A DNA stretch of 55,193 nt from Terramyces sp. JEL0728 (taxonomy: Eukaryota; Chytridiomycota; Chytridiomycetes; Rhizophydiales; Terramycetaceae). The position numbers and the translations under genes are program-made. This document shows, in pieces, positions 1 to 55,193 of the stretch; position 1 is the first letter of the stretch, and each line of letters begins with the position of its first letter. The notes under the pieces were generated by a model, which saw nothing but the letters and a program-made list of their open reading frames with translations, was not told the origin of the DNA and ran no database searches. The stretch spans positions 1-55,193 of the forward strand of contig JADIIU010000086.1 in assembly GCA_027603945.1 (NCBI GenBank), in the 5' to 3' direction.

Positions 1-190
1 CAAAGGCTGCAACCGTTAGCGATTTGGAAATAGTCAATTATCATCAAGGGTTTTCCTCTTAGGTAGTCGCCTGGTTGGAAATAGGAACCAATACGAAACT
101 GATAATTAATATAATTCAATGCTGGCAGGTGGGAATGCGCAAATAAGAATTTATTATTAAAATATATTGATGCAAATAGTGCAAGTGTTG

Positions 191-2817
191 TTAGGAGCGA
201 CTAGAACTGCTGCTCTTTACACCAACCCTTGATCTGGATATATTCGCCAAGAAGAATAAAAGCACTGCATTCAAGATTATACTTGCAATCAAAATAGCCA
301 GGGCATAAGGGGAAATTTCGTAGTTACTGCGCTGATAAGCGGGATTTTGTTTGATTACAACCACCGTCTGAGTTGATATTCCTATATGTGAAGATACAGT
401 TTGATCGGCATTGAAATTTGAAGCAGCCATTAGATTTTCTATTGTATTTGTTTGCAGGGAAATGTCTGACGCTGAGGCGACAGCAATATCTGCTGTAATA
501 AGTGTAGTAGAAGCGGTATGCGTTACTATTTCTATAGTAGTAGCAGCGGACAGTACAGTCGAAGATGTGGATAGAGTAGCAGCAGAATGGCTAGAGTTGA
601 TGGATTTAGGCTCCTTACAGTTCAGATTCACACCTTCTACCTTACACTCTACCCTTCCTTCAATCCAGCCTGATACTGCACCTTTATACAGGACCATATC
701 AGAAATCCCAACCGCATTTTCATAGCTGTAACAATCTCCTTCAAACAGGAACGATACTGGAGTAAACCATGCATACTGGATACAGCTTTCATTTTCCATA
801 CAGTAATTGATGCAATCAATTAACGGCCCTTTAATTGTTGTGTATTTTGTCGCTTTACTGCCCCATAAATAACTCCAAACTTCATACCTCCCATCAACAT
901 AAGTAACCAATTGATCATTTAAAAAGTAATTTTGTTTGACTGGATACAATTGAGATTCGCTTGTTCTTGGTATTGAATTTCCAAGCATATCGAAAAATCC
1001 ACAAAACGATGTTTGTTTGTACGCTATTGAACTCAGACGATCAACATTATAATATTTACAGATGCCATCATTGCTGTAAGATATATGGGGAAAGATTCCT
1101 ACATTAAAAAGCAAATACCTTTGTATTCGTACGAAAATAACAATTTTGAACCTAACCCGGAATAATAGCAATCCTTCAGAGTCATTTGATCAAATGTGTA
1201 AATAGGCTCTGTAAACTCGCATCCAGCACTCCCCGAAACAGGAGCGGTAGGAGGGAAAGGACCGAGCGGATCTGACTTGAATGGATATCGTAAGAATGCG
1301 TCCACTTTAGTTGAAAATTGTGAAAAGTAACTAGCATTTGATTGTCCAACAAACTCTAATTGCTTCCCTATGATTTGATATTCAGAGCAATTATTGCAAT
1401 TCGGAATTTTTAGATAATTGAAATTTGTTGTCAAGATCCAAAGCTCAGATATTGTATCAGATAACATACAAACGGCGCCGCTCCATTGCGCAAGTCCGCA
1501 AGTGTCATTTTGTTTACAGGGATTGATGCAGTCTTCAAACGTGAAACATGGAAAGGTGGTATATGGTTCTGAGGTGTACATATTGCCCAAAGACACATAT
1601 TCTTGAATTTCCTGGGTATCGTTCCCGTCTTTTTCGTATGGAAACAAACGATTTCCGTTATATGTGATAAAATCTCTGGGAGGCTCTTGTTCTATTTGAT
1701 TATCTACAATCCTGGCTTTGTCAAGCAGCACTCCGCATTTAGATTCGGTTCCATCACTATCTGGCCATGTGAAATTAAGGGCATTCCCTAGATAGCAGTA
1801 ATTTGGGTCAGAGTCAAAAGTTGAGAAAGAGAAAGCAAGACAGTCTACATAGGATTCGCACGCGGCTTTACAAACACTTTCTTCCAGTCCAAATTGGTAA
1901 TATAAGATATTACTCCCCAGTTTGCAAGTTTGATTGTAGGCAATGTTTTCACTTTGATTAACTTGAAACGAAAAATAGTCAACCTTTAGCATATTTTCAG
2001 CAGCTTTATCAGTATAACAATGATATTGGTTCCCTAATGTCGAATTCAATGTGCAATTGTTTCTGCTTGGTATCAGAGAACATGATCCAATTCTTGTATC
2101 ATCACTGGTGAAATTTGTCGGTGCAGGATACACGTCGCTGATTTCAACCATATTGTCATACAGCGTGCATGTCATCGCTGTGGTGGAATTGACATACTCG
2201 GTTTGCACGTGTGTGCATGATGGGGTTGAAAGACAGCGACTCTGGCAATCTGATTTACTGGCTGCAGGCACAATTTCGATCTCTGAGGCATCGTCCCAAA
2301 AACAATTGTAATTCCAAAGTAGGGTTGTATTTTCCATAGCTAACCCATTCCACTTTCTTACCAGCTGGTAAGTGCTATCTTTTTCTGCTTCAGGAAAGTT
2401 GCAGGAAACAATTCCATTCAAAGAAACGGCGCAATTGTTTTTAGTCATAACCAAACCGCAATAATTTGCGTTGCTCACATTATTTATCACATCATTTGCG
2501 CCAGATCCTTCATACATTGTGCAGTCGCCGGTTTCTTCGTATATTATTATCCATCCTCTTTGCTCCAACGAGCGCTTCCAACCCCCTGAAGCATGTCCCT
2601 TATCCTGTATCCATTCAAACTTTTTGCAAAATTCATTTTCTCTGCAGAGTTCCATACATTGGAAAAACAACATTTTGGGAAATGTGTAATAATTGCTGCC
2701 CGTAGTCCAGGTGCATCCATCCGTGTAAAGTACATCTGAATCATAAGTGAAAGGTATTGGATTTTCAGCATAGTAAAGCTTGCTTTGGGCCAACACTCCT
2801 GGCAATAGAAAATACAT
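191..2817 (-). CDS. PAN/apple-like Cys-rich type I membrane protein, short-tail paralogue
   Basis: Two exons (2817-1119 and 1098-191) joined by a 20-nt intron, gtatttgctttttaatgtag. Splicing restores SYEYKG-IFPHIS, colinear with the paralogue at 3049-6420. The model gives 868 aa. The ectodomain repeats Cys-rich modules (for example CMELCRENEFCK, CQSRCLSTPSC, CKAACESYVDC, CINYCMENESC) whose CxxxC spacing resembles PAN/apple domains, with many N-glycosylation sequons. A Ser/Thr-rich stalk and one membrane segment (ALAILIASIILNAVLLFFL) follow, then only a stub of basic and Ser-rich cytoplasmic tail. The role is probably surface binding of protein or carbohydrate; the ligand is unknown. The N-terminus is uncertain: the first in-frame ATG gives a short leader (MYFLLPGVLAQ). 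The frame stays open about 60 nt further upstream with a better hydrophobic leader but no ATG, so a further 5' exon may exist. Confidence 0.72.
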
Positions 2818-3048
2818 GAAAAATTTACAGATCCAAAAAAGGAAAAGGACTCTGCACAAATCCAGAGCAAACTTTGGAATTTTACAAAGTGGTCGGATGG
2901 TGCTATCGACAGAAATTTAATTGGAGAGTATTCCACTGGTTCTTACCATAAAGCAATTCCTTGACTGCTCTTGACAGGTGCCGAAACAATTACTTGAAAT
3001 TAGAAATGCGCCATTGTTCATTTACACACGCATTGCAAAGGCAGTTTA

Positions 3049-6000
3049 TTAGAATCGATGATTAAATTCAATGTTTTTCAGCTCTGTTTCCCGGGATATT
3101 TTTGTACAATCGATATATGTCCATGTTTCAACAGTAAGAGCGTGAATATAGTCGTACAGAGAATCATTGTAACACCCACCATATAGTATTACTTTTTCAT
3201 TTCCAGTAATTACATCAAATATATCACTGTGATCACTTGGATCTAACCCTGATGGGCCGATCTCTTTAATTGAAACCAAGTTTGGATATAGATGAATTGC
3301 AGCAAGTAACTTGTCTGAATGCGAAAACCTACCATTTGCATCTATCAGCACCAGTTGAAGTACTGGCAATGATCGTTCAGGAATGAATTCCAGCGGTAGT
3401 CTGCCCTGTTTCTCTCCATTTGATGCAATTGCATAATCAGTTACCTTTAAAATTGAAATCAAGTCGCCTCTGCGTATTTTCAATGATCCTTCCTCGTCCA
3501 AATTATAATTACTGTGAAATTGTAACAGAAACCTATCCACTAGATAATCAAATGCCCCTAAATTCTGTAAAGTAGTAAATAGATAAATTTTGTGATATTG
3601 AGTAGTGTCTTCACTTAGAACAGAAGGGAAATTGTCATTACTATTCTGAAATTGGTAAATTTGAAACTCTGAAGAGCGGTTATCTGGAGAATACGATTCA
3701 GATTCTTGAAAAGTGATTTTTTTGTCATAACTTTGGTGTGGCAATGAAGGATTGAATGCAGGTGCTTGCGAGACTTTGAAATCACTACCTTCTGCAGACA
3801 CAGTTCTTTCAGGGTGTGTTTCCTTTGGTTGGGAAATCTTTGCCAAGAGGACCAACAGTACCACGTTCAAGATTAAGCTAAGGAGCAAGCTACCAATTGT
3901 AAAGTTAGACAGGTTGTATTTTGATGTATATTGCGTACTTGAATTTGTAGGTACGAATGTCGTCACAACTAGAGTTGAAATGTGTGTAGTTAGAACAGCA
4001 GCAGATGTTGTTGCAGCCACCACAGTTATTCGCGGTTCTGTAAACGTGGAACTTTCAAGAGTAGCTTCATCTGTTGTAAGCGGTGTTTGAGATTGGGTAA
4101 TGTGCAGCTGAGGGAGAAGGTTTGTTGCAACCGAGAGTAAAGTTGAAGTGACAAAGGTGGAGGTAGAATCAGCAGCGGAGGTTGAAATATTGGCTATGAT
4201 TTGGTCGCATTCCAAATCTGCCCCATTTATCGTGCATTTTATCCTACCTTCGATCCATCCTGATACGGCACCCTTATAAGGAATCAGATTGTATATTCCA
4301 ACAGCGCTTTCGTAACTATAGCAATCACCAGAAGATCGAAATGAGGGAGGTGAAAAATAGGCATATTGCAAGCAATTGGCGTTTTCGGCACAGTAAGATA
4401 CACAGTCCATAAATGTACCTTTGATTGTAGTGTATTTTGTTGATCTGTCTCTCCACAAATAGCTCCAAATCTCGTATCTTGAATTCACAAAAGTAACCAG
4501 CAAATCGCCCATGAAATAATTTTGTTTGATAGGGAATGGCTCGGATTCGCTTGTTTGTTTAATATCTGGACGGGAATTCGTGCTGATAGCGCAAAACGAG
4601 GTTTCTTTGAATCTAATCGCACTAATCCTATCCAGCTCATAAAACCTACAAACCCCGTCGTTGTTAAAGGAAATGAATGGATATTCCCCTAATATTAATC
4701 AAGGTGCACCTTTGTATTCGTATGATATAGATAATTGGGACTTGAGACCGATTTGATAGCAATCGTTAAGGGAAAAGTGATCAAAAGTAAATATTGGATC
4801 GGCAAATTCACACTGTGCAGAACCATAGACGTGGTGACGCGGATTTCCAAATCCTAATGGGTCTTGTTGAAACGGATATCTCAAGAACTGGTCAATTGTA
4901 GTCGGAAATTGCTGAAAGTATGTCCCATTTGCACTCCCCACAAACTCCAGCTGATTCTCTTCAATTTGGTAGTCAGAGTGGATTTTAATATAGTTCAAAG
5001 ACGCCGAATAGAGCTCCATATAAAATTGCGACTGTTGATCAAGCATATAACAGTTTTGCCCATCCCACTGCGAGATTACACAAGAGCTATTGTCCTTGCA
5101 TATTGAGATACATGCTTGATGCGATGGTAGCTGAAACTTGTCAAGGTAGCCTGTATTTGTACACTGGCATGCACCTATATACTCGGTAACATTTTCATGC
5201 TGTGCAGAATCATTCATATATGGATAGAGCGGGACTCCATTAAAAGTAGTGCCATTCTGCGGTGGCGAGTAGTAAATTTGGTTATTTTCTATCTGCACTC
5301 TATCCAAGAAAACACCACAGATGGTTTGTGTTCCGTCAGAAGATCTTTGAAAATTAATGGCGGTGCTCAACGTGCAATACATATATACGCCATTGAAGTT
5401 GTAGGAGAATGCCACACAGCCAAGATATACTTGACAAGAGTTCTGGCATTCAGTCGGACCTTCATCTTTACCCAACGTATTGGCCAAGACTATACCGCCA
5501 GATATGGTGCAATTATTACTGTAACCAATGCTTTCTGTTGAACTAGTTGTAAATGGGATATCTTCATAGTACATGACATTTGCAGGGGAATCCTGGAGAT
5601 AATCGCAGCGATATTCGTTTCCATAAACGGTGCAGTTGTTCCTACTTGGAATTATGGAGCAGGATCCTATTCTTGGCGAATCTATTGGTGGACTTTGGAC
5701 ATAGTCGAATACTGTGGGATATGAATTTGTAACTTGCACCCGTTCCGAATATAAAGAACAAGTCTTTTCAATGGTTGAATTGATGTATTCTACTTGCGAG
5801 TGAGTACAGGATGCTATCGCAACACAGGAAGTCTGACAATCCGCTGCGTCAATAACAGACTTTCTTTCAATCAAACTCGTATCATTCCAAAAACAGTTGT
5901 TATTCCAGAGTACTGTATAGTTGTTTACAGAATTTCCGCTCCAATTACGAATCAGTTTGTAACTACTATCGCGAATGACAGGAAAATCGCAGAAAACGAT

Positions 6001-6420
6001 TCCTTTCTTTGAGATTGTGCAATTATTTCTGGACCGTACTAGTCCGCAATATTGGTTTTGATTTTGAAAATAGATTCCAGCCATGATTTCATTCCTCCCG
6101 TTTCCTGAATACAAGGTGCAAGTTCCTATTTGCTCATGCACTAAAATCCATCCTCTTTTCAGTATATCCGTCCTGCGTCTTAATTTCCATCCTCCTCCTT
6201 CATGCCCTATTGTCTCTAACCATGAAAACATTTTGCAACTCTCATTTTCACGACATAGCCCGATACATTGGTTTAGCAACATTTTGTAGAATATTTGCTG
6301 CCGACTATCGCTAATCCAAGCACAGGATGTTGAATATAATATGTCTGAATCATAGGTTACTGAGTATGGAAATCCTGAATAGAAAAATGTTGTTTGTCCC
6401 AGTACTTTTGGAAAAAACAT
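3049..6420 (-). CDS. PAN/apple-like type I membrane protein with SH3-like cytoplasmic tail
   Basis: Paralogue of the 191-2817 gene, same strand, separated by about 230 bp. Two exons, 6420-4710 and 4688-3049. The 21-nt intron at 4689-4709 lies at the same SYEYKG position and phase as in the sister gene. The model gives 1116 aa. The ectodomain has matching Cys modules (CIGLCRENESCK, CQTSCVAIASC, CISICKDNSSC, CVSYCAENANC), a Thr/Ser stalk and one membrane helix (IGSLLLSLILNVVLLVLLA). Unlike the sister gene it has a cytoplasmic region of about 260 aa. This holds a stretch (SLKIRRGDLISILKV...GEKQGRLPLEFI) that fits an SH3 fold pattern (GD near the RT loop, G.LP..FI at the end). That suggests a receptor with an intracellular adaptor module; the SH3 call is inference. 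The stop lies in TAATAAA. The ATG leader is short (MFFPKVLGQ), so the 5' end may be incomplete. Confidence 0.72.
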
Positions 6421-6616
6421 CAAATTTTCTATTCCACTTGGATTCTCAAATATTGGCAATTGGATGTCCCAACTTTTTCAATTGAGTACCGCATGGTGGT
6501 CCTATTCTGCAAAATGGATATCTTTCATTGATATCTGATACCACTGCTTAATTTGAAGATAGTGTGAATGATACAATCCTTATTACTTGATTGGTATTAA
6601 TAAAAGTTACAATATA

Positions 6617-8337
6617 TTACCAAAACCTGTAATAATCAGAGACACCGCAGATAACAACCAACTCATTTACAAGAGCTTTGAGGTCATTATGGTTAAAGAA
6701 AAAGTCTGGGACACTAGGATTACTATCAGGCAAGTTATTTGTCCCGCAGTTCAAATGCGCCTGCAGAACTATCCGACAAAATATGAATCTGGTAATATAC
6801 TGAGCCAAAAACTCGTCTTGAATAAATGCTTTAAAAGAGAAATCTGCGTTAATAAAAAGTACCAATTTCGTTGCGTTGTAACAGTGATATAGTGTATAGT
6901 TCTATTTCTCTTAGTTTGTCCACTGCGTACTGCCACTGGTTTGGCTTTAATTGCTTGATATTGGACACGAAACAGAATGCTTTTAGCGGGCAATGCAAGA
7001 AAACTGTAAAGATGGAACTTGGGTGATCTTGTTAGTGCTTGATTACCTTTTGTAACTGGCATTTCAGGGGGCGATAATATACACAAGAATGGCCGATCGA
7101 ATGCAGGCTGAAAGTTTTTGAATGACATGCTATTATCCGAGTCTACAATCACAAACATTGGTTTTCTTGTGAACGAAGTCAGGTCATGCGGGAAGAATGT
7201 GTTTATGGTATCATGGTTTGATTTTCCGGATGGTAATGAAGCCATGCTGATACCACTAGGCTGTTTTGCTTGCGATCCTTCCCCAGACAAATACAATAAA
7301 AGTGCAGATTGATCGTTGGTCATATCTTTTTGGCAAGTAGCTAGCTTTAAAGTCAAGAGATCGATGGTTGGCTTGAATAAGAGGTGCTTTTCCGGATTCC
7401 TGTTGATATTAGTTGGCTCGCTGGTTTCAAGTGATCCTGATTGCGATTGTAATTCTGGAATTTGCGAGTCAGTGAATTCAGGGTCATATTCTAGTGACTG
7501 TAATAAACCGTACATATCAAGAGTTAATCCAGAGAATTTCGCCTACCGTCAGAAATGAGAGTACATGGTTTTCATAGTTGCCCACAACAACAATCTGCTC
7601 CAACTTGATTTGTGGATTAAGAGGTGTTTTGTAAGAGTAACGCAAATGAGAAGTAATTGGCAGTAACTGTCCTTCATAGTAAACATCATACAGCTGCTGA
7701 GCAGAAATGAAACTGCTGATTTCATTGTACAATAATCGCCATTCGATCGCATCCTTTTCTTCCAAAAAGAATTCGTACTTTTTGATGTAATCCTGGAACT
7801 CCAAAGAGAGCTGGTGCACTAGTTGATATTTGTTCAACAGCAAACAGATAACAATGTACCGAATATGATACCGCAATTTTTTAATAATCAACGCACTTGA
7901 CTTTGCTTCCAATACCTTTTCAAAATATTTACGTTTTTGAATTGCAGAGTAAAACGTAAAACTTTCTTGCAGGTATGAAGTATCCGACGTTCTGAGGTAG
8001 TAATAGTAATACAACTGTCCGATTTTTGAAGCTAGCTCTCCCAATTCCCATCGCTTCATTCCATAGTACTGTTCATTCTCCAATACTTTGCGGTGCACCT
8101 GCTGAAATTTCCATAAGCGAGAGTAGACTTCAAAAGTGGATTGGAATAATGGTTTCCAGTTCTTTCCTGTATTTGTTGGTTCTCTGAGAGTGATAAACAA
8201 GCGGTGAGATTTTTCTAAAAGGTATTTAAATTCTGGGTAAAAATCCAATTACCTTGAACAATCTTTTCTGGAGTGTTACCCGCAGGATACATTTCAAACG
8301 TTTCTAAGCGAATAGGGCCAGACACTGTATCGTCCAT
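6617..8337 (-). CDS. SCAI: SCAI-family protein, copy 1
   Basis: Five exons: 8337-8253, 8232-7565, 7542-7047, 7027-6863 and 6843-6617. Introns of 20, 22, 19 and 19 nt include gtaattggatttttacccag, gtaatcaagcactaacaag and gtactttttattaacgcag. The product is 546 aa. Family hallmarks in order are EFKYLLEKSHRLF, FEVYSRLWKFQQ.HR, KRWELGELASKIGQLYYYYYLRTS, KKLRYHIRYIVICLLLNK, LTLDMYGLLQSLE, HLLFKPT, FTRKPMFVIVDSDNS, FLCILSPP and ITRFIFC. Animal SCAI binds MRTF/SRF and has a 53BP1-linked repair role; which of these applies in a fungus is unknown. The start (MDDTVSGP) is shared with copy 2 at 20272-22188, supporting the choice. It has four introns, all at positions also used in copy 2, which has four more. 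No AATAAA is seen close to its stop. Confidence 0.9.
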
Positions 8338-9733
8338 CGTATGAGGTTTTTTGGAGTAAAGAAAAGTTGGTCAGTGGATGCCTTGTGACGCTTTTCGGCG
8401 CTCTTTGCTGAAAAAAGCATGACTTGCAGAGCCGAAGCGACACTTTTGATTAAAAGGAAAACTTAACGACTTGAAGACTCTCTTGAAAATACTCGTTTTT
8501 ACATGGACAATCAATTGGATACTTGGTATTCCCGCCACAATATTTGCGTGAAACAAGCTTTTGATTGGAGTGCTTTGGTTGATTTCAAGTTTCAAAGAAA
8601 TTGGTCATGCTCGTGTAACCAATATTTTAGGCTAATATTTGTGGTTGAATATTTAGAATGTGGTTGGCAACGCAAGAATTATTTACAAGGAAAGTGTATT
8701 ATTGTGCAAAACTGATCTTTATCTTTTTAGAGTCAGATGATTAATAAACACAAATCAGACAACAGACGTCAACACGATATGGCGTTCTGGTGCCTAGTAA
8801 TATAATTGGTTCATCAACGGCAACTCAGGTTTGATATTCGCCAACACACTAGAAAGATTGATAAAGCAAATCTACAGCGAGAAACAGATCAGTCACGAAA
8901 AGCAAATTGGACTTGACAATATCGCAACCTATGTGAGCCGTTATGGAGCCAGTTGATAATAGTATCAACTGATAACCAACAGGCTGTTATTCTTCTTTGA
9001 TGAAAAAATTATTAGTTACTATCAAAGAGTAACAAACAGAGTGTAGCAAAGGAGTTGCCAATCCGGCAAGTTTCCTGTTAATATAAAGGGAAAAACCCAG
9101 AGCAAGCCTCATTCAGTTCCAAATCGCATATCTACAATCAGCAAAATAGTACCTATTACGTGTGACAATACAGTATGTGGAGTCTAATCAAATAGCACAA
9201 ACTAGTCGATTAATGGTGATATTTCTATCGTTGCGTCCGAGGACTTTGCCCCAAGTAAAAGAGAATATATCTCGCATGTACACTTGGAAGCGATTCTCTG
9301 GTCTACCAAAGTAGAGATGTTTTTCAAAGAATTTTTTTTCGCGAGCTCTTTTTATAACCCTGTTGATATTTTAACCCTGGCTGCTGATGTTTTAACCCTG
9401 GCTGCTGATATTTAACCCTGGCTGCTGATGTTTTAACCCTGGCTGCTGATGTTTTAACCTGGCTGCTGATATTTTACTCACATTTGCTGCAAAACTACCA
9501 GAGTATTTGTTGAGGACGATATCTCTAGTATTACTGGGATTGCTTTTTCAAAGTCTAGCACATATGTCTCATGACTATGCAAGAGCATACTTTCAAAAGA
9601 CACTGGCTACTACGAAAGGACTACGTATTCGTTTCACAACTTAATGCAAATCCGACGGGAAAGTAAGTGGCTGACAGAAATTCATGGAACATTTTCCTAC
9701 TAATAAATAGTTGGCCAAACCAACCAAGCCAAA
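8338..9733. other. intergenic region between SCAI copy 1 and the MAPEG array
   Basis: About 1.4 kb with no gene I can support. Short open frames here (for example 8503-8715) have no recognisable composition or partner exon. It serves as a divergent promoter region for SCAI (minus) and the first MAPEG gene (plus) and contains the tandem array listed separately at 9361-9475. No tRNA-like or snRNA-like motif was seen by eye. Confidence 0.6.
9361..9475. repeat. tandem array of a 20-21 bp unit (TTTTAACCCTGGCTGCTGAT)
   Basis: Five clear head-to-tail units of about 20-21 bp around the core TTAACCCTGGCTGCTGAT. Units vary by one base in the T-run or C-run, and the flanks are degenerate. The array lies about 260 bp upstream of the first MAPEG gene. 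It is non-coding (mixed 20 and 21 bp periods break every frame). It may be a regulatory minisatellite. Confidence 0.9.
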
Positions 9734-10171
9734 ATGATCTTGCAACTACTCCCAGAACACGGATACGTACTCCTAGTCCTAATCGGAACCGTCTTTACCC
9801 TGCTATTTTTAGGGTTCAAAGTAGGTGGAGCAAGAAGAAAGGCAAAAGTCCCTTATCCGTTGATGTACGCAACAGCAGACGAAGCAGAAAAAGATAAATT
9901 AAAACATGTCTTCAACTGTGTGCAAAGAGGACACCAGAATACACTTGAAAACATTCCTGGATTCTTGATCTTGCTATTGGTATCTGCAATTGAATATCCG
10001 TTGATTTCTGCTGTTTCTGGAGCTGTTTATTTAGCTAGCAGGGTTGTTTATGCCGGCGGATATGGCACTGGCGAGCCAGGCAAGAGAAACCGCGGTGCTT
10101 TTGGGTACCTTGCTCTATTGGCCATGCTGGGGGCATCTGGAGCTACTGCTTTCAAACTCTTGAATCAATAA
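9734..10171 (+). CDS. MAPEG protein, MGST3-like, array member 1
   Basis: 145 aa and intronless. It matches microsomal glutathione S-transferase 3 / leukotriene C4 synthase-type MAPEG proteins: short N-terminus with HGY, first membrane helix, ARRKAKVPYPLMYA, the signature FNCVQRGHQNTLE, then three further hydrophobic segments with YAGGYGTGEPGKRNRGAFG. It is expected to be a trimeric ER/outer-membrane enzyme conjugating glutathione or reducing lipid hydroperoxides. The substrate is unknown. The stop is inside CAATAAAC, so the poly(A) hexamer overlaps the stop. First of four tandem paralogues. Confidence 0.9.
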   Translation: MILQLLPEHGYVLLVLIGTVFTLLFLGFKVGGARRKAKVPYPLMYATADEAEKDKLKHVFNCVQRGHQNTLENIPGFLILLLVSAIEYPLISAVSGAVYLASRVVYAGGYGTGEPGKRNRGAFGYLALLAMLGASGATAFKLLNQ

Positions 10172-10204
10172 ACCACTAATTGAAATTATTTTTTGTTTTT
10201 TCTG

Positions 10205-10645
10205 ATGATTGTCGAGTTGCACAGCGATCATGGATATACAGTTCTTGCGCTCATAGCTACACAATTCGTATTGATCTACCTGGGAATGCAGGTATACGAT
10301 GCTAGAAAGGTAGCCAATGTGCCTTATCCCAATTTATATGCTTCAGGAGAGGAAGCAGAAAAGGATCGCAAGAAACATGTATTCAACTGCACACAGCGAG
10401 GACATCACAATACACTTGAGAGCATCCCTTCCTTTTTGATTTTATTTGGAATCAGTTCAATCGAGTATCCTAAATTAGCAGCGCTTTCTGGAGTTGGATA
10501 TTTGGTTAGCAGGATTATTTATGCCATTGGATACTCAAGTGGTATTCCAGATAGAAGGTACTGGGGAGGAGCCTTAACTGGCGTACCGATGCTAACGTTG
10601 CTTGTTTGCTCTCTATTAACTGCATACCATGTTTTCGCTCAATAA
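10205..10645 (+). CDS. MAPEG protein, MGST3-like, array member 2 (divergent)
   Basis: 146 aa from the ATG at 10205 (MIVELHSDHGY), only 33 bp after the preceding stop. An upstream in-frame TTG is not used in this call. It retains VPYPNLYA and FNCTQRGHHNTLES, but the usual HQNTLE glutamine is His. The C-terminal GDPKKR.RG.FG block of its siblings is replaced by GIPDRRYWGGALTG. It is the most divergent member and may have altered substrate or activity. The stop overlaps AATAAA (CAATAAAC). Confidence 0.88.
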   Translation: MIVELHSDHGYTVLALIATQFVLIYLGMQVYDARKVANVPYPNLYASGEEAEKDRKKHVFNCTQRGHHNTLESIPSFLILFGISSIEYPKLAALSGVGYLVSRIIYAIGYSSGIPDRRYWGGALTGVPMLTLLVCSLLTAYHVFAQ

Positions 10646-10679
10646 ACTTTTGGTTTTCCTGCAAATAATTCTTGCAAAA

Positions 10680-11117
10680 ATGATTGTTACCCTAAACAAG
10701 CACCACGGCTACGTTATGCTCACTCTAGTCGCTACGGAATTCACCTTGATGCACCTTGGAATCAAAGTGTCAAAGGCTCGCAAGTTAGCTGGTGTTCCTT
10801 ATCCGTTGATGTATGCAGCGAAAGAAGAAGCAGAACAAGATAGCAAGAAGCATGTTTTCAACTGTGTTCAACGAGCACATCAAAATACACTTGAACTTGT
10901 GCCTGGGTTCTTGATCTTTCTTGTCTTGTCCGGTATCGAATATCCGCTGGTATCATCGGTTTCTGGTGTAGTTTACTTGGCGGGGAGGATCGCTTTTGCT
11001 GGAGGGTACTCTACTGGCGACCCAAAGAAACGCAGCCAAGGTACGTTTGGGTTTATTGGAATGGCAGCCATGTTGGTTTGTACTGGAGCGACTATTTTCA
11101 AGCTATTGGCTGAATAA
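10680..11117 (+). CDS. MAPEG protein, MGST3-like, array member 3
   Basis: 145 aa from the ATG at 10680 (MIVTLNKHHGY), aligned with its siblings' starts. An upstream ATG at 10629 overlaps the previous gene's end and is unlikely. It carries VPYPLMYA, FNCVQRAHQNTLE (Ala for Gly, as in animal MGST3) and AGGYSTGDPKKRSQGTFG. It is closest to member 4 at the N-terminus. Its stop is GAATAATCG, followed about 18 nt later by AAATAAAC. Confidence 0.9.
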   Translation: MIVTLNKHHGYVMLTLVATEFTLMHLGIKVSKARKLAGVPYPLMYAAKEEAEQDSKKHVFNCVQRAHQNTLELVPGFLIFLVLSGIEYPLVSSVSGVVYLAGRIAFAGGYSTGDPKKRSQGTFGFIGMAAMLVCTGATIFKLLAE

Positions 11118-11220
11118 TCGCAATATTCCTCAAATAAACTCTATACCTGAATATTGTAGTTTATTCATGAGAAATACCGGCGATTTTTATGCCTAGAGAT
11201 GCAGTCATAGCAAAAGAACA

Positions 11221-11280
11221 ATACAAGTCATTAAAGTACGATACAGGTCATTAAAGTACATTGCAAGTCATTAAAGCACA
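11221..11280. repeat. three exact-period 20-bp tandem units with core AAGTCATTAAAG
   Basis: Three successive 20-bp units share CA(A/G)GTCATTAAAG(T/C)AC, about 130 bp upstream of the fourth MAPEG gene. This looks like a promoter element array or a small minisatellite. Each unit contains GTCATTAAAG, so two internal GT...AG intervals of 20 and 21 nt can be read. Confidence 0.85.
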
Positions 11281-11406
11281 GTTCGCTTATACAAGGCGGA
11301 ACACTACCAATTCTGAATTATCTTAATGCAGCCGTCTTTTGTCTCTGAAACGTGATCTAAGTACAAACCCGAATGAAACCCGGAATATTCTTTCCCTGCT
11401 GAAAAG

Positions 11407-11841
11407 ATGCTCACTCTCAACAAAAACCACGGCTATGTAATGCTAACACTAATTGGAACCGAATTCACCTTAATGTACCTCGGAATCAAAGTATCCAAAG
11501 CCCGTAAGCTAGCCGGTGTTCCTTATCCGTTAATGTACGCTACAGCACAAGAAGCTGAACAAGATAGCAAGAAGCATGTTTTCAACTGTGTACAAAGAGG
11601 ACACCAGAATACTCTTGAAAACATTCCTGGATTCTTGATCTTGTTGGGTCTTTCTGCTATTGAGTTTCCGCTTGTCTCTGCTGTCTCTGGCGCTGTTTAC
11701 TTGGTTAGTAGAATCGTGTATGCAAAGGGATATGCTAGTGGTGATCCAAAGAAGAGAAGCAGAGGTGGATTTGGCTACTTTGCATTGCTGGCTATGTTGG
11801 GTGCTTCTGGGACTACCGCTTACAGATTATTGACTCAATAA
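11407..11841 (+). CDS. MAPEG protein, MGST3-like, array member 4
   Basis: 144 aa and intronless. It has MLTLNKNHGY, ARKLAGVPYPLMYATAQEAEQD, FNCVQRGHQNTLENIPGF and YASGDPKKRSRGGFG. The second half is nearly that of member 1 and the first half nearly that of member 3, which suggests gene conversion or recombination inside the array. It is separated from the first three genes by about 290 bp that includes the 20-bp repeats. The stop is inside CAATAAAC. Confidence 0.9.
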   Translation: MLTLNKNHGYVMLTLIGTEFTLMYLGIKVSKARKLAGVPYPLMYATAQEAEQDSKKHVFNCVQRGHQNTLENIPGFLILLGLSAIEFPLVSAVSGAVYLVSRIVYAKGYASGDPKKRSRGGFGYFALLAMLGASGTTAYRLLTQ

Positions 11842-11896
11842 ACTAGTTTACCAACTATTTGTGTAATTCAGCACTCAGCGCGTAAATATTCACTAA

Positions 11897-12709
11897 TTAA
11901 AACACGTTTGTTATATTGTAACTGATAGTAGCTAATGGAGCCGTCCCATTCTTTTCACCTTCCGACGATTTAATCCTACCAGCAAATACGATCCGTTTAA
12001 GCTGGTTGAACACCAAGATTTGCACAGCAGAATGCACACCAATCAAACTAGAATTAATCACAAACCAATCCAGCACTACACCCTCGAGTATAAGCTGTGC
12101 AAATATAGAGTATATGATCAAGTTTGTCCAGTCAATGAGGACGAACGGTGTGCTGTACATTACCATCTTTTGAAACTCGGCATACGCGTGTCGCTGGTTG
12201 GATTTATACGTTAGCCATGTTAAATACACAATCTGGCCATTGTCGTATAGTAAGGCACATAGCGGCCATACGATATTTCCAATCAAGTACAACCAGGCTA
12301 CAGCGTCGCTGCCATTGAAAAAAGACAGGACCGTAGGTGCATAACATAATATAAAAAAGATAATTGAAGCTGTAATCGCATAGTCTATATATTGTTTCTT
12401 GAATTTTGTATTTATAATTCCAAAAATCTCCAAAGTTTTCAAATCTATCAGCACGTACCCCAAGATACTAACCGGATTGCAAAAACTGGTAAAATAATCA
12501 GTGTAAGTGCCGACTGCTGTACTTTCATCAAGCGACAAAGCTATCGCCGCGCCAATACCAATTATATTCACTATTTGAAAGGGTACAATCCACAATACAT
12601 TAAACTTGCCAAACGACTTTCTGTGAATGAATATTTCGATTATTGATATTAGTACTAGGAATATAGTTGCCAGCCCAAAGCATAGCGAGAATATGCGGAA
12701 TGGATACAT
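11897..12709 (-). CDS. polytopic (7TM-like) membrane protein
   Basis: 270 aa, one exon, from an ATG (MYPFRIFSL). About seven hydrophobic helices are spread over the whole length (for example ATIFLVLISIIEIFI, SILGYVLIDL, ITASIIFFILCYAPTVL, WLYLIGNIVWPLCALLY, LIDWTNLIIYSIFAQLIL). The C-terminal tail is short and hydrophilic. No family signature (DRY, NPxxY, retinal Lys) was found. It resembles orphan 7TM proteins common in chytrid genomes. It runs tail-to-tail with the MAPEG array, 55 bp apart. Its function is unknown; it could also be a non-receptor membrane protein. Confidence 0.75.
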   Translation of the reverse strand: MYPFRIFSLCFGLATIFLVLISIIEIFIHRKSFGKFNVLWIVPFQIVNIIGIGAAIALSLDESTAVGTYTDYFTSFCNPVSILGYVLIDLKTLEIFGIINTKFKKQYIDYAITASIIFFILCYAPTVLSFFNGSDAVAWLYLIGNIVWPLCALLYDNGQIVYLTWLTYKSNQRHAYAEFQKMVMYSTPFVLIDWTNLIIYSIFAQLILEGVVLDWFVINSSLIGVHSAVQILVFNQLKRIVFAGRIKSSEGEKNGTAPLATISYNITNVF

Positions 12710-13248
12710 TGGAAAACATTCATCGTGGATTTATGCGACTTTGAAAAAGCAGCTGGGCTGTATTAATTCAAAGAATGAATTATCAGTGCTGCTGACTGAA
12801 TTTCATAGAAACACGCAGGATTGGTGAAACTCAAACAAACTAGCTTTTATGGTTTGTGAAACCAGAGCAGAGACCTATCACCGGATGATTGATATGTGAG
12901 ACGAACAGACGATTGGCACCAGGAATTGTATTAGAGCCCCGAAGAACCGTAATCTTGAACGAGATGCTGGTGCCACGACAATCATGAAACACCTCCAAAT
13001 TTTGACAGCTCGACAAAATATCCTGCAAAGACAAACACCGGTAAGTAGCGCAACTCCTTGCCCCTCCATAATCCACTTTTCAAATTTAAAATCGACAAAG
13101 AATTAGCTGAAAAGGATTTTGTGAGGGAAAAAGAGCCTTTGGGCCGTTCGTGTTGCCTCAATTTGCACACTATACCTTTCTGACGGTAAATGACGCCCCC
13201 ATAATCTATAAAGCGCGACAGTAATAGTTGGTATTAAAAAATAGAAAG
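12710..13248. other. intergenic region, divergent promoter of 7TM and carboxylesterase genes
   Basis: About 540 bp. Overlapping short open frames exist on both strands (minus strand 12840-13324), but none joins into a recognisable protein with 19-23 nt introns. Nothing supportable is called. Confidence 0.5.
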
Positions 13249-14916
13249 ATGCTATCCAGTCTTTTCTTTCTCGTAACTGTAAATGCCATTGCTTTACCTG
13301 CTGCTCTTCCTGAACCTGCTCCAATTCCGGGAAGCGTAACCGCAGCAGCTGTCACTGCAATCGTCGACGAATTGGAACAATTGGCAAACAACATTTCGAT
13401 TCCAAACAGCAGCAAGTTATTTGGAGGTCTGTTTCCAACAATTCAAAACCTTGCTGTAAATTTCGTCCGCCATCAAGTTGTACAATTGCCGTACGGGCAA
13501 ATTCGCGGTGTTGTTGAACCTCTATTCTCTTCATACTTGAATATTCCGTTTGCTCAACCGCCAGTAGGAGCGTTGCGTTTCAAGCCTCCTCAACCACCAT
13601 TGAACATTACTGGTGTTTTCAACGCAACTTCTTTTGGTAACGCATGTATTCAAGCTCAAACTGGTGCTACCAATTTGGTTACTTCGGAAGATTGCTTGAA
13701 CCTTAATGTCTATGCGCCAACAGTTGGTGAAAAGCTCCCTGTCATTGTATATATCTATGGTGGATCATTCAACTCTGGATACAACTCTAACCCACTCTAC
13801 AACGGAAAAACAATTCTCACTCATTCAAACAACGTCGTGGTTGTTACTGTAAATTATCGTGTTGGTGCCTTTGGTTTCATTGCCGGCAACTTGTTGGCAC
13901 AGGAAGGTTCTCTGAATGTCGGCTTGTTGGATCAAAAACTGGCTTTTGAATGGGTAAGACAGAATATTGCATTGTTTGGTGGTGATCCTAACCGAATTAC
14001 TGCTGTTGGCCAATCCGCCGGTGCAATTTCTTTGGGAGCGCATTTGCTTGCTCAAGGCGGTACTCAAAAGCTGTTTGACCGTGCTGTTCTTCTATCTGGC
14101 GGTCCAGCCTGGCTGTACCAAACCCCAGCTTCATTCGACGGTGTATTTACTGCTTACGCTTCAGCAGTCGGATGCAGCACTGGTGATATTTTGGCTTGCA
14201 TGCGCAATGTCCCTGCGCAAACCTTATTCACTGCTGGCCAAACAATCAACTGGTTCCCAATTGCTGACGGCTCCTATGTCAATGAAGAAGCACTTGTTAC
14301 TCTTTTGATGGACAAGAAGGTCAGCAAAGTGCCGCTGCTGATGAATGACGACTTGAACGAAGGCACTTTGTTCACATTTGGCCAAATAACCAGTGCTGCA
14401 CAAGTCATTCCGTATGACACGATTTTCCTTCCGTTCTTGTCTGCAGCGCAACAAAGCACTGTATCCTCACTGTACAATGTATCTTCCTATCCTAACGGCC
14501 CTTACCAAGCCGCCGGTGATTTCTTTGGCGACTTGCTATTCCAATGTCCAGAAATCTTGCTTGCAGCTACCTATCAAGGCTTGGGAGTAGAAACGTACAG
14601 ATCGTTCTTTACTCATCAACCACTCAAGCCGTTGTATCCTAATGCAGCGCAATTAGGTGTATATCACGGTGCTGAATTGCCATTTGTATGGCAAAACACT
14701 GCTTTATTGGACTCTACTGAAATCCCGCTATCCAGCCAAATGCTGGACAGTGTCTTGAACTTTGTTTATGGAAAACAGCCAAATGCAAAATGGGCAACCT
14801 ATGGAACTGGTAACCGATTCAACTTTGTGAACAATGCAATGGAAGCCGATTCTGATAGGACTCAAAAGTGCGGATTCTTCCAACAAACCGTTGTATCATT
14901 CCTGCAATCGCAATAA
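13249..14916 (+). CDS. secreted type-B carboxylesterase/lipase-like
   Basis: 555 aa from the ATG at 13249. An N-terminal signal peptide (MLSSLFFLVTVNAIALPA) is followed by an alpha/beta hydrolase of the carboxylesterase type-B family. Landmarks are LNIPFAQPPVGALRFKPP, EDCLNLNVYAP (Cys of the first disulphide), the oxyanion region YIYGGSFNSGY, the nucleophile elbow VGQSAGA with Ser about 256, Glu about 371 (NEGTLF) and His about 473 (YHGAELPFVW). All three catalytic residues are present, so it should be active on esters. The length is normal for the family and no intron is needed. It likely acts outside the cell. The stop overlaps AATAAA (CAATAAAT). Confidence 0.94.
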   Translation: MLSSLFFLVTVNAIALPAALPEPAPIPGSVTAAAVTAIVDELEQLANNISIPNSSKLFGGLFPTIQNLAVNFVRHQVVQLPYGQIRGVVEPLFSSYLNIPFAQPPVGALRFKPPQPPLNITGVFNATSFGNACIQAQTGATNLVTSEDCLNLNVYAPTVGEKLPVIVYIYGGSFNSGYNSNPLYNGKTILTHSNNVVVVTVNYRVGAFGFIAGNLLAQEGSLNVGLLDQKLAFEWVRQNIALFGGDPNRITAVGQSAGAISLGAHLLAQGGTQKLFDRAVLLSGGPAWLYQTPASFDGVFTAYASAVGCSTGDILACMRNVPAQTLFTAGQTINWFPIADGSYVNEEALVTLLMDKKVSKVPLLMNDDLNEGTLFTFGQITSAAQVIPYDTIFLPFLSAAQQSTVSSLYNVSSYPNGPYQAAGDFFGDLLFQCPEILLAATYQGLGVETYRSFFTHQPLKPLYPNAAQLGVYHGAELPFVWQNTALLDSTEIPLSSQMLDSVLNFVYGKQPNAKWATYGTGNRFNFVNNAMEADSDRTQKCGFFQQTVVSFLQSQ

Positions 14917-14944
14917 ATAGCATTGAATTTATTCTTGGTTGTAA

Positions 14945-15568
14945 TTAAAATATTTCATCGAATGGACTGGTGTCATTGAAACAATCCTGCCAGACAGACC
15001 GTATTGCTCCTTCAGCTTCTTTTTGAGTCTTTCCGCTCCCCTGCATTACACCCATAATCGCTCTCCTCCTGACACACTCTTGAAAATGTTTAGCAATACC
15101 AAAATACCCTCTTTTAACTTCCCTATTGAATTTACATTCTCCAGATAGCGCAACTGCTCTAATTTCAGAACAAGCTAAATGTCTGACATCATTCCAATTT
15201 ACATCTGTAGTTGCGTGGTCGTACAAATGCACCAATTCATGTGAAAGTGTATCTTCCAGCTGTGATTTCTCTAGAATCCGATTCTGACACAGCACAATGC
15301 CGTATTTTGGTGCGAATCCGCCAGAACGAGATTCGTCACATGGCAAGCATTTAATATTATCCACATCAAAGGTGGTTCCCAGTAATGCAATTTCTGAAAG
15401 TAGAAATTTAACAATTGGTGATGAATGGATTAGTTTGGTTTTGATTTTTTCGCATTTCAGTGCTTGCTTTTCAAATTCTTCAGCTGCTGAGCTGAATTCT
15501 GTGAATGCCTTTAATTCCTTTTCAGACAACTTTGATGTCATTTCAGAAAAAATAATTTTCCAACCCAT
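14945..15568 (-). CDS. ATP23: mitochondrial inner membrane protease Atp23
   Basis: 207 aa from the first ATG (MGWKIIFSEM); the frame is open a little further upstream, but only TTG lies there. M76-family hallmarks are present: CDESRSGGFAPKYGIVLCQN, the zinc-binding HELVHLYD (His about 110, Glu about 111, His about 114, Asp about 117), DVRHLACSEIRA, LSGECKFNRE and HFQECVRRRA. Atp23 processes Atp6 and assists F1Fo ATP synthase assembly in the intermembrane space, using a twin-Cys pattern. The gene ends 29 bp from the convergent carboxylesterase. Confidence 0.94.
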   Translation of the reverse strand: MGWKIIFSEMTSKLSEKELKAFTEFSSAAEEFEKQALKCEKIKTKLIHSSPIVKFLLSEIALLGTTFDVDNIKCLPCDESRSGGFAPKYGIVLCQNRILEKSQLEDTLSHELVHLYDHATTDVNWNDVRHLACSEIRAVALSGECKFNREVKRGYFGIAKHFQECVRRRAIMGVMQGSGKTQKEAEGAIRSVWQDCFNDTSPFDEIF

Positions 15569-15630
15569 AGATTTAACCGACAGGGGCTTTATGTGCAACA
15601 GCTTATTTGTATTAATAGCTTTATTGTAAC

Positions 15631-16245
15631 TTATTCTTCATCGTCCGGAGGTAAAGTGTCTTCTATCCATTCCTGCACATCTTGATCTGGAATATTTTCC
15701 AACATGTAATACTTATTATAAGGACATAAACTAATAAATAGCCAGTCCAAGATTGCGAAATTTCCCTTTAGCGCTGCCACAAAGAATGTCTCATCATCCC
15801 AGGGACAATTATTCTCTTTGAGCCATTTCATGTTTTCTAGATTTCCATTTCCTGCTGCATATGGAAAGGTCTCTTCATCCCAAGGACATTTATTCTCTTT
15901 CAGCCATTTCATAATCTCCAAATTTCCTTTTTCTACTGCTGCATTGAATGTCTCGTCGTTCCAAGGGCAATCATTCTTTTTCAGCCATTTTACATTTTCT
16001 AAATTTCCATTCTTTGCTGCTATGTTGAATGTATATGTATTCCAGGAATAGTTATTCTTTTTCAACCACTTCATGTTTTCTAAATTTCCATTGTTTGCTG
16101 CTGCATTAAACGTAAAACATTCTGTTGTTCTTTTCACATATTTACTTTGCAATTCTCTAGTGGTTTTCAAAGTTTCTTGATCGCAGAGCAGCCAAATCCT
16201 GTCCCAAACTTCAATCGGCAAGAGTAATTCTGCACCGCTGATCAT
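15631..16245 (-). CDS. ankyrin-type repeat protein with F-box-like N-terminus
   Basis: 204 aa. The N-terminus (LLLPIEVWDRIWLLCDQETL) looks F-box-like. Five repeats follow of the form NGNLENMKWLKxNxCPWDxETFxxAA, the ankyrin-derived repeat widespread in amoebae, stramenopiles, some chytrids and giant viruses. The short C-terminus is acidic. It may be a substrate adaptor or a domesticated/transferred repeat gene; the sequence does not decide. An AATAAA lies 6 nt past the stop (TAAGTTACAATAAAG). Confidence 0.82.
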   Translation of the reverse strand: MISGAELLLPIEVWDRIWLLCDQETLKTTRELQSKYVKRTTECFTFNAAANNGNLENMKWLKKNNYSWNTYTFNIAAKNGNLENVKWLKKNDCPWNDETFNAAVEKGNLEIMKWLKENKCPWDEETFPYAAGNGNLENMKWLKENNCPWDDETFFVAALKGNFAILDWLFISLCPYNKYYMLENIPDQDVQEWIEDTLPPDDEE

Positions 16246-16310
16246 GGCAAGTTTTTTGTCACGCGATAATTTTGTTCAGTATCTAGTTGATAATTCGATT
16301 GCAAAATTTA

Positions 16311-17114
16311 TTAGATATTTCTGATGATTCCACCATCAGCCAACCATGAACGGCCATTGATTGCGGATGCAAGTGGAGATATCATGAAAACAGCAATATC
16401 AGCAATTTCCTTTGCAGTTTCAAACCGTTGAATCAAACTGGATGGTTCATGCACAGCAAAATAATCCTTAACTGCTTCGTCAACAGTCTTACCAGATTGC
16501 TTTGCGATACCGCTTATGTACTTGGCAACACCGTCTGTCCAAGTTGGTCCAGGTAGTATAGAATTTACTCGCACTTTTGTTCCCTTTGTGATCTCTGCTA
16601 GTCCTCTGGCAACTGCCAACTGCGCTGCTTTTGTCATTGAGTAGTGGACCATGAAACCTTTTGATGCATAGGCTGCTTCGCTACTAACGAACAAGATAGT
16701 TCCTTCATCTCGGTCAAGGAGCTGCTTCATGAACGACTTGGATAGTAACACTCCAGACATGACGTTGGTGTTGAACATCTGTTGCCATTCTTGGACTGGG
16801 ATATCTTGGAACGGTTTGCTTTCAAAAACCCCAGTGTTGTTGATTAAGGCGTACAGAGGGCCAATAGCTTCAACTTGCTGAACGAGCGATAGTATGCTTT
16901 TTTCATCAGATACATCGGCAGCAATTCCATAAACTTTACCAGATCCGGTGTAATTTCGTTTCAGCTCATCTACTACTTGATCAACTTTGGGTTGGGATCT
17001 CCCATTTACAATCACATCTGCATTTTCATTCAACAGTGTTGCTGCAATGTCTCTACCAATACCGGCTGTAGATCCAGTTACTAAAACCAACTTTCCGTCC
17101 AATTTCAAGTGCAT
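16311..17114 (-). CDS. classical short-chain dehydrogenase/reductase
   Basis: 267 aa, single exon. Rossmann SDR features are a TGSTAGIG nucleotide loop near residues 13-20, an NGRS segment that could favour NADP(H), ALINNTG, the catalytic Ser (SSEAAY), and YSMTK with Tyr and Lys. The C-terminus ILPGPTWTDG...INGRSWLADGG is typical of the classical subfamily (3-oxoacyl-ACP reductase/glucose dehydrogenase-like). The substrate is not predictable. No targeting signal is obvious. The stop sits in TAATAAA. Confidence 0.92.
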   Translation of the reverse strand: MHLKLDGKLVLVTGSTAGIGRDIAATLLNENADVIVNGRSQPKVDQVVDELKRNYTGSGKVYGIAADVSDEKSILSLVQQVEAIGPLYALINNTGVFESKPFQDIPVQEWQQMFNTNVMSGVLLSKSFMKQLLDRDEGTILFVSSEAAYASKGFMVHYSMTKAAQLAVARGLAEITKGTKVRVNSILPGPTWTDGVAKYISGIAKQSGKTVDEAVKDYFAVHEPSSLIQRFETAKEIADIAVFMISPLASAINGRSWLADGGIIRNI

Positions 17115-17442
17115 TTTCGATACCTTTGTTTACCTGGTTTTAAGGGAAATTTCCTTCTCGAAAATTCGCATTACTGACTCTATACGCCACTAATACTAAT
17201 AGAATCTACTCTAGATTCGTTAGCTTTAAACAAGACATAATTTGAAATTCAGCCAAGCCTAATCACAGAAAGTGCCACTGAGCAATGGCGATGGAGATAT
17301 TAAAGGCTTTATACTCTTAAAATCATTCACATGTCATTCTCGTTAACATTCACCATGTCATTCTCGTTAACATTCACCATGTCATTCTCGTTAACATTCA
17401 AGCCACTTGGTTATTTTTTTTTGTTTTTGAATTTCATTTCAA
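17115..17442. other. divergent promoter region SDR / WDR3
   Basis: About 330 bp. It holds three copies of a 24-bp direct repeat near its WDR3 side (listed separately) and a T-rich tract just before the WDR3 ATG. A short open frame across the repeats (MSFSLTFT reiterated) is an artefact of the repeat. Confidence 0.6.
17332..17402. repeat. 3 x 24-bp tandem repeat in the WDR3 leader/promoter
   Basis: The unit ATGTCATTCTCGTTAACATT plus CACC is repeated head to tail. The last copy ends ...TTCAAG. That last copy, read from GTCATTCTCGTTAACATT to AAG, is a 22-nt GT...AG interval with a TTAAC motif, which looks like the micro-introns of this genome. It starts about 110 bp upstream of the WDR3 start. 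Confidence 0.85.
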
Positions 17443-20255
17443 ATGGTCAAAGTCTACCAAAGATACAAACTGCAAAAATCATTTGGAGTAATCGCAAGTT
17501 CATCTTCAAACGCAATATTTAATCATGACGGGACATCCTGCTATGCGCCAACGCTGGAAAATATCACCATGTGGAATTTAAAACAAGGAACTGTTATAAA
17601 GCAGCTGCAGGATTCTAATTCACAGACTACGTGTATTGCAAGGCATAAGGAACTAGTGGCGGTTGGGTATTCTGCGTTTAATTTAGATTTGCTGATGGGT
17701 CGATTCGTATTTGGGATAACGGTGTAGTCACAGTGTTCAATGGACATCGAGCGCCGGTTACTTGCCTGGCATTTGATAGCAAGGGTGCAAGATTGGTTTC
17801 TGGTTCTGCCGACACTGATGTTATTTTGTGGGACGTTGTTGCTGAAATTGGGCTGAATAGATTCAAAGGGCACAAAGACCAGGTTACCTGTGTCGCTTTT
17901 ATTGAAGGTGAGAATTAATTAACAAGAACAAAGTCCTAATTCTACGACTAGATTGAACCATATTGTTTCTGGATCAAAAGATACACTTGTCAAAGTTTGG
18001 GATATCACTGCAGAATGCTGTGTTGAAAATATCGTGTCGCACAGAGGGGAAGTGTGGGCTTTAGATATCAGAGGCACAATGCTTCTCACTGGTGCTGGTG
18101 ACGGACAGTTGAGGTTGTGGGAAATCAATCTCGAAAACCTTGCAAACAAACTAATTGATAATGCTCAGCAAGACGCAGCAGAAATTGCGAAATCAATTGA
18201 ATTAATTGGCAATATTGAAAAGCAAAGCAAGGAAAGAGTAATGTCAATCAAATTTCATTCAGATGAATTTTTTGGAGTCCAAGGAAATGATAAATTAATA
18301 GAAATCTTCAAAATTAGAAATGATCAAGAATTAAAGAAACGACTGGCCAGGAAAAAGAAGCGATCCAAGGATGATATGGAGATTGAGCTCGAATTATCCG
18401 ACAAGATTTCTATATTCAATACAATCAAGACATTTTCAAAACTGCGGTCTTTTGACATGGTAAAAGGAGCACACAAAAACCAACTTCGAGTATTGGCGCA
18501 TCATACCAGCAACTCTTTGGAATTCTATCAATTGTCTTTGGACGAAAAAGAGCCAGCAAAACAAATTTCTTCAATTGATTTGCCTGGCCATAGAACTGAT
18601 ATCAGAACACTTTGCTTATCTGAAGATGATGAATTACTAGCATCTGGAAGCAGTGATATGGTAAAGCTTTGGTCGACCAAAAATGGGAACTGTGTCCAGA
18701 CATTGGAGTCGGGATATGCTCTCTGCAGTGCATTCGTCCCTGGGGGCAAGCATTTGATTGTTGGCACAAAGCAAGGAGAATTACTGTTGTACGAGTTATC
18801 CTCTTCGTCATTGCTTGAAACCATTCAAGGTATTTTGATTTAATGTAGCTCACGAAGGGCCAATCTGGGGAATTCAGATTCTGCCTGATAAGCAAGGGAT
18901 GGTAACTGCCAGTCAGGATAAGACTGTAAAGTTTTTCAAATTTGGATTGATTGAGGATGAAAACTATTCGAAAATTGCAAAAAGAGCTACTGCTGTACAT
19001 TTTAGAACACTCAAATTAACTGATGATGTGTTGAGTGTTCGAGTATCTCCAGATGGCAAATTACTTGCGGTAGCGCTACTAGATTTGACTGTCAAAATCT
19101 TTTACGTTGATACTCTAAAATTCTTTTTATCATTATATGGACACAAGCTGCCAGTTAATTCAATGGACATTTCCAGCGATTCCCGTATTATTATTACTGC
19201 ATCGTCGGACAAGACTGTTAAAATCTGGGGGCTTGACTTTGGCGACTGCCATAAAAGTCTTTTGGCTCACCAGGATAGTGTAATGCAATGCCAGTTTGTG
19301 TGGGGAACCTATTACTTTTTTACCGCATCCAAGGATAAAACAATCAAGTATTGGGATGCAGAAAAGGTATTCGTGGTTTAATTTCAGTTTGAAGAAATTA
19401 GTAAACTTGAAGGCCATTTTGGAGATGTTTGGGCACTAGCAGTTGGCAAATATGGAAACTTTGTTGCCTCTGCATCGCACGACAAATCCATCAGGATCTG
19501 GGAAAAGACTGACGATCAATTTGTACTGGAAGAAGAAAGAGAGGCACGTCTCGAAGAAATATACAACGACCTGGATATCCAAGAAGAAAAGTATACTCAA
19601 GACATTGGATCTGGTGTTGAGGGGTACGAGGAAAAGGAAGGCAAACAGGTCGAGCCAGCGACTAAATCCACAATGGAAAGTTTGAAAGCTGGCGAACTGC
19701 TTTCCGAAGCACTCATTATCTGGCAAAAAGAAAATGAAGATTTTGAAAAATACCAAATGGTAAAACGTGCTAATGTAGATGGTAAAATCGAACCCAGATG
19801 TTGCTAAACCTGCCAGACATCCAATTGTTATCTCTACCGGCCTGCAAGAAAAATCGCCAGAAGAATACATTTTGCACGTTGTAAATGCCATCAGACCATC
19901 ACATTTGAACGATGCATTACTAACACTCCCTTTCCATCAAGTAATAACACTGCTCGAATGTGTCGCTAAATTAATTGAAAAGCAACTAGACCCGCTCCAA
20001 ACACAAAAAATTCTAATCTTTTTATTAAAAGAACACCATAATGAAATAACTAGCACGAGATCACTGAAGCCAGTTATCGAAAAAATCCAAACACTTTCGC
20101 GCAAGCAATTAAAGAAAGAACGCGATGTGATTGGGTACAATGTTTACGCGCTTGGCATTCTGTTACGAGAAAAGAAGCAAGGAAAGGAAAGTTTCTTTGG
20201 AGAGCAAGTAGTTGAAGAGCGTGGCGAGAAGCGCAAGAGAATCGCCGTTAAATAA
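17443..20255 (+). CDS. WDR3: WDR3/Utp12 (Dip2) SSU processome WD40 protein
   Basis: Six exons: 17443-17666, 17687-17907, 17927-18829, 18849-19366, 19388-19759 and 19779-20255. Introns are 20, 19, 19, 21 and 19 nt (for example gtattctgcgtttaatttag, gtattttgatttaatgtag, gtaaaacgtgctaatgtag). The product is 904 aa, near the usual length. The N-terminus MVKVYQRYKLQKSFGVIAS matches Dip2. Tandem WD40 propellers follow (GHRAPVTCLAFDS, SGSADTDVILWD, SGSKDTLVKVWD, GHKLPVNSMDIS, SASHDKSIRIWE), then the C-terminal Utp12 domain (ILHVVNAIRPSHLNDALLTLPF) and a basic tail. It acts in nucleolar U3 snoRNP/90S pre-ribosome processing of 18S rRNA. The second intron is 19 nt, leaving the in-frame exon start EEQSPNSTTRLNHIVSGS. 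The stop overlaps AATAAA. Confidence 0.95.
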
Positions 20256-20276
20256 ATAACCAGTAAAACGTTTATT
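20251..20276. terminator. bidirectional 3' end: opposing AATAAA hexamers of WDR3 and SCAI copy 2
   Basis: AATAAA at 20251-20256 on the plus strand contains the WDR3 stop. TTTATT at 20271-20276 is the same signal for the minus-strand SCAI gene and contains its stop. Only 16 bp separate the two coding regions, so the mature transcripts almost certainly overlap. Confidence 0.7.
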
Positions 20277-22188
20277 GACTTTCAAATTGATATAAACTTG
20301 ATACCCCTGTAATTTGTACCAAATCATTAACAAGACTGATTAATTCTGGGTTGCTTATCAAACCGGATGGAAGAGGCGGGTTACTTACAGGATGGTGCTA
20401 TGGTTATTCGAAATCTACCTTGGATTCTTTGAAAGCTTGGTGGGCATTCAACAAAGCAGAGCATAAAACAAATCTTACGATAAACTGTCTGAGGAAATCA
20501 TCGGTAATAAATCGTCTATAAGACTTTTCTACGTTAGTAAAAAGTACCCAAGTTTTGGTCTTGGCCAATCAAGTCTGAAATAAATTGCTCGATTTGCTCA
20601 ATCTTTGTGATGCTAGTTTCCCATACTTCTTTTTGGATCTGAGTCAAATCACTGATAAAGGCGAATGCTTTTACCGGACAGTGCAGGAACAAGGAGAACA
20701 AGCTTCCGATTTGAGTAGTGTCTACGTTAGGTATAATCACCTTTGATTGTGGTTGGATATTCCACCGGGGACATCAAGCAAACAAACGGTTGACTAAACA
20801 CTTTGGTAAAATCCCTGAAAGCCGTGCTATTATTTGAATCGACAATCAAAAACATTGGTTTACGAGTAAATGGAATTAAGTCTTGGGGGTGGAATGTGTG
20901 GATTAAAGCATTTTGATCAGCATCAATCTTTTCAGGAGCTTTCCTGGTGTAATTTACTGCAGTGGCAATTCCGCCAACATATTCTTGATTAAACCCAAAT
21001 TACCGTTTGGAGAACCATCTTTTACTTGTCTCTTTGATCCATCAGCACTGATGTAAATCATTAAACAGTTATTTTCCGTGATATCCTTGAAACAAGTCGC
21101 TACATAAAGTGCAAGTTGAGCAAACGTTGGGCGGTAAAGCAAGTGTTTACGCGGATTTGATCTTTTCGATTTAGTATCCTCTTCTGGCTCTTTATCAAAT
21201 GAAGTCATTCCAACACCAGAAGTTGTTTGGTCAATTGGTGGTGCCTGCTGAGGAACTGGTTTGGTAAATCCTCCTGATAATGAAGGTTCGCGTTCGAGAG
21301 ATTGAAGCATACGATACATGTCCAACGTCAATTCAGAAAATTTAATCTACATTAATATCAGTTACTTGGTTTTGATAGTTTCCTACCAGAATAGCTTCCT
21401 GCAATTTTAAACGTGGGGTATTATCGAGTTTTGCAAATTCATACTTTAATCTTCCTATGCAAGTTAAAGGGTTTCCTTCCATGTCAACTGGTGCAAGTTT
21501 CTTTTCAGCTTCCAAAAAGGTTGAGATTTCTGATAGCACAACATTCCACTCTGCGTAATCACTTGGTTTAAATTGAGCGTTATAATCTTCTACATACTGC
21601 GCAAGCTGTTCCATTAATTTTTTTATCATTGCGCTTTTGTTTAAGAGCAAGCAAACGACAATGAATCTGGCGAAATAGCGCAGTTTTTTGACCATTAACG
21701 CAGGACTAGGTTAGTGCAGGATATACTTTTTGGTTTCAAGCACGTCCTTGAAATAGTTGCGGTCTCTTATAGCTTCGTAAAAAACGTAACTTTCATTCAG
21801 ATAATTAGTTTCACTAGTGCGGAGATAATAATGATAATAAAGCTGTCCAATTTTAGAGGCAAGTTCACCAATTTCCCATCTTTTCAAATCATAGTATTCC
21901 TTGTTTTCCAAAATTTGTCTTGCGATTAATTAAACAAACCTATTGTGCTGTTGAAACTTCCATAGCCTAGTATACACTTCAAAAGTGCGTTGGAAATGTG
22001 GTTGCCAGTTTCTTCCAGTGGGAGATAATTCTCTCAGTCCTACAAATAGTTGGTGACTCTTTTCACTCAGATAGCGGAATTCTATATTACGCTGTAGCTG
22101 TACCTTCGACAATCTTTTGTGGAGTGTTTGCTTGGTGTCCAGTGTCTGGCTGTTCATTTCTAGCTGGTCCTGAAACGGTGTCGTCCAT
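20272..22188 (-). CDS. SCAI: SCAI-family protein, copy 2
   Basis: Nine exons: 22188-22104, 22081-21940, 21918-21727, 21705-21366, 21346-21004, 20983-20741, 20721-20548, 20528-20419 and 20397-20272. The eight introns are 19-22 nt, for example gtaactgatattaatgtag, gtaatttgggtttaatcaag, gtgattatacctaacgtag and gtactttttactaacgtag. The spliced product is 584 aa and begins MDDTVSGP like copy 1. It carries the SCAI blocks EFRYLSEKSHQLFVGLREL, FEVYTRLWKFQQHNRQILENKE, KRWEIGELASKIGQLYYHYYLRTSE, KKLRYFARFIVVCLLLNK, LTLDMYRMLQSLERE, HLLYRPTFAQL, FTRKPMFLIVDSNNS and a C-terminal VNDLVQITGVSSLYQFE. It is closer to animal SCAI than copy 1. Likely nuclear regulator or repair cofactor by homology. The stop is inside CAATAAAC. 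Confidence 0.92.
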
Positions 22189-22962
22189 CTTTCAAGATTG
22201 TTTTTGCGTGGTAAAGGATTTCCTTTTTCATTTTCCATTGACCAAAGGATAGAAATTTCTTAATAAGAAGGGAAAGGAGCCAAGCTGAGGGCTCGTAACG
22301 TATTCCAAGCACAACAAACGGGTTTAGTTTATATGCCGAGACTCTCTTGCCATATGTACCTTACTGGATAGCGCGGCACAGCCAGATATATATCTAGCAA
22401 ACATGCGATGGTTAATGCGAAGCCAATTATGAATGGGCTAATATCCAGAGCTATTTTGTTGATCATTCTCGATAAATTGATTCCAGAAGCCGCGATACGC
22501 ATGGCACTAAATGTACAGACGATACAAGGAAACTGTCATTGATGAACGCCAAGTGTCTTGTGTCGTACGCAGTCGCGCATACCAAGCTTTATCTGCAGCC
22601 AGTAAACTGCACTATTATACTCAACAATGATTGCGCAATTCTAGTAATAAGCAAAATATTTGTTCTGGCTCGACGAAACTATCTGACACGACACAAAATC
22701 GCAACCAATAGTTTGAATAATCCGATATTGTGATGAATGCAAATTCAATGTTGGTTCATTTAAAACAATTCCGGGTTGGGATAATTGTTGGTTGGATTAC
22801 AAGTATGCATTCAGAACTTGTTTTTAAATGAATCAGAGTTCTTTTGCCAATTTCCAACCAAACTACTGGTAAACTTGACCGCATAATCTGTTATCGACAG
22901 GCAGACTTTGTTGATTATGATACGTCATTCAATAGAACAGTTTTGGACGAAATAGTTTGAAA
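22189..22962. other. intergenic region, divergent promoter of SCAI copy 2 and a 7TM gene
   Basis: About 770 bp without a supportable gene. Short open frames (for example 22539-22733) show no family features and no partner exons. Confidence 0.55.
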
Positions 22963-23800
22963 ATGCTCACTCGATCATACTTTGTTTTGTTCTCTGGAGG
23001 TTTCTCTTTGTGTATGATTTTGAAGCAGCTTGGTCTAGTGATTTCAGTGCCTAGCCAAAGACGTTTTGGATATTTGCTACTCACTTGGTCTGGATACATT
23101 CTGATTCAATTGGTGAATACATGGAGCACGTTACAAGCACGGCCTCTGCCAGGAATCACTTGGGCTGTCTCTACTTCTACTTTGTTTTACAGTGCCTGTG
23201 TGACGTGGTTGTTGTATATCTCGATGCAGAGGTACCTGCAATTAATCTAGATATTTGGCGATTAACCACGAAACCAAATTTGCCGTGTACGTAAGATGGG
23301 CTACCATTGGTCTAATGGTTGTCGTATTTACGATCCGATTTGCCCGTACAGTTTTGGTGTATATCCAAAATTCTGGCTCGGCAGTTTTCCCAGTTGCAGC
23401 TACTCTGCAAGTAATTACGATTTTCCCGACTTTTATTATCCGCATGCTATTTGACATTGCCTCGCTTGTAAAGCTGTCCCAACATTTCAACAGTATTACT
23501 CATCAATCTGCCAACAAACTCGTTGCGTTTTATCAATTAGGCTACTTGTTGGTAATTGAGGTTGTATTGACTTTGTTTTCGATTGTCGTTGCAGTCCTTG
23601 AATCTCAGAATTACGCTGGTGATGATGTCGCTAACATGGATTGGATTATGATTTCGTGGGCGATTGGCGCTTTACTCGAGCAATCGCAAATCTTGACTCG
23701 GCTATTCAACGAATCAGAGCTGAAAACCAGTGCAAAGGCCAATACTGCGACAAAAAAGACTATTGAGAGGACTGGGAATGCCAGTGCCGCAGATCTTTAA
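22963..23800 (+). CDS. 7TM receptor-like protein
   Basis: Two exons, 22963-23231 and 23251-23800, joined across the 19-nt intron gtacctgcaattaatctag to restore MQRYLAINHETKFAVYVRW. The product is 272 aa with about seven membrane helices. QRYLAI after the third helix resembles the DRY region of rhodopsin-like receptors, which is suggestive only. The C-terminal tail is Thr/Ala-rich and basic. The ATG at 22963 is preferred over an upstream TTG. The stop is followed at once by a second TAA inside TAATAAAT. It converges on the MLKL-like/Sel1 gene with 18 bp between stops. Confidence 0.82.
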
Positions 23801-23818
23801 TAAATGTTGTTTATTTGA

Positions 23819-24868
23819 TTAGCCCAGCTGGGCCATACTCTGCTGACAATATACTGACGTACCTTTGTCTTGACTTTTCATGCCAAGTGTAAAAATCTCT
23901 TTTGCTGATGCAATTTCTTTTCCGTTTCCCCTTGAGCCTTCGTAAAGAATATTACCAAGGAAAGGCAATCCCCTATCGCATCCTTGTCTGTGTGCTAAAT
24001 AGTAGTGCAATGCAGCCTTTTTGTTGTTTACTTCAATTCCACATTTTTTGGCATGCGCTTGAAGAAATGCCGACGGCTGTTGGTAGATCTGTCCAACACG
24101 GAAATGAGCTTCTGGATATTCTGCTGACAAGGCACTAAATGCATCAAGCGCTTTGCTCAAATCACCTGCTTTAAAGAGTTTTTCTGCATTGTCGTAATCT
24201 TCCCGAGTAGCAACCTTGAACTGCTCATCAATATCGGTCTCTGATCTTCCCAAAGTTGGCCCACCAGTTTCAGTTTCTTCAGAGATTTCCTCTAGTATAT
24301 TTTGTTGAGCTTGGACACTTGATTCGGTTTTTACAGCTTCGGCAACCTTTCTAGTCACTTGTCCCATATCATTGGTAACGGGATTATTTCGAAGAAAAGA
24401 AACGGAAGTTTGGTAATCTTTTACCGCTGCATATTCTACAGTTTGTCTGGTTTTTTCCAAAACAGCTCTTGGTTCGTCCATGTTCAAATAAATGCTTTCC
24501 ACTTTATTGTTGATATTGGTTTGGAATGCAATTTGAAGCGCAACTGAGTTTGAATCCATTTCAGTCATCAACTTGTTGCATCGCCGTCTGTAACTGTTTT
24601 TCTTGAATATTCTCTCCAAGATATTAAACCCCTTTGATTCTTCAACAAACGCTTGGACTTTTGTCAAGTTGGTTTCCAATAATTCCAGTTCATATTGTAG
24701 AGCTTCTGCTTGCGATTCCACGGTAATCTTTTCCAAGATCCGTTCGAAAGCGCTTGCTTTTATCGCCATCGTGCTGCACATTTCCCTGTTATATTCTACT
24801 TCCCTTGATAGATCGTAAATAGCTTTGGCCATCTTTGCACAACTGGTCGCGATTGTTAAAATTGGCAT
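23819..24868 (-). CDS. MLKL/HeLo-like N-terminal helical bundle fused to Sel1-type repeats
   Basis: 349 aa, one exon. Residues about 1-130 are amphipathic helices without a signal peptide (MAKAIYDLSREVEYNREMC, ASAFERILEKI, ELELLETNLTKV, NILERIFKKNSYRRRCNKLM, SVALQIAFQ). This pattern fits the four-helix MLKL N-terminal / HeLo-like adaptor domain found before signalling or cell-death modules in fungi. A linker of about 90 aa rich in Glu and Thr follows. Residues about 220-349 carry Sel1/TPR-like helix pairs (AEKLFKAGDLSKALDAFSAL, EAHFRVGQIY, AALHYYLAHRQGCDRGLPFLGNILYEGS). It may be a membrane-acting or scaffold signalling protein. The HeLo call is inferred from helix pattern, not a search. AATAAA lies just past the stop. 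Confidence 0.7.
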   Translation of the reverse strand: MPILTIATSCAKMAKAIYDLSREVEYNREMCSTMAIKASAFERILEKITVESQAEALQYELELLETNLTKVQAFVEESKGFNILERIFKKNSYRRRCNKLMTEMDSNSVALQIAFQTNINNKVESIYLNMDEPRAVLEKTRQTVEYAAVKDYQTSVSFLRNNPVTNDMGQVTRKVAEAVKTESSVQAQQNILEEISEETETGGPTLGRSETDIDEQFKVATREDYDNAEKLFKAGDLSKALDAFSALSAEYPEAHFRVGQIYQQPSAFLQAHAKKCGIEVNNKKAALHYYLAHRQGCDRGLPFLGNILYEGSRGNGKEIASAKEIFTLGMKSQDKGTSVYCQQSMAQLG

Positions 24869-25569
24869 TTTTTTAGTCTAAAGTAAAGTTTGTGTGGTCC
24901 CAGAACAAAGAAATCTATGACCGGGATGATTATCAATTCAGAAATAGCAGGATCATGGACAGGTATAGGAATGGATGTAATCCAGAGACCAAGGTTTATC
25001 AATGACGGAAATTTAGAACAGAGCAGTAACAATATATAAACCAAGATTGTTTATTACATGCGTGATATTGTCCAGATAAAATCTATCCGACTATTGGTAC
25101 TGCAGACTAGAGATTGCGTTTGGCAATGTATTTTACCCGCCTACTCACATTGAAGTGGATCCATTGAGTAAAGATACAATTGTTGTAATTGCAAGTTATG
25201 AAAAGCAAGATCAAGGGATTGCGACTGAATAAACGATTATTTATCAATGTTTGCTGTTGGGTTAGTTCCGTCTGTATTAATCGCTGTTGCTCTTAACCAC
25301 CAAGCTCTTGGAATGCTGCTGGGAATGCAGATTCAGGATAATGTACAGGACTCTAAATCTTTTTTGTAGCCAGCTTTTTGCATAAATATCGGCGAATGAA
25401 AACTGATAACCAGGGATAAACCGAACCAAAAAACACATATTCGCAGCAGAATGCACTTGTATAGATTCTAGTAAACGCATTTAAATCCCGGAGAATCTTC
25501 ATCAGCTTCAGTCACGCGTTGATTCAAAACGCCAAACCCATGTGAAGAGAACAAAAATCTTTCAAAAAA
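24869..25569. other. intergenic region with a possible unassigned 3' exon
   Basis: About 700 bp between divergently transcribed genes. On the plus strand at 25083-25231 an open frame without an ATG reads DYWYCRLEIAFGNVFYPP... and ends in GAATAAAC, the genome's typical stop/poly(A) overlap. Its composition looks coding, but no upstream exon with a 19-23 nt intron could be joined. A 67-codon minus-strand frame at 25277-25480 is unsupported. Confidence 0.35.
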
Positions 25570-26826
25570 ATGTTCAAGGTTCTCAAGACTACTGCAAGAT
25601 TCTCCAAAAATGTACGATATCAATCAGGAATTGGATTCAGCCTCACCGCCGACCAAAAAGATTTGCAAGAAGTAGCTCGCAAATTCACTCAAGAATACAT
25701 TACCCCAAATGCTGCACATCATGACAGAACTGGGGAATATCCAGTTGAAATTCTAAAGAAAGCGTGGGAAGCTGGATTATTGAACGGACATGTTCCTGAA
25801 AAATATGGTGGTCTTGGATTGGGAGTCTTGGACTGCTCCATCATTGGTGAAGAACTAGCTTATGGCTGCACTGGTATCCAAACCGCAGCAGAAGCTAATG
25901 GATTAGCTGAAGCTCCAGTTATCCTTGCCGGTAACGATCAACAAAAGAAAAAGTATTTAGGAAGAATGACTGAAGAGCCATTAATGTGTGCTTACTGTGT
26001 CACTGAACCAGGTGCTGGATCTGATGTAGCTGGAGCAAAAACTAAAGCTGTAAAGAAAGGTGACAAATATATCATTAATGGAAACAAAATGTGGATCACT
26101 AATGGAGGAAAAGCAAACTGGTACTTTGTCTTGGCAAAGACCGATGACACTCAGAGCGCCGGAAGAGCATTCACTGGCTTCATTGTTGATGCAAACAGCC
26201 CAGGTATTACCGTTGGAAAGAAGGAAATCAACATGGGACAAAGATGTTCAGACACTAGAGGTATCTCTTTTGAAAATGTTGAAGTTCCGGTTGAAAACGT
26301 TTTGGGTAAGGAAGGACACGGTTTCAAAATCGCCATGGTACATTCTATTAATTTCAGGGAGCCTTCGATATTACTCGTCCATTAGTGGCTTCTGCTGCTA
26401 CTGGTTTAGCTAGACGTGCTCTTGAAGAAGCAACCAAATACTCTTTGGAAAGAAAAACCATGGGCAAAGTCATTTCAGAACATCAAGCTATTGCATTCAT
26501 GTTGGCAGATATGGCAATTGGTGTCGAGGCAGCTAGATTACTCGTCTGGAAAGCAGCTGCGATCAGAGATGGCGGAGAAAGCAACACATACTATGCATCA
26601 ATGGCAAAGGCATTTGCTAGTGAAATTGCCAACAAAAACGCTGCAGATGCAGTCCAAATCTTTGGTGGAAACGGATTCAACTCTGAATATCCGGTTGAAA
26701 AGTTAATGAGAGGTATTCGTAGCTAATGTAGATGCAAAGATTTTCATGATTTACGAAGGAACCTCACAAATCCAAAGAATGATTATTTCACGTCTATTAT
26801 TGGACAAGACCAAGGCTGGTTTGTAA
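25570..26826 (+). CDS. ACADM: medium-chain acyl-CoA dehydrogenase, mitochondrial
   Basis: Three exons: 25570-26337, 26358-26712 and 26732-26826. The introns are gtacattctattaatttcag (20 nt) and gtattcgtagctaatgtag (19 nt). The product is 405 aa with a basic presequence ([20 protein letters not shown]). ACADM blocks are [59 protein letters not shown] (restored by splicing), [23 protein letters not shown] and the catalytic Glu in [13 protein letters not shown]. It catalyses FAD-dependent alpha,beta-dehydrogenation of medium-chain acyl-CoA in matrix beta-oxidation, passing electrons to ETF. It is complete, and the stop is in TAATAAA. Confidence 0.96.
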
Positions 26827-27122
26827 TAAACTTTTGGATGATTTCACTTGATGGATTTAATATCTCAGTGTTGCAGCATCTGGCTCACATCTGCTTGAAG
26901 TTTCCTTGGGTAATGTATTCTATCCCCTGCTGAGTGGAAAGTAAATGTCAATGTAATGGAAATTTGAAAGTTGTAATTGGTTGAAAGATTGTTTAAATTG
27001 ACAAAATGGTTTCAATTCAGTCAAGAACCTAGTAACTTTTGGCACCAGCGATGAGCAATTGAAATGCCACCCTTGCGTTGAACAAGAATACTGAAACTGA
27101 ATCAGAGAGTTTTATTACTCCA

Positions 27123-29870
27123 TCATCTTGGTATATAATCCTTTTTGCTCCTGATCAAATCTATTTCGCGTTGAGCTCCCTTATTGCCAAGGTCGACAGC
27201 TTTTTGATACAACTCGATAGCTTTCGCATAATCTTTGGTAACACCCAGACCGTCCTTGTACATACTGCCCATATTTGAAAAGGCTGAAGGTACTTTTTTT
27301 TCAATTGCTTTTTGAAACCAAAACCGTGCCTTCGTATAGTCCTTTTTACAACCGGTTCCAGACTGTAAGAGCGCGCCGGTATTGTTTTGAGCAACGCCGT
27401 TACCTTTGATGGCAGCTTTTTCATACCACTGGTATGCCTTTGTGCTGTCTTTTAGCACAATCGCTCCATCGCTGTATATTCTCGCCATCCATAAGTGTGC
27501 ATCGATATTCCCTTGCAGAGCAGATTTATGATACAGTTTCATTGCTAATTTGCAATCTTGTTCAACCCCTTTCCCATCTTTGTATAAAATTGCCAAATTA
27601 CATTGTGCCATGTGTGATCCTTGATCCGCAGCCTTCTTGTACCATTCAGCTGCTTTCGCATAATCCTGTTCTACCCCAGTGCCGTTTTCATACAGTATGG
27701 CAAGATTATTTTGAGCTGTCGGATGGCCGCTCAATGCTGCTTGTAGATACCATTTGCATGCTTCTTCCCAACTTTGAGCCACTCCATTGCCAGTTCCATA
27801 CATATAGCCAATCCAAAATTTGGCGTCCGATACCCCATCCTCTGCAGCTTCAAGGAAAAACTCTATTGCTTTCTGGTAATCTTTGGTAACCCCTTTCCCG
27901 TCTTTGAAAAATATCCCAAGGTTGTTTTTAGCAATGCCATAGTTTTGATCGGCAGCCTCCTTTAGCCATTTATAAGCTTTTTTGAAATCTATTGGAATAC
28001 CATCACCCATTTGATAAAGCATACCAAGATTATTTTGAGAAACATAATGGCCTTTTAGCGCTGCTTTTTCGTACCAATGCACTGTTTTGGCTACATCTTT
28101 TTTGCAGCCGTCACCCTTTGAATACAACCACGCTACCCAGCACATTGCTTCAACATGGTTTTGTTCCGCAGATTTATGGTAATATTGGAAAGCTTGCTTC
28201 AAATCTTGGGGAGCCCCTTTGCCGTCCTTGTACATGGTTGCAACGTTAAACTGGCCCAAGTGGTACCCATTATCAGCAGACTTTTTCAGGAAATCAAAAG
28301 CAGTCTTGTCATCCTGAGGCACACCATTTCCATTTTTGTACATCATCCCAAGATTATTCTGAGCATAAGAAAAGTTCTTGGCTGCGGCTTTACGATACCA
28401 GACTATTGCTTCGGGGATATCCTGTTCAACTCCTTTTCCATTGGCATAGGCCCAGCCGATCCAAAATAAACCTTCTTCATAATCAACTTGTGCTGATTTT
28501 TGATACCAATAAAATGCTTTTGCATAGTCTTTCTTTACCGCTTTTCCATTCCTGAATAAATGGCCAAGATTGCTGTATGCTTTTGCAAACCCACTGTCTC
28601 CTGATTTCTTTAACCAATAAACTGCTCGTTTAAGATTATAAATTATTCCTCTCCCAGCAAGATATAGCAGTGCCAGGTTGTTTTGCGCAACAGAGTAACC
28701 TTTTTCGGCTGCAATCAGATACCACACGAAAGCTTCAAAAAAATCCTGCTTTACTCCTCTGCCAGTTTCATACAACCACCCAATCCAAAAATGAGCTTCA
28801 ACATTTCCGTTATCTGCAGCTTTTTTGTACCATTCGTATGCTTTGGCCTCATCTCTTGGAACAGAAATACCGTTTTTGTAAATTGCAGCTATTTGTAATT
28901 CCGCTAATTTGAAATATTGGCCAGCAGATTTCGAAAACCAATCAAATGCCAGAGTATTATTTTTAGGGACTACGGTGCCTTTATAGTACATGACCCCCAT
29001 ATAATACTGTGAAATAGAGTGTCCCAAATCAGCAGCGACTTGAAACGCTTCGAATGCCTTGTCGTAATCTTGTGGTACTCCATTTCCGGTATAATAATGC
29101 CATCCAACCCAATATTTCGAGCTGAGTTCTCCTTGTTTTGCTGCTGCTTTAAAACACGCGAATGCTTTTGCATAATCCTTTGGTACTCCGCTTCCATCTT
29201 TGTATATTCGGCCAAGATGTTCTTGTGCAATTGAATAACCTTGTTTCGAAGCCATTTCCAAGAGCATAAATCCTTTTTTCAAATTTCGTTCTACTCCATT
29301 CCCTACAATGTACATTAGCCCCAAGTTGGTTTGCGCAACAGCCAGACCCTGCTCAACTGCCTTGCTATACCATTCTACAGCTTTATCAAAATCTTGGGGG
29401 ACGCATAAGCCAATTTCATAGAAAATTCCGATATGATTCTGTGCGATTGCATTCCCTTGTTCTGCTGCTTTCGAATACCATTCTAGAGCATTGTGGTAGT
29501 CTTCTTCCAAAAAACACTTGTACCCCAATCCAAACTGAGCTTCAGGTGCATTTGCTCGTAATCCCTTTTCAAACCATTCACAGGCAACCTCCATGTTTTT
29601 ATCTACTCCCTGTCCATTCAAGTACAACAATCCAAGCATCCCCATCGCACCATAGTGCATTTTATCTGCTGCTTTGGTGTACAGTTCCATAGCTCGGTGA
29701 AAATCTTGCTCTACTCCTTGTGACTGGCCATACATGTATCCAAGACGAAATTCACCATCAGTTAAACCAGTGTTGGCAGCTTTTTCGATGAATGGGAGTG
29801 CCAACTCGTATTCCTGTTGGGCATAATGCAATACTCCAGCTTCATAATCTTCTGAAAGTATCCCATGCAT
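27123..29870 (-). CDS. large Sel1-repeat protein 1
   Basis: 915 aa in one uninterrupted exon made almost entirely of about two dozen 36-residue Sel1-like repeats. The consensus is A...W..KAA.QG...AQ..LG..Y..G.GV..DY.KA. It starts MHGILSEDYEAGVLHYAQQ, equivalent to the first helices of the other Sel1 genes here, so the start is reasonable. No signal peptide, membrane segment or catalytic domain was seen. Sel1 solenoids scaffold protein complexes (ERAD, chitin synthase activation, signalling); the partner is unknown. The poly(A) hexamer is 7 nt beyond the TGA stop (GTAATAAAAC). The reverse strand shows many spurious open frames because the repeats recur. Confidence 0.9.
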   Translation of the reverse strand: MHGILSEDYEAGVLHYAQQEYELALPFIEKAANTGLTDGEFRLGYMYGQSQGVEQDFHRAMELYTKAADKMHYGAMGMLGLLYLNGQGVDKNMEVACEWFEKGLRANAPEAQFGLGYKCFLEEDYHNALEWYSKAAEQGNAIAQNHIGIFYEIGLCVPQDFDKAVEWYSKAVEQGLAVAQTNLGLMYIVGNGVERNLKKGFMLLEMASKQGYSIAQEHLGRIYKDGSGVPKDYAKAFACFKAAAKQGELSSKYWVGWHYYTGNGVPQDYDKAFEAFQVAADLGHSISQYYMGVMYYKGTVVPKNNTLAFDWFSKSAGQYFKLAELQIAAIYKNGISVPRDEAKAYEWYKKAADNGNVEAHFWIGWLYETGRGVKQDFFEAFVWYLIAAEKGYSVAQNNLALLYLAGRGIIYNLKRAVYWLKKSGDSGFAKAYSNLGHLFRNGKAVKKDYAKAFYWYQKSAQVDYEEGLFWIGWAYANGKGVEQDIPEAIVWYRKAAAKNFSYAQNNLGMMYKNGNGVPQDDKTAFDFLKKSADNGYHLGQFNVATMYKDGKGAPQDLKQAFQYYHKSAEQNHVEAMCWVAWLYSKGDGCKKDVAKTVHWYEKAALKGHYVSQNNLGMLYQMGDGIPIDFKKAYKWLKEAADQNYGIAKNNLGIFFKDGKGVTKDYQKAIEFFLEAAEDGVSDAKFWIGYMYGTGNGVAQSWEEACKWYLQAALSGHPTAQNNLAILYENGTGVEQDYAKAAEWYKKAADQGSHMAQCNLAILYKDGKGVEQDCKLAMKLYHKSALQGNIDAHLWMARIYSDGAIVLKDSTKAYQWYEKAAIKGNGVAQNNTGALLQSGTGCKKDYTKARFWFQKAIEKKVPSAFSNMGSMYKDGLGVTKDYAKAIELYQKAVDLGNKGAQREIDLIRSKKDYIPR

Positions 29871-30365
29871 CTTTTGGAATATGGATATAAAATCCTAAAA
29901 GCAAGCAAAAAATTTTACCACTGGTTTCGATATTGCATTAATCTATTTCCATCAGACACTAATACCTACTCAGAAGCAGCAGTAGTGATATCAGTTGAAG
30001 GGTTTCGCTGATTGTGCCTCGATACTAATTCAATGCCCATAATATGGGGAAATGGATCAGAGAACTATTAATCTGGAGTAATTTTGGCCAAAGGCAATGC
30101 ACAGTTGTGCACTCTATTGTTCCTCGTTTCGATTTCCTATTTAAGATACAAAAGTGCTTTTTCAGTTTTTAGTTGCATGGGACAAGGCTTTCTAGTGGAT
30201 TCGCCATTTTTTAGCGGACTGTTGTATGACATTATCAAGGGGTATAACTTTTCAACTTCAGCTGCAAGTACTCTAAACCAGTATGGATATTTCTGTTCAA
30301 ACCCAACTACTTTTTCATACAGTGTCCCTCCAATTACCTCAAAATATGGGTTTATTTCCACAATT
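29871..30365. other. intergenic region between Sel1 genes with an ambiguous open frame
   Basis: About 495 bp. On the minus strand, 30361-30137 is open with a coding-like composition (YFEVIGGTLYEKVVGFEQ, YPYWFRVLAAEVEKLYP) but has no ATG, only GTG, and begins directly after the next gene's poly(A) signal. The opposite strand is also open. I cannot decide whether a small gene or a decayed fragment lies here. Confidence 0.35.
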
Positions 30366-32927
30366 TTATTCAGTTAAAGCATCGATAGCTTCTTGAGCTG
30401 CAACACTTCCCTTGGCAGCTGCTTTTCGGTACCACTTTAATGCAGAGTCTGTATCTTCAGGAACGCCATACCCATATTCGTACAGGTAGCCCATATTTAC
30501 CATTGCTCCAGCGAAATCTTTATCAGCAGCTTTGTTGATGTAGTATCGTGCTCGTGCAAAATCCTGTTCGACACCGTTTCCATCGCGGTACAACATCCCA
30601 AGGTTATTCAATGCGGCTTCGTGGCCCTTGTCGGCTGCCCTCTGATACCACTCAAACGCTTTCAGATAATCTTGAGGAACTCCGTGGCCATCCTCGTACA
30701 TCATTGCTATCAGTACATAGGCATCGAGATATTTCTTGTCGGCAGCGGCCTTGAACAGCTTGTACGCCTTTTCGTAATCTTGATACTCGCATTCGCTCTG
30801 ATAAAGTAAGCCCAGGTTGGTGGATGCAATATCGATATTGTGGGCAATTGCATATTCAAATAAAGTGATTGCTCTTTGATAGTCCTGGCGTACACCGTCT
30901 CCATACTGATACAACATTGCTAAATTGTTGTGGGCGACTGCGTGGCCTTGATCGACTGCTTTCTGATACCAAGTTGCAGCTTGCGCATAGTCCTTTTCAA
31001 CTCCCTTTCCTTCTTCGTAGAACCATCCAATCCAAAATTGAAAGTCCATGTTTCCCTCATCTGCTGATAGTTTGATAAGGTCGAAAGCCTTTTCATAATC
31101 TTGTTTGACACCGTATCCGTCGCGATACAAAACGCCAATATTAGATTTGGCAATGGTGATTCCCTTATCAGCAGCAACCTGATAATACTGCAGGGCCTTT
31201 TCGTAATTTACCTCCAGCCCTGCTCTACCCATATGATAAAAGTTGCCAAGGTTGCAATTGGCAACAGCTTGTCCCTTTTCAGCGGCAATTTGATACATTT
31301 CAAGTGCTTTCGCATCATTCTGCTCTACTCCTTTGCCTTCGGAATAGAACCACCCAATCCAAAATTCAGAATTTGTGTTTCCTTGATCAGCAGCTAGTTG
31401 AAAATATTTGCGGGACTTTACATAATCGACATCAACACCAAATCCTTCTTTGTACATGACGCCCAAATTGCATTGAGCCATATCATATCCACTTTCGGCA
31501 GCCTTGAGCAACCATGGCAGAGCTTTGGAATAGTCCTGGTCCACACCTTTGCCAACGTAATAGAGCATTCCCATGTTGTTTTGGGCTACCAAGTGCCCCA
31601 ATTTTGCTACTTTCAAATAATAATCATACGCAAGTGAGTAATCAGCCATTTCCCATTCCGGCTCGGCATACATGTATCCCACCCAGAAAATGGCATCTAG
31701 ATTTTCTTGATCTGCTGATCTCTTGTAAAAGTCCAATGCTTTATAATAATCTTGCTCTACTCCTGTACCATTCTTGTAAAAAGTTGCAACATTACACTGA
31801 GCGATATCGTATCCTTGTTCTGCCGATTTCAGGATCCACTCAAAGGCGAGCTTGGAGTCTTGCTCTACGCCTTTGCCATCGTTATAGAGCATCCCATAAT
31901 TATTCTGCCCAACCATGTGTCCTTGTTCAGCGGCTGTCTTGTAGCACTGAACTACCATTTCCATATCTTGGCCTGGCCAGTCTTTAATATATATCCAACC
32001 CATCCAGAAAAGAGCATCCAAATTTCCTTGGCTTGCGGCTTCTTCAAACCACTCTAATGCTTTGTAATAATCCTGTTCAATACTTTCTCCATCTTTGTAT
32101 AAAACCCCTAAATTGTACTGGGCTAATTCATAACCAAAGGAAGCTGCTTTTCGCAACATTTCAACCGCTTTATCCGTATCTTGAGGCACACCATTTCCTC
32201 CAAGATAAAGTAGCCCGAGGTTGTTGATGCCAACCGGATTTTCTTTTTCTGCACATTTTCTGTACCACTCCACTGCTTTTGAAAGGTCCTGTTCAACCTT
32301 TCCAAGTTCGTAGAATGAAGCAACCGTTAATTGGGAAGCAGTGTATTCTTGTTCTGCGGCTTTCATGTACCATCCAAATGCCTTTTCATTATCTTGGTCA
32401 ACAACCAAGCCATGTTCGTAGCAGAATCCAATTTTATCCTGTGCCAGCATATATCCTTGATCTGCAGCTTTAAGGTACCAATCGTAGGCCAATTGATCAT
32501 CTTGATCAAGAATCTCTCCGTATTCACAGAGCGATCCCATTCCAAATTGAGATTCTGGCGCATTGCCTTCCAGCCCCTTTTCAATCCAGTCCTTTGCAGT
32601 CTGATAATCCTCTCGTTGAAAGAATAGCACGCCGAGCGAACCCATTGCACGATGGTGTTTCTTTCCAGCTGCTTTCAGATACCACTCCATTGCAGCATCC
32701 ATATCTGCTTTGACTCCATACCCATTATCGTACATGTAGCCCAACATGAATTCTGCCTCAGTTATTCCTCTTGACGCTGCATTTTGAACATGAACAAAGG
32801 CGGCACTGTGTTGCTGCAAGTTGAATTGCTGCATTCCCACCTTGTAATCTTCATCCGTTACAGATGGTTCCTATCGTTATAGTCTTTTTACAATTTTCAA
32901 CCCTGCGAATTGATTCTCCAAAGCCAT
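30366..32927 (-). CDS. large Sel1-repeat protein 2
   Basis: 846 aa. A 36-nt first exon (32927-32892, MALENQFAGLKI) is joined over a 21-nt intron (32871-32891) to the long exon 32870-30366, giving KIEPSVTDEDYKVGMQQFNL. The alternative start inside exon 2 (MGMQQF) would cut off the conserved DYK..M first helix. The protein has about 22 Sel1 repeats such as AFEWYQRAADKGHEAALNNL and GMLYRDGNGVEQDFARAR. It has no membrane segment and is probably cytosolic. Same strand and family as its neighbours, so the cluster arose by tandem duplication followed by divergence. The stop overlaps AATAAA (GAATAAAA). Confidence 0.9.
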
Positions 32928-33068
32928 GAAAAATTTAGGTCTTAGATTCGGCTCTATACTGCACTGCCGAATAATTCGGATAAATTAATAATCTTAGCCA
33001 GCGGGCGATTGTTTGACAAACTTAATTCCAAGATCCACAGTCTACAAAAGAATGTTGGCAATAATATT

Positions 33069-35245
33069 TTATTGTCGAGATTGGGCTGCATTTGCTTTGG
33101 CAGACCACTCATCAGCTTTACCCAAATCAACTGCAACTCCAGTTCCAGTACGATACATATTAGACACAATCATCTGCGCTTTAGGATTACCCTGTTCTGC
33201 AGACTCCTTCATTACATTATACGCTTCCACCTCATTCTTTGCTGTTCCAATACCATTCAAATACAGCATTCCAAGGATATACTGGCCGTTGGGATGATTG
33301 TTTTCAGATGCACGCTTGAACCACTTGAAAGCTTCTTTAGAGTCTTGCGGTACCCCCTTGCCTTCATTATGCATTATGCCCAGATATACTTGTGCGTCCA
33401 CTATCTGATCAGCTGTTTTTGTGAAATAATCGAGTGCTTTCTTAAAGTCTTGCGGGATACCATTACCTTCAAAGGATAATACCGCAATATTGAATTGGGC
33501 GGTTGGATGATTTTGCTCACTTGCTTTTTCCAGCCATTCAATAGATTTCTTTAAATCGTTTAGTGGCTCTTTGCTGTATAACATTCCCAGATTGTTTTGT
33601 GCATCTGCGTGGCCCATTTCAGCTGCTTTCCTGTACCATTCAAGTGCTTTCTCGCTGCTCTTTTCAACTCCTAGTCCATGATCATAGGATCGGGCAAGAG
33701 TATATTGCGCATCAACATAGCCCTGTTCTGCCGATTTGACGAACCAATCATATGCAGTCTTGTAATTCTTTTCATCAAACTGGTAATACATTCCCAAGAA
33801 ATACTGAGCCTTGTCGTATCCATGATTTGCCGATTTTACCAGCCATTCCAACGCCTTTTCCTTGTTCTGTTCAACTCCCTTTCCCAGAGAGTACAAGTTC
33901 CCTAGTTTGAATTCTGCAACAGAGTGGCCACCATTTGCTGCTTTCAAATACCATTCAAAGGCCATCCTGTAATCTTGAGTAACACCAGTCCCTTCTTCAT
34001 AAGATAATCCAGTCCAGAATTGTGAATCTACATTCCCCTGTTCAGCCGCCTTTTTGTACCATTCCAAAGCTAGGGCTAGGTTTTGGTGTTTGCCTCCGCT
34101 GTAGAGATTACCGAGATTAATCTGAGCAACGTCAAGTCCTTGCTTTGCAGCTAGTTCGAACCAATAGATAGAGTTTTTCAAATCTTTTTCGACTCCATTG
34201 CCTTCAAGATACAACCACCCAAGGTTATTTTGGGCATTTGCCTGTCCTTGTCCTGCAGCCTTCATATACCAATCAGATGCCATGTGGTAATTTTGATCAA
34301 CACCGACCCCATTCGCGAATTGCCATCCAACCCAATACTGCGCTTCTCTATATCCCTGTAGAGCAGCTTTTTCAAACCATTCAAAGGCTTTAGAAGCATC
34401 TTGGTCCACACCGTCGTTATACAAGTGACAAAGTCCAAGACTGTATTGCGCAACCGGTTCACCTTGATTTGCAGACTTGATGTACCACTCTACAGCCTTC
34501 TTTGAATCTTTTTCAGTTCCGATTCCTCTTCTGAATAAACTGGCAACCATCAATTGACCAACTCTGTACCCTTGTTCAGCAGATTTCAAACTCCATTCAA
34601 ACGCCAATTGATCGTTTTGCTCAGTCCCCTTTCCAGTTAAATACAAGTCGGCAAGCAATCCTTGAGCAACATCATTCCCTTTTTCTGCAGCCTTCTGGTA
34701 CAATTCAAATGATTTTTTGTAATCCAGAGCACCATCGTATCCATTCTGGATAAAGTAACCTAGACCAGCTTGTGCGTGTGCTGAATTCCCTTGTACTCCC
34801 TTTTCAAACCATTCTTTAGCTTTACCACGGTCTTGCTTGACGCCATTACCATTGAAATATAACCATCCAATTAATCCCATTGCATCGTAATGATTCTTTT
34901 CCGCTGCTCTTGTGTACCAATCCAATGCTTGGTTAAAGTCACCTTCGACTCCATTTGCTGTATCGTACATGTACCCTAGTTGAAATTCTGCATCTTTATT
35001 TCCTTCCCGAGCTTCCTTTTCAATATGCGGAAATGCATTCTTGAAATCTTTGTTTCTAAAGAGTTGCAATCCTGTTTGGTAGTCCTTCAGCGGTTGAGTA
35101 AAGTGAAATTCTCGTTTCGCAACCAAATTAGCGCTGACTAGGAAAGCATTAGGAAAGGATTTACTGGCTATTGTGAGGTTCAATATCTACCTGCATTCGC
35201 TGATTGTGGTATTCTACTGAATTTCGAATTTGCTATCCTCAGCAT
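33069..35245 (-). CDS. Sel1-repeat protein 3 with mitochondrial-type presequence
   Basis: 717 aa. Exon 1 (35245-35191) encodes MLRIANSKFSRIPQSANA. A 23-nt intron (35168-35190), the longest single unit in the window, leads to exon 2 (35167-33069). The joined N-terminus, about 45 aa, is rich in Arg, Lys, Ser and Ala with no acidic residue and ends VAKREFHFTQP, a typical matrix-targeting presequence. About 18 Sel1 repeats follow (EKALEWYRKAAEMGHADAQN, NLGMLYSKEP). Of the Sel1 genes here only this one shows such targeting, suggesting a mitochondrial assembly or scaffold role (compare Coa7/Sel1-type factors, inference). The stop overlaps AATAAA. Confidence 0.88.
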
Positions 35246-35307
35246 TTTTTGAAAATCAAATTAAAATCAAAGTTTTAGCACAATATATTTAGTTTATACT
35301 GAATCAT

Positions 35308-36144
35308 TCATTGAACCCCTTGGAATTCAATGTTTACTGCCTCCTTTCTTTCCTTGAATCCAAGCTTTTGGTAAACAGAGTTTGAAACTGGATTAGCTGC
35401 ATCCGCGAATAGCAGTACTTGATTACAACCATCTGCAAAACATTTCTTTGTGGTAAATGAAACAATTGACGAAGCGTATCCTCGGCTACGCAATTCTTTT
35501 AAGGTAAAGACAAACCCTACTCGATACATGTTTCCAGTTTCATTCTTCCTATACCCTGCAATACTCACTACTTTTTCCTTTCCATCTACTGTATCAACCC
35601 AAGCGAAAAACTCTTTAGCTTCCATCAATCTTCGCACTGGATCTCGTGTATGCTGAGGGGATTTTATCAATAATTGCAACTCATTGTCGAATTCATTTCG
35701 CAAAGTAACTGTTTGATCCACAATGTCGTCTGTAAATTCGGTAGGAACACGGCCATCAAACATTCTGCAATTGAAATCTTGTTTGTCAAGAACGTAAATC
35801 AATAATTCTTGATGAATGCTGAATTTCAAATCATGGAGCTTTGAGTATGCTTCTGCAAAAGCCATTGCAGACGATTTCACCCCATTTAAGCTATTGATAT
35901 CTGTTATCAAAGCTGCTAGTAGCGGAATCGCTTCTGGATCAATAGATGGGAGGAGTAATGATTTTCTAGATGTGTCGTGCATAGCTACTCCTTGAACTGT
36001 ATTGTCTTTGGTTACGAGGAACCAGTCCACCAGGTGTTTGTTGAAAAATATTGAAGCCATCACGTTACATTCATCTAAATGACGGTTCATCCACGGCAGT
36101 CCAACCTCTTCAATTTCTTGTCTGGTAGCTTTTTCTACCTTCAT
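35308..36144 (-). CDS. GNAT-family N-acetyltransferase
   Basis: 278 aa, one exon. The C-terminal half carries GNAT features: an acetyl-CoA loop region (MYRVGFVFTLKELRSRGYAS) with RSRGYAS matching R-x-x-G-x-A/G, then VLLFADAANPVSNSVYQKLGF, the usual N....Y.K.GF end. The N-terminal half is a divergent domain without a clear motif. The substrate is unknown. It sits between two Sel1 genes on the same strand, with no evident functional link. Confidence 0.82.
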   Translation of the reverse strand: MKVEKATRQEIEEVGLPWMNRHLDECNVMASIFFNKHLVDWFLVTKDNTVQGVAMHDTSRKSLLLPSIDPEAIPLLAALITDINSLNGVKSSAMAFAEAYSKLHDLKFSIHQELLIYVLDKQDFNCRMFDGRVPTEFTDDIVDQTVTLRNEFDNELQLLIKSPQHTRDPVRRLMEAKEFFAWVDTVDGKEKVVSIAGYRKNETGNMYRVGFVFTLKELRSRGYASSIVSFTTKKCFADGCNQVLLFADAANPVSNSVYQKLGFKERKEAVNIEFQGVQ

Positions 36145-36265
36145 TTTTCATTTTCAACAGATGCTTGATTTTTAACTGAAATAGTGACTCACCTGATTCT
36201 CCATAGTTTAATTACTAGACACATGAATCATTTCAGTGCGCTGTAATACATTGAAATTGAATAAA

Positions 36266-36763
36266 TCAAAACGGGTTATATTGTTTCACTAGATTTCTAA
36301 AAGATCCACCTTTCCTTGCCAACGACGCCAACTTGCTGTGTGCTTCAATACTGCCTTGATCAGCAGCCTTCTTGAACCAAAAGGACGCTTTATCATAGTC
36401 CTTACTAGTCCCTTTTCCATTCAGATACAACTCTGCAAGATTCTTTTGAGCAAGTATACTGCCTTGCTCTGCAGCCTTAGAGTACCATTCGAAAGCTTGG
36501 GCATAATCTCTCTCTACACCTGTCCCATTTTCATAGTAAACACCAACGTTAGTCTGTGAAATTGGTTCATCCTGCTTGGCTGCTTTTCTATACCATTGAA
36601 ATGCACGCTTGTAGTCTTGATCAGTACCATTTCCATTACTATACAAGTTGGCAAGGCTTTTTTGTGCGAGCGGGAAACTCTGTTTAGCTGCTTTGGTGTA
36701 CCATTTAAAAGCAGTAGAGTAATTCTGGACCACGCCTCTACCATTCTCGTATAATTCACCCAT
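36266..36763 (-). CDS. short Sel1-repeat protein 4
   Basis: 165 aa with four Sel1 repeats (AFKWYTKAAKQSFPLAQKSL, AFQWYRKAAKQDEPISQ, AFEWYSKAAEQGSILAQKNL, ASFWFKKAADQGSIEAHSKL) and a short basic C-terminus (SFRNLVKQYNPF). The ATG starts within a repeat (MGELYENGRGV), so this may be a truncated relative of the large Sel1 genes or lack an upstream exon. An overlapping frame from 36804 could supply extra N-terminal residues but would need an unproven splice. Confidence 0.75.
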   Translation of the reverse strand: MGELYENGRGVVQNYSTAFKWYTKAAKQSFPLAQKSLANLYSNGNGTDQDYKRAFQWYRKAAKQDEPISQTNVGVYYENGTGVERDYAQAFEWYSKAAEQGSILAQKNLAELYLNGKGTSKDYDKASFWFKKAADQGSIEAHSKLASLARKGGSFRNLVKQYNPF

Positions 36764-37125
36764 TCACCTTCTTTTGGAACTAAAAATGCGGTATATTTGG
36801 ACATTGTGGTATATTCTGGTGGACAAAACTTTTTTACAATCCAACCTGGCTTTCACATGGATGCCGAATCCAATACCGATTTCAATACTCTAGGAGTATT
36901 AGGCGCGGTTTGTGTTCTATTAGATGTCAGAGTGACTTTGTATTCTAAACAAGATATTTGGTTGCAGAGAGAGATTTACCTGCGAGTTTACAGCTCTTCT
37001 GTGCTTACAGATCGCCAGGTCAGACATGGCCACGAAAAGCATTCCGTAAATTTTTGGCAGTGGGGTTATAGCCTTGTACTTTTAAACCCCAATATTTAAA
37101 GGGCAAGAAGTATTCCAAAAGAATA
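36764..37125. other. divergent promoter region Sel1-4 / membrane protein gene
   Basis: About 360 bp. A plus-strand open frame (36859-37099 from its first ATG) has no recognisable features. A missing first exon with the signal peptide of the downstream membrane protein could lie here, but I could not place it. Confidence 0.4.
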
Positions 37126-38015
37126 ATGTCCATCTCACCATTCTTTGCTACTGGAAATCTATATTCTCAGCTAAAAGCCCAAAATTTCAGTGTTTCCTCT
37201 GACACTTTTACTCTAACTGATGGATCTACTACTTTTGCAAAAGTCCAAGATACTGATGTGTTTAAAGATTTGATTATTTTGGCAACTTTAAATACTTTAT
37301 CTTTTCCGTATTTCAGTCTGACAAAATCAAGTGGGCAACTACCAATTCAGCTTCTTTCTTGGATACAGTCCTTGTTACTGGTGATTGCCAGCTATCTACT
37401 GATGTTATTTCGTTGCAATACTATTGGCCAGTTACCAATCAAACTGATCTTGCTGTCTTTAACAATGTCACTCTGAACACAACTCAGACTGACACCCAGG
37501 TCAACGATTTATTGCTAAAGCTGGGAAACGAAAATCTGTACAATTCCACAATAGAAATCTATCATGCGGTTGGTATTAATGGGTTATTCACTGGCACTTT
37601 CGGATCTCAAAATACTCTCTCCTACTTTAATGGATCGTACACACTCTCAAACGTAGCTATTAACGGATCAATACTAAATTACATGTGGTATGATTTGAAT
37701 CCATTTGTAAACAACGTATTTACTGGCATCAAACAATTCTCAGTATCCCAAGACTCCAATTACAACCATTTGAAAATATCAGCTGCTAAATCTGCAATCA
37801 ACATCAAATTCAGCGACCACTTCAAAACTCAAAATATGAGTGTTTCCATTACTTCCAGCGGGGCAGTATCTTTTCAAGGTGTGAGCGGGTTTATTCTCAG
37901 CACATATTATGTATCTACAGGCTCTACCAACTGGCGATTGATTTTCGGAGTAGCTATTGCAGTACTAGCCGTGGCAGTTGTCGTAGCTTTGATTTTGTAC
38001 AGAAAAAAAGCTTGA
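37126..38015 (+). CDS. single-pass membrane protein with glycosylated ectodomain
   Basis: Two exons, 37126-37330 and 37351-38015, joined over the 20-nt intron gtgggcaactaccaattcag to read LTKSTSFLDTVLVTGD. The product is 289 aa. The ectodomain has many N-x-S/T sequons (NQTD, NVTLNTT, NSTI, NGSY, NGSI). A single C-terminal membrane helix (IFGVAIAVLAVAVVVALILY) is followed by RKKA. No signal peptide is visible at the ATG, so either the N-terminus is internal, an upstream exon is missing, or insertion is C-terminal. No family recognised. AATAAA lies about 15 nt after the TGA stop. Confidence 0.7.
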
Positions 38016-38154
38016 TTTGATTGTATCCAATAAAATATAATAGCTGTGATTTACACTTTGCCGCATATCCAAAGTTCACTTGTGTTATTATAAAGAGGAA
38101 GGATAGCAGTTGCAATCCATGTAATGATCTGGCAAAAAGTTTTTTAATTTCGAA

Positions 38155-38517
38155 ATGCTGTACGACAAGCTGGGAGGAGAACCAGCACTGCTAATAATCA
38201 CAGAGTCTCTATCGCACGCAACCCACATCACACATAAACTGCTATTCCAGTACTTTGATTCGCTAATCCGGACAAAAGAAATCCAAAAACCATTCAGCAA
38301 GATGACTGATAGTGAATTTGACGCATTTCAAAATACTCTTGAGCTTGTATTGAAAGAAAAGCGAATTCCGCTTCATTTAATACAGGAATTTCTCAGTGTA
38401 TTTGAGGAGCAGCGGGTTGTGTTTGTAACTAAAAAGACAAATGTAGAGTATTTGGGGATGTCTGTTTTTGTTCCGTTGGTTATAGTGTGCTTATTTGTGT
38501 TTAATAAACTGGATTAG
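38155..38517 (+). CDS. truncated-hemoglobin-like protein with C-terminal membrane anchor
   Basis: 120 aa. The start LYDKLGGEPAL matches the helix-A entry of truncated (2/2) hemoglobins. The end MTDSEFDAFQNTLELVLKE...IPLHLIQEFLSVFEEQR fits their G/H helices (x-DxxFDAxxxxL...GVPxxLIxEVLAxxEP). The middle is about 30 residues short and the proximal His region (AHxGLGIT) is missing, although several His occur in SHATHITHK. Heme binding is therefore doubtful. A hydrophobic tail (MSVFVPLVIVCLFVF) suggests tail anchoring. AATAAA is inside the last codons (TTTAATAAACTGGATTAG). The family call is inference. The second copy at 45070-45408 lost its start. Confidence 0.5.
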   Translation: MLYDKLGGEPALLIITESLSHATHITHKLLFQYFDSLIRTKEIQKPFSKMTDSEFDAFQNTLELVLKEKRIPLHLIQEFLSVFEEQRVVFVTKKTNVEYLGMSVFVPLVIVCLFVFNKLD

Positions 38518-38727
38518 ATTACCATAAGATAGTGAGATTCAGATAGAAATTAACAAAGCAGCTTGAGATATTGGCAATTTTCCTTGCATAATACTATAGT
38601 GATTCATCAGGTTTGTTTGAATGCATCACTTTGTCGTGATATGATTAGATGTTTTCGCTGACTCATATGTTGACAGGACAATGAACGTGGAACATATATA
38701 ATTGTCCAAGAACGTGCAAAAATAAAA

Positions 38728-39054
38728 ATGTACTACCCTCCAAGATACATCTTGCGACTGTCGTATCCAATGCTAAGCAAATCAGCAATGAAATCACTTA
38801 CTCTATATTACCTCCCATACCCCCTTGCTCTGATATACAGCCACTTGGCATTTTATATACTCAATACGCTGCGATCAATTGCAAGGCTTGTTGGAATGGC
38901 ACCGCTCGGCCCAGTATGGTCAAGTCCGTATGGCTTAATTATACACTGCAGTATTCTCACAATGTTTTATGTTTCTATGATTGTTCATCTACGGCTACGG
39001 ATATCTATTTCCATCATGATTACTTTGTTAGTATTTGCCATATGCATTAAATAA
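38728..39054 (+). CDS. small polytopic membrane protein, copy 1
   Basis: 108 aa, intronless. It has a basic N-terminus (MYYPPRYILRLSYPMLSKSAMK) and about three hydrophobic segments (YYLPYPLALIYSHLAFYIL, YGLIIHCSILTMFYVSMIV, ISISIMITLLVFAICI). No family is recognised. It is retained with a virtually identical protein (one Leu/Ser difference) in the second duplication unit, supporting a real gene. The stop overlaps AATAAA (AAATAAAT) and it converges on the LamG-GPCR. Confidence 0.65.
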   Translation: MYYPPRYILRLSYPMLSKSAMKSLTLYYLPYPLALIYSHLAFYILNTLRSIARLVGMAPLGPVWSSPYGLIIHCSILTMFYVSMIVHLRLRISISIMITLLVFAICIK

Positions 39055-39095
39055 ATATCAACACGGTATAATTGTAGATTGCGAATGCAATTTTA

Positions 39096-42000
39096 TTAGA
39101 CTTTGTAGGCGGCAAATGCAGCAAGACACTTGTCACGAGCTGCCGCATCTTTAAACCGAATAGTAATGCCAACTTGCTTTTGGTTTTGGTGTCCAATAGT
39201 TTCGCCCTTTCGCTCCTCTTGAATCACGCTGTAGATCATGAACTTGCCTTGATCTCTTTCAGTTTCAGGCTCATCAATCTTTTCAGCATTCTTGATATAA
39301 AAAGTAGTCATTATTGCCTGGTCTTTTCTAAATTTTCTGATGAATGCCAATTTTGAACCTGGGAAAATGTAAACTGATGCGATTTCCCAAGTCGATAAAC
39401 CCTTACCAGACATTTTTACATAGACGTTCATTAGCTGGATGCCGTCGATTGTCAATACTACTTGGTCAGATGCAGTTGCGTTTTCATTTTCTGCGACAAA
39501 CACGTTGGTATTGTCTTTCTTGGTGGCAACAACAGATTCGGTTTGACTTTCAAAAGCAGATGCAGCAACCTTTGATACTTTAGAGCCTGCAGACCCTTTT
39601 GTCTTTGAACTACCGCTTTTCGAGCCACTTTCGTGGTTTTCAACCAATTGTCTGTACACCAACTTGCCAATTGTCATTGTTGAAATGTAAATCGTGAAAA
39701 CATTCAGCAACAATCCTTGCACAAAATCTACCGCAAATTTGTCATCAATGAACGCTTCAAGTAACAATAATAGTACAAATAACCCCATTGCTTGGTAGAT
39801 TGATTTCAAAGTCCCGTCGAAATCAATAAATGCCGGGGCTGTATCTTTGAGTGAATAGCACAAGTATAGAGAAACTAGAGCAATCAAGATTAGATACACC
39901 GACAAGACTGACTCAAAGATGGAGTCGTAGCGACTGCCACCACTAGAGAAGCACCCAATATAATGAGATCCAGAGTTCATTTGCACTAGAAGGGCCGTGG
40001 GAGGAGCAACTTGGGACCAAACAATAAAGACTATTGCTGGCAAAAGCAAAGCTACAAAAACAATCAAATTCAAGATATACTGAGGAGTGACTTTGCCAAT
40101 TTGGAAACTGTTGACGAAAAAGATTTCATACAGTCTATAATGCTTGACCAGCCCAACAGAAATCACAAGCGTCAATGCTTCGACCAACAAGACTGGCTTG
40201 ACCATACAAATAATACTATTGGCAACCAGCGGAAGAAAGGCTGTGTAAATATGCAACAAAATGTATCCAAGAAGAATCAAGCTGGTTAGTATTACATCAG
40301 ACGACCGAATAATTTTGCCTTTCCTGTACAGTAATATGGCTGCCAAAACGATAAATTGAAATACGATGCCAATAACAACAGTTGCAGATATCCCAACACC
40401 ATATGGATTTGAGAGCGAAGTGCAGGTAGAATTCATGCTTGGTGTAAGTGAAATTGTCCCAGATGGACAAGTAGTACACAAATTTGTAGTTGGATTCAAG
40501 TACTGGGTAGGCGGACAATAAACATCGATTACAACATCTGTACTTTGCGATACGTCAAGTCCATTTGACACTGAATATGCAAACCTGTTTGCCCCATACC
40601 CAGCTTGTGGAACCAAAGGCTGGAAAACAACGGTCGTAGATTGATATCCTCTCGAAAAAGCGATTTGCGATCCATTCACAAGTTCGTTGCCATTGACATC
40701 GTACAAATTACCAGAAACAGAGTTGAACAAAGTCAAATCCAAGACTGCATACAGACTGGCATCGTAGGTATTAGTCGCACCGTATAAAGCAATTGTAATA
40801 TTTGGGTTTGTGGAAAATGTGATTGCAGTTTGGTTTGTGTGGTAGCCACCAATTGGAGCGGAAGAAACAAGGATCTGCGGGTTGGAAGTTTTCAGGACTG
40901 ATTGCTGGCCAGGAACTACGTAACAAGGGACATCAGGGTACTTGTAGGCTACACAGTCTTTTCCTGCAGCAGTTAGACAGAACGGTGGAGCGTTAGGTAC
41001 ACACGCGCTGAACTGAATATCATCCTGGAACGGCCCTAAATCAGGAGTAACGACAATGGTATCGTTGCCTTCACCTTTCACAGTGTATATAGTATCAAAG
41101 TTGTAATATGTTGCCAAGTGGGGTTCCTGGCTAACATCATTTATCGCACGATTCATACTGTTTCTAATTTGCGATTGGCTGATTGACGTATTGTAGATTC
41201 TAAATTCATCCATGAAGCCTTTGAAAGCATGCATGCCTTCACCCCAGAATGCCCAGTGACATAGCCATAGCCCGTTGATTTCGTTAAAGTTGGATTCATA
41301 GCCGCCAAATGCAGGCACGGAAACCACAAGATCGCCATCAATATACAGTTTTAAGGTATCCAAATCATCCACCATTGCAATATGGTACCACACACCGTAC
41401 TTGGCAAAAGCATCAATAGTAAAACTGCCATTGTTAGACAACTGATCCCAATTGGAGTAGCCAATTAACTGGATTAACCAAATATTACCGTTGATGCCTT
41501 GCCGTTTGGAACCCATATCGAATACCTCCCATTGCAAAAATGGCTATTTGCATAGTTGAGGTTGGAGTTTAGTCCGCGACACCAAGAGTTTTCAAACGAT
41601 ACTTCTTGGTTGCCAAGGGAATAGATTACTCCTTCAACGCTGTTTGATAGATGGTAGATCCAAGCTGATACAGTGTATGGGCCAGTAATGCCGACTTTGG
41701 CAGCATTCCATTTAGGCGCAAACAGGTAGTCATAGTTTCCGTCACAGTAAAGCATATTGCCTGCAGGTCCGGGTGAGGTTTTTGGAACGACTACAGCTTC
41801 AATTTGGAAAGAGCCAGATGTAACTCCAACCAGCCCTTGAACACTAAACGCTCCTTGGAAATAATCCTTCTTTGCAGCACCAGTGGCAGTAGTTTCAACA
41901 GAGAGCGGCAAGCATAACGGAACAGTAGACCCTACAATTACTTGTGTATTTCCGTTCCAGAGAGTGACGCCAGTAACTGCTTGGTCCAACGTCAAAATAG

Positions 42001-43027
42001 TAGCCGTTTGTGTATTATCCACACTTTCATTTTTGCAGGTTTGTCCACCAAGGTAAAAGCTACCGGGTATGCCACGATTGACTTTGACGCCAACAAAAAC
42101 AGATTGGATAGGAGCGTCCGAGATATCCACTGTTGGGGCTAGTCTTTCTCTATACTTGGAGTCGGTATCACTGGCAACGAAAGGGATGCCAATTGAAATA
42201 TCAAACACGCCTTTCGTGTCGGGAAACACTTGTTTAAGGCTATCGGGGTTATCGAAAGTGTGGTAGCTAACAAGATCAAGCTCGTTTTGCGGGTTGAGCG
42301 GAATATTCATGTTTTGCTGGAGTTGCAGTTGCGTGCGTTCCACACTCCATATTCTGACTTCATCATACCAACCTTCAAATCCACCAGGATAAATAGCGTT
42401 ACCAAGGATCAGGTTGCCACCCTGAATAAGCAGTGGCCCTGCGCTACTAGTACAGTTTGTGATTTTGTATACTTTACCATCAACGTAAATGGATTTTATA
42501 CCGGTAGTAGAGTTGTATGAAGCAGCGTAATGGTGCCAATTACCATCATAAAACGTATCGTGCAAATTAGGAGCAGACAAGTCACCGTTAGTTAGAGTAC
42601 AGACTGAGGGAGCAGTGCCATTGAAACCAGGTGTAGTCAAGTCCAGCCCGTAATTATTGTAGAGTCCGAAAGCAAAGTAGTTAGTATTGAACCCATCAAC
42701 AAATGTAGTTGACCCAACAAACCCCCAGCAGCAACTCTTGCTAGGATTAGCCATCTCGTCAACTGGCACCGATTTAGCCCATATTTCAACAGTAATCGAA
42801 CCATGGCCGTTGCCATTAGTTATTATATTGTTCCAAGTGGTATCTTTCATTCCACCATGATACCAGGCATATTTATCTGTATCTGTATCTTGTTGGAGCA
42901 TATTATTTTGGGCTTTTTCAGTTGCATATGCGTAAATTCCTGGTTTACTGTACAGCGAGAATCCACCGCCTATGCCGTAGCTGCTACTATTCAGAGCTAA
43001 TACTGAGGAGATTAGGTTTAGAAGCAT
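39096..43027 (-). CDS. LamG-ectodomain class C (family 3) GPCR, copy 1
   Basis: Two exons, 43027-41489 and 41468-39096, with the 20-nt intron gtaatatttggttaatccag. The product is 1303 aa. Order: signal peptide; LamG/concanavalin-like domain about 75-240 (GSITVEIWAKS, WHHYAASY, IYVDGKVY, DEVRIWS); second LamG about 449-621 (YTVSAWIYH, WYHIAMVDD, LYIDGDLVV, MDEFRIYN); beta-rich region; Cys-rich CTTCPSGTISLTPS linker. A seven-helix domain follows at about 872-1120 with family-3 traits (IIRSSDVILTSLILLGYILL, HYRLYEIF). The intracellular tail of about 180 aa has a possible PH-like C-terminal part. Probably a surface sensor coupling to G proteins; the ligand is unknown. The stop is in TAATAAA. Confidence 0.88.
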
Positions 43028-43034
43028 TTAGTAA

Positions 43035-43079
43035 ACGCGTTACTAATCTTGAGGTACATATGCATTTTGGGTCACGCGT
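43035..43079. promoter_or_regulatory. pair of ACGCGT (MCB-like) boxes upstream of LamG-GPCR copy 1
   Basis: ACGCGT occurs at 43035-43040 and 43074-43079, 8 and 47 bp upstream of the minus-strand start. Both are followed by a CACTAA/TACTAA-like sequence. In yeasts this hexamer binds MBF (G1/S control); the function here is unproven. Both boxes are kept in unit 2. Confidence 0.35.
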
Positions 43080-43415
43080 CACTAATATATGTACAAGTAG
43101 AATCGCACATTTGGGAAATTGCAAGCGATTGAAAGGAGCGCAAAGCCGTTGGGTATACGAAACGTATTACCAGCGTGTTTATTTGGCTGATGATCGAATA
43201 TCTCATTTTTTGGGATATTATCTCGTGCGTATTTTATGTTGGATTATTAATCACGTATTTCGGATTACAGTTTTCAGCTGCATCCTTAAATCAAAGGTTT
43301 AGGTAAATTTAGATTATGTTTATAAATTAAATTAGTATATCCAAGACTGGATACTACTTGGTACCTGGCATTCGGCAGTGTTGTTTTAGGATGGAATAGC
43401 ATACACAAACAACAA
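43080..43415. other. intergenic region LamG-GPCR / METTL15, copy 1
   Basis: About 340 bp between the 5' side of the receptor and the 3' end of METTL15, both on the minus strand. A plus-strand open frame crossing it (42922-43302) is a shadow. Nothing else is seen. Confidence 0.5.
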
Positions 43416-44509
43416 TCAATTGACAGGTGGTTCAGAAGTACGCTGATAGGCTCTTAATTTAGCACTCCTACTCCTCCTATTATTTTCAATCTCTTCCTGG
43501 CTTGGCACAACTAAATCAAACAAATATTACCAACACGTTTAGTCAGTTTGACAAAACTACCCATGCTGTTCATTGTGGGCTCTCTATCATACTCTCCAAG
43601 ATCTTTGAGTCGATTCACCTGCCGTCTTACCCTATAATACCCTTTGCTTTTGCTGTAATCGTCTTGAACTATAGGTTGCTTATTAATACAGTTCAAAAAG
43701 AAACGTTTGACCAAGCGGTCTTCCAACTGATGAAAGGTGACTATGGTAACGATACCGCCAGGTTTGAGGATTCTTTCAGCAGCAAGTAGAGACTTTTGCA
43801 GTTGATAAAGCTCATCATTAATGTAAATCCGCAGGGCTTGGAATGCTTTTGTAGCTGGGTGACTACCTTTCCAATAATGTCCTTTTACATCCATTATCAA
43901 GTCAGCTAGCTCTGTAGTCGATTCAATCATCTTTGTTTCTCTGTATTTTGTTATTCTTGAAGCTATTTTCTTGCCAAGTCTTTCTTCGCCGTATTTGATG
44001 AATATTTCTGATAGTTGCTCGTGCGAGTAGTTGTTTATAATTGCTTCTGCCGTGATACTTGTATCCAGCGAGCTGTTTGGTGCGAGACTGACCTGGTTTA
44101 CCATCGAGTCAGGCGGCAATTTAGTATCTTGAGGGTAATTGTGCATCCGCATATCCAGCGGGCCAGTTCTCCAATGTGAAAACCCACGAATAGGATCATC
44201 CAGCTGATTGGAAGAAACTCCTATATCGTACAATACACCATCGACCTTTCCCTTGACAATCTTTTCCAAATCGCCGAAATGCCCATGCACTGGTATCAGC
44301 CTATCCTTGTATTTCTGTTTTAACTGAATCATTCGGGTAACTGCTAGCGGGTCCTTGTCAATTGCAATTACTTTGCAGTCGAAATTTTCCAGGAGTGCTG
44401 CTGTGTATCCGCCTTGGCCGAATGTACAATCCACGAATACTTGGCTACTCGCTTTGTTTAGAAAAGAAAGGGATTCTTTCAGCAATACTGGAATATGCTT
44501 GATGTTCAT
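43416..44509 (-). CDS. METTL15: mitochondrial 12S/small-subunit rRNA N4-cytosine methyltransferase (METTL15/RsmH), copy 1
   Basis: Two exons, 44509-43531 and 43510-43416, with the 20-nt intron gtaatatttgtttgatttag. Splicing adds the conserved C-terminus PSQEEIENNRRSRSAKLRAY. The product is 357 aa. Family blocks are IPVLLKESLSFL, FVDCTFGQGGYTAALL (SAM motif), VIAIDKDPLAV, DGVLYDIGVSSNQLDDPIRGFS, GPLDMRM, SHPATKAFQALRIYINDEL, ERILKPGGIVTIVTFHQLEDRLVKRFF. It methylates N4 of the cytosine equivalent to C1402 in the decoding site; in eukaryotes it acts in mitochondria. Only a weak presequence is visible. It is one of few genes here with a TGA stop and no nearby AATAAA. Confidence 0.94.
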
Positions 44510-44611
44510 TTTTTTTCCAAATAAACTTGACCAATATAATCGGCCTGATTCTAATTAAAGACACTCAGTATTCGGATCCAACTCTAAAAACCAATAGTAA
44601 AGGATATTTTA

Positions 44612-45039
44612 TTAGGCTTTTTTGATATTGGCATGAACCTGCATTAAAAATTCTTACTTGAGGCTTGCAATCCCCAATGGTTTTCAATAGCAAATCAATA
44701 ACTTTTTGCTTGTTGGCTTCGAAATCCTTGTTAATCTGTGCAATCTGTTTTTGGGTCTCTACTTCTGCCTGTTTAACATTCTCACCAACATCACCAGCAA
44801 ACTAGTAAAAAAACAATTACTTTCTTTTCGTATTCGATAAATTCTTGGTTTTTAAGCTTCTTTAAATCTTCAATTTCCTTTTGAGCCTCTTGTCTTGCAT
44901 CTTTTAATCTTTGAACACGATCTGGGTTAGTAATGGTTACCTATTGTTAATGTCACCAACATGATTTTGCTTTTGCTACTATTTTTGAAGCTTCTTTTTC
45001 TGCTTCCAAGAGGGTTTGGATTCCTTGATTTGATGCCAT
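44612..45039 (-). CDS. VMA10: V-ATPase V1 subunit G, copy 1
   Basis: Four exons: 45039-44961, 44921-44821, 44801-44658 and 44638-44612. Introns are 39 nt (44922-44960, composite), 19 nt (gtaattgtttttttactag) and 19 nt (gtaagaatttttaatgcag). The product is 116 aa: ASNQGIQTLLEAEKEASKIV, AKAKSYRVQRLKDARQEAQK, EIEDLKKLKNQEFIEYEKK, then a Lys/Gln-rich coiled coil and DCKPQVHANIKKA at the C-terminus. These match subunit G, the peripheral stalk with subunit E in vacuolar proton pumping. It is too fragmented to appear as a single open frame, so frame restoration is the evidence. The stop is in TAATAAA. In this copy only about 30 bp of native 5' flank remain before the duplication junction. Confidence 0.92.
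44922..44960 (-). other. 39-nt composite intron: 20-nt and 19-nt introns abutting with no exon (VMA10 copy 1)
   Basis: On the coding strand gttggtgacattaacaatag (44960-44941) is followed directly by gtaaccattactaacccag (44940-44922). Each half has GT and AG ends and an A-rich branch motif (TTAAC, CTAAC) at the usual position. Only removal of all 39 nt restores KAKSYRVQRLKDAR; removing either half alone breaks the frame or leaves a stop. Confidence 0.85.
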
Positions 45040-45069
45040 TTCGCGATTTGTAAAAGTTGAAAATAATTA

Positions 45070-45408
45070 GAACCAGCACTGCTAATAATCACAGAGTCTC
45101 TATCGCACGCAACCCACATCACACATAAACTGCTATTCCAGTACTTTGATTCGCTAATCCGGACAAAAGAAATCCAAAAACCATTCAGCAAGATGACTGA
45201 TAGTGAATTTGATGCATTTCAAAATACTCTTGAGCTTGTATTGAAAGAAAAGCGAATTCCGCTTCATTTAATACAGGAATTTCTCGATGTATTTGAGGAG
45301 CAGCGGGTTGTGTTTGTAACTAAAAAGACAAATGTAGAGTATTTGGGGATGTCTGTTTTTGTTCCGTTGGTTATAGTGTGCTTATTTGTGTTTAATAAAC
45401 TGGATTAG
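45070..45408 (+). pseudogene. 5'-truncated copy of the globin-like/tail-anchored gene
   Basis: Matches 38178-38517 but lacks the ATG and first eight codons (MLYDKLGG). The fusion point with VMA10 upstream DNA gives TAA immediately upstream in the same frame. The first remaining ATG (45193) would make 71 aa (MTDSEFDAFQNTL...) with the membrane tail. One coding change near the end of the helical part (FLSVFEE to FLDVFEE). It may be dead or give a short tail-anchored product. Confidence 0.85.
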
Positions 45409-45619
45409 ATTACCATAAGATAGTGAGATTCAGATAGAAATTAACAAAAGCAACTTGGGATATTGGCAATTTTCCTTGCATAATACTATAGTGATTCATC
45501 AGGTTTGTTTGAATGTATCACTTTGTCGTGATATGATTAGATGTTTTCGCTGACTCATATGTTGACAGGACAATGAACGTGGAACATATATAATTGTCCA
45601 AGAACGTGCAAAAATAAAA

Positions 45620-45946
45620 ATGTACTACCCTCCAAGATACATCTTGCGACTGTCGTATCCAATGCTAAGCAAATCAGCAATGAAATCACTTACTCTATAT
45701 TACCTACCATACCCCCTTGCTCTGATATACAGCCACTTGGCATTTTATATACTCAATACGCTGCGATCAATTGCAAGGCTTGTTGGAATGGCACCGCTCG
45801 GCCCAGTATGGTCAAGTCCGTATGGCTTAATTATACACTGCAGTATTCTCACAATGTTTTATGTTTCTATGATTGTTCATCTACGGCTACGGATATCTAT
45901 TTCCATCATGATTACTTCATTAGTATTTGCCATATGCATTAAATAA
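45620..45946 (+). CDS. small polytopic membrane protein, copy 2
   Basis: 108 aa. It differs from copy 1 by one residue (MITSLVF for MITLLVF). The same three hydrophobic segments and AAATAAAT stop are present. The upstream 200 bp are also conserved, so it should keep its promoter. Confidence 0.65.
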   Translation: MYYPPRYILRLSYPMLSKSAMKSLTLYYLPYPLALIYSHLAFYILNTLRSIARLVGMAPLGPVWSSPYGLIIHCSILTMFYVSMIVHLRLRISISIMITSLVFAICIK

Positions 45947-45987
45947 ATATCAACACGGTATAATTGTAGATTGCGAATGCAATTTTA

Positions 45988-48900
45988 TTAGACTTTGTAG
46001 GCGGCAAATGCAGCAAGACACTTGTCACGAGCTGCCGCATCTTTAAACCGAATAGTAATGCCAACTTGCTTTTGGTTTTGGTGTCCAATAGTTTCGCCCT
46101 TTCGCTCCTCTTGAATCACGCTGTAAATCATAAACTTGCCTTGATCTCTTTCAGTTTCAGGCTCATCAATCTTTTCAGCATTCTTGATATAAAAAGTAGT
46201 CATTATTGCCTGGTCTTTTCTAAATTTTCTGATGAATGCCAATTTTGAACCTGGGAAAATGTAAACTGATGCGATTTCCCAAGTCGATAAACCCTTACCA
46301 GACATTTTTACATAGACGTTCATTAGTTGGATGCCGTCGATTGTCAATACTACTTGGTCAGATGCAGTTGCGTTTTCATTTTCTGCGACAAACACGTTGG
46401 TATTGTCTTTCTTGGTAGCAACAACAGATTCGGTTTGACTTTCAAAAGCAGATGCAGCAACCTTTGATACTTTAGAGCCTGCAGACCCTTTTGTCTTTGA
46501 ACTACCGCTTTTCGAGCCACTTTCATGGTTTTCAACCAATTGTCTGTACAACAACTTGCCAATTGTCATTGTTGAAATGTAAATCGTGAAAACATTCAGC
46601 AACAATCCTTGCACAAAATCTACCGCAAATTTGTCATCAATAAACGCTTCAAGTAACAATAATAGTACAAATAACCCCATTGCTTGGTAGATTGATTTCA
46701 AAGTCCCGTCGAAATCAATAAATGCTGGGGCTGTATCTTTGAGTGAATAGCACAAGTATAGAGAAACTAGAGCAATCAAGATTAGATACACCGACAAGAC
46801 TGACTCAAAGATGGAGTCGTAGCGACTGCCACCACTAGAGAAGCACCCAATATAATGAGATCCAGAGTTCATTTGCACTAGAAGGGCAGTGGGAGGAGCA
46901 ACTTGGGACCAAACAATAAAGACTATTGCTGGCAAAAGCAAAGCTACAAAAACAATCAAATTCAAGATATACTGAGGAGTGACTTTGCCAATTTGGAAAC
47001 TGTTGACGAAAAAGATTTCATACAGTCTATAATGCTTGACCAACCCAACAGAAATCACAAGCGTCAATGCTTCGACCAACAAGACTGGCTTGACCATACA
47101 AATAATACTATTGGCAACCAGCGGAAGAAAGGCTGTGTAAATATGCAACAAAATGTATCCAAGAAGAATCAAGCTGGTTAGTATTACATCAGACGACCGA
47201 ATAATTTTGCCGTTCCTGTACAGTAATATGGCTGCCAAAACGATAAATTGAAATACGATGCCAATAACAACAGTTGCAGATATCCCAACACCATATGGAT
47301 TTGAGAGCGAAGTGCAGGTAGAATTCATGCTTGGTGTAAGTGAAATTGTCCCAGATGGACAAGTAGTACACAAATTTGTAGTTGGATTCAAGTACTGGGT
47401 AGGCGGACAATAAACATCGATTACAACATCTGTACTTTGCGATACGTCAAGTCCATTTGACACTGAATATGCAAATCTGTTTGCCCCATACCCAGCTTGT
47501 GGAACCAAAGGCTGGAAAACAACGGTCGTAGATTGATATCCTCTCGAAAAAGCGATTTGCGATCCATTCACAAGTTCGTTGCCATTGACATCGTACAAAT
47601 TACCAGAAACAGAGTTGAACAAAGTCAAATCCAAGACTGCATACAGACTGGCATCGTAGGTATTAGTCGCACCGTATAAAGCAATTGTAATATTTGGGTT
47701 TGTGGAAAATGTGATTGCAGTTTGGTTTGTGTGGTAGCCACCAATTGGAGCGGAAGAAACAAGGATCTGCGGGTTGGAAGTTTTCAGGACTGATTGCTGG
47801 CCAGGAACTACGTAACAAGGGACATCAGGGTACTTGTAGGCTACACAGTCTTTTCCTGCAGTAGTTAGACAGAACGGTGGAGCGTTAGGTACACACGCGC
47901 TGAACTGAATATCATCCTGGAACGGCCCTAAATCAGGAGTAACGACAATGGTATCGTTGCCTTCACCTTTCACAGTGTATATAGTATCAAAGTTGTAATA
48001 TGTTGCCAAGTGGGGTTCCTGGCTAACATCATTTATAGCACGATTCATACTGTTTCTAATTTGCGATTGGCTGATTGACGTATTGTAGATTCTAAATTCA
48101 TCCATGAAGCCTTTGAAAGCATGCATGCCTTCACCCCAGAATGCCCAGTGACATAGCCATAGCCCGTTGATTTCGTTAAAGTTGGATTCATAGCCGCCAA
48201 ATGCAGGCACGGAAACCACAAGATCGCCATCAATATACAGTTTTAAGGTATCCAAATCATCCACCATTGCAATATGATACCACACACCGTACTTGGCAAA
48301 AGCATCAATAGTAAAACTGCCATTGTTAGACAACTGATCCCAATTGGAGTAGCCAATTAACTAGATTAACCAAATATTACCGTTGATGCCTTGCCGTTTG
48401 GAACCCATATCGAATACCTCCCATTGCAAAAATAGCTATTTGCATAGTTGAGGTTGGAGTTTAGTCCGCGACACCAAGAGTTTTCAAACGATACTTCTTG
48501 GTTGCCAAGGGAATAGATTACTCCTTCAACGCTGTTTGATAGATGGTAGATCCAAGCTGATACAGTGTACGGGCCAGTAATACCGACTTTGGCAGCATTC
48601 CATTTAGGCGCAAACAAGTAGTCATAGTTTCCGTCACAGTAAAGCATATTGCCTGCAGGTCCAGGCGAGGTTTTTGGAACGACTACAGCTTCAATTTGGA
48701 AAGAGCCAGATGTAACTCCAGTCAGCCCTTGAACACTAAAAGCTCCTTGGAAATAATCCTTCTTTGCGGCACCAGCGGCAGTAGTTTCAACAGAGAGCGG
48801 TAAGCATAACGGAACAGTAGACCCTACAATTACTTGTGTATTTCCGTTCCAGAGAGTGACGCCAGTAACTACTTGGTCCAACGTCAAAATAGTAGCCGTT

Positions 48901-49919
48901 TGTGTATTATCCACACTTTCATTTTTGCAAGTTTGTCCACCAAGGTAAAAGCTACCGGGTATACCACGATTGACTTTGACGCCAACAAAAACAGATTGGA
49001 TAGGAGCGTCCGAGATATCCACTGTTGGGGCTAGTCTTTCTCTATACTTGGAGTCGGTATCACTGGCAACGAAAGGGATACCAATTGAAATATCAAACAC
49101 GCCTTTCGTGTCGGGAAACACTTGTTTAAGGCTATCGGGGTTATCGAAAGTGTGGTAGCTAACAAGATTAACCTCGTTTTGCGGGTTGAGCGGAATATTC
49201 ATGTTTTGTTGGAGTTGCAGTTGCGTGCGTTCCACACTCCATATTCTGACTTCATCATACCAACCTTCAAATCCACCGGGATAAATAGCGTTACCAAGGA
49301 TCAAGTTGCCACCCTGAATAAGCAATGGCCCTGCGCTACTAGTACAGTTTGTGATTTTGTATACTTTACCATCAACGTAAATGGATTTTATACCGGTAGT
49401 AGAGTTGTATGAAGCAGCGTAATGGTGCCAATTACCATCATAAAACGTATCGTGCAAATTAGGAGCAGACAAGTCACCGTTAGTTAGAGTACAGACTGAG
49501 GGAGCAGTGCCATTGAAACCAGGTGTAGTCAAGTCCAACCCGTAATTATTGTAGAGTCCGAAAGCAAAGTAGTTAGTATTGAACCCATCAACAAATGTAG
49601 TTGACCCAACAAACCCCCAGCAGCAACTCTTGCTAGGGTTAGCCATCTCGTCAACTGGCACCGATTTAGCCCATATTTCAACAGTAATCGAACCATGACC
49701 GTTGCCATTAGTTATTATATTGTTCCAAGTGGTATCTTTCATTCCACCATGATACCAGGCATATTTATCTGTATCTGTATCTTGTTGGAGCATATTATTT
49801 TGGGCTTTTTCAGTTGCATATGCGTAAATTCCTGGTTTACTGTACAGCGAGAATCCACCGCCTATGCCGTAGCTGCTACTATTCAGAGCTAATACTGAGG
49901 AGATTAGGTTTAGAAGCAT
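45988..49919 (-). CDS. LamG-ectodomain class C (family 3) GPCR, copy 2
   Basis: Same structure as copy 1: exons 49919-48381 and 48360-45988, intron gtaatatttggttaatctag (one base different, near the AG), 1303 aa. Substitutions seen include LD to VN and QAV to QVV in the first ectodomain part, TA to TT before the linker, RKGK to RNGK after the first membrane helix, and LVY to LLY after the last helix. None hits a LamG or 7TM landmark, so both copies look functional. Confidence 0.88.
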
Positions 49920-49926
49920 TTAGTAA

Positions 49927-49969
49927 ACGCGTTACTAATCTTGAGGTACATGCATTTTGGGTCACGCGT
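49927..49969. promoter_or_regulatory. pair of ACGCGT (MCB-like) boxes upstream of LamG-GPCR copy 2
   Basis: ACGCGT at 49927-49932 and 49964-49969, matching the pair in unit 1, although 2 bp between them have been deleted. Confidence 0.35.
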
Positions 49970-50305
49970 CACTAATATATGTACAAGTAGAATCACACAT
50001 TTGGGAAATTACAAGCGATTACAAGGAGCGCAAAGCCGTTGGGTATACGAAACGTATTACCAGCGTGTTTATTTGGCCGATGATCGAATATCTCATTTTT
50101 TGGGATATTATCTCGTGCGTATTTATGTTGGATTATTAATCACGTATTTCGGATTACAGTTTTCAGCTGCATCCTTAAATCAAAGGTTTAGGTAAATTTA
50201 GAATTATGTTTATAAATTAAATTAGTATATCCAAGACTGGATACTACTTGGTACCTGGCATTCGGCAGTGTTGTTTTAGGATGGAATAGCATACACAAAC
50301 AACAA
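49970..50305. other. intergenic region LamG-GPCR / METTL15, copy 2
   Basis: Counterpart of 43080-43415 with scattered substitutions and small indels. Plus-strand open frames here differ between the copies because of frameshifting indels, which argues against a plus-strand gene. Confidence 0.55.
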
Positions 50306-51399
50306 TCAATTGACAGGTGGTTCAGAAGTACGCTGATAGGCTCTTAATTTAGCACTCCTACTCCTCCTATTATTTTCAATCTCTTCCTGGCTTGGCACAA
50401 CTAAATCAAACAAATATTACCAACACGTTTAGTCAGTTTGACAAAACTACCCATGCTGTTCATTGTGGGCTCTCTATCATACTCTCCAAGATCTTTGAGT
50501 CGATTCACCTGCCGTCTTACCCTATAATACCCTTTGCTTTTGCTGTAATCATCTTGAACTATAGGTTGCTTATTAATACAGTTCAAAAAGAAACGTTTGA
50601 CCAAGCGGTCTTCTAATTGATGAAAGGTGACTATGGTAACGATACCACCAGGTTTGAGGATTCTTTCAGCAGCAAGTAGAGACTTTTGCAGTTGATAAAG
50701 TTCATCATTAATGTAAATCCGCAGGGCTTGGAATGCTTTTGTAGCTGGGTGACTACCTTTCCAATAATGTCCTTTTACATCCATTATCAAGTCAGCTAAC
50801 TCTGTAGTCGATTCAATCATCTTTGTTTCTCTGTATTTTGTTATTCTTGAAGCTATTTTCTTGCCAAGTCTTTCTTCGCCGTATTTGATGAATATTTCTG
50901 ATAGTTGATCGTGCGAGTAGTTGTTTATAATTGCTTCTGCCGTGATATTTGTATCCAGCGAGCTGTTTGGTGCGAGACTGACCTGGTTTACCATCGAGTC
51001 AGGCGGCAATTTAGTATCTTGAGGGTAATTGTGCATCCGCATATCCAGCGGGCCAGTTCTCCAATGTGAAAACCCACGAATAGGATCATCCAGCTGATTG
51101 GAAGAAACTCCTATATCGTACAATACACCATCGACTTTTCCCTTGACAATCTTTTCCAAATCGCCGAAATGCCCATGCACTGGTATCAGCCTATCCTTGT
51201 ATTTCTGTTTTAATTGAATCATTCGGGCAACTGCTAGCGGGTCCTTGTCAATTGCAATTACTTTGCAGTCGAAATTTTCCAGGAGTGCTGCTGTGTATCC
51301 GCCTTGGCCGAATGTACAATCCACGAATACTTGGCTACTCGCTTTGTTTAGAAAAGAAAGGGATTCTTTCAGCAATACTGGAATATGCTTGATGTTCAT
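50306..51399 (-). CDS. METTL15: mitochondrial small-subunit rRNA N4-cytosine methyltransferase, copy 2
   Basis: Exons 51399-50421 and 50400-50306, intron identical to copy 1. The product is 357 aa. It differs from copy 1 at LAVTRM to LAVARM, LDTSIT to LDTNIT and YSHEQL to YSHDQL, all outside the SAM and catalytic motifs. Both copies appear intact, giving two genes for a normally single-copy mitochondrial enzyme. Confidence 0.93.
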
Positions 51400-51511
51400 T
51401 TTTTTTTCAAATAAACTTGACCAATATAATCGGCCTGTAGATGCCAGATTCTAATTAAAGACACTCAGTATTCGGATCCAACTCTAAAACCAATAGTAAA
51501 GGATATTTTTA

Positions 51512-51939
51512 TTAGGCTTTTTTGATATTGGCATGAACCTGCATTAAAAATTCTTACTTGAGGCTTGCAATCCCCAATGGTTTTCAATAGCAAATCAATA
51601 ACTTTTTGCTTGTTGGCTTCGAAATCCTTGTTAATCTGTGCAATCTGTTTTTGGGTCTCTACTTCTGCCTGTTTAACATTCTCACCAACATCACCAGCAA
51701 ACTAGTAAAAAAACAATTACTTTCTTTTCGTATTCGATAAATTCTTGGTTTTTAAGCTTCTTTAAATCTTCAATTTCCTTTTGAGCCTCTTGTCTTGCAT
51801 CTTTTAATCTTTGAACACGATCTGGGTTAGTAATGGTTACCTATTGTTAATGTCACCAACATGATTTTGCTTTTGCTACTATTTTTGAAGCTTCTTTTTC
51901 TGCTTCCAAGAGGGTTTGGATTCCTTGATTTGATGCCAT
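51512..51939 (-). CDS. VMA10: V-ATPase V1 subunit G, copy 2
   Basis: Exons 51939-51861, 51821-51721, 51701-51558 and 51538-51512. Coding and intron sequences are unchanged from copy 1, including the 39-nt composite intron at 51822-51860. This copy keeps the native upstream DNA with a 31-bp repeat pair and is likely the ancestral promoter context. Confidence 0.92.
51822..51860 (-). other. 39-nt composite intron (VMA10 copy 2)
   Basis: Same abutting 20-nt and 19-nt intron units as in copy 1, unchanged in sequence. Because the copies are recent this is not independent evidence of constraint. Confidence 0.85.
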
Positions 51940-52445
51940 TTCGCGATTTGTAAAAGTTGAAAATAATTGAGGTTTAGTTATTCCGAATTGAAAACAGGCG
52001 TGGTTTAGTTATTCCGAATTGAAAACAAGCGTGGTTTAGTCTAGTCCAAATGATCATATATCCGACCAGTTATTAAGAACTTTTACTTATGGATCAAGTC
52101 CCTTGGTAAATTACAGCAATGCTCAGATCAAGTGTAAGAAATCATTGTCCTCCATTATTAAACGTGGCCTCTCCTCTCAAAGATCATCACTGCATTTCTA
52201 CTAATCCTGGATTAATCAAACTCAGTGTATGCTGCAACACGGCCAGTACGCACTGGATTTGATAAAATCAGAGTGGTGAGAACTGGTGCTTAATAAACTA
52301 TCTCCTATACTAACGGCATTTGCAACGAAATCCTGCAGTCAAGCTCTTTTTCATGATTTTTTGCTTCCAAAAATATTAATGCAGCCCTAGCCCTAAGCCA
52401 TTCTAAACTTTTTTTTTCTCCGAAATTCCTTACTTTTTTGAACAG
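51940..52445. other. divergent promoter region VMA10 copy 2 / RPL3
   Basis: About 500 bp. It contains a 31-bp direct repeat and, at about 52380-52400, AGCCCTAGCCCTAAGCC, which resembles the CCCTAA-type box common in fungal ribosomal protein promoters. A pyrimidine-rich tract (tttttttttctccg) lies just before the RPL3 ATG. Confidence 0.5.
51970..52037. repeat. direct repeat GGTTTAGTTATTCCGAATTG..., about 31 bp, two full units plus a partial
   Basis: The unit GGTTTAGTTATTCCGAATTG plus AAAACA(G/A)GCGT occurs twice in tandem with a third partial GGTTTAGT. It starts right at the outer edge of duplication unit 2, so it flanks the breakpoint in the ancestral arrangement. Confidence 0.85.
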
Positions 52446-53612
52446 ATGTCTCACTGCAAGTTCGAACAACCACGTCATGGTTCCTTGGGTTTCTTGCCAC
52501 GTAAACGTGCCCGCAGATATAGAGGAAAGGTAAAGTCTTTCCCAAAGGATGATGCTAAAAAGCCAGTTCACTTGACTGCATTCATGGGGTACAAGGCAGG
52601 TATGACCCACATTGTTCGTGATTTGGAAAGACCTGGTGCCAAGATGCACAAGAAGGAAATTGTCGAAGCTGTCACCATCATTGAAACTCCTCCAATCGTT
52701 GTTGTCGGTGTTGTAGGTTACGTCGAAACCCCAAGAGGATTGCGCTCCCTTGCTACCGTCTGGGCTGAACACTTGTCTGAAGATATTATCAGAAGATTCT
52801 ACAAGAACTTTTACAGAAGCAAGAAGAAGGCATTCACCAAGTACGTCAAGAAATACCAGGACGGTGGAAAAGCTATTGACCAGCAATTGGAAAGAATTGT
52901 CAAGTACTGCCAAGTTGTCCGTGTTATCACTCACACCCAGGTCCGCAAGTTGAACATTGCCGGACAAAAGAAGGCTCACGTTATGGAAATCCAACTTAAC
53001 GGTGGATCTGTTGCCGACAAGGTCCAATGGGCAAAGGAACACTTTGAAAAGGAAGTCTCTGTCACTTCCCTTTTCGAACAAGACGAAATGATTGACGTTA
53101 TTGGTGTTACCAAGGGTCACGGTTACACTGGTGTTACTGCTCGTTGGGGCACCAAGAAGCTTCCAAGAAAGACTCACAGAGGTTTGCGTAAGGTTGCTTG
53201 TATTGGTTCATGGCATCCATCTAGAGTAAAGTACTCTATCCCACGTGCTGGTCAAGATGGTTATCACCACCGTACCGAAATGAACAAGAAGATCTACAGA
53301 ATCGGCAAGGCCGACGACAAAGCTTCTGGTTCCACCGAATTCGACTTGACCGAAAAGAACATTACCCCAATGGGTGGTTTCCCACACTATGGTGAAATCA
53401 ACCACGACTGGGTTATGATCAAGGGATCCTGCCCTGGTGTTCGCAAGCGTGCTTTGACTTTGAGAAAGTCCTTGTTGGTCCACACCAAGAGATCTGCTCT
53501 TGAACAAGTTTCTCTTAAATTCATTGATACTTCATCTAAATTCGGACATGGTCGCTTCCAATCTTCTGCTGAAAAGGCTTCTTTCTATGGTGCTTTGAAG
53601 AAGGACTTGTAA
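52446..53612 (+). CDS. RPL3: 60S ribosomal protein L3 (uL3)
   Basis: 388 aa, intronless, one residue from the usual eukaryotic length. The start [20 protein letters not shown] aligns with the family (normally MSHRKFE; Cys replaces Arg). Further blocks are [87 protein letters not shown] and [15 protein letters not shown]. It is a core large-subunit protein near the peptidyl transferase centre. Codon use is visibly more biased (AAG, AAC, GTT/GTC, ACC) than in neighbours, as expected for high expression. AATAAA is about 14 nt past the stop. Confidence 0.97.
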
Positions 53613-54352
53613 GCTTATTGCTTGAATAAAGTGCATTTTATGTCATTTGTAGAACTAGATTAGTGTTTGAGGTATGCCAACGATAGTGTTATCTAATTAA
53701 TGAGGCTGTATCAAAAGACGGCCTTTGGATGCGCCGGATCATGGCGTCTGGCCCAGCAACTTGGAGTATTTTCAAAGTCTTGTTGAGCTTTGAGCTTTAG
53801 TAGCAGAGACCAAGGGGTTAATCATAGGGTCAGTGTTAGCATATTCATCCTTTACTCTGGCAATTGCATCTACTTGTCGCAAATTGTTCACTGACAAGTA
53901 ACCATTTGTAATCACAAAGGTTTTGACGGCTGGTCTGTGCGCAGAATAAATGAAGGCTGTGCGCTCATTACAGAAAACCCCATGCTTTTGGAAAAACAAG
54001 GAAAATCCAAGCGGGAATAATGGAAATATCTAGAATTTAAGCAATGCTTGAAATACAACTTGAACGAATTGACGATTGTTTTTCTCCCGAATTTTTTTTC
54101 TCGATTTTCATTTGCTGTGCATGCCGCGAATTTCCGAATTGGGGGTGATAAATATCTCTTAATAATAGTTGAACGAAAAAGACAATTACGAATCCTAGAA
54201 TATCCGAAAATAAACCCCAATCTCCAATTATTTCCAGGTACTTTTTCTTCAATCTCGTCGCAAGGTCAATTATCTGAGCGCAATCCAAGGCCAGGACCCC
54301 CGAATTTATCGTGGTTTCCTTTTAAAACACCAGCTAAATATCACAAATCATA
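53613..54352. other. intergenic region RPL3 / lectin with unresolved minus-strand open frames
   Basis: About 740 bp. Minus-strand frames overlap here. The most coding-like is 53772-53966 (TFVITNGYLSVNNLRQVDA, KDEYANTDPMINPLVSATKA), ending TGA with no upstream ATG in frame. A 20-nt GT...AG interval, gtacctggaaataattggag (54238-54219), could join two other frames. I could not assemble a convincing gene. Confidence 0.35.
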
Positions 54353-55193
54353 ATGCTGTCCTTGTTGGTATCTCTGGTTGCAAGCCAAAGCTTAAACTAC
54401 AAAGCTACGCTAGCGATCAGCCAGAATCTGTACAGCGATTGCTCGTCATGGGGATGCTCGCTAACGTCACCAACAAACAAATACTTTGCAATGATGCAAC
54501 ATGATTGTCAATTTGCTGTTTATACCTCAGGAACAAATGCCCAGGTATTCAAAGCGCCAACTTATCTTGGTAATGGACACCAATGCTTTTTGGCTCCCCA
54601 ATCAAATGGGCAGTTGATTGTTTACCAGAATGCAACTGGGACTCCTGCAGTGGTTTATGCATTCAACAAGGCACCAGCAAACCCAGCTGCATCATATTCT
54701 TTAAACATGCAGGATGATGGAAATTTAGTCTGGAGCGATAATAACGGCCTCGTCGTATGGTCCATCAATCCAGTTACACCGTTATTCACCATCACCAATC
54801 CATCAACGATATACAACGCTGTAATGAATGGTGGAAGCACCTTAAACAGCGATTGTAACTCATTTGGATGTGCGATTTCTTCGCCAAACGGCGACTATTT
54901 GGCAGTGATGCAGCACGACTGTCTTTTCGCCATCTACACTTCAGATATCAAGACTCAGCTGTACAAGACCAACACTTACCAAGGCGGAACTCCAAAGTGT
55001 TTCTTGGCTGGTGAAACCAACGGACAATTGGTGGTATTTAAAACCTTGAATGGCGTAAATACCAAATTACAAGTGCTGAATCCAAATACTGTTGCCAAGT
55101 CTGATAATTATACTCTGACTCTTGTTGATAGCGGTAATCTGATTTGGGCTGATAGTAAAGGTAATGTCGTTTGGTCGGCTTTACCAATTCTAG
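54353..55193 (+). CDS. secreted double bulb-type (B-)lectin protein, 3' end outside window
   Basis: Open from the ATG at 54353 to the edge (280 codons, no stop), so it is partial. Signal peptide MLSLLVSLVASQS. Two tandem domains of about 130 aa each repeat the same plan: SDC..(W/F)GC, MMQHDCQFAVYTSG / VMQHDCLFAIYTSD, a Cys pair (HQCFLA / PKCFLA), NGQLIVYQ / NGQLVVFK, and the bulb-lectin strands DDGNLVWSDNNGLVVWS / DSGNLIWADSKGNVVWS. The mannose site QxDxNxVxY is altered (MQDDGNLVW), so sugar specificity is uncertain. The four Cys per domain suggest secreted, disulphide-stabilised lectin modules. Confidence 0.85.
   Translation, partial: MLSLLVSLVASQSLNYKATLAISQNLYSDCSSWGCSLTSPTNKYFAMMQHDCQFAVYTSGTNAQVFKAPTYLGNGHQCFLAPQSNGQLIVYQNATGTPAVVYAFNKAPANPAASYSLNMQDDGNLVWSDNNGLVVWSINPVTPLFTITNPSTIYNAVMNGGSTLNSDCNSFGCAISSPNGDYLAVMQHDCLFAIYTSDIKTQLYKTNTYQGGTPKCFLAGETNGQLVVFKTLNGVNTKLQVLNPNTVAKSDNYTLTLVDSGNLIWADSKGNVVWSALPIL

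Follow-up and report, generated by a model that had tools for sequence, protein, structure and literature searches.

Evidence for a uniform class of 18–23-nucleotide spliceosomal introns in the chytrid Terramyces sp. JEL0728

The window, by which we mean the whole 55,193-nucleotide stretch of DNA analysed here, is contig C86 of the Terramyces sp. JEL0728 assembly (15,016,339 bases in 231 contigs) and belongs to the nuclear genome. It carries genes for WDR3/Utp12, two SCAI proteins, an acyl-CoA dehydrogenase, VMA10 and several METTL15-like, 7TM and PAN-like proteins, part of the set being present a second time in a tandem duplicate (Table 1). These genes are interrupted by 26 distinct predicted introns, 13 of 19 nt, eight of 20, four of 21 and one of 22, and by one doubtful further call, at 37331, which is probably false. 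With the tandem duplicate counted, the 26 introns occupy 32 places. The second pass of a gene finder accounts for 30 of these (31 calls minus the doubtful call); the other two, the first unit of a composite VMA10 intron in each of its copies, were identified manually in the sequence. A third pass made 27 calls in the window, the doubtful one included, and omitted the four places so marked in Table 1. The original prediction had tallied 31 units (13, 9, 6, 2 and 1 at 19 to 23 nt) but did not list them, which precludes an intron-by-intron comparison of the two sets. Of the 26 introns, 19 are supported by homology: five in WDR3, six in SCAI gene 2, three of the four in SCAI gene 1, two in the acyl-CoA dehydrogenase gene and three in VMA10. 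For the last three genes support denotes a Pfam match that spans the junction and no more, the VMA10 intron positions relative to that match having been derived by hand.

Table 1. Genes and introns of the window, with intron lengths in brackets
Feature	Position (length, nt)	Strand	Evidence
WDR3/Utp12 gene	17443–20255	+	spliced protein aligns to Utp12 and chytrid orthologues
WDR3 introns	17667–17686 (20), 17908–17926 (19), 18830–18848 (19), 19367–19387 (21), 19760–19778 (19)	+	homology, 5 of 5
SCAI gene 2	20404–22238	-	PF12070 over residues 57–563
SCAI gene 2 introns	21919–21939 (21), 21706–21726 (21), 21347–21365 (19), 20984–21003 (20), 20722–20740 (19), 20529–20547 (19)	-	homology, 6 of 6
SCAI gene 1	6617–8337	-	PF12070 over residues 33–501, spanning 3 of 4 junctions
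SCAI gene 1 introns	8233–8252 (20), 7543–7564 (22), 7028–7046 (19), 6844–6862 (19; not in third pass)	-	Pfam span
Acyl-CoA dehydrogenase gene	25570–26826	+	PF00441 over residues 249–397 spans both introns
Acyl-CoA dehydrogenase introns	26338–26357 (20), 26713–26731 (19)	+	Pfam span
VMA10 composite	44922–44960: 44941–44960 (20) abutting 44922–44940 (19), zero exon between	-	
VMA10 intron	44802–44820 (19)	-	second and third passes; Pfam
VMA10 intron	44639–44657 (19; not in third pass)	-	second pass; just outside Pfam match
VMA10 duplicate, composite	51822–51860: 51841–51860 (20) and 51822–51840 (19)	-	second pass; pair scan
VMA10 duplicate, introns	51702–51720 (19), 51539–51557 (19; not in third pass)	-	second pass
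METTL15-like intron	43511–43530 (20); duplicate 50401–50420	-	second and third passes; outside best Pfam stretch
LamG/7TM gene intron	41469–41488 (20); duplicate 48361–48380 (one base differs)	-	frame restoration
PAN-like gene intron	1099–1118 (20)	-	frame restoration; name from original prediction
PAN-like gene 2 intron	4689–4709 (21)	-	frame restoration; name from original prediction
7TM-like gene intron	23232–23250 (19; not in third pass)	+	second pass; protein without Pfam match
Doubtful intron	37331–37350 (20)	+	second and third passes; no YTAAY motif

Splice junctions were compared with homologues residue by residue for 11 introns, those of WDR3 and SCAI gene 2. The spliced WDR3 protein aligned end to end with the solved Utp12 structure (E 2e-222), and all five junctions agreed with Utp12 and with chytrid orthologues, mis-annotated models aside; with the same exception, all six junctions of SCAI gene 2 agreed with seven database proteins, one of which is Terramyces' own. 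The gene for U2AF65, which lies outside the window, contains introns of 20, 20, 19 and 19 nt. The unspliced gene yielded two separate matches, scoring 251.7 and 27.9 bits; after splicing there was a single match of 334 bits, which exceeds the curated cut-off for the family (310.3), although the unspliced and spliced scores come from two different kinds of search. Three of its four introns could be tested against homologues, and all three agreed; the first falls in the unconserved N-terminus.

The length class was also detected independently of gene models and protein homology. Matches to the motif GTA...[TC]TAA[TC]N...AG were counted on both strands, with the expectation taken from Markov shuffles. 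In the window, where lengths of 14–60 nt were covered, there were 15 matches of 19 nt against 2.25 expected and six of 20 nt against 2.0; counts at 21 and 22 nt showed no excess over expectation, and an excess was also present at 14 nt (6 observed, 1.6 expected) and at 55 nt (7 observed, 2.3 expected). A 200-kb sample taken outside the window, from 20 places on 13 contigs (L009–L028), yielded 235 matches of 18–23 nt against 41.8 expected, the peak of the length histogram, with 15, 59, 85, 38, 26 and 12 matches at 18, 19, 20, 21, 22 and 23 nt, respectively. In the same sample lengths of 14–17 nt showed no excess (27 against 27.8 expected). Lengths of 24–80 nt gave 483 matches against 373 expected, or 8.5 against 6.5 per length, an excess thinly spread over lengths. 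It may arise where a genuine donor or branch happens to combine with a random partner; some longer introns are another possible source.

To determine intron lengths from gene structure, a Viterbi gene finder that allowed introns of 15–100 nt with no length preference was applied to the window together with L009–L028 (255 kb of 15.0 Mb). In this length-neutral pass 161 of 198 introns were 18–23 nt long, as were 166 of 205 when the coding model was retrained. GT-AG ends were imposed in calling, yet decoy ends treated in the same way produced no such class: calls of 18–23 nt numbered 7 of 100 with GT-AC, 5 of 130 with CT-AG, 11 of 111 with TG-GA and 8 of 102 with GA-TG. When GT-AG was kept and a wrong branch motif was rewarded, 91 of 152 calls were still 18–23 nt, the class being recovered through restoration of the reading frame between GT and AG. 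Predicted genes with less than 300 bases of coding sequence were dropped before counting from the length-neutral, decoy and 12–300-nt runs (the last described below), and those with less than 240 bases from the second and refined passes; gene models overlapping a better model by more than 60 bases were likewise removed. Introns of 18 and 21 nt are undercounted, because the gene finder is blind to an intron of 3n length that has no in-frame stop. For this reason a test in which 49 of 49 introns of 3n length contained an in-frame stop was discarded as circular. Together with the motif histogram, the length-neutral runs and their decoys bear out the single class of about 20 nt that had been proposed from the window, nearly all detected introns lying within a few nucleotides of one length below 25 nt.

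It might be argued that introns of 18–23 nt are merely the short part of a broad range, as would be suggested by the length-neutral pass, in which 36 calls exceeded 23 nt, and by the excess of motifs at 24–80 nt. However, at 21 of these 36 calls the refined pass has an overlapping 18–23-nt intron, the pattern expected if adjoining exon had been absorbed into a short intron. With lengths of 12–300 nt allowed and strong motifs required, 100 of 140 calls were again 18–23 nt, and the 40 calls outside the class were comparable in number with the 36, 91 and 33 obtained with three of the four decoys. A broad genome-wide distribution, which the original prediction had named as a refuting outcome, was thus sought up to 300 nt and not seen, and no longer class stood out, rare longer introns being possible; we consider a broad range improbable. 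Far less credible still is the idea that assembly indels or pseudogene lesions mimic introns here. Frame breaks are typical of error-rich assemblies too, but 280 places combine GT-AG ends and a narrow range of lengths with an aligned branch motif, decoys fail, and the 11 junctions checked residue by residue match homologues.

The anatomy of the introns was then described from later passes of the gene finder. The second pass was trained on the 18–23-nt class, and its lengths are not used as length evidence; the refined (third) pass permitted 16–24 nt and favoured the class, and therefore describes the class rather than testing its length. In the 255 kb the refined pass called 280 introns (277 distinct) in 98 of 154 predicted genes: one of 18 nt, 73 of 19, 131 of 20, 47 of 21, 24 of 22 and four of 23. 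Six loci (L033, L034, L039, L040, L042 and L043) were gene-found separately and are excluded from the gene-finder counts. Based on the predicted gene models, and hence roughly, intron density is 1.47 per kb of coding sequence, 75 percent of the DNA is coding, and the genome would hold about 16,500 introns. The donor consensus is GTAATT, with G at +5 in 51 of 277 introns. The called branch reads YTAAY in 170 of 277 and YTNAN in 87 more; YTAAY was rewarded in calling, and the class appears also with the wrong motif rewarded. The branch A occupies intron position 14–15 in 245 of 277, a nearly fixed distance from the 5' site; among 4558 uncalled GT..AG stretches of 19–22 nt treated in the same way the share was 30 percent, the branch being sought in both solely 3–9 nt before the intron end. 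The geometry first proposed, a YTAAY consensus some 10–15 nt from the 5' site, therefore holds in tighter form. In an earlier set of 267 introns, 236 had the branch A 5–6 nt ahead of the last base, and T made up 42 percent of the spacer that separates the donor from the branch motif.

Components of the spliceosome were sought in the assembly. U2 snRNA was found (140.2 bits) with an intact branch-recognition stretch, GUAGUA, to which the intron branch motif is complementary. Also found were SF1, with SF1-HH and KH domains, U2AF65, with RRMs, and Isy1, in pieces. Tryptophan motifs of the kind that bind U2AF35 and U2AF65 are readable in U2AF65 and SF1, respectively. Since canonical U2 snRNA, SF1 and a U2AF65 scoring above its cut-off are all present, the suggestion that SF1 or U2AF might be lost or changed is not supported. 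An Rfam search for U1 gave no match, and gave none in controls either. U6 was not found with a covariance model, two patterns or BLAST of the consensus, in searches run without a positive control; two weak covariance matches fell below the gathering score, and single pattern matches at C59 and C65 were rejected, their context being unlike U6 and without an Rfam match. A genome with so many introns should have U6, and the failure to find it may reflect a gap in the assembly or a gene that has changed. Nothing positive speaks for excision at the DNA level or bypass by the ribosome in place of splicing, whereas the GT-AG ends, YTAAY, U2 with its matching branch-recognition stretch, SF1, U2AF65 and Isy1 all speak against it, leaving this idea with hardly any credence.

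Intron lengths and signals, the restoration of frame and homology, and the presence of U2, U2AF65, SF1 and Isy1 were read from the sequence. On this basis we hold it very probable that, throughout the genome of what is probably a free-living chytrid, ordinary U2-type spliceosomal introns have become reduced to 18–23 nt and been kept at that size. A typical intron begins at a weak AAG/GTAATT and leads through a T-rich spacer of a few bases to YTAAY, with its A at position 14–15, followed usually by 2–3 bases and then AG, mostly as TAG. U1 and U6 would define the 5' site and SF1–U2AF and U2 the branch, with recognition taking place across the intron. The distance from 5' site to branch may serve as a ruler of about 14 nt; the lariat would have a loop of 14–15 nt and a tail of 5–6, and the 3' site would be the first AG past the branch, downstream of which there would be little or no space for a polypyrimidine tract. 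Longer intervening stretches may be taken out stepwise, as two or three consecutive unit introns.

Several places in the genome bear on this last step. In both copies of VMA10, introns of 20 and 19 nt, read by hand from the sequence, abut, and removal of the 39 nt at 44922–44960 restores PF03179 over residues 3–106; the gene finders called the second unit only and did not join the pair. A second abutting pair (20+20) at L015, where removal of both units restores the reading frame, was called unaided by the refined pass, as was a third (21+23) at L016, whose second unit scores poorly. A scan for pairs with good scores returned three places, of which two were the copies of VMA10; five rounds of shuffled controls returned no such pair. 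For the Isy1 gene (L043) the finder's solution comprises introns of 20, 20 and 21 nt separated by exons of 1 and 3 nt, and the spliced sequence reads MAPKTLAQKQEDKLANILKKYDG, which resembles the N-terminus of Isy1. By hand derivation, removing the 65 nt in one piece leads to a stop, a 44-nt intron that takes in the 3-nt exon is an equally good reading, and the alternative to the 1-nt exon, one of 4 nt, has a much poorer acceptor. Each abutting pair, and the second and third Isy1 introns together, could be a single longer intron. Alternatively, the longer stretches may be excised in chains, one unit of about 20 nt after another. Fungal stwintrons likewise place more than one intron in an intervening stretch, but there one intron lies within another and breaks up one of its splice signals (PMC6616335), whereas in Terramyces whole units abut or lie 1–3 nt apart, and neither in VMA10 nor at L015 does an internal intron interrupt an external consensus element. 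Our tentative proposal, which we rate slightly below even, is that the spliceosome of Terramycetaceae is restricted to a fixed unit some 20 nt long (a ruler of 14 nt and a tail of 5–6 nt) and that anything longer is taken out as an array of units with exons of 0, 1 or 3 nt; the upper size limit, too, would then be a property of the machine.

Deposited gene models provide a view of related genomes. The nearest database match to the spliced WDR3 of the window was HDV01_007475 of Terramyces sp. JEL0728 (99 percent identity), and further relatives were two Boothiomyces proteins (89 and 87 percent) and one from Globomyces (60 percent). Terramyces and Boothiomyces are both classed by NCBI taxonomy in Terramycetaceae (Rhizophydiales, Chytridiomycota). 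Judged by protein sequence and not by coordinates, the WDR3 and SCAI proteins deposited for Terramyces agree with seven of the 11 introns, and because they already imply such introns, the depositors may know of them. At the remaining four, WDR3 dropped 12 exon residues at intron 1, and SCAI dropped seven residues at intron 3, has a different N-terminus at intron 1 and was read through to a stop at intron 6. Deposited models of Terramycetaceae can therefore err at exon ends, as these four of 11 introns in two Terramyces genes illustrate. One Boothiomyces WDR3 model lacks residues at introns 2 and 3 and the other at introns 1 and 4, which implies introns at the same places that the caller could not fit, and whose lengths we infer. 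Because the defects of the Boothiomyces models fall at these shared positions, the ultra-short class probably spans the family. The SCAI model of Globomyces sp. stops where the Terramyces model enters intron 6, a weaker hint. A segment absent from the Boothiomyces U2AF65 model does not lie at a Terramyces intron position.

The introns described here are among the shortest known. Comparable lengths are given for mikrocytids (16–17 nt), the chlorarachniophyte nucleomorph (18–21 nt) and heterotrich ciliates (15–16 nt) (PMC10245619); the original prediction had named ciliates and the nucleomorph, and mikrocytids need to be added. Stentor coeruleus, with introns of 15–16 nt, resembles Terramyces in its conserved GUA, nearly fixed branch position, 5-nt tail, commonest intron start (GUAAUUUUU) and retention of U2AF2 and U2AF1, but it is a ciliate with a loop of 10–11 nt and no strong branch consensus, as opposed to a fungus with introns of 18–23 nt, a loop of 14–15 nt and a strong YTAAY; SR proteins were undetected in Stentor (PMC9505925). 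The nucleomorph shares the length band and its narrowness, but is a relic endosymbiont nucleus with >800 introns in ~300 genes (PMC10245619, PMC2222250), whereas Terramyces has a 15 Mb fungal nuclear genome. Mikrocytos mackini also has narrow, extremely short introns with conserved motifs, but it lives as an obligate parasite, its spliceosome is highly reduced and its predicted introns number 224 (PMC10245619), compared with an estimated ~16,000 in Terramyces, in which the few factors tested (U2, U2AF65, SF1 and Isy1) are present. Dicyema introns are short and uniform as well (mean 26.2 nt, n=16), but longer, and belong to a parasitic animal (PMC2222250). One report deemed its own 23-nt intron comparable only with those of Stentor and Bigelowiella (PMC12316389), and in a survey of 644 fungal genomes Cryptococcus introns, with a mean of 63 bp, were termed relatively short (PMC8476143). 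A literature search for such introns in a fungus found none among the matches listed (in one case the best 20 of 8,715), with subscription papers mostly outside its reach; as far as we could find, uniform introns of 18–23 nt have not been described in fungi before.

The source of the DNA had been described as a free-living, fungus-like organism. It is a true fungus, Terramyces sp. JEL0728, and the lifestyle can be extrapolated from other Terramyces: strains isolated from soil and water with pollen bait have been maintained in culture (PMC11210171), and the Michigan collection includes the genus (PMC7537106). The name JEL0728 does not appear in the accessible parts of the former source or of that for the collection, and because these records concern other Terramyces, JEL0728 itself would be free-living and culturable by analogy. 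Uniform tiny introns were previously known from ciliates, relic nuclei and parasites. If our reading is correct, a fungus with about 1.5 tiny introns per kb of coding sequence would offer a direct test of the minimum and maximum intron size of the spliceosome, in an organism that has U2, U2AF65, SF1 and Isy1, has culturable relatives and belongs to the kingdom of the best-studied spliceosomes.

No U6 snRNA gene was found in the 15.0-Mb Terramyces sp. JEL0728 assembly with a covariance model, two patterns or BLAST, an odd result given an intron-rich genome. The missing gene may be explained by a gap in the assembly or by introns within the U6 gene itself.

At the 5′ end of the Isy1 gene, the exons that separate three closely spaced introns were predicted by the gene finder to be only 1 and 3 nt long, although the 3-nt exon could equally be skipped inside a 44-nt intron. 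In L033, the Terramyces locus carrying U2AF65, this gene adjoins one for an L24-like ribosomal protein. Within the deposited model P0121 from the relative Boothiomyces, an L24-like ribosomal protein precedes U2AF65.

Features of the window and of the Isy1 locus (L043)
Feature	Location	Strand	Remarks
Isy1 5′ end	L043 1694-1758	minus	three predicted introns, 20-21 nt each, within 65 nt
RNase MRP RNA	window 9090-9308	minus	51 bits
Tandem row of four similar small membrane proteins	window 9734-11841		second gene-finding pass
Sel1-repeat-like protein cluster	window 27123-36763		name from the original prediction

The four tandem membrane proteins are, we presume from their appearance, MAPEG enzyme-like. 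No introns were called in the Sel1-repeat-like cluster by the second gene-finding pass, which was trained on the 18-23 nt class.

A unit of ~6.9 kb is present twice at window positions 38178-51968, as adjoining copies with 98.8 percent identity. Each contains LamG/7TM, METTL15-like and VMA10 genes, and gene-finder calls indicate that introns are preserved in both copies.
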